Positions 1 to 64,000 of a stretch of 64,000 nt of DNA are shown piece after piece (position 1 is the stretch's first letter; each line of letters begins with the position of its first letter). Where the stretch lies: contig JASANH010000647.1 of the NCBI GenBank assembly GCA_030248295.1, forward strand, positions 1-64,000, in the 5' to 3' direction. The DNA is from Mesodorylaimus sp. YZB2_4. Its lineage: Eukaryota > Nematoda > Enoplea > Dorylaimida > Dorylaimidae. The notes below the pieces were generated by a model. That model saw only the letters and a list, made by a program, of their open reading frames with translations, searched no databases and had not been told where the DNA came from. The position numbers and the translations under genes were made by a program.

Positions 1-693
1 CTAAGCCCAAGCCTAAGTTAAGTTTAAGTTAAAGTCAAGCCTAAACCGTTAAGTCAGAAACCTAAGCCTAAACCTAAAACCTAAGCTGGAACTTAAACCT
101 AAGTCTAAGCCTAAACCTAAGCCTAAACCTAAACTGTCTAAACTTAAGCCTAAGCCTAAGTCAAGAACTAAGCTTAAACCTAAAGCCTAAACCTAAACCC
201 AAAGCCTAAGTCTAATCTTAAGTCAAGCTTAAGCAAGGACTCAGTCCTAAGGACCTAAGCCTAAAGCCCAAACCTAAGCCCAAGCCTAAAACCTAAAGCC
301 TAAAACCTAAGCCTAAGCCTAAGCCTAAAGTTAAGTGCTAAGTCCGCAAACCCATATCCCTAAGCCTAAGCGGTAAAACCTCCAAAGGTGCAAGTCTAAA
401 CTCAAGCCTAAACCTAATCCTAAGCCTAAGCCTAAGCCTAAGCCCAAGCCTAAGCCTGAGCTCAAGCCTAAGCCTAAGCCTAAGCCTAAGCCTAAGCCTA
501 AGCCTAAGCCTAAGCCTAAACGGTAGTTAAAGCCTAAGCCTAAGCCTAAGCCTAAGCCTAAGCCTAAGCCTAAGCCTAAGCCTAAGCCTAAACTTAAGCC
601 TAAGCCTAAGCCAAAGCCTAAGCCTAAGCCTAAGCCTAAGCCAAAGCCCTAAGCCCAAGCCTAAGCCTAAGCCTAAGCCTAATCCTAAACCTT
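1..693. repeat. Degenerate nematode-type telomeric repeat array
   Basis: Most of this stretch is built from CCTAAG units, the complement of TTAGGC, the telomere repeat known from nematodes. Perfect runs lie near 470-520, 535-590 and 600-680. The first 400 bases are more degenerate (CCTAAA, CCCAAG, TTAAGT variants). The C-rich strand reads left to right, as expected at a left chromosome end. The imperfect units suggest the telomere-proximal subtelomere rather than the fresh telomerase product. The array runs directly into a satellite at about 694. No gene is visible. Confidence 0.93.
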
Positions 694-1016
694 GCTACTT
701 TACACAAAATTAGCACGATCAATTTTTCCAAAAAAAACCTATATCTTTTAGAGCCCGACGAGCTCTATAAGATAGGCTGTGTCCGATCTGTGAACAACCA
801 TGCGTTCGCGAGATATTCACGAATTTTACTATTTTTCTATCTCACTAATGTTAAATTTGACCTGATATATCTCGAAACTGGCCTGATCAAAAATCTTGAA
901 AACACGCCCATCTTGTAGAGCTTATCAAGCTCTACAAGAACCTGCATGTCACCGTCATCAACTATCAACGTGGTATTTTTATGATCGGCAAAATCTGACA
1001 CTATATTCTCCCCATA
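694..1016. repeat. Subtelomeric ~167-bp satellite, two monomers
   Basis: This block is almost the same as 9079-9401. It holds two monomers about 167 bases apart, each with an imperfect palindrome built on TGTAGAGCTCGTCGAGCTC (near 747 and 914). It begins right after the telomeric array and stops abruptly at about 1016, where BEL/Pao sequence starts. The matching copy at 9401 instead continues into a further satellite monomer, so position 1016 is a breakpoint. Confidence 0.85.
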
Positions 1017-2990
1017 CTGGGCCCTTTATGGGGCAGGGCTCTTCTTGACTCATAGGGGGTGGATGATGCACCATATGTTCCGTGTCGTGACCTTTGAGGA
1101 TTTTTAGCAGAAGACATGTGATAACGTTCAAGAAGAGTTTGGCTGTGATATACGCGCAACATAGCTTTGCACCCAATCGAATCGAGCTTGCCTGTAAACT
1201 GATCGAGTAGTCCCATTGGCGTATATCTGCTGGCTGCGTCCAAAATAGCATTCGCTTGTGAACCAGCTGGTTGTCCAACGACTTGGCTCAACTCCCGTAG
1301 CGTACTGGCGTGTTTTTTAACTGAGGCAAAAATGTCATTCAGGCTGATCTGCCTTCGCAGTTCGTCCCTTGAGTACATCAGAAGCGGCTTGTGGATAAGG
1401 ATTTTAGCCGCGACATGGGGGGATCGTCGTCGCCAAAACAGGGCGGGCTGATGGTGTGCCGCGTGGTGGGGGCACTCCTCCCCGGGGAGAACAAAAAATA
1501 GGATCTTTCCCATTCCCCCCTAGAGGAACCTTTCCTGGCGCCAACCCGGTTCGCGGGGGGGGGGGGGGGGTAAATGATTCTAGTTTTCGGTTCCATGAAT
1601 CCTGTTGTGGCCTGCCCATGCACCGTGTAATTTAATGGGACCCATTCTGTACATTTCTTGCCCATGCTGAGAAATGTGTAGCTTTCGACTTGGTTGCATG
1701 GCCAGATTTCTAAGATCGTTCCATGAAGACGACCCATGACGTTGCTGTCGTTGGAAAGCTTCCTGGCGATGAGGGTGGGCTCAGAGTGTGCCAGTAGCAT
1801 GCTGATCTGTTGAAGTTCATGAATGGATCGACAAACCGAATAGAAGGCGTGATTCAAGAGCACTTTGAATAAGTACTCTAACCGAGATTCCAGTGCTTGC
1901 AGTCGTGGGGTCACAATGTCACTCTCTCTATTGTCTTCTGCTTGACGTTTAGATCTCCGTAGATCACTCGGCGCGATGACTGAACCCATTGTGATGACAA
2001 TAGGGATTCCTTGATCCGTCATTGTTGCTTCTGAGCTGTCGCAAACCGTGACCTTCCCTCGACCATTATTCCAGGTGAATGCCAGTTCATAGTCGTCACT
2101 TAGGAATTGATTGTCCCAAAGTTTTCCATCGATGGACTTCCAGAACACGTATTCACACTTGGCCGTTTTGTTTATCTTCCATACTAGGGCGCTTTGATCA
2201 TGTAATGTGCAGGCCTCCTTCTCGTAGTCGCAGTGCGCGACGTTCGCCAAGTTCGATTCCATGTGGCCATGGTATGATTGGTAGACTTTGCCTTTGATGA
2301 GAAAACAATTAGTAGTCTCTCTGGCATACCACTTACAGCAGTCCCAAGCATTGCCGCTTGTGTATGGTGGGTCCACACGGTTTTCGGTAAATGCAGAAGT
2401 CTCACTCCCCAATAGTGGGCCCTCCCGACAGCGACGATGTTCGATTATTTCCCAACATTCAGGGGCCATAATTGGGACAGCTTCCTCATTATGGCGTTGT
2501 TCCCATCCTGATTTCGCGAAGTTTGTGTAAGCTTCGACCACAGTTCTGACCTTCGAACACTTGTAGGCAGCGCTGTCGTACTTTGCAATGTTGCGCTTGT
2601 AAATGGCGACCTTCGCGACATAAACCTTTGTTCGGTCATTGTCCTTCAGCGCGGTCTTGCAATTGTAAGCAGCTATTGTCAGATTCAAAGTGATTTTCGC
2701 ACTTCCTTTCTCGCAGAGCAGTGGCTGAGAATTTACTCCAGGCATCAGGAAGGCGCATGTGAGCAAAAGGAGTGCGACAGATGGAATTGACCAAGTTGAA
2801 CGACTTGAAGTGAACTGGACGCTGTCAGATGAATCCGTTGTCATTTCTCGAATACGTTGGTTGGCTATAAGTGCGGCCTTGCGTTTAGGGCGTTTCGCTA
2901 ATGAATTGGGTACAAGTTTTGGAGTGTTGCCAGTGGTCTCCGTTGGTGGTGCTTCCTTCACTGGGATAGTGCTGGAATCGCTGTCATTGT
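1017..2990 (-). pseudogene. Env-like glycoprotein gene of the BEL/Pao element, frameshifted
   Basis: Downstream of the DUF5641-like tail the frame continues into a secreted-type glycoprotein. It has a hydrophobic signal-peptide-like stretch near 2770-2720, many cysteines, several N-glycosylation sites, and a basic RRSKR site near 1960, typical of furin-cut viral envelope proteins. The frame changes at a run of 16 G (1555-1570); the rest of the region to about 1010 is open only in another frame and then ends in satellite DNA. No clear membrane anchor remains. Some BEL/Pao elements of nematodes and insects carry env genes taken from viruses. I cannot say which viral family this one resembles. 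Confidence 0.7.
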
Positions 2991-5900
2991 GAGAAACTTC
3001 CAGTGGGTACAAATGCAGGATTGCGCGAGTGAGAACTCTTCCAGTTGATGTCTGCACCTTGGCTGCACGAATGGCACCATCGCTGCTTGGAATAAGCTGA
3101 ACAATCTTGCCTAATGGCCAGGACCCTCGTGGTGTGTCTTGGTTGAATGTGAACAATGTCCCCGATTCTTGGTGATTGAGTGACAGCTGCCCGGCGACTT
3201 TGCAGTTTTGACTGAGCGCGTTCTCGCATGCTAAGCAGGTAGTCGTCCCGCCACTGCTTCCAAAATGATTGCAGGTGGCGCTCACCCTTGGTCCAGCGTT
3301 CCAAAAGTGCGGCCTTGGATGTCATCCTGTCGACGTAATCCAGATCTGCATCAGCCGTACTGATACCAGGAACGCCAATTTTCGGATTCTGCATTAAGAA
3401 ATGTGCTGGCGTTAATGCTTGTCCATCTTGGAAGTCTGACCCGACATGAACAAGTGGTCTTGAGTTAAGCATGGCTTCGACTTCACTGAGGACTGTCTGG
3501 AACTGAACAAATGTGAGGCACAGATGTTGAATCGATTTGCGAAGTGCGCGTTTGACCAATTGGACCAGACGTTCATACACGCCACCCATCCAGGGCGCAC
3601 GTTCAGGAATGAATGTCCACTTGATGCCCAAATGGTTGATGTAGGAGAGAACCTGGTCATTCTTGGTGAGTTTTCTCCACAATTCATCAATGGCTGACTT
3701 GGCTAACTTGAATTGTGTGGCATTGTCTGAAAGAATGTGTGAAGGTGTCCCACGGCGAGCCACAAAACGACGGAAGGCTAAGAGAAACTGATCGGCTGAC
3801 ATGTCCTCCACCAGTTCCAAGTGCATGGCTCTCGTAGCCAAGCAAGTGAACAGTCCGACCCAAACTTTGACTGGAACTTGGTCGCGTTTGACGTAGATTG
3901 GTCCAAAGTAGTCCAAACCTGTCCACGTGAATGGGGCTGATTCGCGAACTCTGGATGATGGAAATGCTGGCATCGCAGGTGGAGCATATGGACCACCTTC
4001 CACCCGTTTGCATTTCAAGCAAGACTTCACGCATTGGCGAACCACTGAACGACCAGATGGTATCCAAAAATGGTGACGAATCTGCGACAATGTGTGACTC
4101 GTCCCGCTATGCAGCAGTTTTTCATGAAAGCTGCGAATGACCAATGTCGTGAACCAATGTTTCTTGGGTAGGAGAATTGGAGAGATTGCGTCTGTTTCCA
4201 AATTTGCATTTGTCAATCGACCTTTGCATCGAAGAATACCATCTGCATCCAACCCAATATTCAGATGGTCCTGAACTGGTGTACGCTTGCCCTTCGCAAT
4301 GGCATGGAACACATCGGCAAAGTTTGTGGCTTGAACATGCTTGATCCACAGTCTTCGCGCGTCATCGATTTCAGTGACTTCCAAATTCTTTCCTGTTGAT
4401 AAAGCCTTGTCCTTGGTCCTTTTGATGAAACGAATGCACCAAGCGGTGACACGCAGTAGTGTTGTTAAACTGGAAAACCGAGATGGATCAATGCCAAACG
4501 GATCCGTGCATGGATTTGTGGCGATCAGTGATGTCTCGAACAAAATATGCTTCTTCTGTTCGGATGAAATAGTCTCCAGTGTTGCGGAATCGATGTTGAA
4601 CTGATCCAATCCCTGGGGCCAGTTGGACTTGTCGTTTATGAGCCATTGGGGTCCGTGCCACCACAAGGAATTGTCGCATAATTCTGTTGCTGAACATCCT
4701 CTTGAAACGATGTCGGCTGGATTCTGGTCAGTTTGGATGTATCGAAATTGAACATTCGGAATACTCCGTAGTTTCTGGACACGATTGGTGACAAAGACTG
4801 ACAGCGGCTTGCTTGAGCGGATCCAATGCAGCACGCACTGCGAATCTGTCCATAAAAACTGCCTTGAAATTTGAATGTTCAGGGACTTCTCGACAAATTG
4901 AATCATGATGCCACCGATCGAGGCTGCCAATAATTCCAAGCGAGGAATTGTAATGGTTCGAGTTGGTGCGAGTCGAGATTTTGAAAACAGGAGATGAGAT
5001 GATGTTTCTGACGTTGACTGGACACGCAGGTAAACGGCAGCACCGTAGGCTTTCTCTGATGCATCTGTGAAGCAGTGCAATTCGTACAGGGGTTGTTGGT
5101 CACCGGTGATTGCTTGTCCTACGTGTCGTGGAGTTGTGATCTGCATGATTTGTTCCAATGATGTGACGATCTGGTACCACGTTTCGGATTGTGATGTTGT
5201 CAAAGGATCATCCTTTCCTTTCTTCTACAACCACAGACTTTGCAGAAACATTTTGGCTGGAATTAAATCTGGACCTTGTAACCCCAACGGATCGAAGAAC
5301 TTGGCAATCGATTGCAAAATTGTGCGTCTGGTGGCAGTGAGAGCTGTTGAAATGGTTGACGATGGGGCCATGTGAATTGTATCGGTTTCGGCATTCCATG
5401 TCTTGACTGATTTGGCCGTTGCCCTATCGTCCTCTGGAATGGATTCCATCACTGTTAGATCATTGGAAACCCATTCGGGTAAGTTCATCGATGCTGATTT
5501 GAAAAGTGTCTTAGCATCCTGGTAAAATTTGATGATTTTGGTGCTGTGGAATCTGTTCCGCTGAGCAGATTGTCGACATATAAATCTTGAAGAAGTTTGC
5601 GAGCGAAAACGGATCCATCTTTGAGCAGGTGATGCGTGATGGTACCTCCAAGCAGGAAAGGGCTTGAGATTATCCCGAAAGGCACTCTTGTGAAACGGAA
5701 AACTTGAATGTCGTCCTCGGTATCCAATTTGTCGGGATCTTTGAGCCAAAGGAAACGAGTGACATCCCGTGCGGCTGGCTGAAGGCCAATTTGCAAGAAG
5801 GCCTTTTCGATGTCGGCTGTGATGGCAACTTTGTTCATGCGAAAACGGATCAATAACGAACGCAAATCTTCGAGTATGACTGGACCTCTGTTAAGGCATT

Positions 5901-7230
5901 CATTGATGCTGGGTAAATCCTTGCGGCATTTGGCTGAACCATCGTAAACTATGCGAACCTTGGTTGTTGTTTTTTCGGGTGTGATGACTGGGTGGTGCGG
6001 TATGTAATGTTTTCGGGTGACGTCACCATCGTTTTCTGGTACCACCTCGATGATGCCGAGTTGCAGTTGTGTGTGAATGATGGTGTTGTACTTGTCCCGA
6101 TCTTCATTACCTTGCAGACGTTGCACCAATGATTTCAATCGACCCAAGGCTAACGAGTAATTGGTTGGTAGGCGCTCAACCTTGTCATTCCAGGGCCAAT
6201 CGACCATGTAGCGTTGATCCTCGTACTGTATGGATGCATTGAACTGTTCCAACAATGTATCATCGATTGTCGGGTGAGGCGAGTCGTTGATCCCAGTTGC
6301 TTCCAGTGTCCACCAGTCCTCCATATTGACTTGATTTAGGATGGCTTGGTCCGCCTGGATATGGGGAGTTTGACTGGCTGAACTGTCGGTGACTGGAGTG
6401 AGCATGACGGCTGTTGGCTTGTCGTTCCAAAAGGATGTATCTGTAATGCGGCCACTAGCTATCCATCCCAATTTTGATCCGATTAGGTACAGTACTATTG
6501 TCATTTCGATTCTTTCGGCGGTGACTAATAAATCCCAGTAGTAATTATTGCCTACGAGCAGATCGATGACTCTCGTTGATAGGTCCTTCGAAACTGGATC
6601 GGCCATTGGTAAATTTTGGTATAGGACGCTGATGTTCGACATGTCGACTGGCTGGTGATGGATTTCTCCGATCTTCGGTACTGTGTGCGCTAAAAATTCC
6701 ATGGTTCTTCCACCTAACAGCTGCAGTTGCAGCTTGACCACCTTCGTGTCGATACTGACTGCTTTGGATGCTCCGAACGTGTAGATTTCGAGTGTCTCCG
6801 TTGATTGCGATTCAGCTTTCAATTTCTTTCTCAATTCGTCTGTGACATAGGTGCGCTGACTGCCACAATCGAGAACCAAGCGAATTTGTACTTCCTGCTT
6901 TGAACTGGGGCTGCTGATATGGGCACGTGCCGTCTGCAGGATGCCACGGTCGTCCACATTGACCAAGGCGCTCTCGGGTTGTTGGCTGGCTATTGATTCT
7001 GTCGACTCCTGACCTGGTGTGTTAAAGACTGGATACGCATTTTCCCTTTTCGGACTCCTTGATGGAAACTTGGTTGGACACAAACTCCGGTGGTGAAGCT
7101 TTGTCTTTTTGCAGTAGCAACATGGTTTGTCCGCTTTGCAATCTTTCTGGTTGTGCCCCACTCGAATGCAAATGAAACATGTTCCTTTGATTTGCTGCTT
7201 TGGAGCTTCGACTGATGTGTGTACTGGACA
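2991..7230 (-). pseudogene. BEL/Pao pol: zinc knuckle, protease, RT, RNase H, integrase
   Basis: Reading down the minus strand: CCHC knuckle CFICIRVGHNQKDC near 7190; retropepsin motif LVLDCGSQRTY (DUF1758 type) near 6860; RT with catalytic LYVDN near 5575; RNase H with TDAS (about 5070), LELLA, TDSQ and NPADIVSRG; an integrase zinc site with CVKSCLKC near 4030; integrase core with GLDYFGP, SDNATQF and GGVYERL giving D, D, E; then GSWPLGKI, the DUF5641 tail, near 3120. Breaks: a frameshift near 5560 just after the RT active site, a single TAG stop near 5223, and a frameshift near 3150 before the DUF5641 tail. Catalytic residues remain, so decay is moderate. Confidence 0.88.
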
Positions 7231-7311
7231 TTCATCCGCCCAATGGGTACCTTGACAGTAGAACTAGCGTTTGGGGGGGGGGGGGGTGGGGGTCCTGTTT
7301 TCGGCCTAGAA

Positions 7312-8402
7312 TTATTTAGCAATGTAGCCGTTGTGGTCTGATGCGGATGATTGCCCGTTGTCCTCTTCGGATACCCGTTGGTTGCTATTGGGGACCTGTG
7401 ATGTGCTGGAGGCGGCTGTTTGTACCCTGTCGCTGATGGCCGTTGTGCTGATGACTAATGCATGATGAATGATGGATGATGATGCTTTTCGGCTAATTCT
7501 CGAGCTTCCAAAAGTTTTTGAGCGCGATTGCGAAGATTCGGGACTGTCCACGGTCCATCACCGCGATTCTCTTCGAGGCGCATGATGAATTCTCGTGGTA
7601 ATTTTGAAAAAATCATGGACACGAAATGAGCAGTGATTAACATCCTGTCCGAGGGCCTCCAAGAAGCGCAAGTGTTTCTCCAGGATGTCCAATACAACAC
7701 GAATGCGGCTGGTGTGATCCGACGCAGGTTGTATGCTAGATAAGGTCATGTAGTGTGAGTTGATCACAATCTGTGGGTCGCCGAATCGTTGCAGGAGAAT
7801 GGCGACGGCTTGCGCGTAATTGTCGTTGGTCAAAGCGAGTCCACTGATCGCTGACCTCGCTTCTCCCACCGCAGATAATTAAACTTATCCACTGCAGATA
7901 GCGACTCGTTGGTGTGCACGGCGGTATTGAATGAATCCGAGAACTCCTGCCAATGCATCACATCGCCTGAGAACTTCCGTAGGTCAATCTTGGGCAATTT
8001 GACATGTAATGCTGCTGATGCTGGTGCTGCTGCCAGGGCCGGTGCTGGAGCTGGAGCTGGATTGTGCAGTCGTTGTCGGTCCTCATTGACGCGGCTGAGG
8101 CATACTGTAAGTTGGTCGATGGTCGCATCGATTTCCATCAGCAATGTTGCATCCGCTTCGGCTACTTCGTCCACGGATTTTTGATCTGCTTCTGTGTTGC
8201 ACTTGAAGTCTAGAAGCTTTTCATGGACCTGAAAAAAAGCATTCCGTCGTGCCTTCAATGTGCTTGTGAAAGTGGAGACGTCCATGAAGTAGGTGTCTCG
8301 CTCTGCCGCTGAAGCGAAACCCAACGTGACTGCTGGCTTCTCAGCCAGTGATTTCTTGATCTCATTGCGCATAGGTCGTAATGAGCGAAGAATAGTGGAC
8401 AT
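7312..8402 (-). pseudogene. BEL/Pao gag, frameshifted
   Basis: The start at 8402 opens a 190-residue frame containing LPKIDLRKFSGDVMHWQEF, typical of the DUF1759 gag region of BEL/Pao elements. An Ala/Pro-rich linker lies just before it. The homology then continues in a second frame (7558-7869, with LLQRFGDP) and a third (7455-7700), so there are at least two frameshifts. A run of 14 G at 7273-7286 sits where gag meets the zinc-knuckle region of pol and again coincides with a change of frame. The gene encodes the particle shell protein of the element; this copy is not intact. Confidence 0.83.
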
Positions 8403-9011
8403 CGTTGAATTTGAATAAAAAGACGGATTGGCTCAACTAAGTCTGAGGGAAACTGAAAAACTGTCGTGAGCCTGAAAATCTGTTCCAAACGTCCCAAACT
8501 GGGGTACCAGCCGCGTGAACTGATGCTGAGGAGTACTGACCCAACGGATCTTGGGCAATAAACGGAGACTGGGAAAACGCTGGAAATGAATGAATGACCA
8601 AAAACGATGAACAAGGTGAATGTGCAACTGGCGTGAATGGGAATGAGAATGAAAATGCGGAAGATCAGAGTGAAATAATGAACGCAAAAGAAAAGGAGAG
8701 CTGAAAATTGAACGTTCTGCTACCAATTTCTGTAGCGATGTTTCCCTACAGAAGAGAACACAGCTGAGTCTCGCCAGTCTTTTACTGCACACTAAAATAT
8801 CATCCTACAGCTAATAGGCACAGAATAGCTGAAAGAGTGGAATGTGGATAGGGAAAGAAATCTGTTTGGGTTAGAAGCAGAGAGTGCGCCAGAATGTACA
8901 TGTGGGAAACTGGATTGCTTCAGGAAGAGCCGTGAGAAGGTTACTGTGTTGAAAGGTGATGTGATGATTTGATGAGAAGAAGGAAAGGTCATTATCGCGA
9001 GAGTCGCGACA
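8403..9011 (-). other. 5' leader and putative 5' LTR of the BEL/Pao element
   Basis: This 0.6-kb non-coding stretch lies between the gag start and telomeric repeats. Its minus strand begins TGTCGCGAC, a good LTR start, and contains the near-palindrome TCGCGACTCTCGCGA. I could not fix the LTR end or a tRNA primer site because the other LTR is missing. Short open frames here have no coding character. Confidence 0.5.
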
Positions 9012-9014
9012 AAT

Positions 9015-9074
9015 CCTAAGCCTAAGCCCAAGCCTAAGCCTAAGCCTAAGCCTAAGCCTAAGCCTAAGCCTAAA
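9015..9074. repeat. Interstitial telomeric repeat run
   Basis: About ten CCTAAG units, one imperfect, run between the retroelement's 5' end and the satellite. The orientation is the same as at the window start. The run marks either the insertion target of the BEL/Pao element or an old healed end. Confidence 0.92.
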
Positions 9075-9890
9075 CCTTGCCACTTTACACAAAATAAGCC
9101 CGATCAATTTTTTTTAAAAAACATATATCTTGTAGAGCTCGACGAGCTCTATAAGATAAGCTGTGTCCGATTCGTGAACAACCATGCGTTCGCGAGATAT
9201 TCACGAATTTTACCATTTTTCTATCTCATCAATGGTAAATTTGACCTGATATATCTCGGAACTGGCCCGATCAAATATTTCGAAAACAAGCATATCTTGT
9301 AGAGCTTGTCGAGCTCTACAAAAACCTGCATGTCATCGTCATCAACTATCAACGTAGTATTTTTATGCTCGGCCCAAAACTGCCACTATATTCTCCCCAT
9401 ACGGTGTAAACCTTCCCACTTTACACAAAAATGACCAGATCAATTTTTTTCAAAACACAACTATCTTGTAGAGCTCGTCGAGCTCTTCACGATAGGCTGT
9501 GTCCAATCCGTGAACAACAATGCGTTCGCGAGATATTCACGGATTTTACCATTTTCCTGTGTCTCTAATGTTATATTTGACCCAATATATCTCGAAACTG
9601 GCACGATCGAATTTTTCGGGAACACACCTATCTTGTAGAGCTCGTCGAGTTTTACAAGATAGGCTATATCCTATTTGTATACAATAATGCGTTAAAAAGT
9701 TAAAGCCGCTTTTATTTTGACACACAAAAGTATATATCTCTTATCATTGAAAACGCAACTTGAAAACTGCCTGATCAAAACTTTGCCCAGTGACATATGT
9801 TGTACAGCTCGACGAGCTCTACAAGATGCGCCTATCCGCATCTCTGAACAACGAATATCAGGAAGTTCCCCCAATCCATTTTTACCCCTC
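9075..9890. repeat. Subtelomeric ~167-bp satellite, about five monomers
   Basis: The core TGTAGAGCTC or a close variant recurs at 9131, 9298, 9467, 9634 and 9801, a spacing of 167, 169, 167 and 167. Each core is the left arm of a palindrome of about 30 bases (TGTAGAGCTCGTCGAGCTCT). Between them lie shared phrases such as CGTTCGCGAGATATTCACG and ATATATCTCGAAACTGG on alternate monomers, so the higher-order unit is a dimer of about 335 bases. The last monomer is more diverged. No gene is seen. Confidence 0.88.
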
Positions 9891-9894
9891 ATAC

Positions 9895-9915
9895 CTAAGC
9901 CTAAGCCTAAGCCAA
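9895..9915. repeat. Short telomeric repeat remnant
   Basis: Three CCTAAG-type units close the satellite array; unique sequence follows. Confidence 0.85.
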
Positions 9916-10670
9916 AGGCTTTTTTGATGTTAAAACGATAACCAATTCTTTCACACCTTGTAAAGACGGAGCGAAAATTAATCTGCGGATATGCTTGATG
10001 GATAAGTCAGTGTATGCGTCGATGGATGATGAGACTGTGGTGGCAAATTATGGGGATCTCATGGGGATCTCATCAATAGACGCGGGTTACAATGCCCATA
10101 TCCATATCTACATCTAATCGATATCGATATCAAAATAGTATACATATCCATATCTATACCTATATCATATTATTGTACGACCAAGATATCGATAAAATAA
10201 GCGGTAAATAAGCGGTTTAGAGATTTGAAAATGGTTGTTTACCGCAAGAAAGAACCTGGCTTATGCCAAAAAAGTGAAGGGGCCATCCCTCGTAAGGAGC
10301 GTCATTACTACCGTAGTGGGCGTTTAAAGAAAAGAGCACGCAACTGGATGCAGGCGAAGAAAAGTGACGCCCCAGAATCTAACTGGAAGCGGAGATTTGC
10401 CCTGAGGGCAAAACCACAAAGTGTCTCTGCACTCTAACAAAGTCCTAGAGCTGGTTGATGATCTCGGTCACCTAATTCTGACCACCGAAGCCTTAAACGG
10501 TCATTTGCATCGAATTTTTTAATTCAACCTATTTTGGAGAGTTTGTTCCGATCAGACCAGATAATAACGACTTCTTCGATTACTGCGCCCATGGTCAATT
10601 TGGTCTTCAGTGAAATCAAACGCCTCAGGAGAAACTGTGCGCCTGGTATATCACATATATCACAACACAA
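9916..10670. other. Unique sequence with an ATATC-rich simple repeat
   Basis: Bases 10096-10180 are rich in ATATCC and ATATCG steps (CATATCCATATCTA, ATCGATATCGATATC). A 70-residue basic frame at 10225-10437 has no recognisable domain and is not called. The sequence just before 10670 leads into a LINE relic and may belong to it. Confidence 0.6.
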
Positions 10671-11445
10671 ATCATTAATATTATTGCGCCCTCTCTCACG
10701 GCATTGATCGATTGGTCTGCCTCCGAAGAATCCTTTCCGCCTTATTGAAAACGTGCTAAGGTTACGCCTTTCCCAAAGTCTGGTGACAAAAGTGATTTGA
10801 AAGCATACCAGCCGATTTCATTACTGTGCATTTTTCAAAATTATTAGAGCGCCACGTCGACAACACACTCCTTTATTACAATTACCCCACAACGGCATAG
10901 TATAAATATCTGGGCATCTTGTTTTCAGCTATGTCGTGGTGTGGTACCCGGGCTAGGAGCTAGGAGCCCTCAGTAGAAAATTTGGCCGCCAAGTTGATCA
11001 GAACACTATAAAAACTGTGTACTTTGCATGTATTCGTTCCTAGTTCGATTATAGGAGCTGTGCATATGACCGTATTCTTCAAACGGACATCGAGGACTTG
11101 GAGAGAGCCCAGTTTTACGCCTTGCGTGTCATGAACAACGGTTGGAAACGACGATGAGCTGGAAACACAGGGCTGGTCTAGACTGTCCGATCGTCGGGTA
11201 CATTTAGAACTGTGCACGCTGTACAAGTTCTTACGATTTTCATCCATTCGATCGATGGCATCTAGGAGGCGCATTAGTTCTCGTCTTAATTGTCGTCACT
11301 GCTGCGATGTCCAACGAGTTCTCTGTAAATAGTGTGAACAGTCCTTTGCGTTCTCGACACTTCAGCGCTGGAATAAACAATGAAGAAATCTTATTTAGCG
11401 ACTTTCCGAAATTCAAAGGCAAAGTTTTTTCAATGAAATTTTAAG
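10671..11445 (+). pseudogene. Non-LTR (LINE) reverse transcriptase relic
   Basis: Translation from 10671 gives the start of a LINE RT domain: AKVTPFPKSGDKSDLKAYQP and then ISLL, followed after a one-base shift by SKLLERHVDNTLL. Near 10899 comes YKYLGILFS, a motif of the RT thumb region, and near 11180-11240 comes SRLSDRRVHLELCTLYKFL, which fits the C-terminal end of jockey/CR1-type LINE proteins. The active-site block between is deleted, and stops and frameshifts are present. A second LINE remnant of the same general type lies at 35.7-36.5 kb on the other strand. Confidence 0.82.
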
Positions 11446-11670
11446 AAGACGATGAACTTTGTTTTGCTTGACAGATTTGTTTTGTTTTGTTTTCATTATT
11501 ACATTAGTACTAAATAGCATGTATGTCTTCTGACACAATCAGTGCCCAGTTCGTGCTTCGTCAAATGTAAAATATCAGTATCAGTATCAGTGTCTGTGGC
11601 TGATCACTTTACAATACACAAACACGTACTGTAAGTACCTATCGTACACAGTGCACGAAGAAAAGTCTCC

Positions 11671-14600
11671 CTACCATCGAATTTCCAAAACCTTTGATGA
11701 ATATAACAAGGCCACTAACATCAGTGAACCACAAAATGTAAATAGAAAAAACAAAAAGTCAGTCATTGTGGTATCGTCTGCCAACAGTCGAACAAGGGGA
11801 ACTCGAGATTTACGCATCTTGCGTTTTTTCCTTTTCCCGAAACACAAGATATTGATTATTTCAGCGATCAGGAAACCAACTTCGAAAATGGTGAAGAAAT
11901 CGAAGCCATTAATATTCTGTAGCATGTTGGAAATATCTTGAAGGAGTTCCCAGATCTGGAAATAGCATGTCATGTGGAAATGAAAAGAAGGAGAAAAAGT
12001 AGCTAACTGTAGTAGCTTCTTCCTCGTGGAATGTGACGGATTGGAGGCGTTCATAGTAAATCTCCAGCAATGCAAAATGGTATCTGAAAGCGGAAAGGAG
12101 AATCAGAAGCGAAGGTCGAGTATGAAGGTATCCTTACATTGCATTATCTTGACAGCCATGTGAGTAATTCTTTTCTTCGCAAGCCACTTCCTGAAAGAAA
12201 GTGATCATGTACATACATATTCCAGCTAGGGACCCTTTATGATACTGACTCAGTGCACTCTGTTCGATAGGGTAAGTGAGTTATACAACGCTCAAGTTTC
12301 TAGAATGCACTAACTTTACAGCCCAACTCAAGACTGACAGTACGGTGTCCTAACAACGATAGTATTATGCAGCGGACTGCAGGCGACGACTCAGCAATTA
12401 TACAATTCACCAGTTTACTATCGCTATCGCTATTTATTCGAATGCTAAGAAGCCAAAAACGCACCAGACGGTATGGCGACCACGGACACGCATAATAAGT
12501 TTGTGGTATGTTGCCTTGTCAAAGCACTCAACACCCTTACCTCCATGTGCTTGTTGGATAGGAGCAAAGCCGTGTTGATAACTGCGTCAAAATATATTCT
12601 TTCGCATTGGCTAATGCACCGGCAATTAGCCTCTTTAAGGTAGTCTTTTTTGCAAGATGTATTCTGATAAAAGTCTGGGCATAATGCTGGAAGAGAAGAT
12701 TGTAGTTTTCTCTCACTGTCATTGGGTCTCTACCATGGCTTACTTCTAACGCTGGTATAATTAGTGAACCGTTTCCTTTCGTCAAGACTGTTCTCATCCA
12801 CGTCTGAGCAAAAGCTGACGTTATTCGGCCTCGCGTAACGGGGGTCGGCGCATTTGCACTCCCTTATCACGTAGTCTTGGAGACACGACTTGGTGCACCC
12901 CTAAAATTGAATAGAATGGACCTTCTTACTCTCACTGTCAGACATCTGCTGAAGACCTTACCTCGGGATTGTAGGTGCCGTTGTAATAGTAAGATATGCC
13001 AGGGTGTGCGGGATTATCCCACGAGTCTGTGCACGGATTTTGAGGAGTGTCTTTCTTTTCCAACTTCGCCTAGAGAGTAGATTTTGTGAGGATTCGGAGT
13101 GAAACAGTCTACAGGGCTGTAAATTTCGAGCTCGCGCGCTCACAAGTGCTGTAAATCCCAACTTGTATCCCTTCCCTTACTGTGTATTTCTCCTTTGAAA
13201 TCATACTTCCCTAACTCCTGGGTTTCGCGCAATGGCCCTGCCCGCTGCAACTCTGGCTACACCCTTAGCTTACCATAGAGATAGCCATAGAAGTAAGCAG
13301 GCCAGGAGCAATATTATATCCATAGGTCTCGACAAATGGATACTCATCAGCAGGATGCGTGTACACTTTGAAACCAGCCGTCTGAGTGCATGGGTAGTAC
13401 TCGTGCTGTTGCAGACGCATGAGAAGTCGGAGACCTGAAACAGTACTCGCAATCAGAAGAGTGGGCACCAGCTAAAGACCAGAAGACATACCTCCCTGGG
13501 GTCCGCTGCGAGTCACATTCAACTCATCTTCACGCGGATTAAAGGTGAAACAATTTCCGTAAAATGGATTAAGCCTTGGCATAAACAGCCTAAAAATGAG
13601 CATTTCCTGGAGCAGAAATAAGATAATCAGATCTCACAGCTGACTTCTCTTCATCACACGGCTCGTCATCGTACATACAGAATTCGATCGTGTCATTGAG
13701 CTGATGACCAGCCTCATGATTGTTCCCGTTATGCATTGCGAATACGGCTGGTATGACGGCATTGGTAACTGAGGCGACCAGAGACTGTTGGTCGGATATG
13801 GTGTCCTAAAGAGACGTCCTAGGTGCAGTACAGCTGTCGTCAATGTGTGAGTTTGAGCACCTACCAAGATGCCACTGTTTTCCAATGCATTCACCAATTC
13901 GAGCGGCAAACCTAAAATCATGCTTTTCATCACAGCACAGACAATCTTTTGGCTGGTTCATACTTACCAACGTATTGAATTGTAGGGCATGGTTCTAGAT
14001 CGCATGACTCCTCTTCTTCAGTGTGAGGGCAACTGCCGGGTCCTATCGATGGCAAAATGATATCACGACTGCGTCTCCGGGTTCCATTTCCACAGTCACT
14101 GGAACAGTTGCCCCATGGAGCCCATTCGGATACGGTGCAGTCTGAAAAGACCAATATTATAGACAAAGTAGTCAGCAATGAGGTCTGACTACTCTGTACA
14201 GTGTGATTCATCTAGTCAACTGAAACACACTAGGTGTCCCGCCAGCAAAAATTGACGGAGAAGGATATCTGCCTGACCAACTTACTTCTTTCCAACAAAC
14301 ATCTTCCCAAGCCTAAAGTTTTGTTAAAAAAATACAAGGGCGGTTTTGGTTTCCAATTCCAATGGAGAATATATTTGGTATGGTCTTGATCATCGCTCAC
14401 TACCGTATCACCCGGCACATCGCTCGACCAGCTCAGGTGCCTCAATGTAGTGCCAGCAAACCCAGGCGTCGTCAGTGAGTAGCCGATGATACCACGAATA
14501 AAGAAATTGTGTTCGTTAACCAAGTACCATAAATCAGTCTCGTTATTGACCATGGACGAGTGAGTGGTCCTCGGGTTCTGAACCTCGTAGAGGGGTTGAG

Positions 14601-15352
14601 TAATGTCAGGAATGTAGAGCGTAGCAGCGTACAAAGTTTCACCCAAGGCGCTAGTTTGGTTCAGAGTGAATCCTCGTTCGATAGCATCAGCTACATTCGT
14701 AGTCACCAGATGCTGCCAACCGTAACCGAATCGGTACAGTTGAGCGCATGGGATTTCGGTAATGTCATCTGGAATAGGCAGTTTCCGTGTGCTTTAGACA
14801 GCAGAGAGCCATCTTCAACCTACTCAATCTCACGCCCATCTGACAAACCGGAGTGACTCCAGTCGTCTCGTTACAATGTACGTTCTTCCACGCAGCATCA
14901 GTTCTGACCACGCATCGACGTGATAGGTCATCGTGGGGTGCTGTGACGCCTGTTTGCCAGTACAGATCTTCCGAAGTCTTGCCGTCACTCACCCATGTCC
15001 ATTGACGTAATAAAAGTTGCAAGCCCAAAGCGATTGTCAGCCGAGGATAATTTTTAAACCTAAAACGAGGCGCACGATCGGGTTTTATCATTACTTATAT
15101 TCACACCAATACTTACACAGTATCATTGAACTGTTTATACTCAACAATGTGTTGAAACACGGGCAATCTAGCCTTGCGTGCGGCACATATGGAACGTGCC
15201 CCGACAACCGTAGTCTTATTTCGCAATTCAAAAAAGTAGCATTTCCCGGCAATGAGCTGCCAGCCTTCTTGGCAGGCGCCGTCTTGAGCTTGAACAAACT
15301 GACCAGGAAAAAATAAGGGAAATAAAAAAGCTACAATACACAATTGGCGCAT
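11671..15352 (-). CDS. Lectin-TSP1-DEG/ENaC (ASC) fusion protein, 784 aa
   Basis: Spliced model (minus): 15352-15117, 15059-14834, 14712-14286, 14141-13968, 13911-13865, 13805-13645, 13589-13492, 13434-13274, 13069-12962, 12900-12744, 12686-12541, 12190-12138, 12083-12008, 11955-11671; 2355 coding bases, an exact multiple of three. Order: cleavable-type signal peptide (MRQLCIVAFLFPLFF), C-type lectin domain (CQEGWQLIAGKCYFF to TPVCQ), an unrecognised ~140-residue domain, a TSP1 repeat (SEWAPWGNCSSDCGNGTRRR), then the ASC ectodomain: FYGNCFTFNP, RSGPQGGLRLLMRLQ, DEYPFVETYGY, GCTKSCLQ, CKCADPRYARP. One membrane segment follows (TIFEVGFLIAEIINIL). No TM1 lies between TSP1 and ASC. The TM2 filter position reads GFD where DEG/ENaC channels have (G/S)XS. 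A second hydrophobic stretch near the C-terminus may be coding or spliced away. C. elegans EGAS proteins (EGF plus ASC) are a precedent. Exon 3's end is the least certain. Confidence 0.85.
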
Positions 15353-15473
15353 GTAACATCACAGGATTGTCCACCTTCCACTCGACTTTTCATTTGTCTG
15401 GTCGTTCGACTCCGCAAAAACAGAACAGACTCTGAGATCCGTGTAAGAGCTTCTCGTCTGATCGAACTCTCAC

Positions 15474-15698
15474 CTACTTATCGCCCACCAGTTTCCATAT
15501 TTGACCGAGCGTTAGCTTTTCGTCGTCAAAGGTGAAACCTTGTTCATTGTTTGGAAAACGCGTGACAGCATTGGTAACGTGCCGCACGACTGAGCGTCTT
15601 GTTTCCAGGCACCATGAACATGGGCTCCTCACGATCGAATCAATAGGAAAGAGAATGCAAGTGGAAAAGAACGAAGTCAGCATCTTTTCAGAGTGCAA
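15474..15698 (-). pseudogene. Orphan exon: signal peptide plus start of the unknown lectin-gene domain
   Basis: An open frame begins with a signal-like stretch (MLTSFFSTCILFPIDSI) and continues HVTNAVTRFPNNEQGFTF and LTLGQIWKL. That resembles the start of the unknown domain in the neighbouring gene (TTNVADAIERGFTLNQ and LGETLYAATLY). A donor-like GTAGGT sits near 15477, but I find no partner exons before the next gene's own signal peptide at 15352. It may be a relic of an upstream tandem copy or an alternative first exon. Confidence 0.35.
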
Positions 15699-16904
15699 TT
15701 GTGGAGGCGAGCTCTCTGGCCCGATGTGGAGAAGATCAATGCGATTTGTAAATGTAGAATCATGCCATGATTTGTATTCTCTTTAAAATGACCCTAAGCA
15801 TACCAGCAAAGGATATCATTTTTGGTTACCTCGTTCTTCTACCCAAAACCGTAGAAGTGATGATTCACAAACCGACTCTATGCTGGAAGTAGAAAAACCT
15901 TTGCTCTTTGGTATATTGAAAAACGGGAGCTGTCTGACGATGTGTAAGGTTGTACTGTACATAGATAAGGTATCCATTAACTTTACGTTCACAATCTTGT
16001 AGAGCATACTGTACATTTATTACAGGGTACCATAAATACCAAGTTACATATTTAGGTTTCTTCCTAGAACCTATTTGAGTTAAACGAACGCCCTCGCATA
16101 GTTTTCCAGGCAACGACAGTATACTGTATGCTAAATTTGCTATGACCCGGGCTATGTATAAAATACTACTGCTATATTTCAAAAGTCAAACAAGGTCACA
16201 AAAGCAAAAAAACGAAACTACTCTATGCTCATTGGTGAGTCAGGAAATGGGAGGGTGTCAAAGCTGATTTAGAGAATACTGTAAAGTCATAAAACTTTTG
16301 ATTCCGATATGTGGGATACCGATTTCAAATAACAGTTTTGCTGGGATTGATGTTTAATTAATGGCAATTTTTCTTCAGTATTGACCTGTCCTCAAAAAGC
16401 TCACTCACTCAGACCTCTCTCGTACCTCAATCAACCCAGTGGGGACCGGCAGGGGCCAACTTGATTTCAGGCTCTTGTTTCCCAATATCATGAACCAACA
16501 CGTGAATCCTGTTCGCGTCCATTTAGACACTATATTTCTTCAACAGAAGGTACACTACCAGTATTAGCACTGCCACACTTGTAGTGTACTGTACATTTAC
16601 TAACAATACATACAGCCATGCTAACGCACGGTTCAGAAGAGAAGAAGCAAAAACGGAATGTTCAGAAGTACAAATATACACAACAGCACAGTATTACATA
16701 GCACGGCACCGAAAAGTGACTAGTACCCGTCGTCCTCATCTGCTGCAGGACCTACAGCATCAAAACCAGCACCGGAAGTATGCAAGATTTCCAAAAAGGA
16801 TCTTTTGAGAAGGAAGTGAGAAGACAAAGGCGAACTGAAGAATGGTTTTCCAGCACTGGGCATCATGATGACGGCCAGCGAATTCAGAACTGAACAAGAG
16901 AATC
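15699..16904. other. Intergenic
   Basis: AT-rich sequence between the lectin-ASC gene and the ADAM gene's stop codon. Short frames are present, none with a recognisable domain or a convincing splice pattern. Confidence 0.5.
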
Positions 16905-19900
16905 CTAATTTTGGCCCTTTTTAAAACGGGCTGCCAAGGCATTGACTCGGCCGTCGTTCTTGGCACCACTATTCTTCTTTATTACTTCCGGGTTCTTCAC
17001 TGAACCCGTTTCTTGCTTTGTTGGCTGTACGGGTACGACAGCCTTTTTGCTAGAAGAGGAGGGAGCGGAAGACGGAACTCCAATGTCCGTTTTTAATCGC
17101 TTTTCCAAATCGGCCGCGAATGCAGCTTTTGAGGATACGCCGCCAGGTATTGCAGAAGAAGCTGATGTTGACAGTGGCGGTTTTGAAATCACCGGTTTCT
17201 CTTCTTTTTGAGCAACTGGCTTCAAGGCCTTCTTTGGGGGCATTATTTCCTTCTTCGGTGGCACTTCTGGTTTGGAATTCATAACATCGTAGTATGCATA
17301 GGATGACTGCTCCTGCGATTCCGTCGCCGAGTCAGTTGAATTGGCTTTCTTCATCAAATTTGGTTTAGATGAGGGCAAAATGGGTGGTTTGATCTTGTTT
17401 TCAGGGGCGGGATTACGGGCCTGGTTCTCCGCTTTTTGTAAAGCCATTTCGTTCTGCTGAGGCACTTTTGGTATCGAAGACGGCAAGGGTGGCAACAGAG
17501 GTTTCGAAGGCGCTCCGGGAATAGGCTTGGGCTTCAGACTAGAATTTGAGGGGTTTGAACTTGCGTGTTCTTCCGTCGATTTCTTGATCGGATGTGCAAA
17601 TGCTGCTGGGGAGAGAGGCTGTTCTTGATTTGTAGGCGCAGCTTCGAATAATTTCTTGACATTTGTGTATGAAGGTGCGGCAGTTTTTTGATTATTGCCA
17701 CTCGATTCTGCATTGTCCGCTGAAGGCGTCGGCGGTGGTGGGGCGGGTCGTTTCGGCAAGATCATGTCTTCTTCATCGAATGCGCCAGCATCTGCGCGCG
17801 TTTCGTCGACTTCTTCTAATTTAGCCAATGAATCATCGGTCGGTCGCCTTGGCCTGATTGGACCAGATTGAGCAAAAACAGATTGGCCATTGGTTGTCGA
17901 AGTGGCGCTGAGAGTCGTCGTAGAAGCGGCGATGGCTGCGAGGACAGGCAGGAGACCGTCTTGTAAGTTCACCGTGACGGTTGGTTTGGGAAATGACTTT
18001 GACGTGTCCGTGACTGCGCACGGTGTCGTTGTCAGCGGCCAAACTGGGGTAGTCGATGTGGCTTGTTTGGGAGCCGTTGGCTGACGTGCTGGCGATTTCG
18101 AAGAGGCTGTCGTGGTTGGCGTCGGCTTTGTCTTCGCTCCAGCATTTGTTGCAGGTCGAGGTTTGTTATTCTTAGTCTTGGCAGGGCCAGGCTTATCGAA
18201 TACTTTGACTACCCTAAAAGTAGGAAGCCTTTGTAGTGCCGCAAATGATCCATCGCCAACGATCCATTGAGTTGGTCAGTACGTACTTAGGCGATCTGAT
18301 CTTGCCTTTTTTGTACAGATATGTCAATAGAGCTGATACCAAAGGCAATATGACAATTACGAATATCATTACTCCGAGTCCAACGTTGAATCCAGAGCCT
18401 AAAAGCGAACGGGGCTTACCCTCAGCGAATAACAAGTAATGAAAGGTGAAAGCGAGAGACAGAAGCGAAAGGCGTGAAACAGAAAGTTCCCTCCTTCTGC
18501 ACAATTAGTGAAACCAAAAAGTTACACTAAAACGTATACGCACATGCTTCAAAGAGAATGCAGAATCCTGTATCCGAATCGCTACTATTACGGTTTATAG
18601 GCAAGCCAAGCGAGCCGTTATCATTCAGCATATGGCCCGTGGTTGCCTCCGGAAGTGAGGGCATGGTCCTAGTGGTGGTGCGAGTGCTCAGTCCCGGCTT
18701 TCCAGTCGTTTGCCGAGACAAGGACACCGTACTAGTCTGCGTCGGCATCCTGCTAGTACTGGTGGTAGTCGGTTCTGGAAGCAAAGCGTAAAAGCAACGG
18801 GCAAGGCACCCCAAATAAGAACATAACAGCTTTGCTATGCATCGTAGTTCCTCAAACGTCAGTAAGGCTTGCAGGGTTTTTTGCTTTGAAGATTCGCAGG
18901 TTGTGCAAGTCTAACAGCTACTGTGACAATACCGCAAGCCAAAGCAACTAAATGCAATCTAAAAACTACGAGCTGTCTACGTATAACCAGCTTTTTCCAA
19001 ACACAAAAATGCTGCTGTCCTTGCGAGCCACGTTTGAGAAAGTATGATTTGCATGAGAGACTTACCACCCAGAGAGGCAGGGCCGCTGTCGATGCTTCCA
19101 CCCAATCCAACGCTACCGCAGTCGGCTCCGCCAAAGCCGATGTTGCAGTGGCAGTGGCCGAAATTATTGCAAACCTGGGATAAGATCAGCATGATGAATG
19201 GTGCAAGATGATTTGTAGCATGCAAGTACTTACTCCATTGTAGCAAGTCGTGGCGCAAGGGGTTTCAGCCAATATTTGTTTGACAGGAACACATTTTCGT
19301 CCATTGCACATCTGAAAGGCCGAATGGTAGACACTCCGTATAAGTTCTTACTGGGCCGTACTGTCGTACAACTTCGCAATCTTTTACAACCTGATACATC
19401 ACGCAAAAATTACCTTGCCATCTCCACATTTAGCTCCGCTTGGCACAAGACCAGGATCATTTTCTTCTGATCCTAAATCGATCGATGCCGTGTGACATGT
19501 TGTGACCCTATCGTGATATCGGATTTCAGTGTACGCCATTCTGACCAGGGACCTGTCGCCGTATTGAGTTCTTTCAGTTTTGTGCGAACATTGCAACGAA
19601 CCGCACATTTTGTCCCTAAGAAACCCTTCTTCTACAGTAAGCTGAGACAAAAAAGCAAATAGCGCTGCACTCACTGATCGCTGCACGGGGTGTATGTCCC
19701 GTCCAGTTTCCGATATCCACAATTTCCTTGCATATCACCACGTGTATTTAGATTGTAGCACTCGCTAGATCCTATGGCTCCGCTTGAACCCCAAATGAGT
19801 TTACACTGACTGTCGTGAGAGCTACAGCTCCCATTGAAACAAAAGGCCTAAAATGGAATTTGAACAGTATTATACCGCTGTACATTCTCAGAATGCTTCA

Positions 19901-22900
19901 AACAGGTTTCTGATGGTAAATACAGGACGGTTCCTAGCGGTGCAGTCACGAGGAATATTCCCATATGGGATCAAGCTGAGTTTTTCGTCAGTCTAAAGCT
20001 CATCTCTGCGCCATGAAAAGGTTTTGCGCACCCGCAAATGAGTTCTTGATGCCTAGCACATAAGACCACGAGGGTACATTCGAGCGGGAGATCATCGAGG
20101 ATATGGCAGCACGAAACAATCATGCAAGCAAGTCGTACCTGTCCTCCCCTACATGATAGACCATTCTGCTTGTAAGTGTCATTTGGACAGATTTCCGACT
20201 TGCCGTCACAGTATTCAACCAAATCGCACTCGCCTCGACTTTCACGACATGAAGTCGCCATCGCTTTGAACTAAAACAAGATTCAGCTGAACCGCACCCC
20301 TGATTGAACCTTCTAGGCTTACCTTGCACGTGGACCTGTCGCAACACTCTCCATTTGCACAAATGGCGCCTTCGGCCAACTGGCAAGTGGTCGCATTGCA
20401 GCATGGATTGTCGCACACCTGTAACAGATAACCGTGTACAGATTTGGTCAGAGGTAGCAAAGCTATGGCCACTTACTCCAGGCAACCCGCAATCGCAGGC
20501 TTCTCCGTCCTCCACAAATCCATTGCCACAAATAGGAGATTTCGAGTCGAACAAGTTAGTCGGCTTATTCTTCAGACAAAAGTCCCCACCATGGCTGAGG
20601 GTCTGGGCCAGATATTCCATACTGCACGACGACCAGTACATGTTTGCTGCGCTGCTGAAACAGAAAACTATGAAAATCAAGCAAATAAAAGGAGCAGGAA
20701 CTGCACCTTGACGAAGCAGCCATCAGACATTTCTGTTGAGGGCATTGGCACGTGTCGTTGTCGTGTTCCATACCGAAATTATGACCCATTTCGTGAGCCA
20801 TCGTGGCTGCGACGGTGGCAGAGTAGCGGCTGTGATCCTAAACAGGCCAATTTAGCGAACTGCTTCCTCACGGGTCCTGGTGTGATTACTTACCATAACA
20901 ACAGCGCCAGATAAATCTAGTGAGCACATCGTGCCCTTCATGGCCTTGCCCACCACGCCACCGCTGAATGGCACAAGCCTAAAACCAGGTAAATCATCTC
21001 AGGTTCCTGCAAAGCCACATGGAATCCATACTTACGTGATCAGCTGGGCGTGGTCATTGGGCATATCAGGAAGAAGATGGACCCGCCGATAGCGGAGGAA
21101 GCTGTCCAACGTGGTATCTCCATTCTCAGTCACCGTTATACGGTCAGATTCCGACCAGATTTCAACACCGACTAAGGCCACCTTGACATTGACTGGTTGA
21201 TAATACTATAGTAGGTAGATCATACGACTTTGACCCGCAGGTTTCAAACAGGGCGCAAAGACACTTACCGAATTCACGAAGTTGGCATACTCTTTGGCAC
21301 GGCTAAGTAATCTTTGTTTATCGCCACCTGCAGTCCGATACTGAAAGGAAGCGTATCATTGAGTATTCATAGTGTCATATGACAGTATTGGATTTGACAG
21401 GAAGCAACTTAGATTGCATGGAGTTTATATGCACATTATAACGTGTTTGTCAAGGAAGGGTGTTAAAGAGACTTGGTAGACTTGGTCGTACAAGTATAGC
21501 AGCAAAATTTAAGCGTCAGATTTAACTTACAGCAGAATTATCGAAGACGATCGCCATTTCAACGTACAGATCTTTCCAAAATGCGTATTTCTTGTAGTAA
21601 TCTGGAAAGGACCCTGCTGCTCGTTTGGCACGGGACTTGTCATCGGATGCATCATTTTTTGAAATGTGACCTAGAATAGGCACACCAGTTTTCGATCGAT
21701 TGGACAATCATAAAAAAACAAAATGGTGATCTCACCGCATGTGTAATTGGAAGTGGACGAATTATCGTTTTCGGATGCAGGAATCAAAAAAAGCAATTTC
21801 GATGTGCTATTAAACGCAATATCGTAGCGTATCCCATTGAAATATATAGTTCCACTGAAAAACTGATCCCTGCACCTGATTGAATAAGGCTGCCTAATCT
21901 GTATTTACCGTATCCTGTTTTTGCACAAAGTGATCGCGGCATGCGATTTCTGATCAGCTTCTATTGCGCCCTCGTAATAGCAGAAATCCTTGGAATCCTG
22001 CAAAATCCCAGCGCCATCTTATGATGTCCAAGGAAACAAAAAAAGCTGAAATTCCTTACCGCAGTTGGAGAGCTGACAATTTTTTTGCCATTCTCGAAGT
22101 GTACCTCTTTGTAACTAGGAGCTAATAAGTCTCTGAAACAGAGCCAGCCAGTCAAAATGTCAGCACAAGGAGACTAGGGCACATACAAGTGTTTGGATAA
22201 GTGTAGCACCTGCGTTCGATTATTGACAGCCACTAGAACGTCCACGCGATCGGGATACATGTCCTGAAAAAAACCATATCTTAACACTGATTGTGAGAAG
22301 GAGATTGCAAATAGTGATTCGATAGCGCACACGAGTGGCTACGAATAATGGTCAAAGATAGAAAATGCGTCATCAAGGTCAATTACCAATCAAGACACTC
22401 ATAAGGATATGAGCGGGCAGTGATAGGCTATCTATGTAATGGAAAAAGCTCGCTGTGTCATCGCTGTTTAATTACCAATAAAGAAACCGAAGAGCACAAC
22501 AGAATGAGTCAGATAGGTCTTTTGAAGCTTGTCAGATTAGTTTTTTACATGACTCAGAATGAAGCACAAAATCTGCATGGCTGTAAGAAAATCACAGCCG
22601 GATCAGGATAGCTTGGAACCAAATCGCTCTCACAGCCCTCGATTAAGCAGACAACATTTAACCAAAGGAGACACGCCACTGGCCTGATCCCGCAAGGGGC
22701 ACCCGTTTAAAATACCACTTCTAAGCTGCTCGCCCATTTCCGGTCTACTATGAGTGTCTGGAGGGCGCGCCCGTGAGTCACAGCAGGGCACGGATGCCAA
22801 TTCGTGAGGCTGGACGTCGTCCCACAAACCTCGAGAAAACGAAAAATTTAACACAGCTTCGTCATCGCGACCAACGTCTTCCGTATTGAACCGAAGGATA

Positions 22901-23880
22901 GCCAACAATGACCCGCCCCACGCCCACACTGATCGAAGACTGCGGGTGAGGCGTGTGTGCTCAAAGTTTACACGAGTAACAACTGTTTCAATATTTAATC
23001 GACTTATCTCCTCTTTAAACGGTGGCCGGTCGGTTCATGAACGATGATGATTCAACATTATTCACACAATCCTCGCAAACGAGTGCGTTTAACCAGTCTA
23101 AAATTCGCCTGGCCAAGGTTACGCGTACAAATATTCCAAAACCAAATCATACACGCCTGGCGCATCTTTGATGTCTGCCAATGACAGCCCAGTGCCAAGC
23201 ACTGCTGCCCTTCCGGGGACTGGTCAAAATGCCTGTCAAATACCAATTGCAAATTCAAAAATCGACAAGTACTGACTGTCATGTGTTTTTGTACCAGACG
23301 CACCTGTCTTATAGGACGACAGTACCTGCTCGGAGTATAGTCGAAAAAGCCCCCCCCCCCCCCAACACAGGTTTCTGTCTGCCATTGTGTCCACTATGCA
23401 TCCTTGGTCGGTGTGCTCGGTATAGGGGAGACATTCGAGCGAAACACGACACGAACTCGGTCGATAATGCTGGTGCACCATGCAGTGCGCTGGTTTCGAA
23501 TGGCAGAACACACATTGGATACAAGTATGAACAGATGGCGCGAAGTAAGGATTTTGGGAAAAAGTAAATATACAAAGCAATTACAAAATAGCAGTGCTTA
23601 CCTGCGACAGCTTATTGCTAGCTAATTGAGCATTATTTTCTTGAGATCGGGTAATTAACCCGGCGGCATTGACTCCTGCGCATCAAAAATTAGTGCTGTA
23701 TAATAGAGGTCCAGCTATACAATAACGTGTAAACTTACCAACTCCATTGATTGATAAGGAAAAGATTTTAGTGACTGATAAGAGAAGACAGAAGAGCAAT
23801 ATCCTTGCGCTAATCCAGGCCATCATGGTCATCCAATCCAAGACACCACAAGCTAAGATCGATCGATTACGATACGTCAT
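16905..23880 (-). CDS. ADAM metalloprotease-disintegrin, membrane type
   Basis: About 20 exons. Order: signal peptide near 23830-23740 ([16 protein letters not shown]); propeptide exons at 22.27-21.74 kb ([26 protein letters not shown]); furin site KSRAKR near 21630; metalloprotease at 21.6-20.7 kb with zinc site [12 protein letters not shown] near 20775, so active-type; disintegrin domain at 20.65-20.14 kb with [15 protein letters not shown] and SRGECD; Cys-rich region to 19.4 kb; EGF-like [13 protein letters not shown] near 19160; Ser/Thr-rich stalk at 18780-18600; membrane segment [19 protein letters not shown] near 18370; and a Pro/Ser/Thr-rich cytoplasmic tail of about 430 residues (18210-16905) with SH3-type PxxP motifs such as RPAPPPPTP. 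It fits the catalytic ADAM9/12/19 (meltrin-like) class, C. elegans ADM-2 being a candidate orthologue. Exon ends are approximate; a 1.3-kb gap in the propeptide region may hold one unplaced exon. Confidence 0.9.
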
Positions 23881-26800
23881 CGCTTTTTAGTAAATCCAAA
23901 CAATACGTCTAGCACCATCGAAAAAACCACCAAAAACGGGTAGCTGGAGGGAGAATTATGTCGTATGAGTGGACAGCAGGGAAGACGTAGTTATGACTAA
24001 AACAGTAACGCACTCGAATAGTTGTGATCAAAGAAGTGGGAGAAGGAGAAAGGGCATTTTATCATTAGAAAGGATGACTAACGGTAAGACTGACAGCGTT
24101 TTAGGGCGAATACGGAAAACAGAACACGCGCCCACTCCGTATAAGGCCAAGGCAAGGATTGGGGATCCGGGCGCGACAATGAAGTATTGTGCGTACACGC
24201 TCACTATAGTCGTACTAGACTGTGTGAAAAGAGAGAACGTCACGTGGCGACGTAACGCTATGCCAGAGTACGTGATATTGAGAAGAAGATGGAAGTGGGT
24301 GCAGGTTCTTCTATCCAGCCGCCGATTGCTCACCTGCTCATACACTTGTTGATAAAAACTTGTGTTAGAAGGAACGCGTATGAATGGATGGAAGGAATAT
24401 ACATGCGGGTATAAAAAGTAAATCACTCATCAAGGCAGATTAGAAAGCTTAAAAATAACTAACGGCAGTGATCCAGGAAGAGGTGAGGTGAAAAGAACTG
24501 CTTGTGTTTTTTCAGTTATTTGGCGTCATGTGTATCAACTGCCGAACAATGCGGACAGAATCGACCTATAGAGAAGACCAACACATGTTTTTATGCCCTG
24601 GCGGGGTCAAAGTTTCTCCGCTGGAGATGAACACAGGCTGGTGGTCTGTGATAGTAACCATGAAATAAGTTATCCAAGTCACTGCAAGGTCAGAAAATGG
24701 TAAATCATCGCTAAACCAAACCGGAACGTTAAAAACGCCGTCGATATGCGCAACTTTACATTCGTTGAATGATCAATACATTTGCATTTATAACTGATCG
24801 TGAGCCATCGAAAAGAAAGTTCGCACAACCTTATTCGACGGTTCACCGCACTGGCTGAGGAAGTACTAAATCCAGTCTCTGGCTGCCGTGCCTGGTTACG
24901 GACATTGATTCACTGCTGATGTGGTACTTGAGTCGCTAAGAAGCACTGTGGACCCTGAACCTCCTCACAAAACAGCCCCCCCCTTACTCTGCATCTTTCT
25001 AAGGATAGAGTACCCCTTCAGCCTTCCTCCGCTGTACATTCTACCCAAGGAGCCTTTGGGTTAGATCTGTCCAGTCAAACCAATAACCGAGTTCTATAAG
25101 TGAGATAGCCGGTAAGACTGACGACCCTAAACAACGCTATGAACCAAAAAAAAACAGTGGGTCGGTGAAAATATGATACAAATTATAGTCTCATAATTGC
25201 AATGCTGAAAGGTTAGACATGCACAGAAGAAGTAAATCATCTCGATTGATAGATTGCAAATCGGGTATCAAGTTGGGCTTTCATACATTTGTCATATCGT
25301 TTTTGTCAAACTGCTATCACCAATAATTTTTTATACAGTCGCTCTTTATTTTACAATTTGTTCTGATTCGATCAGGTGATTATAGGAGCAGCTAATCATG
25401 GGACAGAATGATAACTACATGCTGCAGGTGCTCATCTGGCAATTGATACTCTGCACGGAGCTGGTAGCTGGGGGCTTCAGTCGTGGACTTGGGTAGACTT
25501 TGGTTTGGTCGCCTCAGGCTTTTGGCGTGGTGGAAAAGCTCCGCCGGTCACTCCCTGCAATAGTATGGAGCCAGACTTATTGCAATATTCAAGGAGCCGA
25601 TGTTTCCAAGCATGTAAGATGGGGGCAAAACTTTACCTCTTCGCAAATGTTGAGTGCCAGATGACTCATAAAAACCCAACAAGGTCTAAAAAATTTTTTC
25701 ATGAAGTGTACTGCATCTAGCCTTGGTTGCCTCAGAAACCACCATTGACCGATCCCTGTAATTTTAGTACGCGTGTACTGTATCACCTGTTATTTTAGTA
25801 TGTGTGTTCTGTATCTACAGTATATTAACTGATAGGTGCTGAAAATACATAGAGATTGAGCAATTCGACGGTAAAAACTGTCAGCATGTGCTCATTTTTC
25901 TGTTTTTCTGCAAGAGTGTACCGTTTTATGAATACAGTATGAAAAATAAAATCATTCCCGACGAGCCTGATTACAGCCGTCAACAAATTTTGCGCACTCA
26001 CAGAGTGTCTTAGAAAGTATATTTGACGGGCGAAAGTTGTAAATTGACAAGTGACCAGTGACGAGTCCTGCGAAAACTTTACGCTTTGACAAGGCTGATT
26101 GAAGTCTGTCAAATTTTTTAGTGTTGCGGCAGGTAACCTGTTTTCCACAAGTGGTCATGTCATGCCACACTTTATAGCGCACTATTCCAGCCAAGTAGCT
26201 AAGCATTATACATCGCACTCGCTAACGAATATTTCACAATCATCTTTTAAACAGGCGTGAGTCGAATCACGGGCGGATTGGTTCTATAAGTTTCAGTTTC
26301 GGTTCTAAGCCTTTCGGCTCGATTCGATTTTTCGGTTCGAGAGCACTAGTTTTTCTTGTGCAATATGGCCTCGACTTAGACTCCATCTGCGATACTCCAC
26401 CTCCACAAAGCATATTGCAAATCACCATCATAGAAAATGAAAATAAGCCACATTTTGAAAGCTGAATCGTGATATCGTACCATTTTGTGTCAGTCAAGAA
26501 CAGAGAAATATAACCACTCTCGGATATTCTTCTTACAGAAGACAGACATCATTATGGGCTCATCAGCGTCGATAGATTGATTCTTCAATGCTAGGCTTAG
26601 AGGCACTGTTGCCAAGATTTTATAAGCTTCGGGAGCATCCATTATATGAATTCCGATCAAAATGTTCACTACGTTCACGCTCAACCACGCTTCTCTCCCT
26701 CTAGGCTGGAGTATGATGACTCAAGCGAGCCACTGTTCCGCTGCCTGTGTTGAAAAGGCTCGTGTAGATCCATTGCGACCGATTGCGCAACACCAGCTAC

Positions 26801-27487
26801 TTGGTGTGTCATGAAACCAAAACAATTTCGTTTCGGTGCATCTAACCGAAATTGTTTCGCTTCCAACTCTTTCATTTCAAACTGAGAACTGACCTGATCC
26901 GTCTGTGAGAGTCAAATCCTCCCCAAGTGGAATCGGTCATTCGTAAACTGCTGAAAATGCAATTGTTCGACAAGCCAAGGTTGCTTGTCACTAAGCCTAT
27001 CGATTTCCAAATTTTGGTGGGACTTATTTACTAGTCAGACCAGCATATATCAACCTTGTCAATGCCAAGGTGGAACTAAAGCAATGACAAAATACACGCT
27101 ACACAGTTATTTCTGACGATTGCTCCTTACACATCCAGTTATACAAAATTTCCTGTTCACATTGAGGAGCAACAAACAAAGCACTTAACACGCAGATACA
27201 CTTAGATATGCGCGGGCGGGCAAAATAAAAATTTCTTTTGTGGTAGTAAACCGTTCGAGCTCAACACTAAAAATCGTTCTTGCAGCAACGATGGAAGTAC
27301 ACGTTTGGCTGCGAAATGCAGTTTTCAGCGTATAACTAGTGCCGCTGCGAATGCCGCGGAATTCGGCAACTCTCCTTCTCTAGCTCCAATTCTAATACGG
27401 CCAAGTGCGCAGTGCTCACTCAAGCTTGCATTTACTTAGGAGCCCTTTCACGAAAACCAGCATTGTGCATTCATCACGCCAGGAATT
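23881..27487. other. Intergenic, no gene recognised
   Basis: 3.6 kb between the divergent ADAM and secreted-protein genes, so it should hold both promoters. Seen here: a C-run of 8 near 24976, a GGTTCTA/TTTCGGTTC low-complexity patch at 26280-26342, and a short minus-strand frame at 25493-25569 ending KPKSTQVHD after an acceptor-like CTATTGCAG, which might be a terminal exon. No RNA gene was recognised. Confidence 0.45.
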
Positions 27488-28665
27488 ATGGCTCTTGTGT
27501 TTTCAGTGACTATTTCCCTGTGCACCATTGCTGGTACCTGTGGTAAGCAACAAAAAATTTGTCCATTTCAAAAGTGCTGCAGACAAAGTTGCCATAACGC
27601 TCTGATTGTGAGTCTTTGTTTTCAGCCCTGTCATTCGGCGAGTTTCACGAAGCCACCCCAGGCGGCATAGAGAAGATATGGAGTGATATTGATACAGAAA
27701 ATGTCTGGAGTGGCTTCGGTCTGGTCTGCAGCAACGACACTTTATGGCTGATCACTCGTCGCCGAAGGAAGGATCGCTTTGGAAATCCGCTAGAAGCAGC
27801 TGCTCGAGGTGGTATCGTGTCCTCCTATCACTTGTCTACCAAGACCTGGTCGCACAAAACTTACGACCGCCTCGAAGATGACACATTCGCAGATGAGCTA
27901 TTCTCGCTTAATGGAGTCTTATTCCTGCTGACTTACAACACAGATGGGAACAAAGTCGACTTCCATAAATTATTTAATTGGGACGATATAAATGGGCGGT
28001 GGTCAGACATACCCTTATACATCGACCCTAACGTGAATCCGAAGCGAATCGGCTCGGATGTCAACGTTGCCACAAATGTACCTTCCCAACAAGGCACAGC
28101 ACTTTTTGTGGCCGCGTCTTCCCTTGGACTTGATCATTCAAATAGATTCGCGGAATCAGTACTTTCCAGACTCGATATAGAATTTAGCGAATCAAGGGTC
28201 CCAACAAAAGCTCACTTCTCTCTGATAACATCGATTATGAGCGATAAACCAAATTACATTGAATTTACTGCACTCAAAGACGATCTTGTGTATTGCTTTA
28301 TACAAGAAGGTGGATTAGCTGGAGGTCGACCTCTTTATCAGCTTATTTACCAAGTAAATCTAAGAACTGGCGTCTCCACCAGTTTTTACGGTCAACCGCT
28401 TTTTGTCATGTGGGATCACCGTCGGACGTTTCAAACGAAGGATCAAGTATTCGTTGCTGGAGGGCAACGCATAGTTGCAGATGTAAGCGAAGAATGGCGA
28501 AGAATTTGGACGCTAGATTTAAACAAAAGCGCAATTTGGACACTTACTCGCAGCGAATATCCTCATGGGCTTCGAGTTTTCGCTTATGATCAGCAAAACG
28601 GAAGACTGTACGCTCAGTTCTACAATTTGAACGAAGGAATAAAGGTTGCCCAAGTGAAGCTCTAA
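27488..28665 (+). CDS. Secreted protein, Kelch-like beta-propeller character
   Basis: Two exons: 27488-27542 encodes a signal peptide (MALVFSVTISLCTIAGTC), and 27626-28665 the mature protein. The intron is 83 bases with GTAAGC and TTTTCAG; splicing keeps the frame and gives about 364 residues. The start at 27488 was preferred to the in-frame ATG at 27616, which lies in the intron. Repeated patterns of the type SSYHLSTKTWSHKTY and FAYDQQNGRLYAQFYNL recall blades of Kelch or similar propellers, but I do not recognise a named family. One N-glycosylation site (NDT) is near the start. A decayed relative lies 0.5 kb downstream, so the gene has undergone tandem duplication. Confidence 0.78.
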
Positions 28666-29144
28666 ATATGCATGAGTTTTTGAAATATGTACAGTAAGTA
28701 GGACTTGCTCATGGAGCATCTCTGGACAGTGGGTCAATGCAAACTCGAAAATGTTATAACTCGAGTCCATACAAAATGCTGCGTCTTTATTATGTTCCTG
28801 TTCTTGCAGCGCTGGCGGGGGCTGCAGGGTGAAAAAGTTCACTGGGGCAGGTTGTATTTCTGCTTCGCACGATCAAGAAGTGGCTCCCTTTTTATCCTTT
28901 GCAACATCAAACATTTAAGCCCGGCCATAGCCAACTGAATCGGCATCTATTTTCTCTACGTAGGCCTTACATCTTGCATCTTCGAACCGCGTGCAATCGA
29001 ATTTCAGAAAGTCAAAAATTGCATGCAACTTCAAATTTTTAGAAGAGTGAACCCATAAACCGCAACAGCGTTATCCATGCGGTATCCACGGATTACTGAA
29101 ATCTAAATAAGCCTGCACTGATTGTACAGAAAAAAGTTGAGTGC

Positions 29145-29706
29145 ATACTGCGAGTATAAGGCGCGTGCAAATCAGGAGCAGGAAGCAAATCTAAAATGTA
29201 TTTCCAGGTTGGATGTTGACTTCGATGGTGCCAATGTGCCCGTAAAAGCTGCCTTGAGGTTAATCACTCGGCTCAACAATAACGGGGAAGCGGATCACGT
29301 GATTTTTACCGCCCTGAAAGGCGAAAAATTGTATGGCTACCTCTCCCTAGTTAACCCCTTCCGAATTCTAAAGAACTAATCTACGCAATCAACTTGACGA
29401 CAGGCCGAGTCAAAAATTTGACTGGTGATACACTTCCTGTACTCATTTCCCCTGATCACGCTTTCCAGACGAGAGAGCAAGCGTTTGTGGGATTGATGTA
29501 TTCTCGGACGTGCTGCGAGATGTGAGGAAAATTTTTGTCACAGTTTTAGGCGGAACCGTACAATGGCGAGAGGCCACTGGTACATTCCCTGATGGGCTAA
29601 GAACCTTTGCATATGATCAGGAAAACGGCAAGTTGAATGCTCAACCTCTTGACCTGAATCGACCGATTCTGGTCGCCAATGTGAGGCTTGATTGGAGAGA
29701 TGGATA
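29145..29706 (+). pseudogene. Decayed tandem copy of the secreted-protein gene
   Basis: Bases 29206-29335 encode SRLDVDFDGANVPVKAA and VIFTALKGEKLYGYL, matching SRLDIEFSESRVPTKAH and IEFTALKDDLVYCF of the upstream gene. Bases 29580-29690 encode GLRTFAYDQENGKLNAQ, matching GLRVFAYDQQNGRLYAQ. The pieces are in different frames, the N-terminal half is missing, and stops lie between them. Confidence 0.8.
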
Positions 29707-30371
29707 GTTTGTCCTGCATCATTATTCAAGTACCTTTTGCATCAGTTTTTATCTTTTTGATTGATTGATTTTAGAACTGATGCAGTATGATTTGATTGTA
29801 TACAATATATGCATGCATGATCCTAATCTTACGGTCATGATTCTCACAATTGGATAATGCTTTTACGTCCTGGCTAGTGCCAGCCTGTCTCCATGACTGC
29901 CTTCATTATAGTCATCCTGTTTTCATAGGTGATTGTATCTATGTGACATTTGCAATATTTCTTTTGGGAAGTTATTTCTCCCATAATACTCGTGCCTACC
30001 TGTACAATACCTATCTGCGGATTCGTGGTCATGAAAGCTATGTACATCTCCAACTCAACATTAGACCAACTGCGGTCGCAGGAATTTTTCTTTGTGATTA
30101 TGCTCAAATTTATATACAATATCTGCCCTGCCATCTCATTTGCCTGAACGCATGCAATTAGCAGACAATCGATGCACGATATTAACATATTCCTCGTACA
30201 TATTACAATATTGGGAGTGTGTTCAGGTAACTGACGATGAGCTCCCCGTCAGAGTAAGATCTTATACGAATATGCTTAACAATAAGCTAGCCGATACTGT
30301 ACAGGCGAACAATGTAGACATTGTCCGGAAAGCAAAACTTTTGCTGCAGATCTCTAATTCGAGTACCGTAT
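29707..30371. other. Intergenic, AT-rich
   Basis: No domain or convincing exon is seen. A TGATTGATTGATTT run occurs near 29758. Confidence 0.5.
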
Positions 30372-30825
30372 TTCCTCGAAATTCTCCCCCTCTGGTTATT
30401 CTCCCCCGTCTAGACCCCAATTGAACTTTATTCTCCCCCTCCGGAAATCCTCCCCCGGGGAAAAATTTGAATTACCGCACAGTATCATCAGGTGTGGAAA
30501 ATGTGAAGAACATGAGTGTTAGCGTGACTGAAAATGTTTTCCTTGAAGAGTCAGATGATGAAAATGAGGTTGCAGACGAAGATATCGTGCATATTGATTA
30601 AATTCGGCAATGAGTAGTATGAATAGATGAAGAGAAGTGTTGAAATAAACGAAGTTAGCGGTACTTGCTGGCAAGCTTTAGGCTGTCTATCTTTCTATAA
30701 TGGCATCTGGAAAATGTTTGGGTTTTTTTCTCCCCCCCCCGCTGGAAATCCTACCCCCTCTGGTTATTCTACCCCGTCTGGGACCCATTTGAAAAAATTT
30801 TTCCCCCGCGGAGAATTTCGAGGAA
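30372..30825. mobile_element. Short DNA element with 16-bp terminal inverted repeats
   Basis: The ends are exact inverted copies of TTCCTCGAAATTCTCC (30372-30387 and the complement at 30810-30825). Next to each end lies a CCCCTCTGGTTATTCT motif in the same orientation (about 30387 and 30753), and CCCGGGG or CCCGCGGAG blocks. Inside, the plus strand ends an open frame at 30601 with an acidic tail (EESDDENEVADEDIVHID), as often seen at the C-terminus of pogo/Tigger-type transposases. It is probably an internally deleted DNA transposon; the family is not certain. Confidence 0.65.
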
Positions 30826-31472
30826 CTACAGTAGTTTTTGGTAATCATGGAGGCAATATAATCATTGTCATTGTCAGAACAAAACAGGCACAAAGCTCTA
30901 TGTGCCCTTCAATAAGTTTTCTAAGGAGTTCATTTACATTAAACAATCGAATGCGTAAAAGGATGCAGAAAATCTTCGAAGACGGATACGGGACCGGGAG
31001 GCTGGGATTTGCTTGCTAGTTATCTATTCAGGAGCTTTTTAAGTCCCACGCGACACGGGTTCGATTAGACGCCAAATTATGCAAGATGATGCTTTTTCGT
31101 GTGCAAGTATACTCACGTTTGGGTTTATTCAATTTTTTTGGTAATTTTTGCGATTTTTGCACCTAAATGACTATATTGAACAGAGGCACGATTGACACCC
31201 CTGCAAATTGGACGGGCTGCTATTTTTGCCATCGAGCCAAAAACCAACAAGAGGACAAGAAGATGTTTCTTGTAATTTTAATTTGTGATGCCAAAATGGC
31301 TCACTCTCGGCTATGGTATACATGCATACCAGCAGCCGAAAGTTATTTTCTCAGTGTAAGCCTCAAGTTGCATCTAGAAATGATAAACACACAGATTGAA
31401 ATTCACCTTTGGAAAATAGGAGGCGATTTTCACGACATTGATCTCTAACACTTTATCTATCAAACAGTTGGC
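30826..31472. other. Intergenic
   Basis: No gene or RNA recognised between the small transposon and the stop codon of the next minus-strand gene. Confidence 0.5.
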
Positions 31473-32747
31473 TCAAACAGGTTCCAGTTCTATATCAGTG
31501 CCTCTGCCTCGGTTTCCCCTGGCAGCCACGTACTGATTGCGTAGGCTATCGGCATGATGATGATGGCGCTCTCGTTTAACACGCCGACCAGAGGCGTCAC
31601 GGACGCTAGCTGCCCTTGATAATCGCGCGCTGCCACCAATCGAACCGTCCTGCTCTTGGCTTATTAACCTGGAAAGCAGGCACAAGGTTCAGAGTACATG
31701 ATCGATCCTTGAATAGCATACTTAAGTCTGGCCTGGTTTCTGCGTCGCCGAATAAACAGGAGCATGATTATCAATATGATAAATAGAAGAGCTGCGAAGC
31801 TGACTGGGATGCCGACTATAAGGTAAAGCTTGTTCCGGCGTTCTTCTGGAATTGAGGAAAGCAAGTTTTATTTACTGCTTTGTCACATGTGAAAATGCTG
31901 CATTAATACCTCACTACCCTGTTTTCTTTTGGTTTTCACATAGCAGCTTTAGCGCGCGAGGGTAACCTGGAAACCTAATTTGCATTGATAGAAGACAATT
32001 GTTGTGTACACAGAACAGTTCGATAATAAGAAATCGAGTGGCGCAGATTGGATTAGAGGCACAAAAAGAGATCATATCTGAGAAGTCAGTGATTCCAAGT
32101 CCAGTATACAATGGATGATTGCGGTGACCAGTGTGCTGTATCGGAAGCGCACTATTTCAGCTTAAAATCAGTCTCACTTCGATTAGGCTGTTCGACTCAA
32201 ATGTAAGCAGTCGAATCATCTAATCGGTGTGGGGAAGAGTCCCGCGTCTTGAGGGCGGTAATTAGCACCTCCAAAATTTCCTCGTGCCAGGACCACATAA
32301 CTTGTGCAGTAAGTATTACAGTCAGGTGAAAAATTGGTTTTTTTCGTGTTAAAAGCAGAATTAAGCTTTTGTGGAAAATATTTTTAAGCTACGAAACCAC
32401 GATTTCCAAGCACGAAAAGCTTCCGTTATTTTTGGCACCAGTTTTAAAATTTACTTGGATTACCACTCAGGTGATTACCACTCGAGTAAGCAGGGTCAGG
32501 TTCGAGGTTCGAGTCAGGTGAACTCAAGTCCAGTCGTACGTACATATGGAGTGCGGTTAAGATCACGCCTACTCACAATCAGCAGTGTACCTCTCTAATA
32601 TCGATTTTGGGAGGTGCAGAGAGTCATGCCAATTGGTGGCAGGACGCGATCCGTGTCAACATTCTTACCTGCTGCTGGTGTCGTAAATAATTCAGCGTCG
32701 TTATAATAATAATCGGACGTGGATGTGTCCTCCTCGACCGCACCCAT
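31473..32747 (-). CDS. Small single-pass membrane protein, ~131 aa
   Basis: Three exons: 32747-32669, 31845-31722 and 31668-31473; all junctions keep the frame. The protein has a short acidic, Tyr-rich N-terminus (STSDYYYNDAE), a membrane span near residues 34-57 (LIVGIPVSFAALLFIILIIM) followed by a basic stop-transfer RRRRNQ, and a tail rich in Arg, Ser and His ending DIELEPV. There is no cleavable signal peptide, so type III topology (N-terminus outside) is likely. The tail ends E-x-V, a class III PDZ-binding pattern, and the tyrosine cluster could be sulfated; both are inference. I do not recognise the family. The first intron is over 0.8 kb, long for this window. Confidence 0.65.
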
Positions 32748-34480
32748 TTCAGGTTACTCGCTTAGCTATTACTGACTACTTCAGGCTGCTATAATCAGAG
32801 GTCTGACGAGAAACAAACCAAGTCATTCAATCCACTGGGTCACAAAGAGCGGCTCTTCTACTAACAGTCGTCATCTGAAAGTAGAAGAATGCAACAACCG
32901 CAGATGGGACGACACCCCCGCCCGCCACCAGGGTCATGCCTAGAAAAGCCACTGTTTTAGACCACGTCACGAAGGCAAAAGGCGCTTTTAAACGAAACGT
33001 AATGGGTAAAAAGAAGCTGCTGGAGATGTGATTAGGATATCGACATCACAATTTTCAAGCGGACGTTCTCAGCTACAAGTGAACGTGAACGGGGGGCAAC
33101 CCGAAAGCCACACGACTGAGATCATTAGGTTTGTCTAGAATGTACGAAAAACTATCTTTTTTCCAGCACTAGCCTAACTTTGCCCAATCGATTACCAGAT
33201 ATCAGTCTCTTTGCGAGGATAGGGGAGAAGAATGTTTGTTTGTTCATGTTCTCAAAGTTTTAGCACACTGAACCGAACAGAGGCATCGATCTTGCATGTA
33301 AGAGGATGGTTGTGGTTTAAAAAAACATTAGAATTCGCTAGTAGGAAAGAAAATCATGTACTGTACCTAGTTTAGAAAACCTGTTGGAGATGGAACTCCA
33401 AATTATTCTGATTCTTCACTGTACATGTTAATTTCAACTTTTCAAAAACAACAAACCAATTATGTTCATGTTCAAACAGGTGCATGTTCGAATTCTTGCA
33501 CCTGCATTTGACATCCCTGCCCGCGTGCACCTGCTAATTTGGTTCGTGGGAAGAGTGATGGACTTTGTGCATTTGTTGCAGTAATATTTTGAAACAGCGT
33601 AGCTAACAAAACACACATCATACATCAGTCCCTGGGGAGATCCTACCCTAGAGCGGGTTACGTTTACAAGCAGAACCCCGAACCGCTATCACATGAGTTC
33701 CAGCCGGAAGGGCACACGGATCTTCAGCTCAGCTAAGCAATAAGAACACACAGCAGACGAGCCAGCAGTGTAAGCTGATGACACAATACTGAATCTCTTA
33801 GGAGGCGGGAAACCGTCATCCTCATTTTGTATTCACATATTCCTTCCGACCTGGGTGAATCGAATACCAACACACTGCTTATTTTCTTCACGGATGACTA
33901 AGAATTCACCTTTTGACAATATTCTTCGTTCATTCAACATGTTCTTGCTTGAAAAATTCATTATTACGCATCGGAATTCAGATATGTGCGGCTCCTAAGC
34001 AGAAATGTATTCACTCATTCAGTTCCCCAAAATCAAAACCGAGAATCATGAAATTTGTATCGAGTATTCCCTAAGCTTTCATCTTCATGTAGAACAGATT
34101 AAAAATTGTCAGCAAGGCTAGATTACGAAGGAGTTAAGTCAATTAGAAAATAAGCATGTTCCTAGTACCTTGTGCAACTATAAAGTGTAGTCGGAGCGTC
34201 AATGACATAATCCTGTGCAACTTTTCTCGCTCTTTCATTTAAGCCTATATTCATTGAAATCAGATGAAGAGTAATCGATTTTTTAATGATCTGTAACTTC
34301 CAAGATGCAGTATTTTGGCCACTTTACACTTTGGTGCAATGGACATTCCGCCCCTCGCACCGATGAGGCCGCTGTTGCTGTGGGGGTTGTAAAGGCGTTT
34401 TCTTGTTTTGTACGGTCCCGTGACGTTTCCTTCACTTGGTCGACTCCCCACTGCGTCGATTCCCCCACCGTGCCTGGTGG
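32748..34480. other. Intergenic, no gene recognised
   Basis: 1.7 kb of mixed composition upstream of the small membrane protein gene. No domain, RNA gene or long repeat was seen before the inverted-repeat element at 34.48 kb. Confidence 0.45.
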
Positions 34481-35386
34481 GGGAGTCGACTCACTGAGAC
34501 ATGCGTCGTTTCCCCCCCCCCCCCCCCCCCCCCCCCCACTGTGCCGGTTCTTCCACCATAATTTTTCGCCTGACGTGCAGACACGACTTGGGTTGCAACA
34601 GGCAATACGAGTGTGATAGGCTTGTGGAATGTGGGCAGGGAGTAAAATTTCGGTGCTGCAGCTCATGTGCAAGGTATTCAGGCTGCGAACTTTTTGAACT
34701 CCTTCGAGTATTTCAGGAAGGATGTTTGACACGCTGCCAAGGCGAGTGAATGTAAGACCAGGCCAGTTTTCTCTGCTAATCAAGGCAGGGCTCAAATTGC
34801 AAATGTATGTAAAAACCCGATCTGAGGGGTGGATCAGTTCCCGATCCGATCCGACTGCTGGATCGGCATGATTGGCAACTGAAATTTTTCGCTCTGTATC
34901 TGCTGAAGGATGATAGGGTGTGGCATTCTATGATGAGAAAATCCCGTTTTTCCTTTCAAATTAGCATTCAATCCACTCTGCTTATCTCTCACCTGTGTCC
35001 TTTGGAGTAGACTGACAGAGAGTGACAGCGAGGAATCATAGCAGGTTGGCGAGGACGCAGTGCCAAGTACGTCATCCCATCAATCTAAAATTTTTTGAAG
35101 CGAATCAGCTGGATCGGATCGATCGATGCTGCACTTGGACCAGGCCAGAGTGACTCAAGGAGCGAACGTTTTCAGGCCGCTATTACAACATGGCATTAGC
35201 ATGGCAATTGAATGATAACTCAACAAAATCGTGAATTATTTGAGGTATATTTCATATCTTCTAGGATTTAATGATGACGATTTGTGCATGAGTGCTTTAT
35301 TCTTAGACGAAGGCTCAAAATTTGAATAGCCGGAGTTCAAAACTGATGGTGGGGGAAACGACGCATGTCTCAGTGAGTGGACTCCA
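34481..35386. repeat. Inverted-repeat pair (~36 bp arms) enclosing 0.83 kb
   Basis: The sequence at 34481-34516 (with CACTGAGACATGCGTCGTTT) is the reverse complement of 35351-35386 with about two mismatches. Related GGGGGAATCGTC or GGGGGAGTCGAC motifs recur outside both arms (34440-34485 and 35400-35465). A run of 26 C starts inside the left arm's end (34512-34537). No coding sequence lies between. It may be a non-autonomous DNA element or a minisatellite in inverted arrangement. Confidence 0.6.
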
Positions 35387-35705
35387 CACCAGACAAGGTG
35401 GGGGAAACGACGCATTGGGGGAGTCGTCTCAGTGGACGAATCGACCAAGTGGGGGAATCGTCTCACAATCGTTTTGTACACCGCTCAGGCATGAGGACAA
35501 GTTCCATTAATCATCATCATCATCATATTTTATTCTTGCGCAAACGCATATGCGCACTAGGAGCACAAGAAACATAAAACACAACACACATGATACTAAA
35601 ATGTGAAAGTGCGAAAAAGAAAAACGACATCAAGTCTCCCGCTCATCAAATCTCAAAATGGAACACAAAACGTGATACCAAAACGCGAAAAATGTCGAAA
35701 AGAAA

Positions 35706-36484
35706 TTACGCAAATTTAGTCAACAAAATCCTGGAACGATAATGTGCAAAATTTAAGAAAGCAATATCATTAGGCAAATTATTCCAAAGCGTAGTTCCAG
35801 AAAACACAAAGCTCTGTCGATAGGATTCAAAAAAAGGCCTTGGCACAATAAGATTATGAGCCTCACATGTCCTTGCACTGGCACGATTTACATACCTATG
35901 AACAAATCGACTCGTAGAAAAATCATGCAAGCCATGATAATACTTATAAAATTGACATAGCTGCAGACGCTTTCTCCTATCGCTAAGTGACGACCAGCTA
36001 GCTCTGTTTGAAGCATCCTCATGTGTGCACGTAATCACTTAGACACACCAAGTTTTCGTGATTTCGCTCTCCCAGACTGCCGTGTTGTCACAACCACACT
36101 TGCCCAACCCCAACCACACTGGGCGATGTCTGCTTCTAGCGGGAAGCAAAAAAACTTTCACAACCACACCTCCCCACTTCCACAATCACACAAACACACC
36201 GAAGTCTGAACGGGCCTTAAAATCACTTAGATACAGCCTAAGCGCATAAAACTGCGAGCGTTCCAATTCAGAAATATCAGCTTTTAAAACTGGAACCCAG
36301 CATACAGAGCCATATTCCAAAACAGAACGGACACAAGCATTACAAACTGATCCCAAAACTGAAGGATGCGTGTGCCTTCCAAGTTTAGGTCTAAGCGCAC
36401 CTGTCATGACATTAGACTTCTTAACGATCTCAGCCACATGCTCAGTGAACTTCAAGTCTGGACTAAAAATAACGCCAAGATATT
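35706..36484 (-). pseudogene. LINE reverse transcriptase C-terminal fragment
   Basis: From 36484 the minus strand encodes VKYLGVIFSPDLKFTEHV, then VLEYGSVCWVPV and DISELERSQFYALRL, the thumb and downstream region of jockey/CR1-type LINE proteins. A break at 36040-36190 is followed by SLSDRRKRLQLCQFYKY and TLWNNLPNDIAF, the usual C-terminal end. The 5' part is missing: the LINE sequence meets Ty3/gypsy sequence directly at about 36485. Confidence 0.85.
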
Positions 36485-38340
36485 TTACCTCGTTAAAAAA
36501 GTGATCCTATGACCGCGCAAAAATTGAGATGCTTTTGATGCAATCCGCTTATACATTACCATATCACCAGCCCGAAACTCTGTCTCCGGTTTAGTACTTT
36601 TGTCATAACCGTCCTTACGCTTTTCCTGCACTCGTTCTATGCTCTCATAAGCAAGCCTCCGAGCTCGCTCGAGTTGCTGCACCACGTTCTCGCGATATTC
36701 GATCGCGCTGCCAAATTTGTTAGCTGCACTCGAGATGCCCGTATCGATCACCAGCCGTGCATCAAAACCATGCATCAGAAAGAACGGAGTCTCACCCGTC
36801 GCTTCATGCACTGATGTATTGTACGCGAATCGGGCAAACGGAACAAAACCACTCCAATTGTCCTGGTGATCTTGGTCTACGTACATTCTCAGCATATCGC
36901 GAAACACGCGATTCACTCTCTCCACCTGACCATCAGTCTGAGGTCTGTACGCTACCGTCAGGGATCGTTTGATGCGCAATGCCTCGCACACGCCCTGCAC
37001 CAACTCCGAGGTAAAATTAGCCCCTCTGTCCGACAGCAATCGTCGTGGCGCTCCCCACCGACATATGATCTTGTCTACCAAGATCTGGGCTACCGTCGCC
37101 GCCTTGATATCTGGCACTGCGAACGCCTCGATGTACTTCGTCAAGTAGTCGCTCACGATTACGACGTATTTACTGCCATCCCTATCTGTAGGGAATGGAC
37201 CCGTGGCATCGATCGCCACCAACTCGAACGGATTCTCCACACACAGTGGTTTCAAGGGTGCCCGACCCGTCTGACCATACGATTTATTCTTCGCACATGG
37301 CAAACAACTTTGACACCAGCGAAAAGTGTCCTTGTACATGCCTGGCCAAAAGAACCGTTGCCTCAGCTTGACAAAGGTCTTCGTGAAACCCAAATGACCT
37401 GCCATGGCATCACCATGCAGTGCGTCAAACACCAAGCGCTGCAAGGATAATGGGACTACCATCTGTATCCAATCCTCTTTTCTCCGTTCTTGCCCCAATG
37501 GAAAATGTAGCAATACGCCCATTTCCGAAAGACTAAAGCTCTGCGCAAGCTTTTTTAGCCGCCTCGCATCCCGCGGATCTTTGGGCAACATTCTTTGTTC
37601 CAAATAGTCAATTAGCGCCCGACAGAACTGATCTGCCCTCTGTGCGTCCTTAAGTGTCTGGTCCGACAACTCCACTGCTTTTTGTCCGACTGTCTCTACA
37701 GCCACTGGGCAAACCATGCACATCGGGCTTCGAGAAAGTGCATCGGCCACAACATTGGTCTTCCCCGGCACATGCTCTACATCAAACGTGTATTCCGACA
37801 ACTGGTATACCCACCGTGCAATCCGACCTGTAGGTTCCTTGTGTGCCATCAGCCACTTCAGCGGTTGATGGTCGGTCCTCAACAGGAACTTTGCCCCATA
37901 CAGGTATGGTCGGAAGTGCTTAACATATTCAACAACCGCGCTAAGCATTCCTTCTCCAGCGCTGAATAATTCTTTTCAGCTTTCGTTAGCGTCCTTGACG
38001 CGTATGCTACGACCCATTTGTCGTTCCCATGCTGTTGATACAGCACTGCCCCGATGCCGACATTCGACGCATCTGTCTGCAGTATGAACTGCCTTTTGAA
38101 ATCAGGGAACCGCAAGATCGGCTTTGATACCAACATTTCCTTCAACGCCATAAACGCGTCTTCGCACTGGCTATCCCAGGCGAACCTGTGATCCTTGCAT
38201 AGCAGCTTGTACAAAGGTGCTGCTATCATGGCGAATCGAGGAATGAAATCTCGATAGAAATTGCACATGCCCAGAAACCGCCACACATCTTTGACACCGC
38301 CAGAAATGTCACGTTGCCGTCCGACGTGACCGCGTGTGGA
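36485..38340 (-). pseudogene. Ty3/gypsy pol fragment: RT end, RNase H, integrase
   Basis: On the minus strand, 38330-37890 encodes the end of RT and start of RNase H (FLGMCNFYRDFIPRFA, FILQTDASNVGIGAVL, NYSALEKE). A frameshift near 37925 leads to a 487-residue frame: LLRTDHQPLKWL, HVPGKTNVVADALSR, the HHCC zinc site (GHLGFTKT through CQSCLPC), and an integrase core with AIDATGPF, LLSDRGANF and TDGQVERVNR supplying D, D, E. The fragment lacks gag, protease, the RT active site and both LTRs. It stops at a junction with the LINE fragment. Confidence 0.9.
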
Positions 38341-39720
38341 GAAGAGCAATCTCGAGGCCAACCGCACTAGACGAGAATTATTACAGTTCTCCCATACATC
38401 ACACCGGTCGCCTGCTCTGGCCGTAGCCCTGGCGAGCAAGCTTTACACTAACGCACGCTACACTATATGATATCTATGCGGGAGATACGAACTCTACCGT
38501 GACATTCGTAACGAAATATAATTCCTTGGGTGTTATCCGCATTGAAATCCAAGCCGGCACTTTCCACCCAGGCCGCGATAAAATCGATGATTGGTTGGAT
38601 TGCTTCCTTTGCGTCTTCCAGACGTCCAGCTGGGAAAAACATTTATTTTTGCCGAAATAGTTTATTCAGCGTTTCGGTGCAGATGATGGGAAGAAAAACA
38701 CAATTTCCTTTCAGTCATCTGGATACTAGGACGCGGGCAAAATTTTTATTTTCTATCCTGCTGCGGTTTCTCCGCTTCATTCAGTAGGTATAACAATTAT
38801 TCCCGCGGATAACATTTCAGTATGCATTTGCAAATTATTTTTTGCAATTTGTCATTTGCTTTGGAGAAACCTTCAGTATTTATCGGATTTGCCTCCCCTC
38901 CTAACACATACCACCCCCCTCCCCATTGCTTGGAGTTTGCCGTAGGTTTGCTTCAATCACAATGAAATCTGATCACAAGTTGATTCTGGGTCTGAAGTAT
39001 CTCTGAAAACTGGAACGAAATACCAGCTTGAAACTTTGAGCTCTCGAATTCGCTCCATCGTCCGGACACCGATTAAAATTTTATCTCCACACTTTCAAGC
39101 AAACAACTTTCACGTCAAGGCCACTTTCCTCCAGGCGCTTCAAACTGATGTGGGTTGTGATTACGAATAAGTGCCGTCTTTATTGCTGGCCGGAATGTTT
39201 GCATGATTGAATTTCGACAAACAACCGCAACAACATGCAGTGGGGGGGGGAACCATAATCGGACACCTGTAAAAAGAGATACCTGCGCTTTTTCTGTGAG
39301 TGTTTTGCTCATGTGTGCATCAAAGAGCAATAAGTAGGATATGGATGGATGTACACAATTTGTGGCCGCCGGTGGTGGATTAGCACACCCACATTCACAA
39401 TTTTAAACGCTATACCAACCGCTGTACAACTGTACCATGCCAACTAAGAACTGTGATTTTCAAAACTCAATCTAGAAACAAGGTTATAGTCGCGGAATTA
39501 AGTTGTGAGAGAGAAATATAATGGAAGCAGATACAGTATGCGAAGAGCACGTCATACAATACAGTATATACCAGTTACCTGTTACTATCAGCATATAGCT
39601 ATGAGAAATGAATAAATAGAAATAAGAGATACGGTTGATCACTTTTTTATGTCTATGATATTCGAGCTGAGAATACTCTACTGTACATATTTACAGCGGC
39701 TGAAAATCTTGTGCGTGATA
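38341..39720. other. Intergenic
   Basis: No gene recognised. A run of 9 G lies at 39242-39250. The sequence left of 38440 may still be retroelement-derived. Confidence 0.45.
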
Positions 39721-40686
39721 TTATTTAAGACCAGTATTTTGTGGGCCAACATTCGTCCTCGTCGTACTGGTTGTGTTCTGTTTTGCCAAATTCGCCTGTG
39801 CCACTTCGCTTCCTCCAAGACAAAACAACTGCTTGAGGGCGTTTTTGTACGGCTTCAGCACGATAAGCGTGGTCAGCGGGTTGACCGTTCCATTGAAGAT
39901 GTAGCAGAGAGGGAGTATCTGCCTCAATGCATTGCCCTCCACCATCACTGGCACCAGCTTGCCGAACACGTAAGGCGCTTGGAGCAAGCAGGCGAACATG
40001 GTGTGCAGCATGGTCAGGTACAGGAGCTGCTTGTTTTGCGACATGACGTTGTTCTTCAACACCTTGTTGTTTGCGTTGGCGTGCTCCCTCAGTCTCAGGA
40101 ATATGCGAAGATTGCAGGCGGAGATGAGGCCAGTAGCGAGGAATGTGGGTGCCACAATGAGCATATAGATCATGATGTCCCAGACGGGGCCCGCATCGCT
40201 GGTGTTCATGCCGCAGTTTTGGTACTGTTCCTCGAATCCTGTCACCCCACCAATGTGGAAGGGCGTGATGAAAAGGACCAGCGTCATCCACCCGCCCGCT
40301 ATCATCAGAAGAATATTACGATTCGTGAATGTTCGTTTGAACGCGGCCGAGTGAAATATGGACAGGTATCTGTTCAAGACCACAGTGGGGGCGAACCAGC
40401 ACGCCTCGAGACCAGTAACGAATGTAATGTACGCGCACCAATCGCAGTAATAGGTTTTCGTGTCCGACATAATATTGGGCGGCTGGCAAATGAAGTTGCT
40501 AAAATGCAGGAGGAATTCTGCTGCTGTCACATTGGCCAACAGCAGATTCACCCGTTTTTGATATAGCTTGGCGTAAAATGTAAGAAATATGACGAGACCA
40601 CAGGACGTCATGCCGGTGGTATAGAGTACGCACAGGGCTATGGTGCTGGAAAGTCGTTCTTCGTAGGTGGCATTGTGGATCCTCAT
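39721..40686 (-). CDS. Rhodopsin-type GPCR, intronless, 321 aa
   Basis: A single exon encodes seven hydrophobic segments. Residue 5 is an N-glycosylation site in a short extracellular N-terminus. TM3 ends with NRY at residues 105-107, in place of the common DRY. Cysteines near residues 81-84 and in loop 2 can form the usual disulfide. TM7 has NPLTTLI in the NPxxY position, so the tyrosine is replaced. The C-tail is short and Thr/Asn-rich. The ligand cannot be inferred. The gene lacks introns while its neighbours are intron-rich, and its N-terminal half is present again at 48.8-49.3 kb, suggesting a duplicating or retrocopied receptor family. The long antisense frame over it is a shadow. Confidence 0.85.
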   Translation of the reverse strand: MRIHNATYEERLSSTIALCVLYTTGMTSCGLVIFLTFYAKLYQKRVNLLLANVTAAEFLLHFSNFICQPPNIMSDTKTYYCDWCAYITFVTGLEACWFAPTVVLNRYLSIFHSAAFKRTFTNRNILLMIAGGWMTLVLFITPFHIGGVTGFEEQYQNCGMNTSDAGPVWDIMIYMLIVAPTFLATGLISACNLRIFLRLREHANANNKVLKNNVMSQNKQLLYLTMLHTMFACLLQAPYVFGKLVPVMVEGNALRQILPLCYIFNGTVNPLTTLIVLKPYKNALKQLFCLGGSEVAQANLAKQNTTSTTRTNVGPQNTGLK

Positions 40687-41946
40687 TTTTCTTTTGCTTG
40701 GTGTTAGCTTGGATGATATTAGTGTACGTAGGATATCCCAAAAAGATGGAAATACTCTATTAAAAATCCAACCAATGATCTAACTTTTGGTGCTGTTGAT
40801 GCACACTAAAAAATAGCGTTACGATCACACTGCCGCAGCTTGATGGCTCGCCATTAGCGTGTGTAGCAGCTTTCTTTCAAATAAAACCTCCGAAGGCGAC
40901 AGGTGAAAGCGAAAGGCAGTAAAACCTTACTTAGTTGATAATGAAGCAATTTCTCTTACTTGACGGCACCAAATAACAAGCACGAGCTGTAATGCACAGA
41001 GGTGTTCAGAGCTAATGAACAGTCATTAGCGGTGTAGCCCACGCGGCACGTGCCATGTGATCAAACAGCTTATGGGTATCACCGATATTTTCTTGAATTG
41101 TGTTTGAAAACTGCTTCAAGCTAGGTTCTAAAAGTGACTAGAGCCAGGGACAGAGTCCTCTGCGGGAAATCCCAAAGATGTTTGGAAAATAAACAGACTA
41201 TGACGACCCAATCTTACAATAATCAGTCCCTGTCGTCATACATGTTGAAACGCGCGGTACAACAATATTGCGCATCATGGTCGACCTGCTGTATGTGTAT
41301 GGTCCTTGCCGCCTTATTCCCACATCGATCTCATATAGCTTGTCCAAAACAAAGAAAACTTTGTGCACTTTGACTATTGACGGGATGTGCAACTGGAATA
41401 TTCCATCCACGCCAATGAATCGTAATAGGCTTAGCTGCAATTAGTCGTCGCGGACAGGTGAATAGGTTTCCTACGCGTTTTCTGATCATCAAAGCAACAG
41501 AGCTCGACGTCGTGATCATGATCGTCGTGACGTATCGACGTCGTGATCATGATCGTCGTGACGTATCGACGTCGTGATCATGATCGTCGTGACGTATCGA
41601 CGTCGTGATCATGATCGTCGTGACGTATCGACGTCGTGATCATGATCGTCGTGACGTATCGACGTCGTGATCATGATCGTCGTGACGTATCGACGTCGTG
41701 ATCATGATCGTCGTGACGTATCGACGTCGTGATCATGATCGTCGTGACGTATCGACGTCGTGATCATGATCGTCGTGACGTATCGACGTCGTGATCATGA
41801 TCGTCGTGACGTATCGACGTCGTGATCATGATCGACGTGACGTATCGACGTCGTGATCATGATCGTCGTGATCGATCTCCGCCAGCCCCCGGTGCGGCTG
41901 GTGTTTCATCTGCCCCCTCAGCGAGGATCCCGATCTCCGCACACTA
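40687..41946. repeat. GPCR upstream region, copy A of a duplicated block
   Basis: This block upstream of the GPCR start is similar, with gaps and many differences, to 44127-45009 in the same orientation. Shared phrases include ATAATGAAGCAATTTCTCTT, TGGAATATTCCATCCACGCC and AATAGGTTTCCTACGCGTTT. It contains the expanded 31-bp satellite near its right end and continues to CCGCACACTAC at 41946, where the two copies part. Confidence 0.8.
41505..41874. repeat. 31-bp tandem satellite, about 12 copies
   Basis: The unit contains CGACGTCGTGATCATGATCG followed by TCGTGACGTAT. Copies are nearly identical, with one variant near 41830. Each carries nested palindromes (GACGTC, ATCATGAT, TGATCA) and a TGACGT half-site. 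The related block at 44.9 kb has just one unit, so the array expanded after duplication. 31 is not a multiple of three, so the array does not keep one reading frame. Confidence 0.95.
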
Positions 41947-42930
41947 CTCGTCCTCAATGGAAGCATTGAGGCTCATCCTCGAAGTTTTCGTCGCACCAGA
42001 CGCGTGGTACTGGTCCCGCTTCTCAGTCGTCTCTGTTTTGGTTTACGACGAGTGGTCTGATCATTCTGACCCGTCTCGTTCTAGCTCGCAGTCGCCTTGC
42101 CCATCAAGACAATCTCCGCCACGTGCTGCTGCTCCTTTGCCACAGCGCGCACCCAAGAGTGTCTTGTCCGTTGAAGCCTGTGGCGAAATCTCGTCATAAT
42201 GTCACGATTTTGGTCGAGTGCATTGCGACTATTTCTGGTTCTCAAGCTCACTTTGCCCAATCCAGTCCCCATGGAATTTTGGCAACCGAATTATTACGAA
42301 ATCGATACTGCTGGTGATCCGTGTATATTCACGTATTTTGGTCCCCAATGCGTATCATCTGTACCATCCGACTACTGGTAAGCTTGTGTGCATTATTGAT
42401 ATGCCTTTCGGGCTTTCCCAGGGTCCCAGGGTTTACACTTTCGATCGTGAATGGGTGGTGTTCAATTTCCCCACGAAACGTCCATTCGTCACATTCGAGG
42501 CTTGGTGCTTGTCCGATAAAGCCGTCGCCTATCTTGGTACTGGTGCCTTCCAATTATGTCAAGTGGCGTGGCAAAAGGATTCTCCATTGGGGTCCTCGAC
42601 TCCCGTCTCCTTGGGTTCTGTGCCCGATCAGTACATTCCTGCTCTGTACTCCTCAGAGAAGGCTCAGCTCTCGCTGTCTGATGAGCCCATCACGTTCAGT
42701 GCCCATCAGCGAGCCTTCTTCATCCGAATCCGTCGTTCCTCATAGATCTCGACAGTCTCTTCGTGACCGAACGACCTCATCCAACCCCTCAGTGGCTGGC
42801 ATTCCTGTACATAAGAACAAGTTTGCCTCTGGCCCCGAAGCTTATTCGAAGGGCATTCCTGTGACTGAGTATTATCGACTGATGGATCTCACCAGGAGGA
42901 ACGCGATGCCGATTTTCCCCCCGGCATGAC
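41875..42930 (+). pseudogene. Degenerate coding sequence of an unknown element
   Basis: Overlapping frames here have coding-like composition: an Arg/Ser/Pro-rich start (RRDRSPPAPGAAGVSSAPS), then MEALRLILEVFVAPDAWYW, then PMEFWQPNYYEIDTAGDP, and in another frame DMPFGLSQGPRVYTFDREW. The continuation across frames suggests one longer protein broken by frameshifts. I do not recognise the family. The phrase PFGLSQGPRVYT recalls the RT of DIRS-type elements, but no RT active site is visible, so that link is weak. Confidence 0.4.
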
Positions 42931-43301
42931 CGGTGATGGCACGTCCGTCTCGTGGTCCACTCGCTCCTCGGTGCGCCAGTCGCACGATGCGAGGCACGCT
43001 GCTGCCTGATCTGCGCTTGCGCTTTTCAGGTGAATTCAGTCAGTTTATTTTCGCTCCATGCGATCCTCAGCCTTGATCGCTAGTCGATCTTAAAGTTTCG
43101 CTTCAAGTTCGTCGATCCCCGTGATTTTAGGACGTTCTTGTGAGTGTGTGAGTTTTCTGAGGGAAGGAGGGGAAGTATACGCGCGCGTGCTCAGGATGTC
43201 ATGAGTATCGAGTGTTACCAGGACATATCCTAAGTGCGTTCATTCGATGTGTCCATCTTATCAGCTGGTTATACCGCACAGAAGCTTTGCAGAAAAGGAA
43301 T

Positions 43302-44040
43302 GGGCGTGTCTAAGTTGGCGACAGCGGCAAGCGTGTCTGCGTGGTGCCTTCTTACAATTAGACCTTTCTTAGAGTGCAGCCTTTCTGCGCATTTCTTAGA
43401 CCTAGGCTCTTTTCTGTGCTTGAATCAGCTGCAAGCTCAGACTCCTGCTCGCTAGGAAGTCTGGCTGATCAGGTGTCCAAAGTCTTTCCCAGATCGCAAT
43501 TTAGGCTCCCACTGTCCTCTACTCTGGCTCTGAGTAGCCGGTCTAGAAGGAGCGTGGGACCACACTCAATTGGCGGTGGGAGAAGTGCAACCCGCATCTA
43601 ATGATGAAGGTTCCTTCCGCTTCCGGTTTATAACGGTCGGCACAGGCGTCTTGTGCACACGTGAATACTTCCTGCTCACGATCAGACCTCTAGTGAGAGC
43701 AGAGCAGCTTAGATCGAACCCTGACTGGTTCGACCATGTCGCCCGTACAGCCTCTTGGCTGGCCCCTTGGACTGCCCGTCAGTTACCATCTATCTCGTCG
43801 ACTGTGCGGTAGGGCATCACCCCCAGCTGGCCTTCCTACTAGTGCTCTTCACTTGGTTGGTTGTACCAGCGTAAAGGTGTCCGCCCGTCGGCCTAATAAA
43901 GGGCTGTCTATATTAGCGTCCGTTTCGGTAGGGACTGCGCAGGCTTGATCCTAACCTGGTACGCGTGTAGGTAATCCGACCCACAACCGGGGCGTGCCTA
44001 AGTTGGCGACAGCGTGTCTGCGTGGTGCCTTCTTACAATG
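43302..44040. repeat. Direct repeat pair ~0.69 kb apart
   Basis: GGGCGTGTCTAAGTTGGCGA at 43302 recurs as GGGCGTGCCTAAGTTGGCGA at 43993, each followed by GTGTCTGCGTGGTGCCTTCT. The first copy has a short insertion (CAGCGGCAA). The enclosed sequence has no clear gene. The pair may be terminal or split direct repeats of the degenerate element to the left. Confidence 0.6.
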
Positions 44041-44126
44041 AAACAATTAGAGGCATGAGCCGTATCTAGTGCTCAATCACAGTATGCACTATGCGCGTTC
44101 TTCGTTGGTGGGGTTGTCTGTGAATC

Positions 44127-45009
44127 CTCATTTTTCGAGTGCTAGAAGTTAAATTAGATAATAATAGGTACCAAAAAACATGCTAATTGATGACCTGAAT
44201 AGTTGATGTTGATGTACAGTAAATAATAGTAAGATCACACCGCCGTCCTTCTAATGTGTAGTAGCTTGATGGCTCGCTGGTCATTTTCATGCGAAGCAGT
44301 TTTATTTCAAATGGAACCTTCGAAGGTGACAGGTGAAATCGAAAGACACTAAAAAACTACCCAACGGATAATGAAGCAATTTCTCTTAATTGACACTAAA
44401 TAACAAACACGAGCTAAAATGCATAGCCAGTGTACTGCACAGACGTTAGTAGTGTATACCGCGCGACACGTGACAGCTTTTGGGTATAGCTGATATTTTC
44501 GCACGTTGAGTTTTCGAAAACCGCTTCAAGCTGGGTTCTGGAGCCATGGAGAGGGTCTTCTACAGGAAATCCAAAAGATCTTTAGAAGTTTGACGGACGA
44601 TTTCTACCCAATCTTTAATATCAGCCCCTATCTATGTATTTATTCGAACTCGTGGCACTACAACATTGCGCATCATGATCCATCCTGTGTATATGGTCCT
44701 TTCTACCATATTCTCGTCGCTCTCATGTAGCTTGCCCAAAGCAAAGAACACTTTTTGCACCCTTGCCTATTGACGGAATGTGCAGCTGGAATATTCCATC
44801 CACGCCGATGAATTGCAATAGGCTTAGCTGCAATTAATCGTCAAGGACAGGTGAATAGGTTTCCTACGCGTTTTCTGATCATCCAAGCAACAGAGCTCAT
44901 CGACGTCGTGATCATGATCGTCGTGATCGATCTCCGCCAGTCCCTAGTGCTGCTGGTGGTGCTTACAGTTCATCTGCTACCCCTCAGCGAGGATCCCGGT
45001 CTCCGCACA
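44127..45009. repeat. GPCR upstream region, copy B, without the receptor
   Basis: The copy starts around GAATCCTCATTTTT, matching the receptor's start-codon region at 40676-40690, and runs parallel to copy A through TGGAATATTCCATCCACGCC to CCGCACACTAC at 45009. The receptor coding part is absent on its left side. It holds one 31-bp unit at about 44899-44930. Confidence 0.78.
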
Positions 45010-45076
45010 CTACTACACTACTTCCTACACACTTTCTGATCATCTCAAAAACATAGCTTCGATGCGAAGCGTTGTT

Positions 45077-45115
45077 GCAAAATCACTGATCGAAGGCTTC
45101 CATCAGTGATTTTGC
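45077..45115. repeat. 39-bp near-perfect palindrome
   Basis: Arms GCAAAATCACTGAT (45077-45090) and ATCAGTGATTTTGC (45102-45115) flank a small inner palindrome (GAAGGCTTC). Transcribed on either strand it would fold into a tight hairpin. It lies just right of the end of copy B and could be the tip of a DNA element. Confidence 0.75.
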
Positions 45116-45540
45116 GCCACGAACATTTCTTTGTGGAGGTCACATGGCCCCTCATCGAAATACTCTTCGACCACAGCAGAGCAAATGAAGTCAGAAGGCA
45201 TGAGCCGTATCCAGTGCTCTGTCGCTATGCCAAAATATAGGCCAATACTGAACGTACTGCATTGCAGTTTGATTTTAGTTCTATTTCTTGCACAGAATTA
45301 AATGAAACACTTACTTTATAGATTTCTTGGAATACCGAACTGTATGCCCATTATAGGGTTTACATTTTGCAAGTGTGCTATGCCTTTTCGAGTGGTCGAC
45401 GGTCTTTTTCGCTTTACTGTCGTAGTGAACGGCTGGTTCGCAACATATCTATGTATATATAAACGCTAGTTTCGTCACCAACGACAACCGATTCGCGTCA
45501 ACCGTGACTGCGCACCTGGCGTGAGAGGTAGATACCAGCC

Positions 45541-45706
45541 CGCCCGACTTTTCTGCCGAGAAAAGACTTGAGAACAGTTCTAGATGCAATTTTGCCTAAA
45601 ACACTTGAGAGCAGTTCTCATTCTGGTGCGATTTCAAGGGGAGAATTGGTCTCGAGGTCAGCTGGAGAACAATTCCTTAGAATGATTTGTAGTGCGACTG
45701 CGGGCT
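45541..45706. repeat. Harbinger-related terminal repeat, copy 1
   Basis: Similar to 47930-48099, with shared phrases GACTTTTCTGCCGAG, GAGAGCAGTTCTCATTCTGG and TAGTGCGACTGCGGGCT. It is rich in GAGAAC/GTTCTC subterminal motifs. It is probably a solo end or MITE of the same family as the transposon at 46.6-48.3 kb. Confidence 0.7.
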
Positions 45707-46637
45707 CATTCTACTGATTCGTGCAGGTTCCACTAGAATTGTTCCAGAAGTGTTCTCAGTTTAAATTACGCGCCAGATCCTCAGGTGAGGGGCCATTACC
45801 ATGTGATTCAAAGCTCGGATTTGTTTCATGAGGCTTCTTTTGTATTCGCCGTCATCTTACAAAACAGAATTGGTAAAATTGATAAACCAGAGCCGGTTTT
45901 GCAAAGACGGAAGCGAGGGCGTCTCTTCGTTCATCAAAATTCATGAGCATCATTTAGAAAAATTTTTAATTAGCTGCTTCAAAAAAGTAACTTATGGCTG
46001 GTTCCTACCAACAATTCGGCCTGCAGCTCTCACATTAGCATTGTGATGGGAACTAGAGGAATATTTCCCACATGAAATCTCTCATTTAATGCGGGCACCG
46101 TCAAGAATCCTCCGCATCCCCACGGGTTTTCTCTCCATTAGCCACCAGACTAGTTGTTTGGATAAAAATTTTATGCAGGAATCTATTGCTTCGATGGCCT
46201 TACGTAAATCTGCTCAGTGCTCAGAATCAGATCTGCTCAGAAACAGCAGACCTGGCAAGATCTCTAGCTCTCTTCATGATGGCATGGATGCCAAGGTTCA
46301 TGGCTGAATCGGATAAAATGAGCCTCAAAGAAATATGAGAAGCTCACTTGCAAGAATCTTGCAAGAATTTTACGCAGAAAATAGAATCGGCATGAATACT
46401 GATCACATCACACTACAGAGTGGTCGAAGACAAATTGCACAGCTGTTAGCTGTTTGCCTGCAGTTAGTTATTGCAGACACCGCGCCGCGGGCTCAAAGAA
46501 CAAAGGACCATCCGAAACGTCAGATCAGAAGTTTCGGGTGTTCATTCTTTGGCTCGGATAGGATCGGATTCGATCCGTGAGCATGGCACGATCTCGAGAT
46601 ATTGTGCTGTTTCTGCCAGAGAATTGTTCTAAAATAA
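45707..46637. other. Intergenic
   Basis: 0.9 kb without a recognised gene between the repeat end and the Harbinger element. Confidence 0.45.
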
Positions 46638-47022
46638 GGCCGCAGTCGCACTAGGTCCGAGAATGGTTCTAGAACCGTTCTCGATAAATTGTCCCTCGGT
46701 CGCACTACTGGTCGAGAATCGTTCTCATTCTAGTGCGGCTTTGCATCTCTTCTCGCGAGAATCGTTCTAGAATTGATCTCGGAGTGGGGACCCGGGTCCC
46801 CACTCCGAGATCAATTCTCACCTGAGAACAATTCTCCATTCTGGTGCGACCAGGAGATTAGTTCTCGCTCGATTCTTGATGCTTAGTTTTCGAATAACGG
46901 AGCCTTTTTGTCATCTTCATCATATTGCATGAATATCCCACGTACAGTAGGTATATGTCTGCACCTGAGGGGAAGGTCTGGAAATCCAGAAACATAGGAG
47001 ATGTTTTTGTGCAAGATGTCCC

Positions 47023-47786
47023 TTGCTTGCAATTATCTATCCTGCAGTATTCACAATGAGCAAGAATAGGAAAACAGCAAAAAGCGAAGAGCGAGCGAGA
47101 GAAGATCAGAGAAACGATTACTACTGTCACAAGGGATTTTATTCCATAAATCTCCTGGCCGTTTCTGACTATCGATGCCGATTTATATACATCAATTTTA
47201 GCTTCCCTGGTAGGGCCCACGATGCACGAGTTTTTGGGAACTCTGCTTTATATCATGCTGCCCAAAACAGCACGTCATTCCATAATATCAACTCACACTA
47301 ATATCAACGGGGTAGATGTTGGTCGGTCCACTGCTCGTCGCTGATAACGCCTATCCATTAGCACCTTGGGTTATGAAAAGTTATGCCATATCCAGTAACA
47401 TGAGTGCCGCAGAAATTGAGTTCAATACGTGTCTCAATACAGCCAGGAACGTAATTGAACGCGCGCTTGGCATTTTAAAAGCTAGATTTCGCAGCTTACG
47501 TAAGTTCATTGACATGGATGTCTTGTGTGCGCCTGACCTGATTTTGGCTTGTTGTTGCTTGCACAATTTTTGCATGGGAAATAAGGAGGTCGTGTTGCCT
47601 GAATGGGGAGACGAGGCCCGATTAGATGAAGAAGCCATGATAAGAAACATCCTCAAAGAGATCGTTTGCGTGCAGAGGCTTTTCCTATCTATAATACTGA
47701 TGCCCCCGAGACTGCAACTGCAGATAGCATACGGGGCGCTATTCGGGATTTCTTGGCAGATCAGATGGATTAATTTTGTTTGGTAA
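47023..47786 (+). pseudogene. PIF/Harbinger DDE transposase, broken
   Basis: Frame 47023-47301 encodes YYCHKGFYSINLLAVSDY and FPGRAHDARVFGNSALY. After a stop, 47316-47786 encodes VADNAYPLAPWVMKSY, NTARNVIERALGILKARFR and ACCCLHNFC. These match the DDE_Tnp_4 core: the second catalytic Asp in VADNAYPL and the Glu in VIERALGILKARF. The first Asp block before 47100 is not clear. A stop near 47300 and a changed C-terminus show that it is inactive. No Myb-like partner gene is seen. Confidence 0.85.
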
Positions 47787-47929
47787 TAGAGTTTGGTTGT
47801 GCGATTTTTCTGCACTGAGTAAACATGAGTCCTTTGCTTACGGAGTTCTCAGATACATAAGTCTTCATTAGATTCAAAGTGTGATGTGAAAGCTAAGTAG
47901 ATATTTTAAATATCAGCGCCAACGTGCAG

Positions 47930-48099
47930 ACTTTTCTGCCGAGGAAAGACTAGAGCAGTTCTAGATGCGATTTCGCCTGAAAAACTTGAGAGCAGTTCTC
48001 ATTCTGGTGCGATTTCAAGGGGAGAATGGTTCTCGAGATCAATTCTCGAGAACAATTCCAGAATCGTTCCTGAGAATGATTCGTAGTGCGACTGCGGGC
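47930..48099. repeat. Harbinger-related terminal repeat, copy 2
   Basis: Close relative of 45541-45706 in the same orientation, ending TAGTGCGACTGCGGGC followed by TAA. It is dense in GAGAAC/GTTCTC palindromes. Confidence 0.7.
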
Positions 48100-48489
48100 T
48101 AAGTATTCCATTAGAGCACAGAATCGTTCTCGCTTGAGAATGGTTCTCGTATCGGGGACTTGGGTCTAAGCTCATGAGAATTATTCTTGGGCTATTTTCG
48201 CGAAAATAGAGGGCAGGTCGCTCTACAACCCACAATCAGATTTGTTTTCCTCCCGTAGCGCGATCGCAAGAAATAAACGCAAAGATAGGTTCAGAATTAG
48301 TCTCTGCCCTAGTGCGACCGCGGCCTAAGTCGAAAGCGGTAAAGATGGGGGAAAAGGCAATGACTACGAGTCTTATAAATAGGAGTATACTACTAATCGT
48401 AAGCCAACCCCACCGATCGAGCACAGGCTGAACACTAGATCTTATCAGGCAGACCCAAGTTCTGGGGCGAGGTCGCTTCATTTGCATAG

Positions 48490-48640
48490 TACAGTTGGTT
48501 GCGTACAAAATACGCATACGCAAAGTTTGCGTATTACGCATTGAAATTCGGATGCGTATACGCGTACGCACACGCATTCGGCCCGGTGTACGCATATACG
48601 CATACGCGAACTGGCTTGTCCGCAATACATACAATGCGTA
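48490..48640. repeat. TACGCA-rich alternating purine-pyrimidine tract
   Basis: The tract is dominated by ATACGCATACGC, GCGTATACGCGTACGC and GCATATACGCATACGCG, with a local palindrome TACGCAAAGTTTGCGTA near 48508. Alternating purine-pyrimidine steps of this kind can adopt Z-DNA. Open frames over it (RIRVRTRIR-like) are low-complexity artefacts. Confidence 0.75.
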
Positions 48641-48800
48641 TTTTGATGTTGTTGGTTTTACCAAAATTATAAATTATTGCGCGATTACCGACTTCGCTGT
48701 ACTAGAAGGAAGGGCTACAGTACAGTATAATTTCACTTTTGCACCATACTTTTTATTTACTGCACATCTTCGTAATCAGGAATACGAGTCAAATTACTAG

Positions 48801-49310
48801 TTAGAGGAAGTAGTCAAGATCGCTGGTGTTCATATCGCAGTTCTGGTACTGTTTCTCGAATCCTGTCACCCCGCCGATGTGGAAGGGCGTGATGAAAAGG
48901 ATCAGCGTCATCCACCCACCCGCGATCATCAGAAGAATATTACGATTCGTGAATGTTCGTTTGAACGCGGCCGAGTGAAATATGGACAGGTATCTGTTCA
49001 AGACCACAGTGGGGGCGAACCAGCACGCCTCGAGACCAGTAACGAATGTAATGTACGCGCACCAATCGCAGTAATAGGTTTTCGTGTCCGACATAATATT
49101 GGGCGGCTGGCAAATGAAGTTGCTAAAATGCAGGAGGAATTCTGCTGCTGTCACATTGGCCAACAGCAGATTCACCCGTTTTTGATATAGCTTGGCGTAA
49201 AATGTAAGAAATATGACGAGACCACAGGACGTCATGCCAGTGGTATAGAGTACGCACAGGGCTATGGTGCTGGAAAATCGTTCTTCGTAGGTGGCAATGT
49301 GGATCCTCAT
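48801..49310 (-). pseudogene. Truncated second copy of the intronless GPCR
   Basis: Residues 1 to about 165 match the receptor at 39721-40686 almost exactly; I see only a few substitutions, such as ATYEER preceded by IHI rather than IHN. The copy ends after TM4 and loop 2 (MNTSD), where it runs into unrelated sequence and a quick stop. Similarity also stops just upstream of the ATG, so it does not carry the upstream region. It cannot form a seven-span receptor. Confidence 0.9.
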
Positions 49311-49731
49311 TGTTCGTATGCCTGAAGTAAACTTTGGTGGATGGTTGTTCTAAAGGGGAGCTAATCTGAAAGCACTATTGGAAGTACCTTCTGCAGGGGA
49401 TGCTGAAAGTCGCGATAAGACCACAACTCGACGTTGATCATGCCTCAAAAGGCTCGGCGCATAGATGAAAAATATATAATTACTGGACGCTAGTGTTGTC
49501 AGATCTATCAAATGGCACATCAAGTACAAGGTAGAATGTGCAAGCTCTTTCGCAATTACAGATAATAATTGTCATTACTTCTGGCAGTTGGTTTCTGTCA
49601 ATTCTAGAGGCTGTGTGCATCTGCTGATATGTTTTAAACAAACTTTTCTGCATACAGGCATACAGCTAGCACTGAGAAAATGCCAAACACGAGAAAATTA
49701 ATTGCGTGTCCACTGAATCTGATTGAATAAG

Positions 49732-50003
49732 TTGTAGTAGGTGTGTTTGGCCTGTGGAGAAGGTAGTGTATCTGGTTGCCCTGGCCGCCTTATACACGGA
49801 GCAGTATGTGGTTGCCTTGACTGGCCGCCACATACAGCGTATCAGGTGCCGTTGGCAGCTCGATACGCTCCTTCAGGCGAGGCTGAAACCCGTCGGGTTG
49901 ATGTCTCAGGCACCTACGACTAGGTAACCTGCCTGCAGACTTTTTGAGTCCATCCGCTCCCCGCGGTATCTTCTCCAATGTAGGGCTAGTCCGCCTACTA
50001 CAA
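49732..50003. repeat. Small GC-rich element with 10-bp inverted ends
   Basis: TTGTAGTAGG at 49732 and CCTACTACAA ending at 50003 bracket 272 bases that are clearly more GC-rich than their surroundings. Internal parts (ATGTGGTTGCC and GGCCGCCACATA; TATCAGGTGCC and GGCACCTACGA) are partly complementary, so it could fold. It is either a MITE or a structured RNA; I cannot decide. Confidence 0.5.
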
Positions 50004-52893
50004 AGTTTACTTCACTTTAATCACGCGCCAGTGCTACTTCTCTGACACATACCATTAGCACCTACTGTAGAGATAGGAGTGCGGGCTGGAATTAAGTCAG
50101 CTGTAAGAGCACGGACTCCGCTCATCACCCCGCTTGCTGCGTGTTGTCTGTTACCCAAGGCACCATACATTGAAATGCTTTTACCATGTCCTCCCTCGTG
50201 TGCTGGTCGTCTAATCTATGTAGTTGTGTCAATTTCCATATAAGCATTTCTGGCTTTGCCCATCGCTGCACATGCTGCATATCGCTTACTACATTATACT
50301 GATCCAAAAAATCGGTCATAAACTCTCCTCCTGATAGTGAGCTGATCGTAAAACCGCTTTTGTGTCATGCTATTACTGTGTACAATAAATAGATTCTCCA
50401 CAGCAAAACAATCTGGCACTGCTATCTTAGCGCTCCGATGACCGTGATTGATGGAGGATACTGTACGACTCGCCCACCATCGCTGGACCTAAAGAACCTG
50501 ACAATCGGAACATCAACCGCTCATGATTCCATCGAAATATCGCAGGAGTTTTTCTTTTAGAATGACGAATTGATTCTTCAATAGCTTTTTCTGAAAGTAA
50601 GCTTTTTCATCGTGGGTTGTGATCAGAAGGCGCAGGTCCATGACTGCCAAGCTCTTGCGGTGCATGAATTCCGTAAAATATTGTTAGCTTCATTCGCTTC
50701 GTCAATCATACAGGAGTATGCATCAACGTGGCAAGCTAGACCCACGCTTCGCCATTCAGTATACTGTAGGGATGATAATTCACTTAAAATCGCGGCTGGC
50801 CGGAAGTCAGTCCTTATGCTGTGTCCGTCCGTTTACCCTCGAGTGCGCTATAAGCTTTTGGTGGTATGGTAAAACAGGAACAGGAACAGGAACAAGAACA
50901 GTGCATGACCTGGACTGACTGGAGGATGTATCTACGGTTCAGTTTCTTGCATCGTGATTGTTTGCTTGTTGCTGAAAACAATACTCTGGATACTCAAGAG
51001 GGCAGACAGCACGACTAACTGAACCCTTTCTCTTTTAGGTTTACGGGCGACGAACGCCTCAGCGGAGAAATAGGTCCTGAACTACCCTCACATGAATCAT
51101 GCATCTTATATTTGTGCGCATTGACGCATCTCTTACCACCTCTCACCATCTCTTACGCATATCCTTATCTCTTATCATCTATCTCGAAACTCCGAAAGCT
51201 TTCGGTGATGTGCAGCTGATACGCAATGAATGACTCCGATGATAGAATGGCAGCCTGAGGCAAGGACAAAAACAGGGCAGTCTATTGATCGCTGAAGCCA
51301 GCTTCGCAATGTCTGAGCATCCAAACTAATGCCGCAGGCTTCGAGAAATGAACGCCCACAGTGAACATCTTTGAAAGCGACTCGCCATGTGATGCGACGC
51401 GACAGACATGCCCACATCAAAATATCTTTTCAACAGTAGATCTAAAACAGATGAGAAGAGAGCGGCGGATAGGTTTCTCGGAATATGTGTGTGACAATTG
51501 ATATAATGTTCAGCAGCTCTTGTTTCCTAGCACACAGTGTACATACATAAAATGAGATACCTGGTTATTCATGCACAATAACTGCAAATATTCTACCTCG
51601 AAAACTTTGCTTAATTAAAAACTTTTAGGTGATAGGGAGATGAAGTTTTCATTAATTGCATGGTCGTCAAACACTCATGTTTTTGCAGTCAGGCTTTGGA
51701 TTTGGGAGGAGGGAAAATTGAATCGAAAAAGGAATACCCACAGGTTAATGTGCTAACTTGTTTGCTCAATTTCTATGGTCTCGAGCCGCGATGTGTTACT
51801 GTATATATGCACTGTATGGCATGCATGCACCTTGCATGTCGTGCGTCGAGCAACGGGATTGAAGGTTGAAGGTTGGAGGCTAGTAGCTAACGATAAGTGA
51901 CAAATACAGATGACCACATTATCTGGACCAAGAGATGAAACTCTTCTTTTATGATGCCGTCCTGGTTCAGATGAGAAATCTGCCAAACTTGGACAGCTAA
52001 TTTAACAAGCGGAGGGCTTGATTTGCTCACGTTTATCACTTCAGGAGTCTGTCACGTGTACTGCATGCTTTAAGAAGACGCAATAGCTGATCGAAAATCG
52101 AATTCAACGTTCATGTGGTTTTTAGAGCGAGAAATTCTCTACAACTTTTCTGCTGGGTTCACGCGATTATTGTGAATTTAAAAAAGGTGCTCTGACTTGT
52201 GCTTTCGAAAGGATGCATCGAAGACAGACCATTCTGGAGGTGGCAATATACCCGGCTGATCTTGGAGAACAGGAAAGCTGTTGTCCCCTTCTTCGTGGTA
52301 CTGTGTTGCATCGCTCGGGCGGACACAGGCAGCAGCGGCTGTAAATCATTGGGGAGACGATTTTGATCGATTCGTGAGATATCGATCAAAGTCGCCCCTG
52401 ATTTTTTGAAATTACGGCATAATTTTGCTGTATTTTATCAGTATATACGGTATGCCAGCAGGTTATTTCTTGACCTGTGTGTTTTGCGTGAGCCTTTCTC
52501 CTAGATGATGCTCTACATCAGTGAAAATTTGAAATTTTGCATACAAAACCATGATGATGGCCAGTACAAAATTTCTACTGACGTCCATTATCTTCTGCTG
52601 CTAGATTCCTGTGACCGGCATGACCGAGTGCAAAAACAATGCAACGGTGATGTAGGAGTATGTAGCGGGCTAACAGTAAGTTTTACTCGCAACTGGTGAG
52701 CCGTACAATTAGGGCCAACCGATAAATTTGAGCCTAAATTGCGATAAACTGTACCAGAGATTTGAGAACTCGAATTCGAGGCGCACAGCACACTGGCAGC
52801 ACATACGTACAGTAGTTTCGATATTTATACTCTAAACACACCATGAAACTAGAGTCAGCAGAGAAGAAAACCATAGCGTCTAGCTACCCGAAA
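50004..52893. other. Intergenic, mostly unrecognised
   Basis: 2.9 kb without a supported gene. A minus-strand frame at 50125-50319 (FLDQYNVVSDMQHVQRWAK, ending WVTDNTQQAG) has gag-like composition and may be a retroelement scrap. GGAACA repeats occur near 50880 and an ATCTCTTA-type run at 51130-51180. No RNA gene recognised. Confidence 0.45.
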
Positions 52894-53223
52894 TTAGAAG
52901 TACCCTTTGTCCTTCGGCCCGACGGGATTTCTCTCAAGGCTACTTTTTGGGACGTACTTTTTTTCTTTCAGACTATCTACTTCTACGGCTGGAATCGAAC
53001 TGGTATTGCCACTTTCGTCTTGAGCCAACTTGTTTCTCTCTTCTGCTTCTTTCAATTGACGTTCTAATCGTTGCTGCTCCACTGACTTCTCGAGAAACTC
53101 GAATTCTTTCCTTTCTTTTCTGAGTCGGTTTTCTATATTGTATCCAATAAATCCGGCCACTAGAGCGATCGGGAACGTGATGTAAGGACCATAGGTGCGA
53201 AGAAGGACCCATGCTGGCCACAT
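52894..53223 (-). CDS. SMIM12: SMIM12-like small integral membrane protein, 109 aa
   Basis: A single exon starting MWPAWVLLRTYGPYITFP, followed by a membrane span (ALVAGFIGYNI) and a charged coiled-coil-like tail (EKSVEQQRLERQLKEAEERN). The N-terminus MWP...RTYxPYxTFP, the single span near residues 13-33, and the tail motif SLKEKKYVPKSSLERN fit the conserved SMIM12 family (UPF0767). The length is close to the family's usual ~90 residues, slightly longer in the middle. The function of SMIM12 is not established. The start is the only Met before the conserved block. Confidence 0.85.
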   Translation of the reverse strand: MWPAWVLLRTYGPYITFPIALVAGFIGYNIENRLRKERKEFEFLEKSVEQQRLERQLKEAEERNKLAQDESGNTSSIPAVEVDSLKEKKYVPKSSLERNPVGPKDKGYF

Positions 53224-54096
53224 TGTTAATTAACGGTTGTTCAGTGGTAGGTACAGGAAAAAACAAGCGACATGGACGAAGATTTCGTCTTTCCTTCCTT
53301 ACGTACTTGAAAGAGGGAGCTGCAATGATGAAAGGTGACAGAACTCTGGGCGCCTTTAGCAGACACCTTTTACGTCTAGTCTGAAGTAGCGCGTATTTGA
53401 ATGCTGAGGTACCTGCGCATCCTACTGTAGTCTTCGGCTCAGCAGAAGACCTATTCTTGCACAATATGCATAAACAATCAGGCACAGATCGTGGCACAGA
53501 TCGTGGCACTTTCCTGGGGTGGGCACTCACCCTGGGTGGTCTCTATGATGACTAAGATGATTTCAAGGGTGATCCTTTTTTCTATGGGTGATAGGGGGAG
53601 CTGGTTGTCTCTCGTCATTCCTGCAGGAGTGTCATCCCTGGGGCTGGACAGATTGAGGTAACTCGACTAACCTGCGAATGTGCGTAGTATAACTAGAGAC
53701 TACGTTACTCGGAGTGACGGCTTCTAACCAAAGCAGACACAAGAGCGTTCCTTTTGTTCCTATTCTGACAAGATATGCTTATGGCGCTAAGCTCATTTCC
53801 AATGAGCAGGCACGAAACACGGCACACTTCCAAATAGAATTGCCATGGCATAATTAAATAAGACACGGCACAGATGAAGTGCATTCATATCAGTATGGGC
53901 ATTCGCCGTTTAAAATCGTGCTGATAAGGACTGATTACCATGCACATACAGTAAGTGCTACCAAACAACCAGCACTCACATTCTACCTTGCATGTCCCTA
54001 CTGTGTAGCAATGAAGAATATTCTTAGATTTCAATATGATCTTATTAAAGTCTTGCTGGACTTCGGCTTTACTCATGATAATTCCTGTACTCACGA
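53224..54096. other. Intergenic
   Basis: Between the SMIM12-like start and the stop of the next gene. No other gene is visible; GGCACAGATCGT is repeated twice near 53495. Confidence 0.5.
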
Positions 54097-57000
54097 TCAG
54101 TGAGGAACCAGCGCAAAATCACCATGAACAGCTGGTTGTCTCGTGTGTCGTTCGTCCTTGATTTTTCCATTCAACTTTCGAAATCCTGGAACCAGTATAT
54201 CCAAGGTAAGGAATAAAACGTCGAGCAGCACTATGACGCCGAAGCTGCAGCTGATATTCATTACGTCAGCCACGTCTGACAGAAGATCCAGAGCCTGTGC
54301 AGAAGCAGTTCACTGCATAAATGCACAAAAAATTGCTAGGTACTTTTGTTTCCCTAGAGCTAGAGGATTTCAAAGTGGCCCGACTCATGGGTGTAAGTGA
54401 GGAGAACACAATTGCGGAGGGCTCATACGGGTAGGTTACAAACAGGTTCAGTAGACCTGCCAGTACAGAAGTACTGTTATCAAGCTTAATAATGGAGTAT
54501 GGAGACAATAAAAATGACAAGGAATGCCGAAATTATGGACCACTCTTCCATTATCTGCAAATTTAAATAACAGCCTGCATTTAAAAACTTTGATCCCATA
54601 GGGGAGATTAAACTCGCATCTGTGGAAACAGCATTCGATTCCTCTTGGGCTTCAAGTTTTTTTAGACTTCCTTACTTCTGGAACATTTGCAGACTTACAG
54701 TATATGCGGGCGTCTCATAATAATAGAATTGAGTCAAACGATCATAAAATATGTCCACAACAGCTACGTTTTCTCTGAAGAATAGTTCTAATTTCTGTAG
54801 TGTTTAAAAATGTTTTTTGCACTGACCTGATATGATCGACGCATGATTGATTGAGCGGCTTCTCGCAAACTCCAGCCTATTTAGAATAAGTTAACAATGA
54901 TACAATTCTATAACAGCTTTTATAATATCTTACAAACATGAGACTTTTCAAATGTATTTGAGATGTGGTTATCGATGTACTGTAGGATACATCCCTATAA
55001 AACAGTGACCCGATAAGCGCACCTTGAGATCACTTTGAAAATGCGACTTACAAACACGGCTGTGGGCAGTGGCAATCTGTTTCTTTCATCACGTCAACCT
55101 CTCCACAAGCTAGCATGTTCTCCAGACATGTGACTAAGAAAGAATCATGTTAGACAATTCCATACAGTAATTATTTTCCCTACCATCGTCCACTGTGCAG
55201 AATCTGACATGGGACGGTTTGGCAAATCTCGGGTCAGCACATCCGCATTGTTTGAAGGCAAAGTTCTGATAACACGCCCTCAGACATCCCTAGAAGCGAT
55301 CGATAAGCCACATACGAGTACAATATGTAGTCCTCTGGTAATTCATACCTCGACCCTGTAATCGCCTTGATAATAGTACCTGTTAGAGTCAGGGTTACTA
55401 ATGCAGTTTTGAATCCTCGAGACAGCTTCCTACATATACAATTGCTAGAACCACTTATGTCCTGGGTCCAATTATGCAAAGACGATGATTACCCTTGTCA
55501 CAACAATTGAATTCACGAGACCAGGACTGACGTAAAAGCCCGTTGTCTCTGGAAACGGGTCCTCCGTTTGCTGTTGAAGACTGAATCGGAATCCGACTGA
55601 AGTCGATGTGCACAAATACTCATCTTGGACCGCTTCCAAGACGAGTTTTAAACCTAAAAGATTTACGATAGTAGCGCATAGAATCCTTTTTAGTAGATAC
55701 GGTTACCGTAATCTCGTCCGGCCCTGCGCGCCTTACGCGGGCTTGAGATGTTGTAGTTGAAGGTGTAGCATGCGCCGAATTCTGCCGTTGATGTGGTTTG
55801 GAACTCTCTAAAAAATTATAGAGTAAAGACGGATGATGAGAAGGTCGGACCCTTACTGCTCTCTGAGACAAGATTCCTCTTCGTAAAAGCATTTGATGAA
55901 TAAGCTGCTCCATTGCATACTGATGGCCGCCATGATCTCTGGCGAGAGTTGGCCCGTCAAGTACGGAAGGATAGAATTGATGACACTTGTCTGAGCCATA
56001 GTGTCACCGAGTCCAATCTGGGGAAAAAGTTTGTTGAAATAAGAGCTAGGTAATTGCTGGTATTTGGTGAAACATTCCGAGCTATATGTAGGTGTTGTGA
56101 CAGATGGTGCAGAGGGTAACCCAGTTTTGCGCTGCGTACCCAGTAGATACTCTTTGGCGTGCAGTGGATGTAATTGTGGTAAGAGTACTTCAGCTATTCA
56201 GCATACTGTACCAGATTAAGACGTTGCAACAAAGTTTCTCCGAGCTGATTGTGAAACGGTTCTGTTGACGCTGCTGTAGAGGAAGAATCTAGTAAACCAG
56301 GTTGCCAAGTAAGTACTACCTGGTTTGGTAACCAGACAGGGCGATATCGCTTACTTAACGGTAGAAGGGTGGAGGGGTGGGACGTGGACGTGGTCGACGA
56401 CTCCGTTGTATAGGTAGTTCCTATCCAGAGGCCTGTGGTAATATTATTTTGTGCTGATGTGGAGGTAATTGAAGTCCATGCTAGCGCCCCGGACGAGGAC
56501 TGGGTGTTGGGGGCACTTGCTGAGGAGATCGCTGTAGCACTTGTAGATCTCGAGGAAGTTATTGCAGTAGTTATGGATAGAGTAGGAATAGATATGAAAG
56601 ACGGAGTGTGCGTGGCTGCAGCTTTTGAGATAGATTCAGATGCTGTAGGTTGAGAAGACGCGGGACTCTTTGGTTGAGTAGCTGACAAGTCAGAAGTTGT
56701 GGGAGATGCGGATGGTGCGATAATAAGTGGTGCGGTTGTGATCTGTGGTATGGATGTGGCCTGTAGTGTGAATGTAGTCTGTGATTCAGATGTAGTCTGT
56801 GGCGTGGATGTGGTCATTGGTGTGGATGTAGTCTGGGATGTCTGTGGCGTGGATGTGGTCTTTGGTGTGGATGTAGTCTGGGATGTCTGTGGCGTGGATG
56901 TGGTCTTTGGTGTGGATGTAGTCTGGGATGTCTGTGGCGTGGATGTGGTCAGTGGTGTGGATGTAGTCTGTAATACAGATGTAGTCTGTGATGTAGATGT

Positions 57001-58888
57001 AGTCAGTGGCGTGAATGAGGCCAGTGGTGTGGATGTGGCTTGCCGCGCTGATAGAGAGAGCAATGCGGACACGGTTGGCAATGTGGATGTGATTGGTGAC
57101 GTGGATGTGGCGATTAGGGAAAATGTAGTTGATGCAGTTGTTGTACTTGTTGTAGGAATATCTAAAACATGTATACATAATAGCAGTGGGGATCTAAAAT
57201 ATTTACTCTACATATTGTGCACGTTCAAGGACCACTATTCAATCCAGATTGGGACAACTTTTCTGGACGATGACTAATTAGGGATGATGTCCTGCTCTGG
57301 ACGAAAATCTAGACAGTTGTCTAGTTTTTGAAGCCAAGGCGTTATTTTATTGCTTCAATGTCGTATATTCAAAAATTGTCCATCTCACAGTCCACTCAAG
57401 GAGCATACGGCACACTCTTACTTGGTCTAAACGAACAATATCCGTTTCCAAGGTACATTATTGGCAAAAAAATGATAGCAAAGTCTTGAGCCTTCCAGTG
57501 CTTTAATTTATAAGTGTTTCCGCATTTCTTAATGTCTGGGAGGGTGCTGTTTGCCGAAATATATCCTTCGAAGACAACGCCGTCGGCGTCGACTGCAAAC
57601 CATGCATGAAAGGCTTTTGTAGTTGGATATTGGATCAAGGAGCCAAATCCAAGCATTCCGACCAATGTTCGTGAAAATAATGCTAGATATGACGTAGTAC
57701 CAACCACGGTCAGATCCATATTCGTAACCCATTTAGGATGGTTGATATGGTAGACTGGAACACTAAAGCCTGACACGCCTATTGTGTATATATACGCTTG
57801 TTGAAGGCTCTCCCAGGAGTACGGATAGTCGTAAGTCTGGAAGTCTTTCTCGCTGGCTGAGGAAAATCTGTGGCTACAATAACGATTCGTGCCACCGTCA
57901 TTGTACTGAAATAAGACCACGACTGCGGTGCTAGTTTCCGCCTGGGACCATCTTTGAGACCCCGCCCTCGCGGATGACCAAGACGGAACAGTTGTGGATT
58001 TTTGGTCTGTCCATTACAAGAAGTCGACTAGAAAACCTTGTGCAGCCCCTTATTTAAGATCAGGTGAAATTTTGAAAGCTGTGGAAACCGACTTACAGTT
58101 TTGTTTCCATAATTTGTTGAAAACTTAGCGCACGGCAGTCGAGTTGCTGAAAAAGATTTGCCGCTAAGCTACAGTACGATGCATCAATGACTAGACAGTA
58201 GGAACAGCCAGTTGGTGTCACACACTCTATCCTAACCTGATTCCCCAAGTCCACCCTCATGTCACAGCACAGGTTGCTGCAACGAATGCCTTTATGAAAA
58301 ATACCTCACCATTTCGCGCGCCTTGGACACAAACAGTGCGTAGTTTAGTTGTGGTCAGTTCAAAGGCACAGCTTCCAGGGTTGCCTCTTTTGAACTTGCA
58401 TGCGGACACGCCGTTGCTTAAGTTTCCCACTTCGCTGCACTGCCATCCCAGCAAGCTGCAATTAGCGATTTCGCCACTGTCTATATTGTACCACGGGTCG
58501 CCTATCGTCGGGAAGTTGGTTATCCCTGTCCAAATATCGTCGATGCTTTTCTGATTCCTGTCAAATCTTAAAGGTAGTAAATGGAAAAAGATGATTTACA
58601 GGAAGCTCACGCAAAAGAATTAAGCGCATCCAACTGCCCCTGGTCTCGAATAATGGGCAAAGTGGCAGATTCGGTCGTACATTTAGTGCGAGCGTCTTTC
58701 CACGCGTATGTCGAAGAAAAAACCAAAAAACAATAGTCTCCAATTTGACTATAGCCGCTAGCGCAATTGGGCACCGCCTCCAAAACATTGATCGAAATAC
58801 CTTGAAGTCTTTTTCTGCTTTTATACCCCCTCAAGAATTTTTTCAAGAACTTACCAAATGCGACAAATAAAATCCAGGTCCTTGTCAT
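54097..58888 (-). CDS. Lectin-mucin-DEG/ENaC (ASC) fusion protein, 1044 aa
   Basis: Spliced model (minus): 58888-58855, 58800-58611, 58557-58310, 58006-57422, 57161-56212, 56131-55857, 55807-55707, 55653-55493, 55429-55349, 55289-55184, 55133-55052, 54876-54827, 54772-54699, 54294-54097; 3135 bases, a multiple of three. Order: short signal peptide (MTRTWILFVAFG), C-type lectin domain (CASGYSQIGDYCF to LRTVCVQ), an unrecognised ~190-residue domain also seen in the 11.7-15.4 kb gene, a ~315-residue Ser/Thr mucin region, and an ASC ectodomain with FGACYTFNYN, GLKLVLEAVQDEY, PFPETTGFYV, GCLRACYQ, CGCADPRFAKP and CHCPQPC. A single TM follows near the C-terminus (FGVIVLLDVLFLTLDIL). No TM1 lies between mucin and ASC. 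The filter position reads SFG, not (G/S)XS. The next gene upstream is its tandem paralogue. Confidence 0.87.
56801..56935 (-). repeat. 45-bp coding minisatellite in the mucin region
   Basis: Three near-identical 45-bp units begin at 56801, 56846 and 56891. On the minus strand each encodes 15 residues of the type TTSTPQTSQTTSTPK. Less regular TTSTPQ/TTSTLQ units flank it. Because 45 is a multiple of three, copy-number change would lengthen or shorten the mucin stalk without breaking the frame. Confidence 0.92.
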
Positions 58889-59814
58889 CGTTTAAGCCAG
58901 CATGCGAACGATCTTTCCTTTTTCTGGCTGCGGTCTGCGCGCGGGCCAGCCGGATATACGAGTTCAGTATTTTACGTTTCGCAACGCGCCTGTGCTGTTC
59001 GTAGTGCAACAAAATAAGAGCCTACAAAATATCAGTGTGACTCGTTTCACCACCTAAAGCTTCGATTATGGACCCGCTTTCATTCCTACAAAGCAGATGA
59101 GTGGACCCTTTTTACTGGGTCTGGACTACTAAATCTGCTGCATAGCGACAACGCTGGATGCATTGAAGGACCAAGGCCTGGTTTCACAATCACGTAGGAA
59201 ATGTCCTAAATATTTGGAGACCCTAAGTCCTATCCTACCCCACTGTGATTCGATCGTCCTAACTTTAAGACACGTCCTAGCTGATTGTGAAACCAGCCCC
59301 AGGATCTTATTTTTCATACCAATGTACCTTTCATAATAAGCTCGTGAAAAGATTATTGTGAGGGGGATTATTTAGAACAGCTGGGTTTAAAACACTGATT
59401 GAAAATGCCAAATTTCATGCCCCTCGTGGGCCCGCATGGTTGTTTCAAAGTCTTTGCTCCGCTTACAGCACAGTAATTGGCTAAAGTTTACTTGAATATC
59501 CGACAAGATACTACAACAAGGGCTTCTGTGAATTTGGCGCCACTCACAGTCAGATGGGAGAAGATGTAAAACTCGACACATAAACACCACAAAGTACAAC
59601 CGGCCTTCTACGCGTTAAAATTTAGCAACTATTACACGTGAATTCCCCCATGTCACAACTGGTCTGTGGATCCACAATGGCAATGAGCAACACTCATACA
59701 CTAGCAAAACCACTGCACAAAACGGTCGACATGGTAACGTCAAGAAAATACATGTATCCCCGCTACTAGATCGGAGATGCATCTCAACTATATTGGAGCA
59801 ATCAGGTTATCTGC
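58889..59814. other. Intergenic spacer between the two tandem ASC genes
   Basis: About 0.9 kb that should include the promoter of the downstream gene. No other gene recognised. An inverted pair is visible at about 59165-59310: CCAAGGCCTGGTTTCACAAT and GATTGTGAAACCAGC. Confidence 0.5.
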
Positions 59815-62800
59815 TTATCGTGCGCCCCAGATCCTTCGATTCAGCGCATGAATCCGAGGGACTATTATGGCCAGAATTACGATGATTATTTCAAAAACGG
59901 CAGCAGGTCCGATATTGTAACTAGCGCTTAATACGTTTGTGAGTTCTGCTGCGGCATCAGAAAGCTGAAATGGAAACGAAGTAAACAGGTCATGGCCAGA
60001 CAGGTGCAAAAAGAGACAGTGCAACTTACTGAAAATGCTTCCGTCTCGTAGTAGTGAAGCTCAACTAGGTGGTTGTAGTAGATGTTTACTACGGCAATGT
60101 TTTTTCTGAAAGGTCACAAAATATTTCCTTTAGTAAATACACTCTAAGCGGGCACCAACTTCAGATATGCCATGCAAGAGATAAGCTCGGTCACGCTGAT
60201 ATTCGTTGTTAATTGGCAAGCTTCAGTCTAAAAAGAAGTGCAATTACAGCGCATATACACCATACACGCGCGCCAGGTCCGACATTGGGTCCCAAAACCC
60301 AATTAATTTTTTTTGAGGTTTTCGGGCTGGGCTGGGTCGGGTTTTTAGACAGGGTGGTTTTGGGTTGTGGAGGTTGAACTTTTTTCGAACCCAACCCAAA
60401 AAACCATTTTTCCACTTGGGTTCAGCATGACCTAGTGGATGGCTCCACAGCATACTGAAGCCGCAGCGATAAGATGTCCATTGGTTTCGAATCGACGGAT
60501 CCTGGTCTTTCAAAGAATTTATCCGGCGCCCCTATCTAGTCTAATTCGACATGTCAGTCTCCTTGTGCAGGAACTGAGGAATCGTCTGTGAGCAGATGAT
60601 ATCGAGCTCACCCGATCTCTTGTCGACTCGCAGTCAGAGATCAGGTAAGTCAGGTTTTAATTTTGAAAATTTGAAAGCTTGGCTGGTCAGAATCCATGAA
60701 GAAGCCTCTTGCTTTTTGGCAGGGGGTGGGCTTGAGTTTTCGGCTGGGTTAAAGAGTGATTTCTTGCATCGAAACAGGTATTTCCTGCAAATTTATTCAG
60801 AGACTAGTGAGAAATCATGTCTGCGAGAGGCAAATTTGGCAAAAATTTTTCCTCCGGCGTGGCGGGGGCACATCACCCGCCTCGCACCGCACCCCATCCC
60901 ACTCGGGCGATCGGCGATTCTTGAGCTAAATTACTTTATAGAAATTGCAAATTTTTTTGTTGGCCCCCCTACGACCCCAAAATCCTGCGTACGCGAGTGC
61001 ACTGACGAGCCGCCGCGGCTCTATTGGCGGGGAAATATGATGACGGAAGACCAGTATTTCCTTGTTCGAAGAACAGGGCTTGTAAGATTAGCGCCCTGGC
61101 GAAAATGGTCCCTCAGCTGGAGTCATGCTATTTGAAACTTGTAGCTCGAAAGGACATGGTCGTTGAGATACGTATGAGCAGGATACTTCTCAAATCTCCC
61201 TCGGGTTTTGTTTTTGAACTAGCTCAAAAATCGAATTTGGAGGTACAGTCAGATTAGCTCATGCCAGCTTATCACATGCTAGATAAGTTACTTCTGGTAT
61301 CCCTGAAGATCTTTTTGAAGGTTGATAAAGATGCGAGCGGGCACGCCTCAATCAACTGCTCATAAAAATGTGCTTATCGTAAGGTCAACTTTCAGAGTTA
61401 TGTGCACAGTCAAAATGTGCTACACGTAGCCCTGGAATTGGCCAAGGGCACGTGTAGCACACCTCACAAGCTCATTCTCACAGGAGACTTCCGAGAGAAA
61501 CTACCATGCCAAGATTGCTTTTCTTAAGGTCTTGTAGGAAGAAATGGTAGAATTTTCACAAACATGTACGTCACACTGATTCAGTTCACTGAACGAGAGT
61601 GGTTTTTTGGGTTGGGTATGCGTTCACTAGCGAATGGGTAGGGTATGACTTTTTAAAAATGGGTTTGGGTTGGGTTTTGGGTTTGGTTGGGTTCGACCTT
61701 CAAAATTTTTCGGTTGGGTTTGGGTTTAACTGTGAACCAATTGTCAGACCTGGCACGCTAGTACAGCTCGTACAGTCTAATACAGTACCTGCCACAAGAT
61801 ATGTACTGTAAGAGGAAGCTTCCGGGTGCTTAGAAGAAACTTACAATGTATCTGTTTTCTATATTGATTTCAGAGAGCGTGATGACAGTGCTGTAAATAA
61901 CTTCACTAAAATAAAAGAAAAGAGGGGTAATGCACGAACTTCTCCTGAACTGTCAATGTTTAAAATTTCACTGCCCCACCTGCATGCCTCTAAACAATGA
62001 CAGTCTCGGCTATTGATAAACTCGCCGTCCCCACAGGCGAGTAAAGTCTCCATGCAGGCAGCTGCAAAGCAATGTCATACCCTATAAAACTTTCCCTTCA
62101 CCGAATGCATACTATACCGTCGTCCAAATCGCAGTATCTGCTGCCGTTTGGCTTTGCGAATCTGGGGTCAGCACAGCCGCACATATCCAAGGCGACGGAT
62201 TGATAGCATGATCTTAAGCAGCCCTAATCGAACATTGGCTCAGGAAAAAATCATGCCTGCATTAATGTAAGTGTCAAACCTCGTATTTGTAGTTGCCAGG
62301 ATAGTAGTAGCGAGTTCTGTCTGGCTTGCTGATACAGTCTCCTATTTTTGTGATCACTTTCTACAAAGGTGGTGCAAGGCCAGATTTCAAGGACCGCGAC
62401 CTTTCTCAGAAACACTGTTTTACCCTGGATATCACAACCGATGTCACAACACCCGGCATGACATAGAAGCCATAGGTGGTTGGAAAAGGGTCGTCAATTT
62501 GCTGTTGCAGACTGAATCGGAAGCCGACCGAGGCCGACGTGCACAGGTACTCGTCCTGAGTCGCCTGCAGAATCAATTTGAGACCTGGAAGGGAGAAAAC
62601 TGAAGTAGGAGGACCTCGTGAGCGGTATACTTAAGTGCTACCGTATCGAGGGCCAACAGCATACGCGGAACGCATAGTTGCAAGGTCGAAGTTGAAGGTA
62701 AAACAATTGCCATAAGATGCCGTGAAATCGGTTTTAAAATTGCTGAAAACCAGCAGATTAGTGCAAAATTGGCTGACCTGGCAACCTACAGTATGCTTAC

Positions 62801-64000
62801 CTCGGGTCCAGGCAAGAGATTTCGTCATAATAACACTTGACGAATATACTCTCCCACTGCATTCCTATTTTGGCCCGTGTGTCCTCCGGAAGTCGAAAAA
62901 GTGAATAGGGCAAAGCGGCATTGGCTAATGCTAAGTTTGATATGTAATCTTTGTTCAACTGAAAGGATTTCTGATGGATAAAGGCAGCATCTAGTTAAGT
63001 ACCACGGTTTTCCTTACGTGCAAACCCGCGCGTTCGAAGAACCTTTGTACAAGCTCCACTTCTGATGATGTTTCGACATTCGGATATGGCGGTTTCCATG
63101 CTAAAGCATAAAACTGTTTTCAAAACAGATCCCTCTTCAGGAAATGCATTGACAACAGAAGCTCTGCTGCTGACGAGAATCTTATCGGCAGCCAAGTTCT
63201 CATAAACCTTCAGTATCAATTTATGAAACACGATGTCGTCGTCAGAAAACTGTACCTGCGCTCGTCGTTTGGGCGGTGCTCGATTTAGTTGACACTGCCA
63301 GTTTATGAGTTTTCGAAAATTTTTGCGTGGTGGCTAAGGTGGTACTTGTCATCGTACTGGTGACTTGCTTGAGTGGGGTTGTAGTCTCATCGTCAGTTGT
63401 CACAGCAGGATCGAATGCAGACGAAGTGGGAATAAGAGCAGTCGCAGTAGTGCTCGCTACTTTCGTCCCTTGCTTCACTTCATCTGTAACAGCTTGTGCA
63501 TCTGTGCTCCTGCTACTCGTAATTAACGTTGTTAAAGGAGAAGACATGGCTTCAGTGGTCAATATCTTGGTGCTTGATTGCAATGAAGTGATCGCCGTTT
63601 TTAGACTGGTTGTGGTCGCGGGCATGTTTGAGGGAGTGATAGTTCTGCCTGTGCTGGTCGAAGCAATGTTAGAGGATGAGGTAATTTCCCAGCATCCAGT
63701 TGGGTCACAATCAACTGTGGGAGTGCTCACAAGGGCAGTTGCATAGGTATCCACGTTATTTTTAGTTCCAGGTTTGACTTCAGTTGTAAAAGCAGGCATT
63801 GAGCTTGGGATGGTTGGAATGAGAGTGGATGAAGGTGTGGTGGCGAATGTCGTAATGATCGCAGTTGCAGGCATAACCTTTGGCGTGGCGATGGTCATGG
63901 TGGTCAGTGGGCTGTTGACATGCGTCGTCTTGATCATAGATGCTGGGATAGTTGTGGTGAAAGGAACCATCATGGTTGCGAATTTAGCTGTGGTTCTACT
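59815..64000 (-). CDS. Mucin-DEG/ENaC (ASC) fusion protein, 5' end beyond the window
   Basis: Exons seen (minus): <64000-63256 (Ser/Thr mucin), 63100-63018, 62958-62801, 62742-62642, 62584-62424, 62360-62280, 62223-62118, 62061-61980, then an unplaced exon within a 1.9-kb stretch, 60105-60030 and 59964-59815. Motifs: VELVQRFFERAGLH before the ASC region, YGNCFTFNFD, GLKLILQATQDEY, PFPTTYGFYV, GCLRSCYQ, CGCADPRFAKPNGS, CHCLEAC. A single TM near the end (AAVFEIIIVILAIIVP) is followed by a very short tail. Exons of 101, 161, 81, 106 and 82 bases match those of the gene at 54-59 kb exactly in length, proving tandem duplication. No TM1 is visible. The lectin part, if any, lies outside the window. 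Confidence 0.82.
60273..61758. repeat. Inverted pair of G-rich TTTGGG-type repeats in a long intron
   Basis: Bases 60273-60420 read on the minus strand as GGTTTTTTGGGTTGGGTT through to TGTCGGACCTGGCGCG. Bases 61600-61758 read on the plus strand as GGTTTTTTGGGTTGGGT through to TGTCAGACCTGGCACG. Both are full of GGGTTT/GGGTT steps, so they are inverted copies of one element, about 1.2 kb apart, in the expanded intron of the ASC gene. The tract can form G-quadruplexes. The sequence between shows no recognisable gene. Confidence 0.7.
61417..61460. repeat. 44-bp hairpin in the ASC gene intron
   Basis: GTGCTACACGTAGCCCT and AGGGCACGTGTAGCAC pair over 16 positions with one bulged base and a loop of about 11 bases. 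It could be a transposon tip or a structured intronic RNA. Confidence 0.7.

Follow-up and report, generated by a model that had tools for sequence, protein, structure and literature searches.

In a 64,000-nucleotide stretch of Mesodorylaimus sp. YZB2_4 DNA, the whole of which we call the window, three related genes (A, B and C) place secreted-type modules directly ahead of an ASC ectodomain that lacks its beginning. On balance, we favor the explanation that the three encode DEG/ENaC-derived type I single-span surface proteins that have no pore and act as adhesion or ligand receptors or as non-conducting partners. The domain order, the missing positions of the ASC profile, the changed motif in the second transmembrane span (TM2) and a set of shared extra cysteines come directly from computation. 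The first-pass annotation had already described the module-ASC layout, which the Pfam ASC matches bear out (3.6e-47, 4.4e-49 and 4.8e-44 for A, B and C). The absence of the G-x-S motif from all three genes and the shared extra cysteines go beyond it.

The three genes were reconstructed by hand from three-frame translations of genomic sequence alone, and their splice sites were picked by hand, partly by reading frame. All of the gene features given below lie on the minus strand. Gene A (11671..15352) has 14 exons and 806 amino acids, in the order predicted signal peptide, C-type lectin-like domain (CTLD), unknown domain, thrombospondin type 1 repeat (TSP1), TM1-less ASC, TM2 and a second hydrophobic stretch. 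Gene B (54097..58888; 16 exons, 1010 amino acids) runs from a predicted signal peptide through CTLD, unknown domain and mucin to a TM1-less ASC and TM2. Gene C (59815..64000, 5' incomplete at the window edge; 11 exons, 586 amino acids) contains mucin, a TM1-less ASC and TM2. From the stop codon of C it is 926 bp (58889..59814) to the start codon of B, and upstream of gene A the next open frame ends about 1.55 kb away; neither interval has an ASC match. All 38 introns of these hand-fitted models are GT-AG, including 13 of 13 in gene A, where the frame closes. The coding sequences of A and B, stop included, are 2421 and 3033 nt. Both are divisible by three, as had been claimed, and this alone is little proof because the sites were partly chosen by frame. 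Coding sequence stays open over the modeled 7.2 kb (2421 + 3033 + 1761 nt for A, B and C), and the resulting gene structure is consistent as a model drawn from the genome. The intron separating the module from the ASC exons is 56 nt in A, 194 nt in B and 325 nt in C. Between the mucin and ASC exons of gene C there is also an open stretch of 89 codons that resembles a finger segment by eye; considered as an exon, it gives no Pfam match and no in-frame join, and it was omitted from the model. Searching the window by tblastn reveals no further family members, save one chance-level match (E 0.81), and an Rfam scan gives nothing at the gathering score.

The relationship between the genes can be read from their exons. 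Of the ten ASC exons that can be paired between B and C, seven are equal in length (101, 161, 81, 106, 82, 61 and 76 nt), and the phase is identical at all nine junctions among them. In gene A, the exons at the corresponding places include two of 161 nt, one of them resulting from a site chosen to match, and one of 76 nt; between exons 6 and 7 of this gene the earlier sites were replaced so that the phase agrees with B and C. Codon differences between B and C are most frequent at the third position (0.617 vs 0.404 and 0.292), so the codon changes of these genes look like the product of purifying selection. Judged from these comparisons, A, B and C are most likely paralogues derived from a DEG/ENaC subunit.

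At the front of the proteins, the models of A and B begin with hydrophobic residues and have small residues near the expected cleavage point, as judged by hydropathy. The predicted signal peptide of gene A (15287..15352, residues 1-22) ends in V-Q-A and reaches a hydropathy of 1.78; its DNA is pyrimidine-rich with a possible acceptor inside, and could be intron. The CTLDs of A (14828..15286, exons 1-2; PF00059 4.7e-5) and B (58310..58774, exons 2-3; PF00059 2.9e-6) score 24.5 and 28.4 bits with the Lectin_C profile, both slightly over the curated cut-off of 22.6. EPN or QPD together with WND are the motifs of sugar-binding C-type lectins, and a check for the EPN, QPD and WND strings finds them in neither CTLD, which leaves the sugar sensing suggested earlier unsupported. 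Exon 4 of gene A encodes the TSP1 (13968..14141; PF19028, TSP1_spondin, 2.1e-12; PF00090 2.4e-7). Gene B instead has a mucin-like exon 6 plus linker (56212..57161), with 51.5% S+T over the S/T-rich residues 336-609, and gene C a mucin-like exon (63256..64000, open at the window edge) with 40.2% S+T over residues 1-246. No EGF domain emerges from the Pfam scan of A, B and the in-window part of C, even with E values up to 1 allowed. A match to SopE_N in B (0.0033) is under the cut-off and is taken as chance.

Between the CTLD and the next module, A and B each contain an unknown domain (A: 14286..14768, a single exon of 483 nt; B: 57422..58146, exons 4-5, exon 5 being 484 nt). Global alignment of the two gives a score of 40.5, reached by none of 1000 shuffles (best 19); the same pair is not significant by BLASTP (E 0.19 and 1.1). 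Pfam shows nothing above its curated cut-off for this domain and gives no support to DUF5648 as a candidate identity; a match to PsbR in B (0.0053) is below cut-off and taken as chance. A PDB search with the gene A version returns no match, and a structure prediction from the two sequences (pLDDT 29) was set aside. Residues 247-265 of gene B have a hydropathy of 1.46 (0.82 for the counterpart in A), a hydrophobic stretch as strong as two of the control TM1s.

We next consider the ASC ectodomain, which is truncated in the same region in all three genes. In gene A (ASC ectodomain plus TM2, 11836..13911, exons 5-14) PF00858 matches profile positions 138-453 of 455, starting at residue 417 (base 13733); in gene B (54097..56017, exons 7-16) it matches positions 145-452, and in gene C positions 120-437 of 455. 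The ASC part of gene A also matches ENaC beta (3.5e-25) and ASIC1 (about 1e-16). Because the profile matches begin only at 138, 145 and 120, A, B and the in-window part of C lack TM1 and the first strand of the palm, and neither TM1 nor the FPAVTIC strand that follows it is present in any of the models. These results agree with the first-pass claim of one TM2 and no visible TM1. Pfam scans of the unspliced gene bodies yield only later parts of ASC and no TM1-like match, and scans of the sequence 5' of A and of B in the three minus-strand frames yield no ASC match. Three control TM1 pieces are readily detected in such a scan (6.5e-15 to 2.1e-22). The same unspliced scans gave no ASC match in several frames where B and C have known ASC exons, so the TM1 scan is of limited sensitivity and not proof of absence. 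Hydropathy is likewise a weak test for TM1, as the peaks of two control TM1s out of four reach no more than 1.34-1.37. A six-frame search of the whole window with three patterns for FPAVTIC-like strings gives four matches, three of them outside these genes and their flanks. The fourth, the loose match PALSLC in the gap between C and B (59157, minus strand), was rejected as the TM1 strand, being preceded by stops and by no hydrophobic stretch. A match to Prokineticin in the flank of gene A (1.4) is below the Pfam cut-off and taken as chance.

The TM2 spans are strongly hydrophobic (hydropathy 2.01, 2.38 and 2.58). Aligned with five DEG/ENaC proteins, all five of which keep the G-x-S (GAS) motif, none of the window genes does: GFD replaces it in A (TM2 region 11836..11922), SFG in B and NIG in C (last exon, 59815..59964). 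Deletion of the GAS belt is described as abolishing the currents of DEL-9 and UNC-105h (PMC10424705). With the motif lost in all three genes a normal pore is unlikely, and the loss argues against a conducting subunit. The acidic residue at what we take to be the upper-gate site is retained (D, D and E in A, B and C), a point against the favored explanation. Asp433 is described as a gate residue (PMC10148893). Gene A has an extra hydrophobic stretch, residues 779-797, beyond TM2, which was not mentioned at first pass. Each gene has 17 cysteines in the part that starts at the finger pair and stops just short of TM2, the extra ones being common to A, B and C; one lies in the EY loop, 35 residues past the Cys of YGNC. 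Seventeen is an odd number, which we count against the favored explanation.

Could these be ordinary two-span DEG/ENaC channels with big insertions in the ectodomain, a TM1 exon upstream past a long intron or off the window, and artefactual signal peptides? The Ptychodera protein P0006 has TM1, then LDLa modules, then ASC from 129, which is the same joint; the signal peptide of gene A lies in pyrimidine-rich DNA, gene C runs off the window, and known exons were missed by the unspliced scan. Against such channels stand the lack of ASC matches in both upstream intervals, the hydrophobic starts of A and B, which have small residues close to where cleavage is expected, and the loss of G-x-S in three of three genes, unlike P0006; we consider them unlikely. 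More doubtful is a regulatory subunit that still joins real channels in mixed trimers and, as a dominant negative or modulator, shapes or blocks their pore. The thumb and palm cysteine frame and a TM2 with its acidic residue are retained, as such a subunit would have them; it has no known partner, and it lacks TM1, the GAS motif and the first strand of the palm.

The models themselves can also be questioned. Separate adjoining genes, a lectin or mucin gene followed by an ASC gene, might have been wrongly merged, since there is no cDNA and the joins were made by hand. The same type of joint recurs in all three genes, where the phases fit and the introns are short, and the ASC part by itself would have neither a start nor TM1, making a wrong merger very improbable. 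Decaying pseudogenes, to which the lost pore motif might point, seem if anything slightly less credible, as the reading frame stays open throughout and the differences are concentrated at third codon positions.

Returning to the favored explanation of pore-less single-span proteins, an ancestral DEG/ENaC subunit would have lost its cytoplasmic N-terminus, TM1 and the initial part of its ectodomain, and the remaining ASC of A and B would have gained a signal peptide and secreted modules ahead of it (the start of C is off the window). The product would be a type I protein with the modules and the disulfide-rich ASC ectodomain outside and the former TM2 as its anchor, and the CTLD, TSP1 or mucin stalk would hold it to matrix or mucus. 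It would probably conduct no ions, because it has neither TM1 nor the pore motif conserved in TM2. It would serve as a receptor for adhesion or ligand binding, or would accompany ordinary DEG/ENaC subunits without conducting ions itself; the first-pass suggestions of an accessory subunit or a decoy may apply to A, B and C. We infer the membrane topology, the absence of current, any assembly with channels and any function from these features. More broadly, we see about an even chance that an animal lineage has made the DEG/ENaC ectodomain into pore-less single-span receptors with lectin-like, TSP1 or mucin heads and their own cysteine pattern, for recognition or adhesion. If so, a major family of ion channels has an ectodomain that can exist as a receptor without the pore, which would help to part its own roles (binding, assembly) from gating, and would suggest a single spot in the ASC domain where animals repeatedly swap or insert modules.

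As a comparison with known systems, ENaC and ASIC subunits have the ASC ectodomain in common with the window genes and differ in having two spans, the GAS belt, a cytoplasmic N-terminus and no secreted modules. Truncated ASIC2b was rejected as a TM1-less precedent, its described loss covering 71 residues at the intracellular N-terminus (PMC8410034). Literature searches within open-license PMC papers, judged by title and abstract, gave no precedent for a lectin with a degenerin or ENaC. EGAS-1 to EGAS-4 of C. elegans, proposed at first pass as the nearest precedent, are EGF plus ASC by name, with EGF where the window genes have CTLD, TSP1 or mucin. In oocytes, the EGAS-1 to EGAS-4 current is described as not above that of water-injected controls (PMC10424705). 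Three protein searches, word-based and of limited sensitivity, return seven proteins (two from lancelet and one each from tunicate, sea star, acorn worm and shark, plus one TSP1 protein). The Branchiostoma discoidin-kringle-ASC proteins P0001 and P0002 have secreted modules in front, ASC from 129 and one hydrophobic span by hydropathy. Unlike the window genes, P0001 keeps G-x-S (GLS), as does P0002 with the same stretch; unlike A and B, both models start non-hydrophobic, and their 5' exons may be absent. The Ptychodera flava P0006 (LDLa plus ASC) resembles the window genes in the joint itself, its extracellular modules being inserted at position ~129 of the ASC profile. It differs in its modules (LDLa, four matched stretches, in place of CTLD, TSP1 or mucin) and in keeping TM1, FPAVTVCN, an HG string and GLFIGVS in TM2. 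With EGAS compared by description only, the acorn-worm and lancelet proteins, in which different modules sit at the corresponding position of ASC, appear to be the closer precedents.

We begin with three minus-strand genes, all hand-built from three-frame translations, that place other modules in front of a DEG/ENaC channel domain (ASC). Gene A (15352..11671, 14 exons, 806 aa) encodes a predicted signal peptide, a C-type lectin-like domain (CTLD), a middle domain, TSP1 and ASC. Gene B (58888..54097, 16 exons, 1010 aa) has a mucin segment where A has TSP1, and gene C (64000..59815, 11 exons, 586 aa, 5' end beyond the window) has mucin and ASC. C and B are arranged head to tail; 926 bp separate the C stop from the B ATG, and A is about 39 kb from B. 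All 38 introns of the models are GT-AG. The reading frames end in a stop codon; since splice sites were picked partly by frame, frame closure alone is little proof.

The next question is whether each model is one gene or a pair of joined neighbours. Pfam matches ASC in all three genes, a CTLD in A and B and TSP1 in A, and the gap between the module exon and the ASC-part exon is 56, 194 or 325 nt in the three models, with fitting phases. Within these hand-built models, the order of the matches and the short introns bear out the first-pass annotation, which had modules directly before ASC in three genes. The ASC exons of B and C are equal in length in 7 of 10 pairs and share the phase at 9 junctions; exons of 161, 161 and 76 nt are found again in A, one 161-nt exon there being the result of a site picked to match B and C. 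Protein identity over the ASC part is 46-47% between B and C and 27-32% between A and either, varying with the alignment. Codon position 3 is the most variable in all three pairs (for B-C, 0.617 vs 0.404 and 0.292), the excess expected from purifying selection on working genes. The mucin-ASC intron of C holds an open 89-codon stretch (63000-63270, minus strand) with a cysteine pattern resembling the finger segment by eye, which fails to join in frame in the model.

Of the modules, the Ser/Thr-rich exons contain 51.5% S+T in B and 40.2% in C. The CTLDs of A and B both lack the usual sugar-binding motifs (EPN, QPD, WND), so the sugar-sensing role proposed earlier is not supported. The middle domain, with CTLD on one side and TSP1 (A) or mucin (B) on the other, is mainly a single exon of 483 nt (A) or 484 nt (B). 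Global alignment of its two versions scores 40.5 (shuffle mean -30.7; 0 of 1000 shuffles as high); BLASTP between them falls short of significance (E 0.19 and 1.1). On these comparisons, the two versions are very distant. A Pfam search with the domain gives nothing above cut-off, a PDB search with the A version gives no match, and structure prediction from the two sequences is unusable (pLDDT 29).

We turn our attention to TM1, the first of the two spans of ordinary subunits. The match to the ASC profile (455 positions) begins at 138 in A, 145 in B and 120 in C, while tunicate ASIC2 and a sea-star ASIC match from 1 and 3. In Pfam scans, the 5' flanking DNA of A and of B shows no ASC match in three minus-strand frames, while three TM1 control pieces of other animals score 6.5e-15 to 2.1e-22. 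Scans of the gene bodies find later ASC parts only (A 148-385, B 297-428, C 298-343); for B and C alike, two of the three frames show no ASC match despite known exons, and a TM1 exon that is split or divergent may have escaped the scans. With that reservation, the earlier observation that no TM1 is visible holds. Hydropathy is a weaker test than the Pfam scan, as control TM1 peaks go down to 1.34, and one stretch in the middle domain of B reaches 1.46. A search of the whole window for strings like FPAVTIC (the strand after TM1) gives four matches. PALSLC (59157, C-B gap, coding strand) is rejected as a sign of TM1, having stops before it and no preceding hydrophobic stretch, and the hydrophobic open stretches at 16654-16526 (A flank) and 59755-59669 (B flank) are not TM1-like and have no ASC match. 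The predicted signal peptide of A may be intron, as its DNA is pyrimidine-rich and contains a possible splice acceptor.

The TM2 region has changed as well. The G-x-S of the GAS pore motif is kept in all five compared DEG/ENaC proteins and reads GFD in A, SFG in B and NIG in C; the GG ahead of it is also gone. Acidic residues are kept in TM2 of all three, one deeper and one at the upper gate, which we take to be the Asp433 position in the alignment. One study names Asp433 as the upper gate (PMC10148893), and in another the currents of C. elegans DEL-9 and UNC-105h were abolished by GAS-belt deletion (PMC10424705). A, B and C are unlikely to form a normal pore, as none of the models has TM1, the GAS motif or the N-terminal HG stretch. 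The last exon of A has a second hydrophobic stretch after TM2 (11701-11757, minus strand, hydropathy 2.32), which may be a real second span or an unspliced tail.

Counted from the finger pair to the residues directly ahead of TM2, each protein has 17 cysteines; this odd number leaves at least one free or paired elsewhere, and B has an additional cysteine (961) inside the TM2 stretch. A cysteine in the EY loop, 35 residues past the YGNC cysteine, occurs in all three (one place later within the loop in A), as does a late pair ahead of TM2; in the alignment, both are absent from all five compared proteins. In ASIC1 the YGNC cysteine normally pairs with one in the first strand, which is missing from A, B and C, so the EY-loop cysteine may, as a guess, stand in for that partner.

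The best-supported reading is a single-span, non-conducting surface protein: the modules would lie outside, the former TM2 would serve as membrane anchor and the product would carry no current. It may act as an adhesion or ligand receptor or as a partner modulating real channels.

The window holds other elements. An ADAM-type metalloprotease gene (16900-21500, minus strand; reprolysin, disintegrin and cysteine-rich parts) adjoins A upstream, and a small, SMIM12-like UPF0767 family protein lies directly downstream of B (52897-53229, minus strand). In the two frames scanned, BEL/Pao-type LTR retrotransposon pieces (1381-8432, minus strand) include Pao A17 peptidase, integrase zinc binding and DUF1758, with a reverse transcriptase match below cut-off; simple repeats reading KPKP/GLGL lie nearby (334-648 and 8795-9103). 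Another LTR retrotransposon frame (36488-37975, minus strand) carries RT RNaseH and integrase, and a DDE_Tnp_4 transposase piece (47316-47783, plus strand) is Harbinger-like. Two rhodopsin-family GPCR frames (39724-40779 and the shorter 48804-49349, both minus strand) are almost identical by eye over their shared part and probably reflect a recent duplication.

Protein searches give seven proteins: two from lancelet with discoidin and kringle modules, tunicate ASIC2, a TSP1 protein, a sea-star ASIC1C-like protein, an acorn-worm protein with LDLa modules and a shark BASIC-like protein. None of the seven joins CTLD or mucin to ASC, which counts for little, as the searches rely on exact matches of short words (5080, 8000 and 2350 candidates scored). 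In the acorn-worm protein TM1 is retained, followed by its modules and then ASC from 129, while the lancelet models have the modules at the start and ASC from 129. Since modules precede ASC 129 in both animals, the module-ASC joint of A, B and C is a site where other animals carry modules too, and we infer that module insertion came earlier and TM1 loss later.
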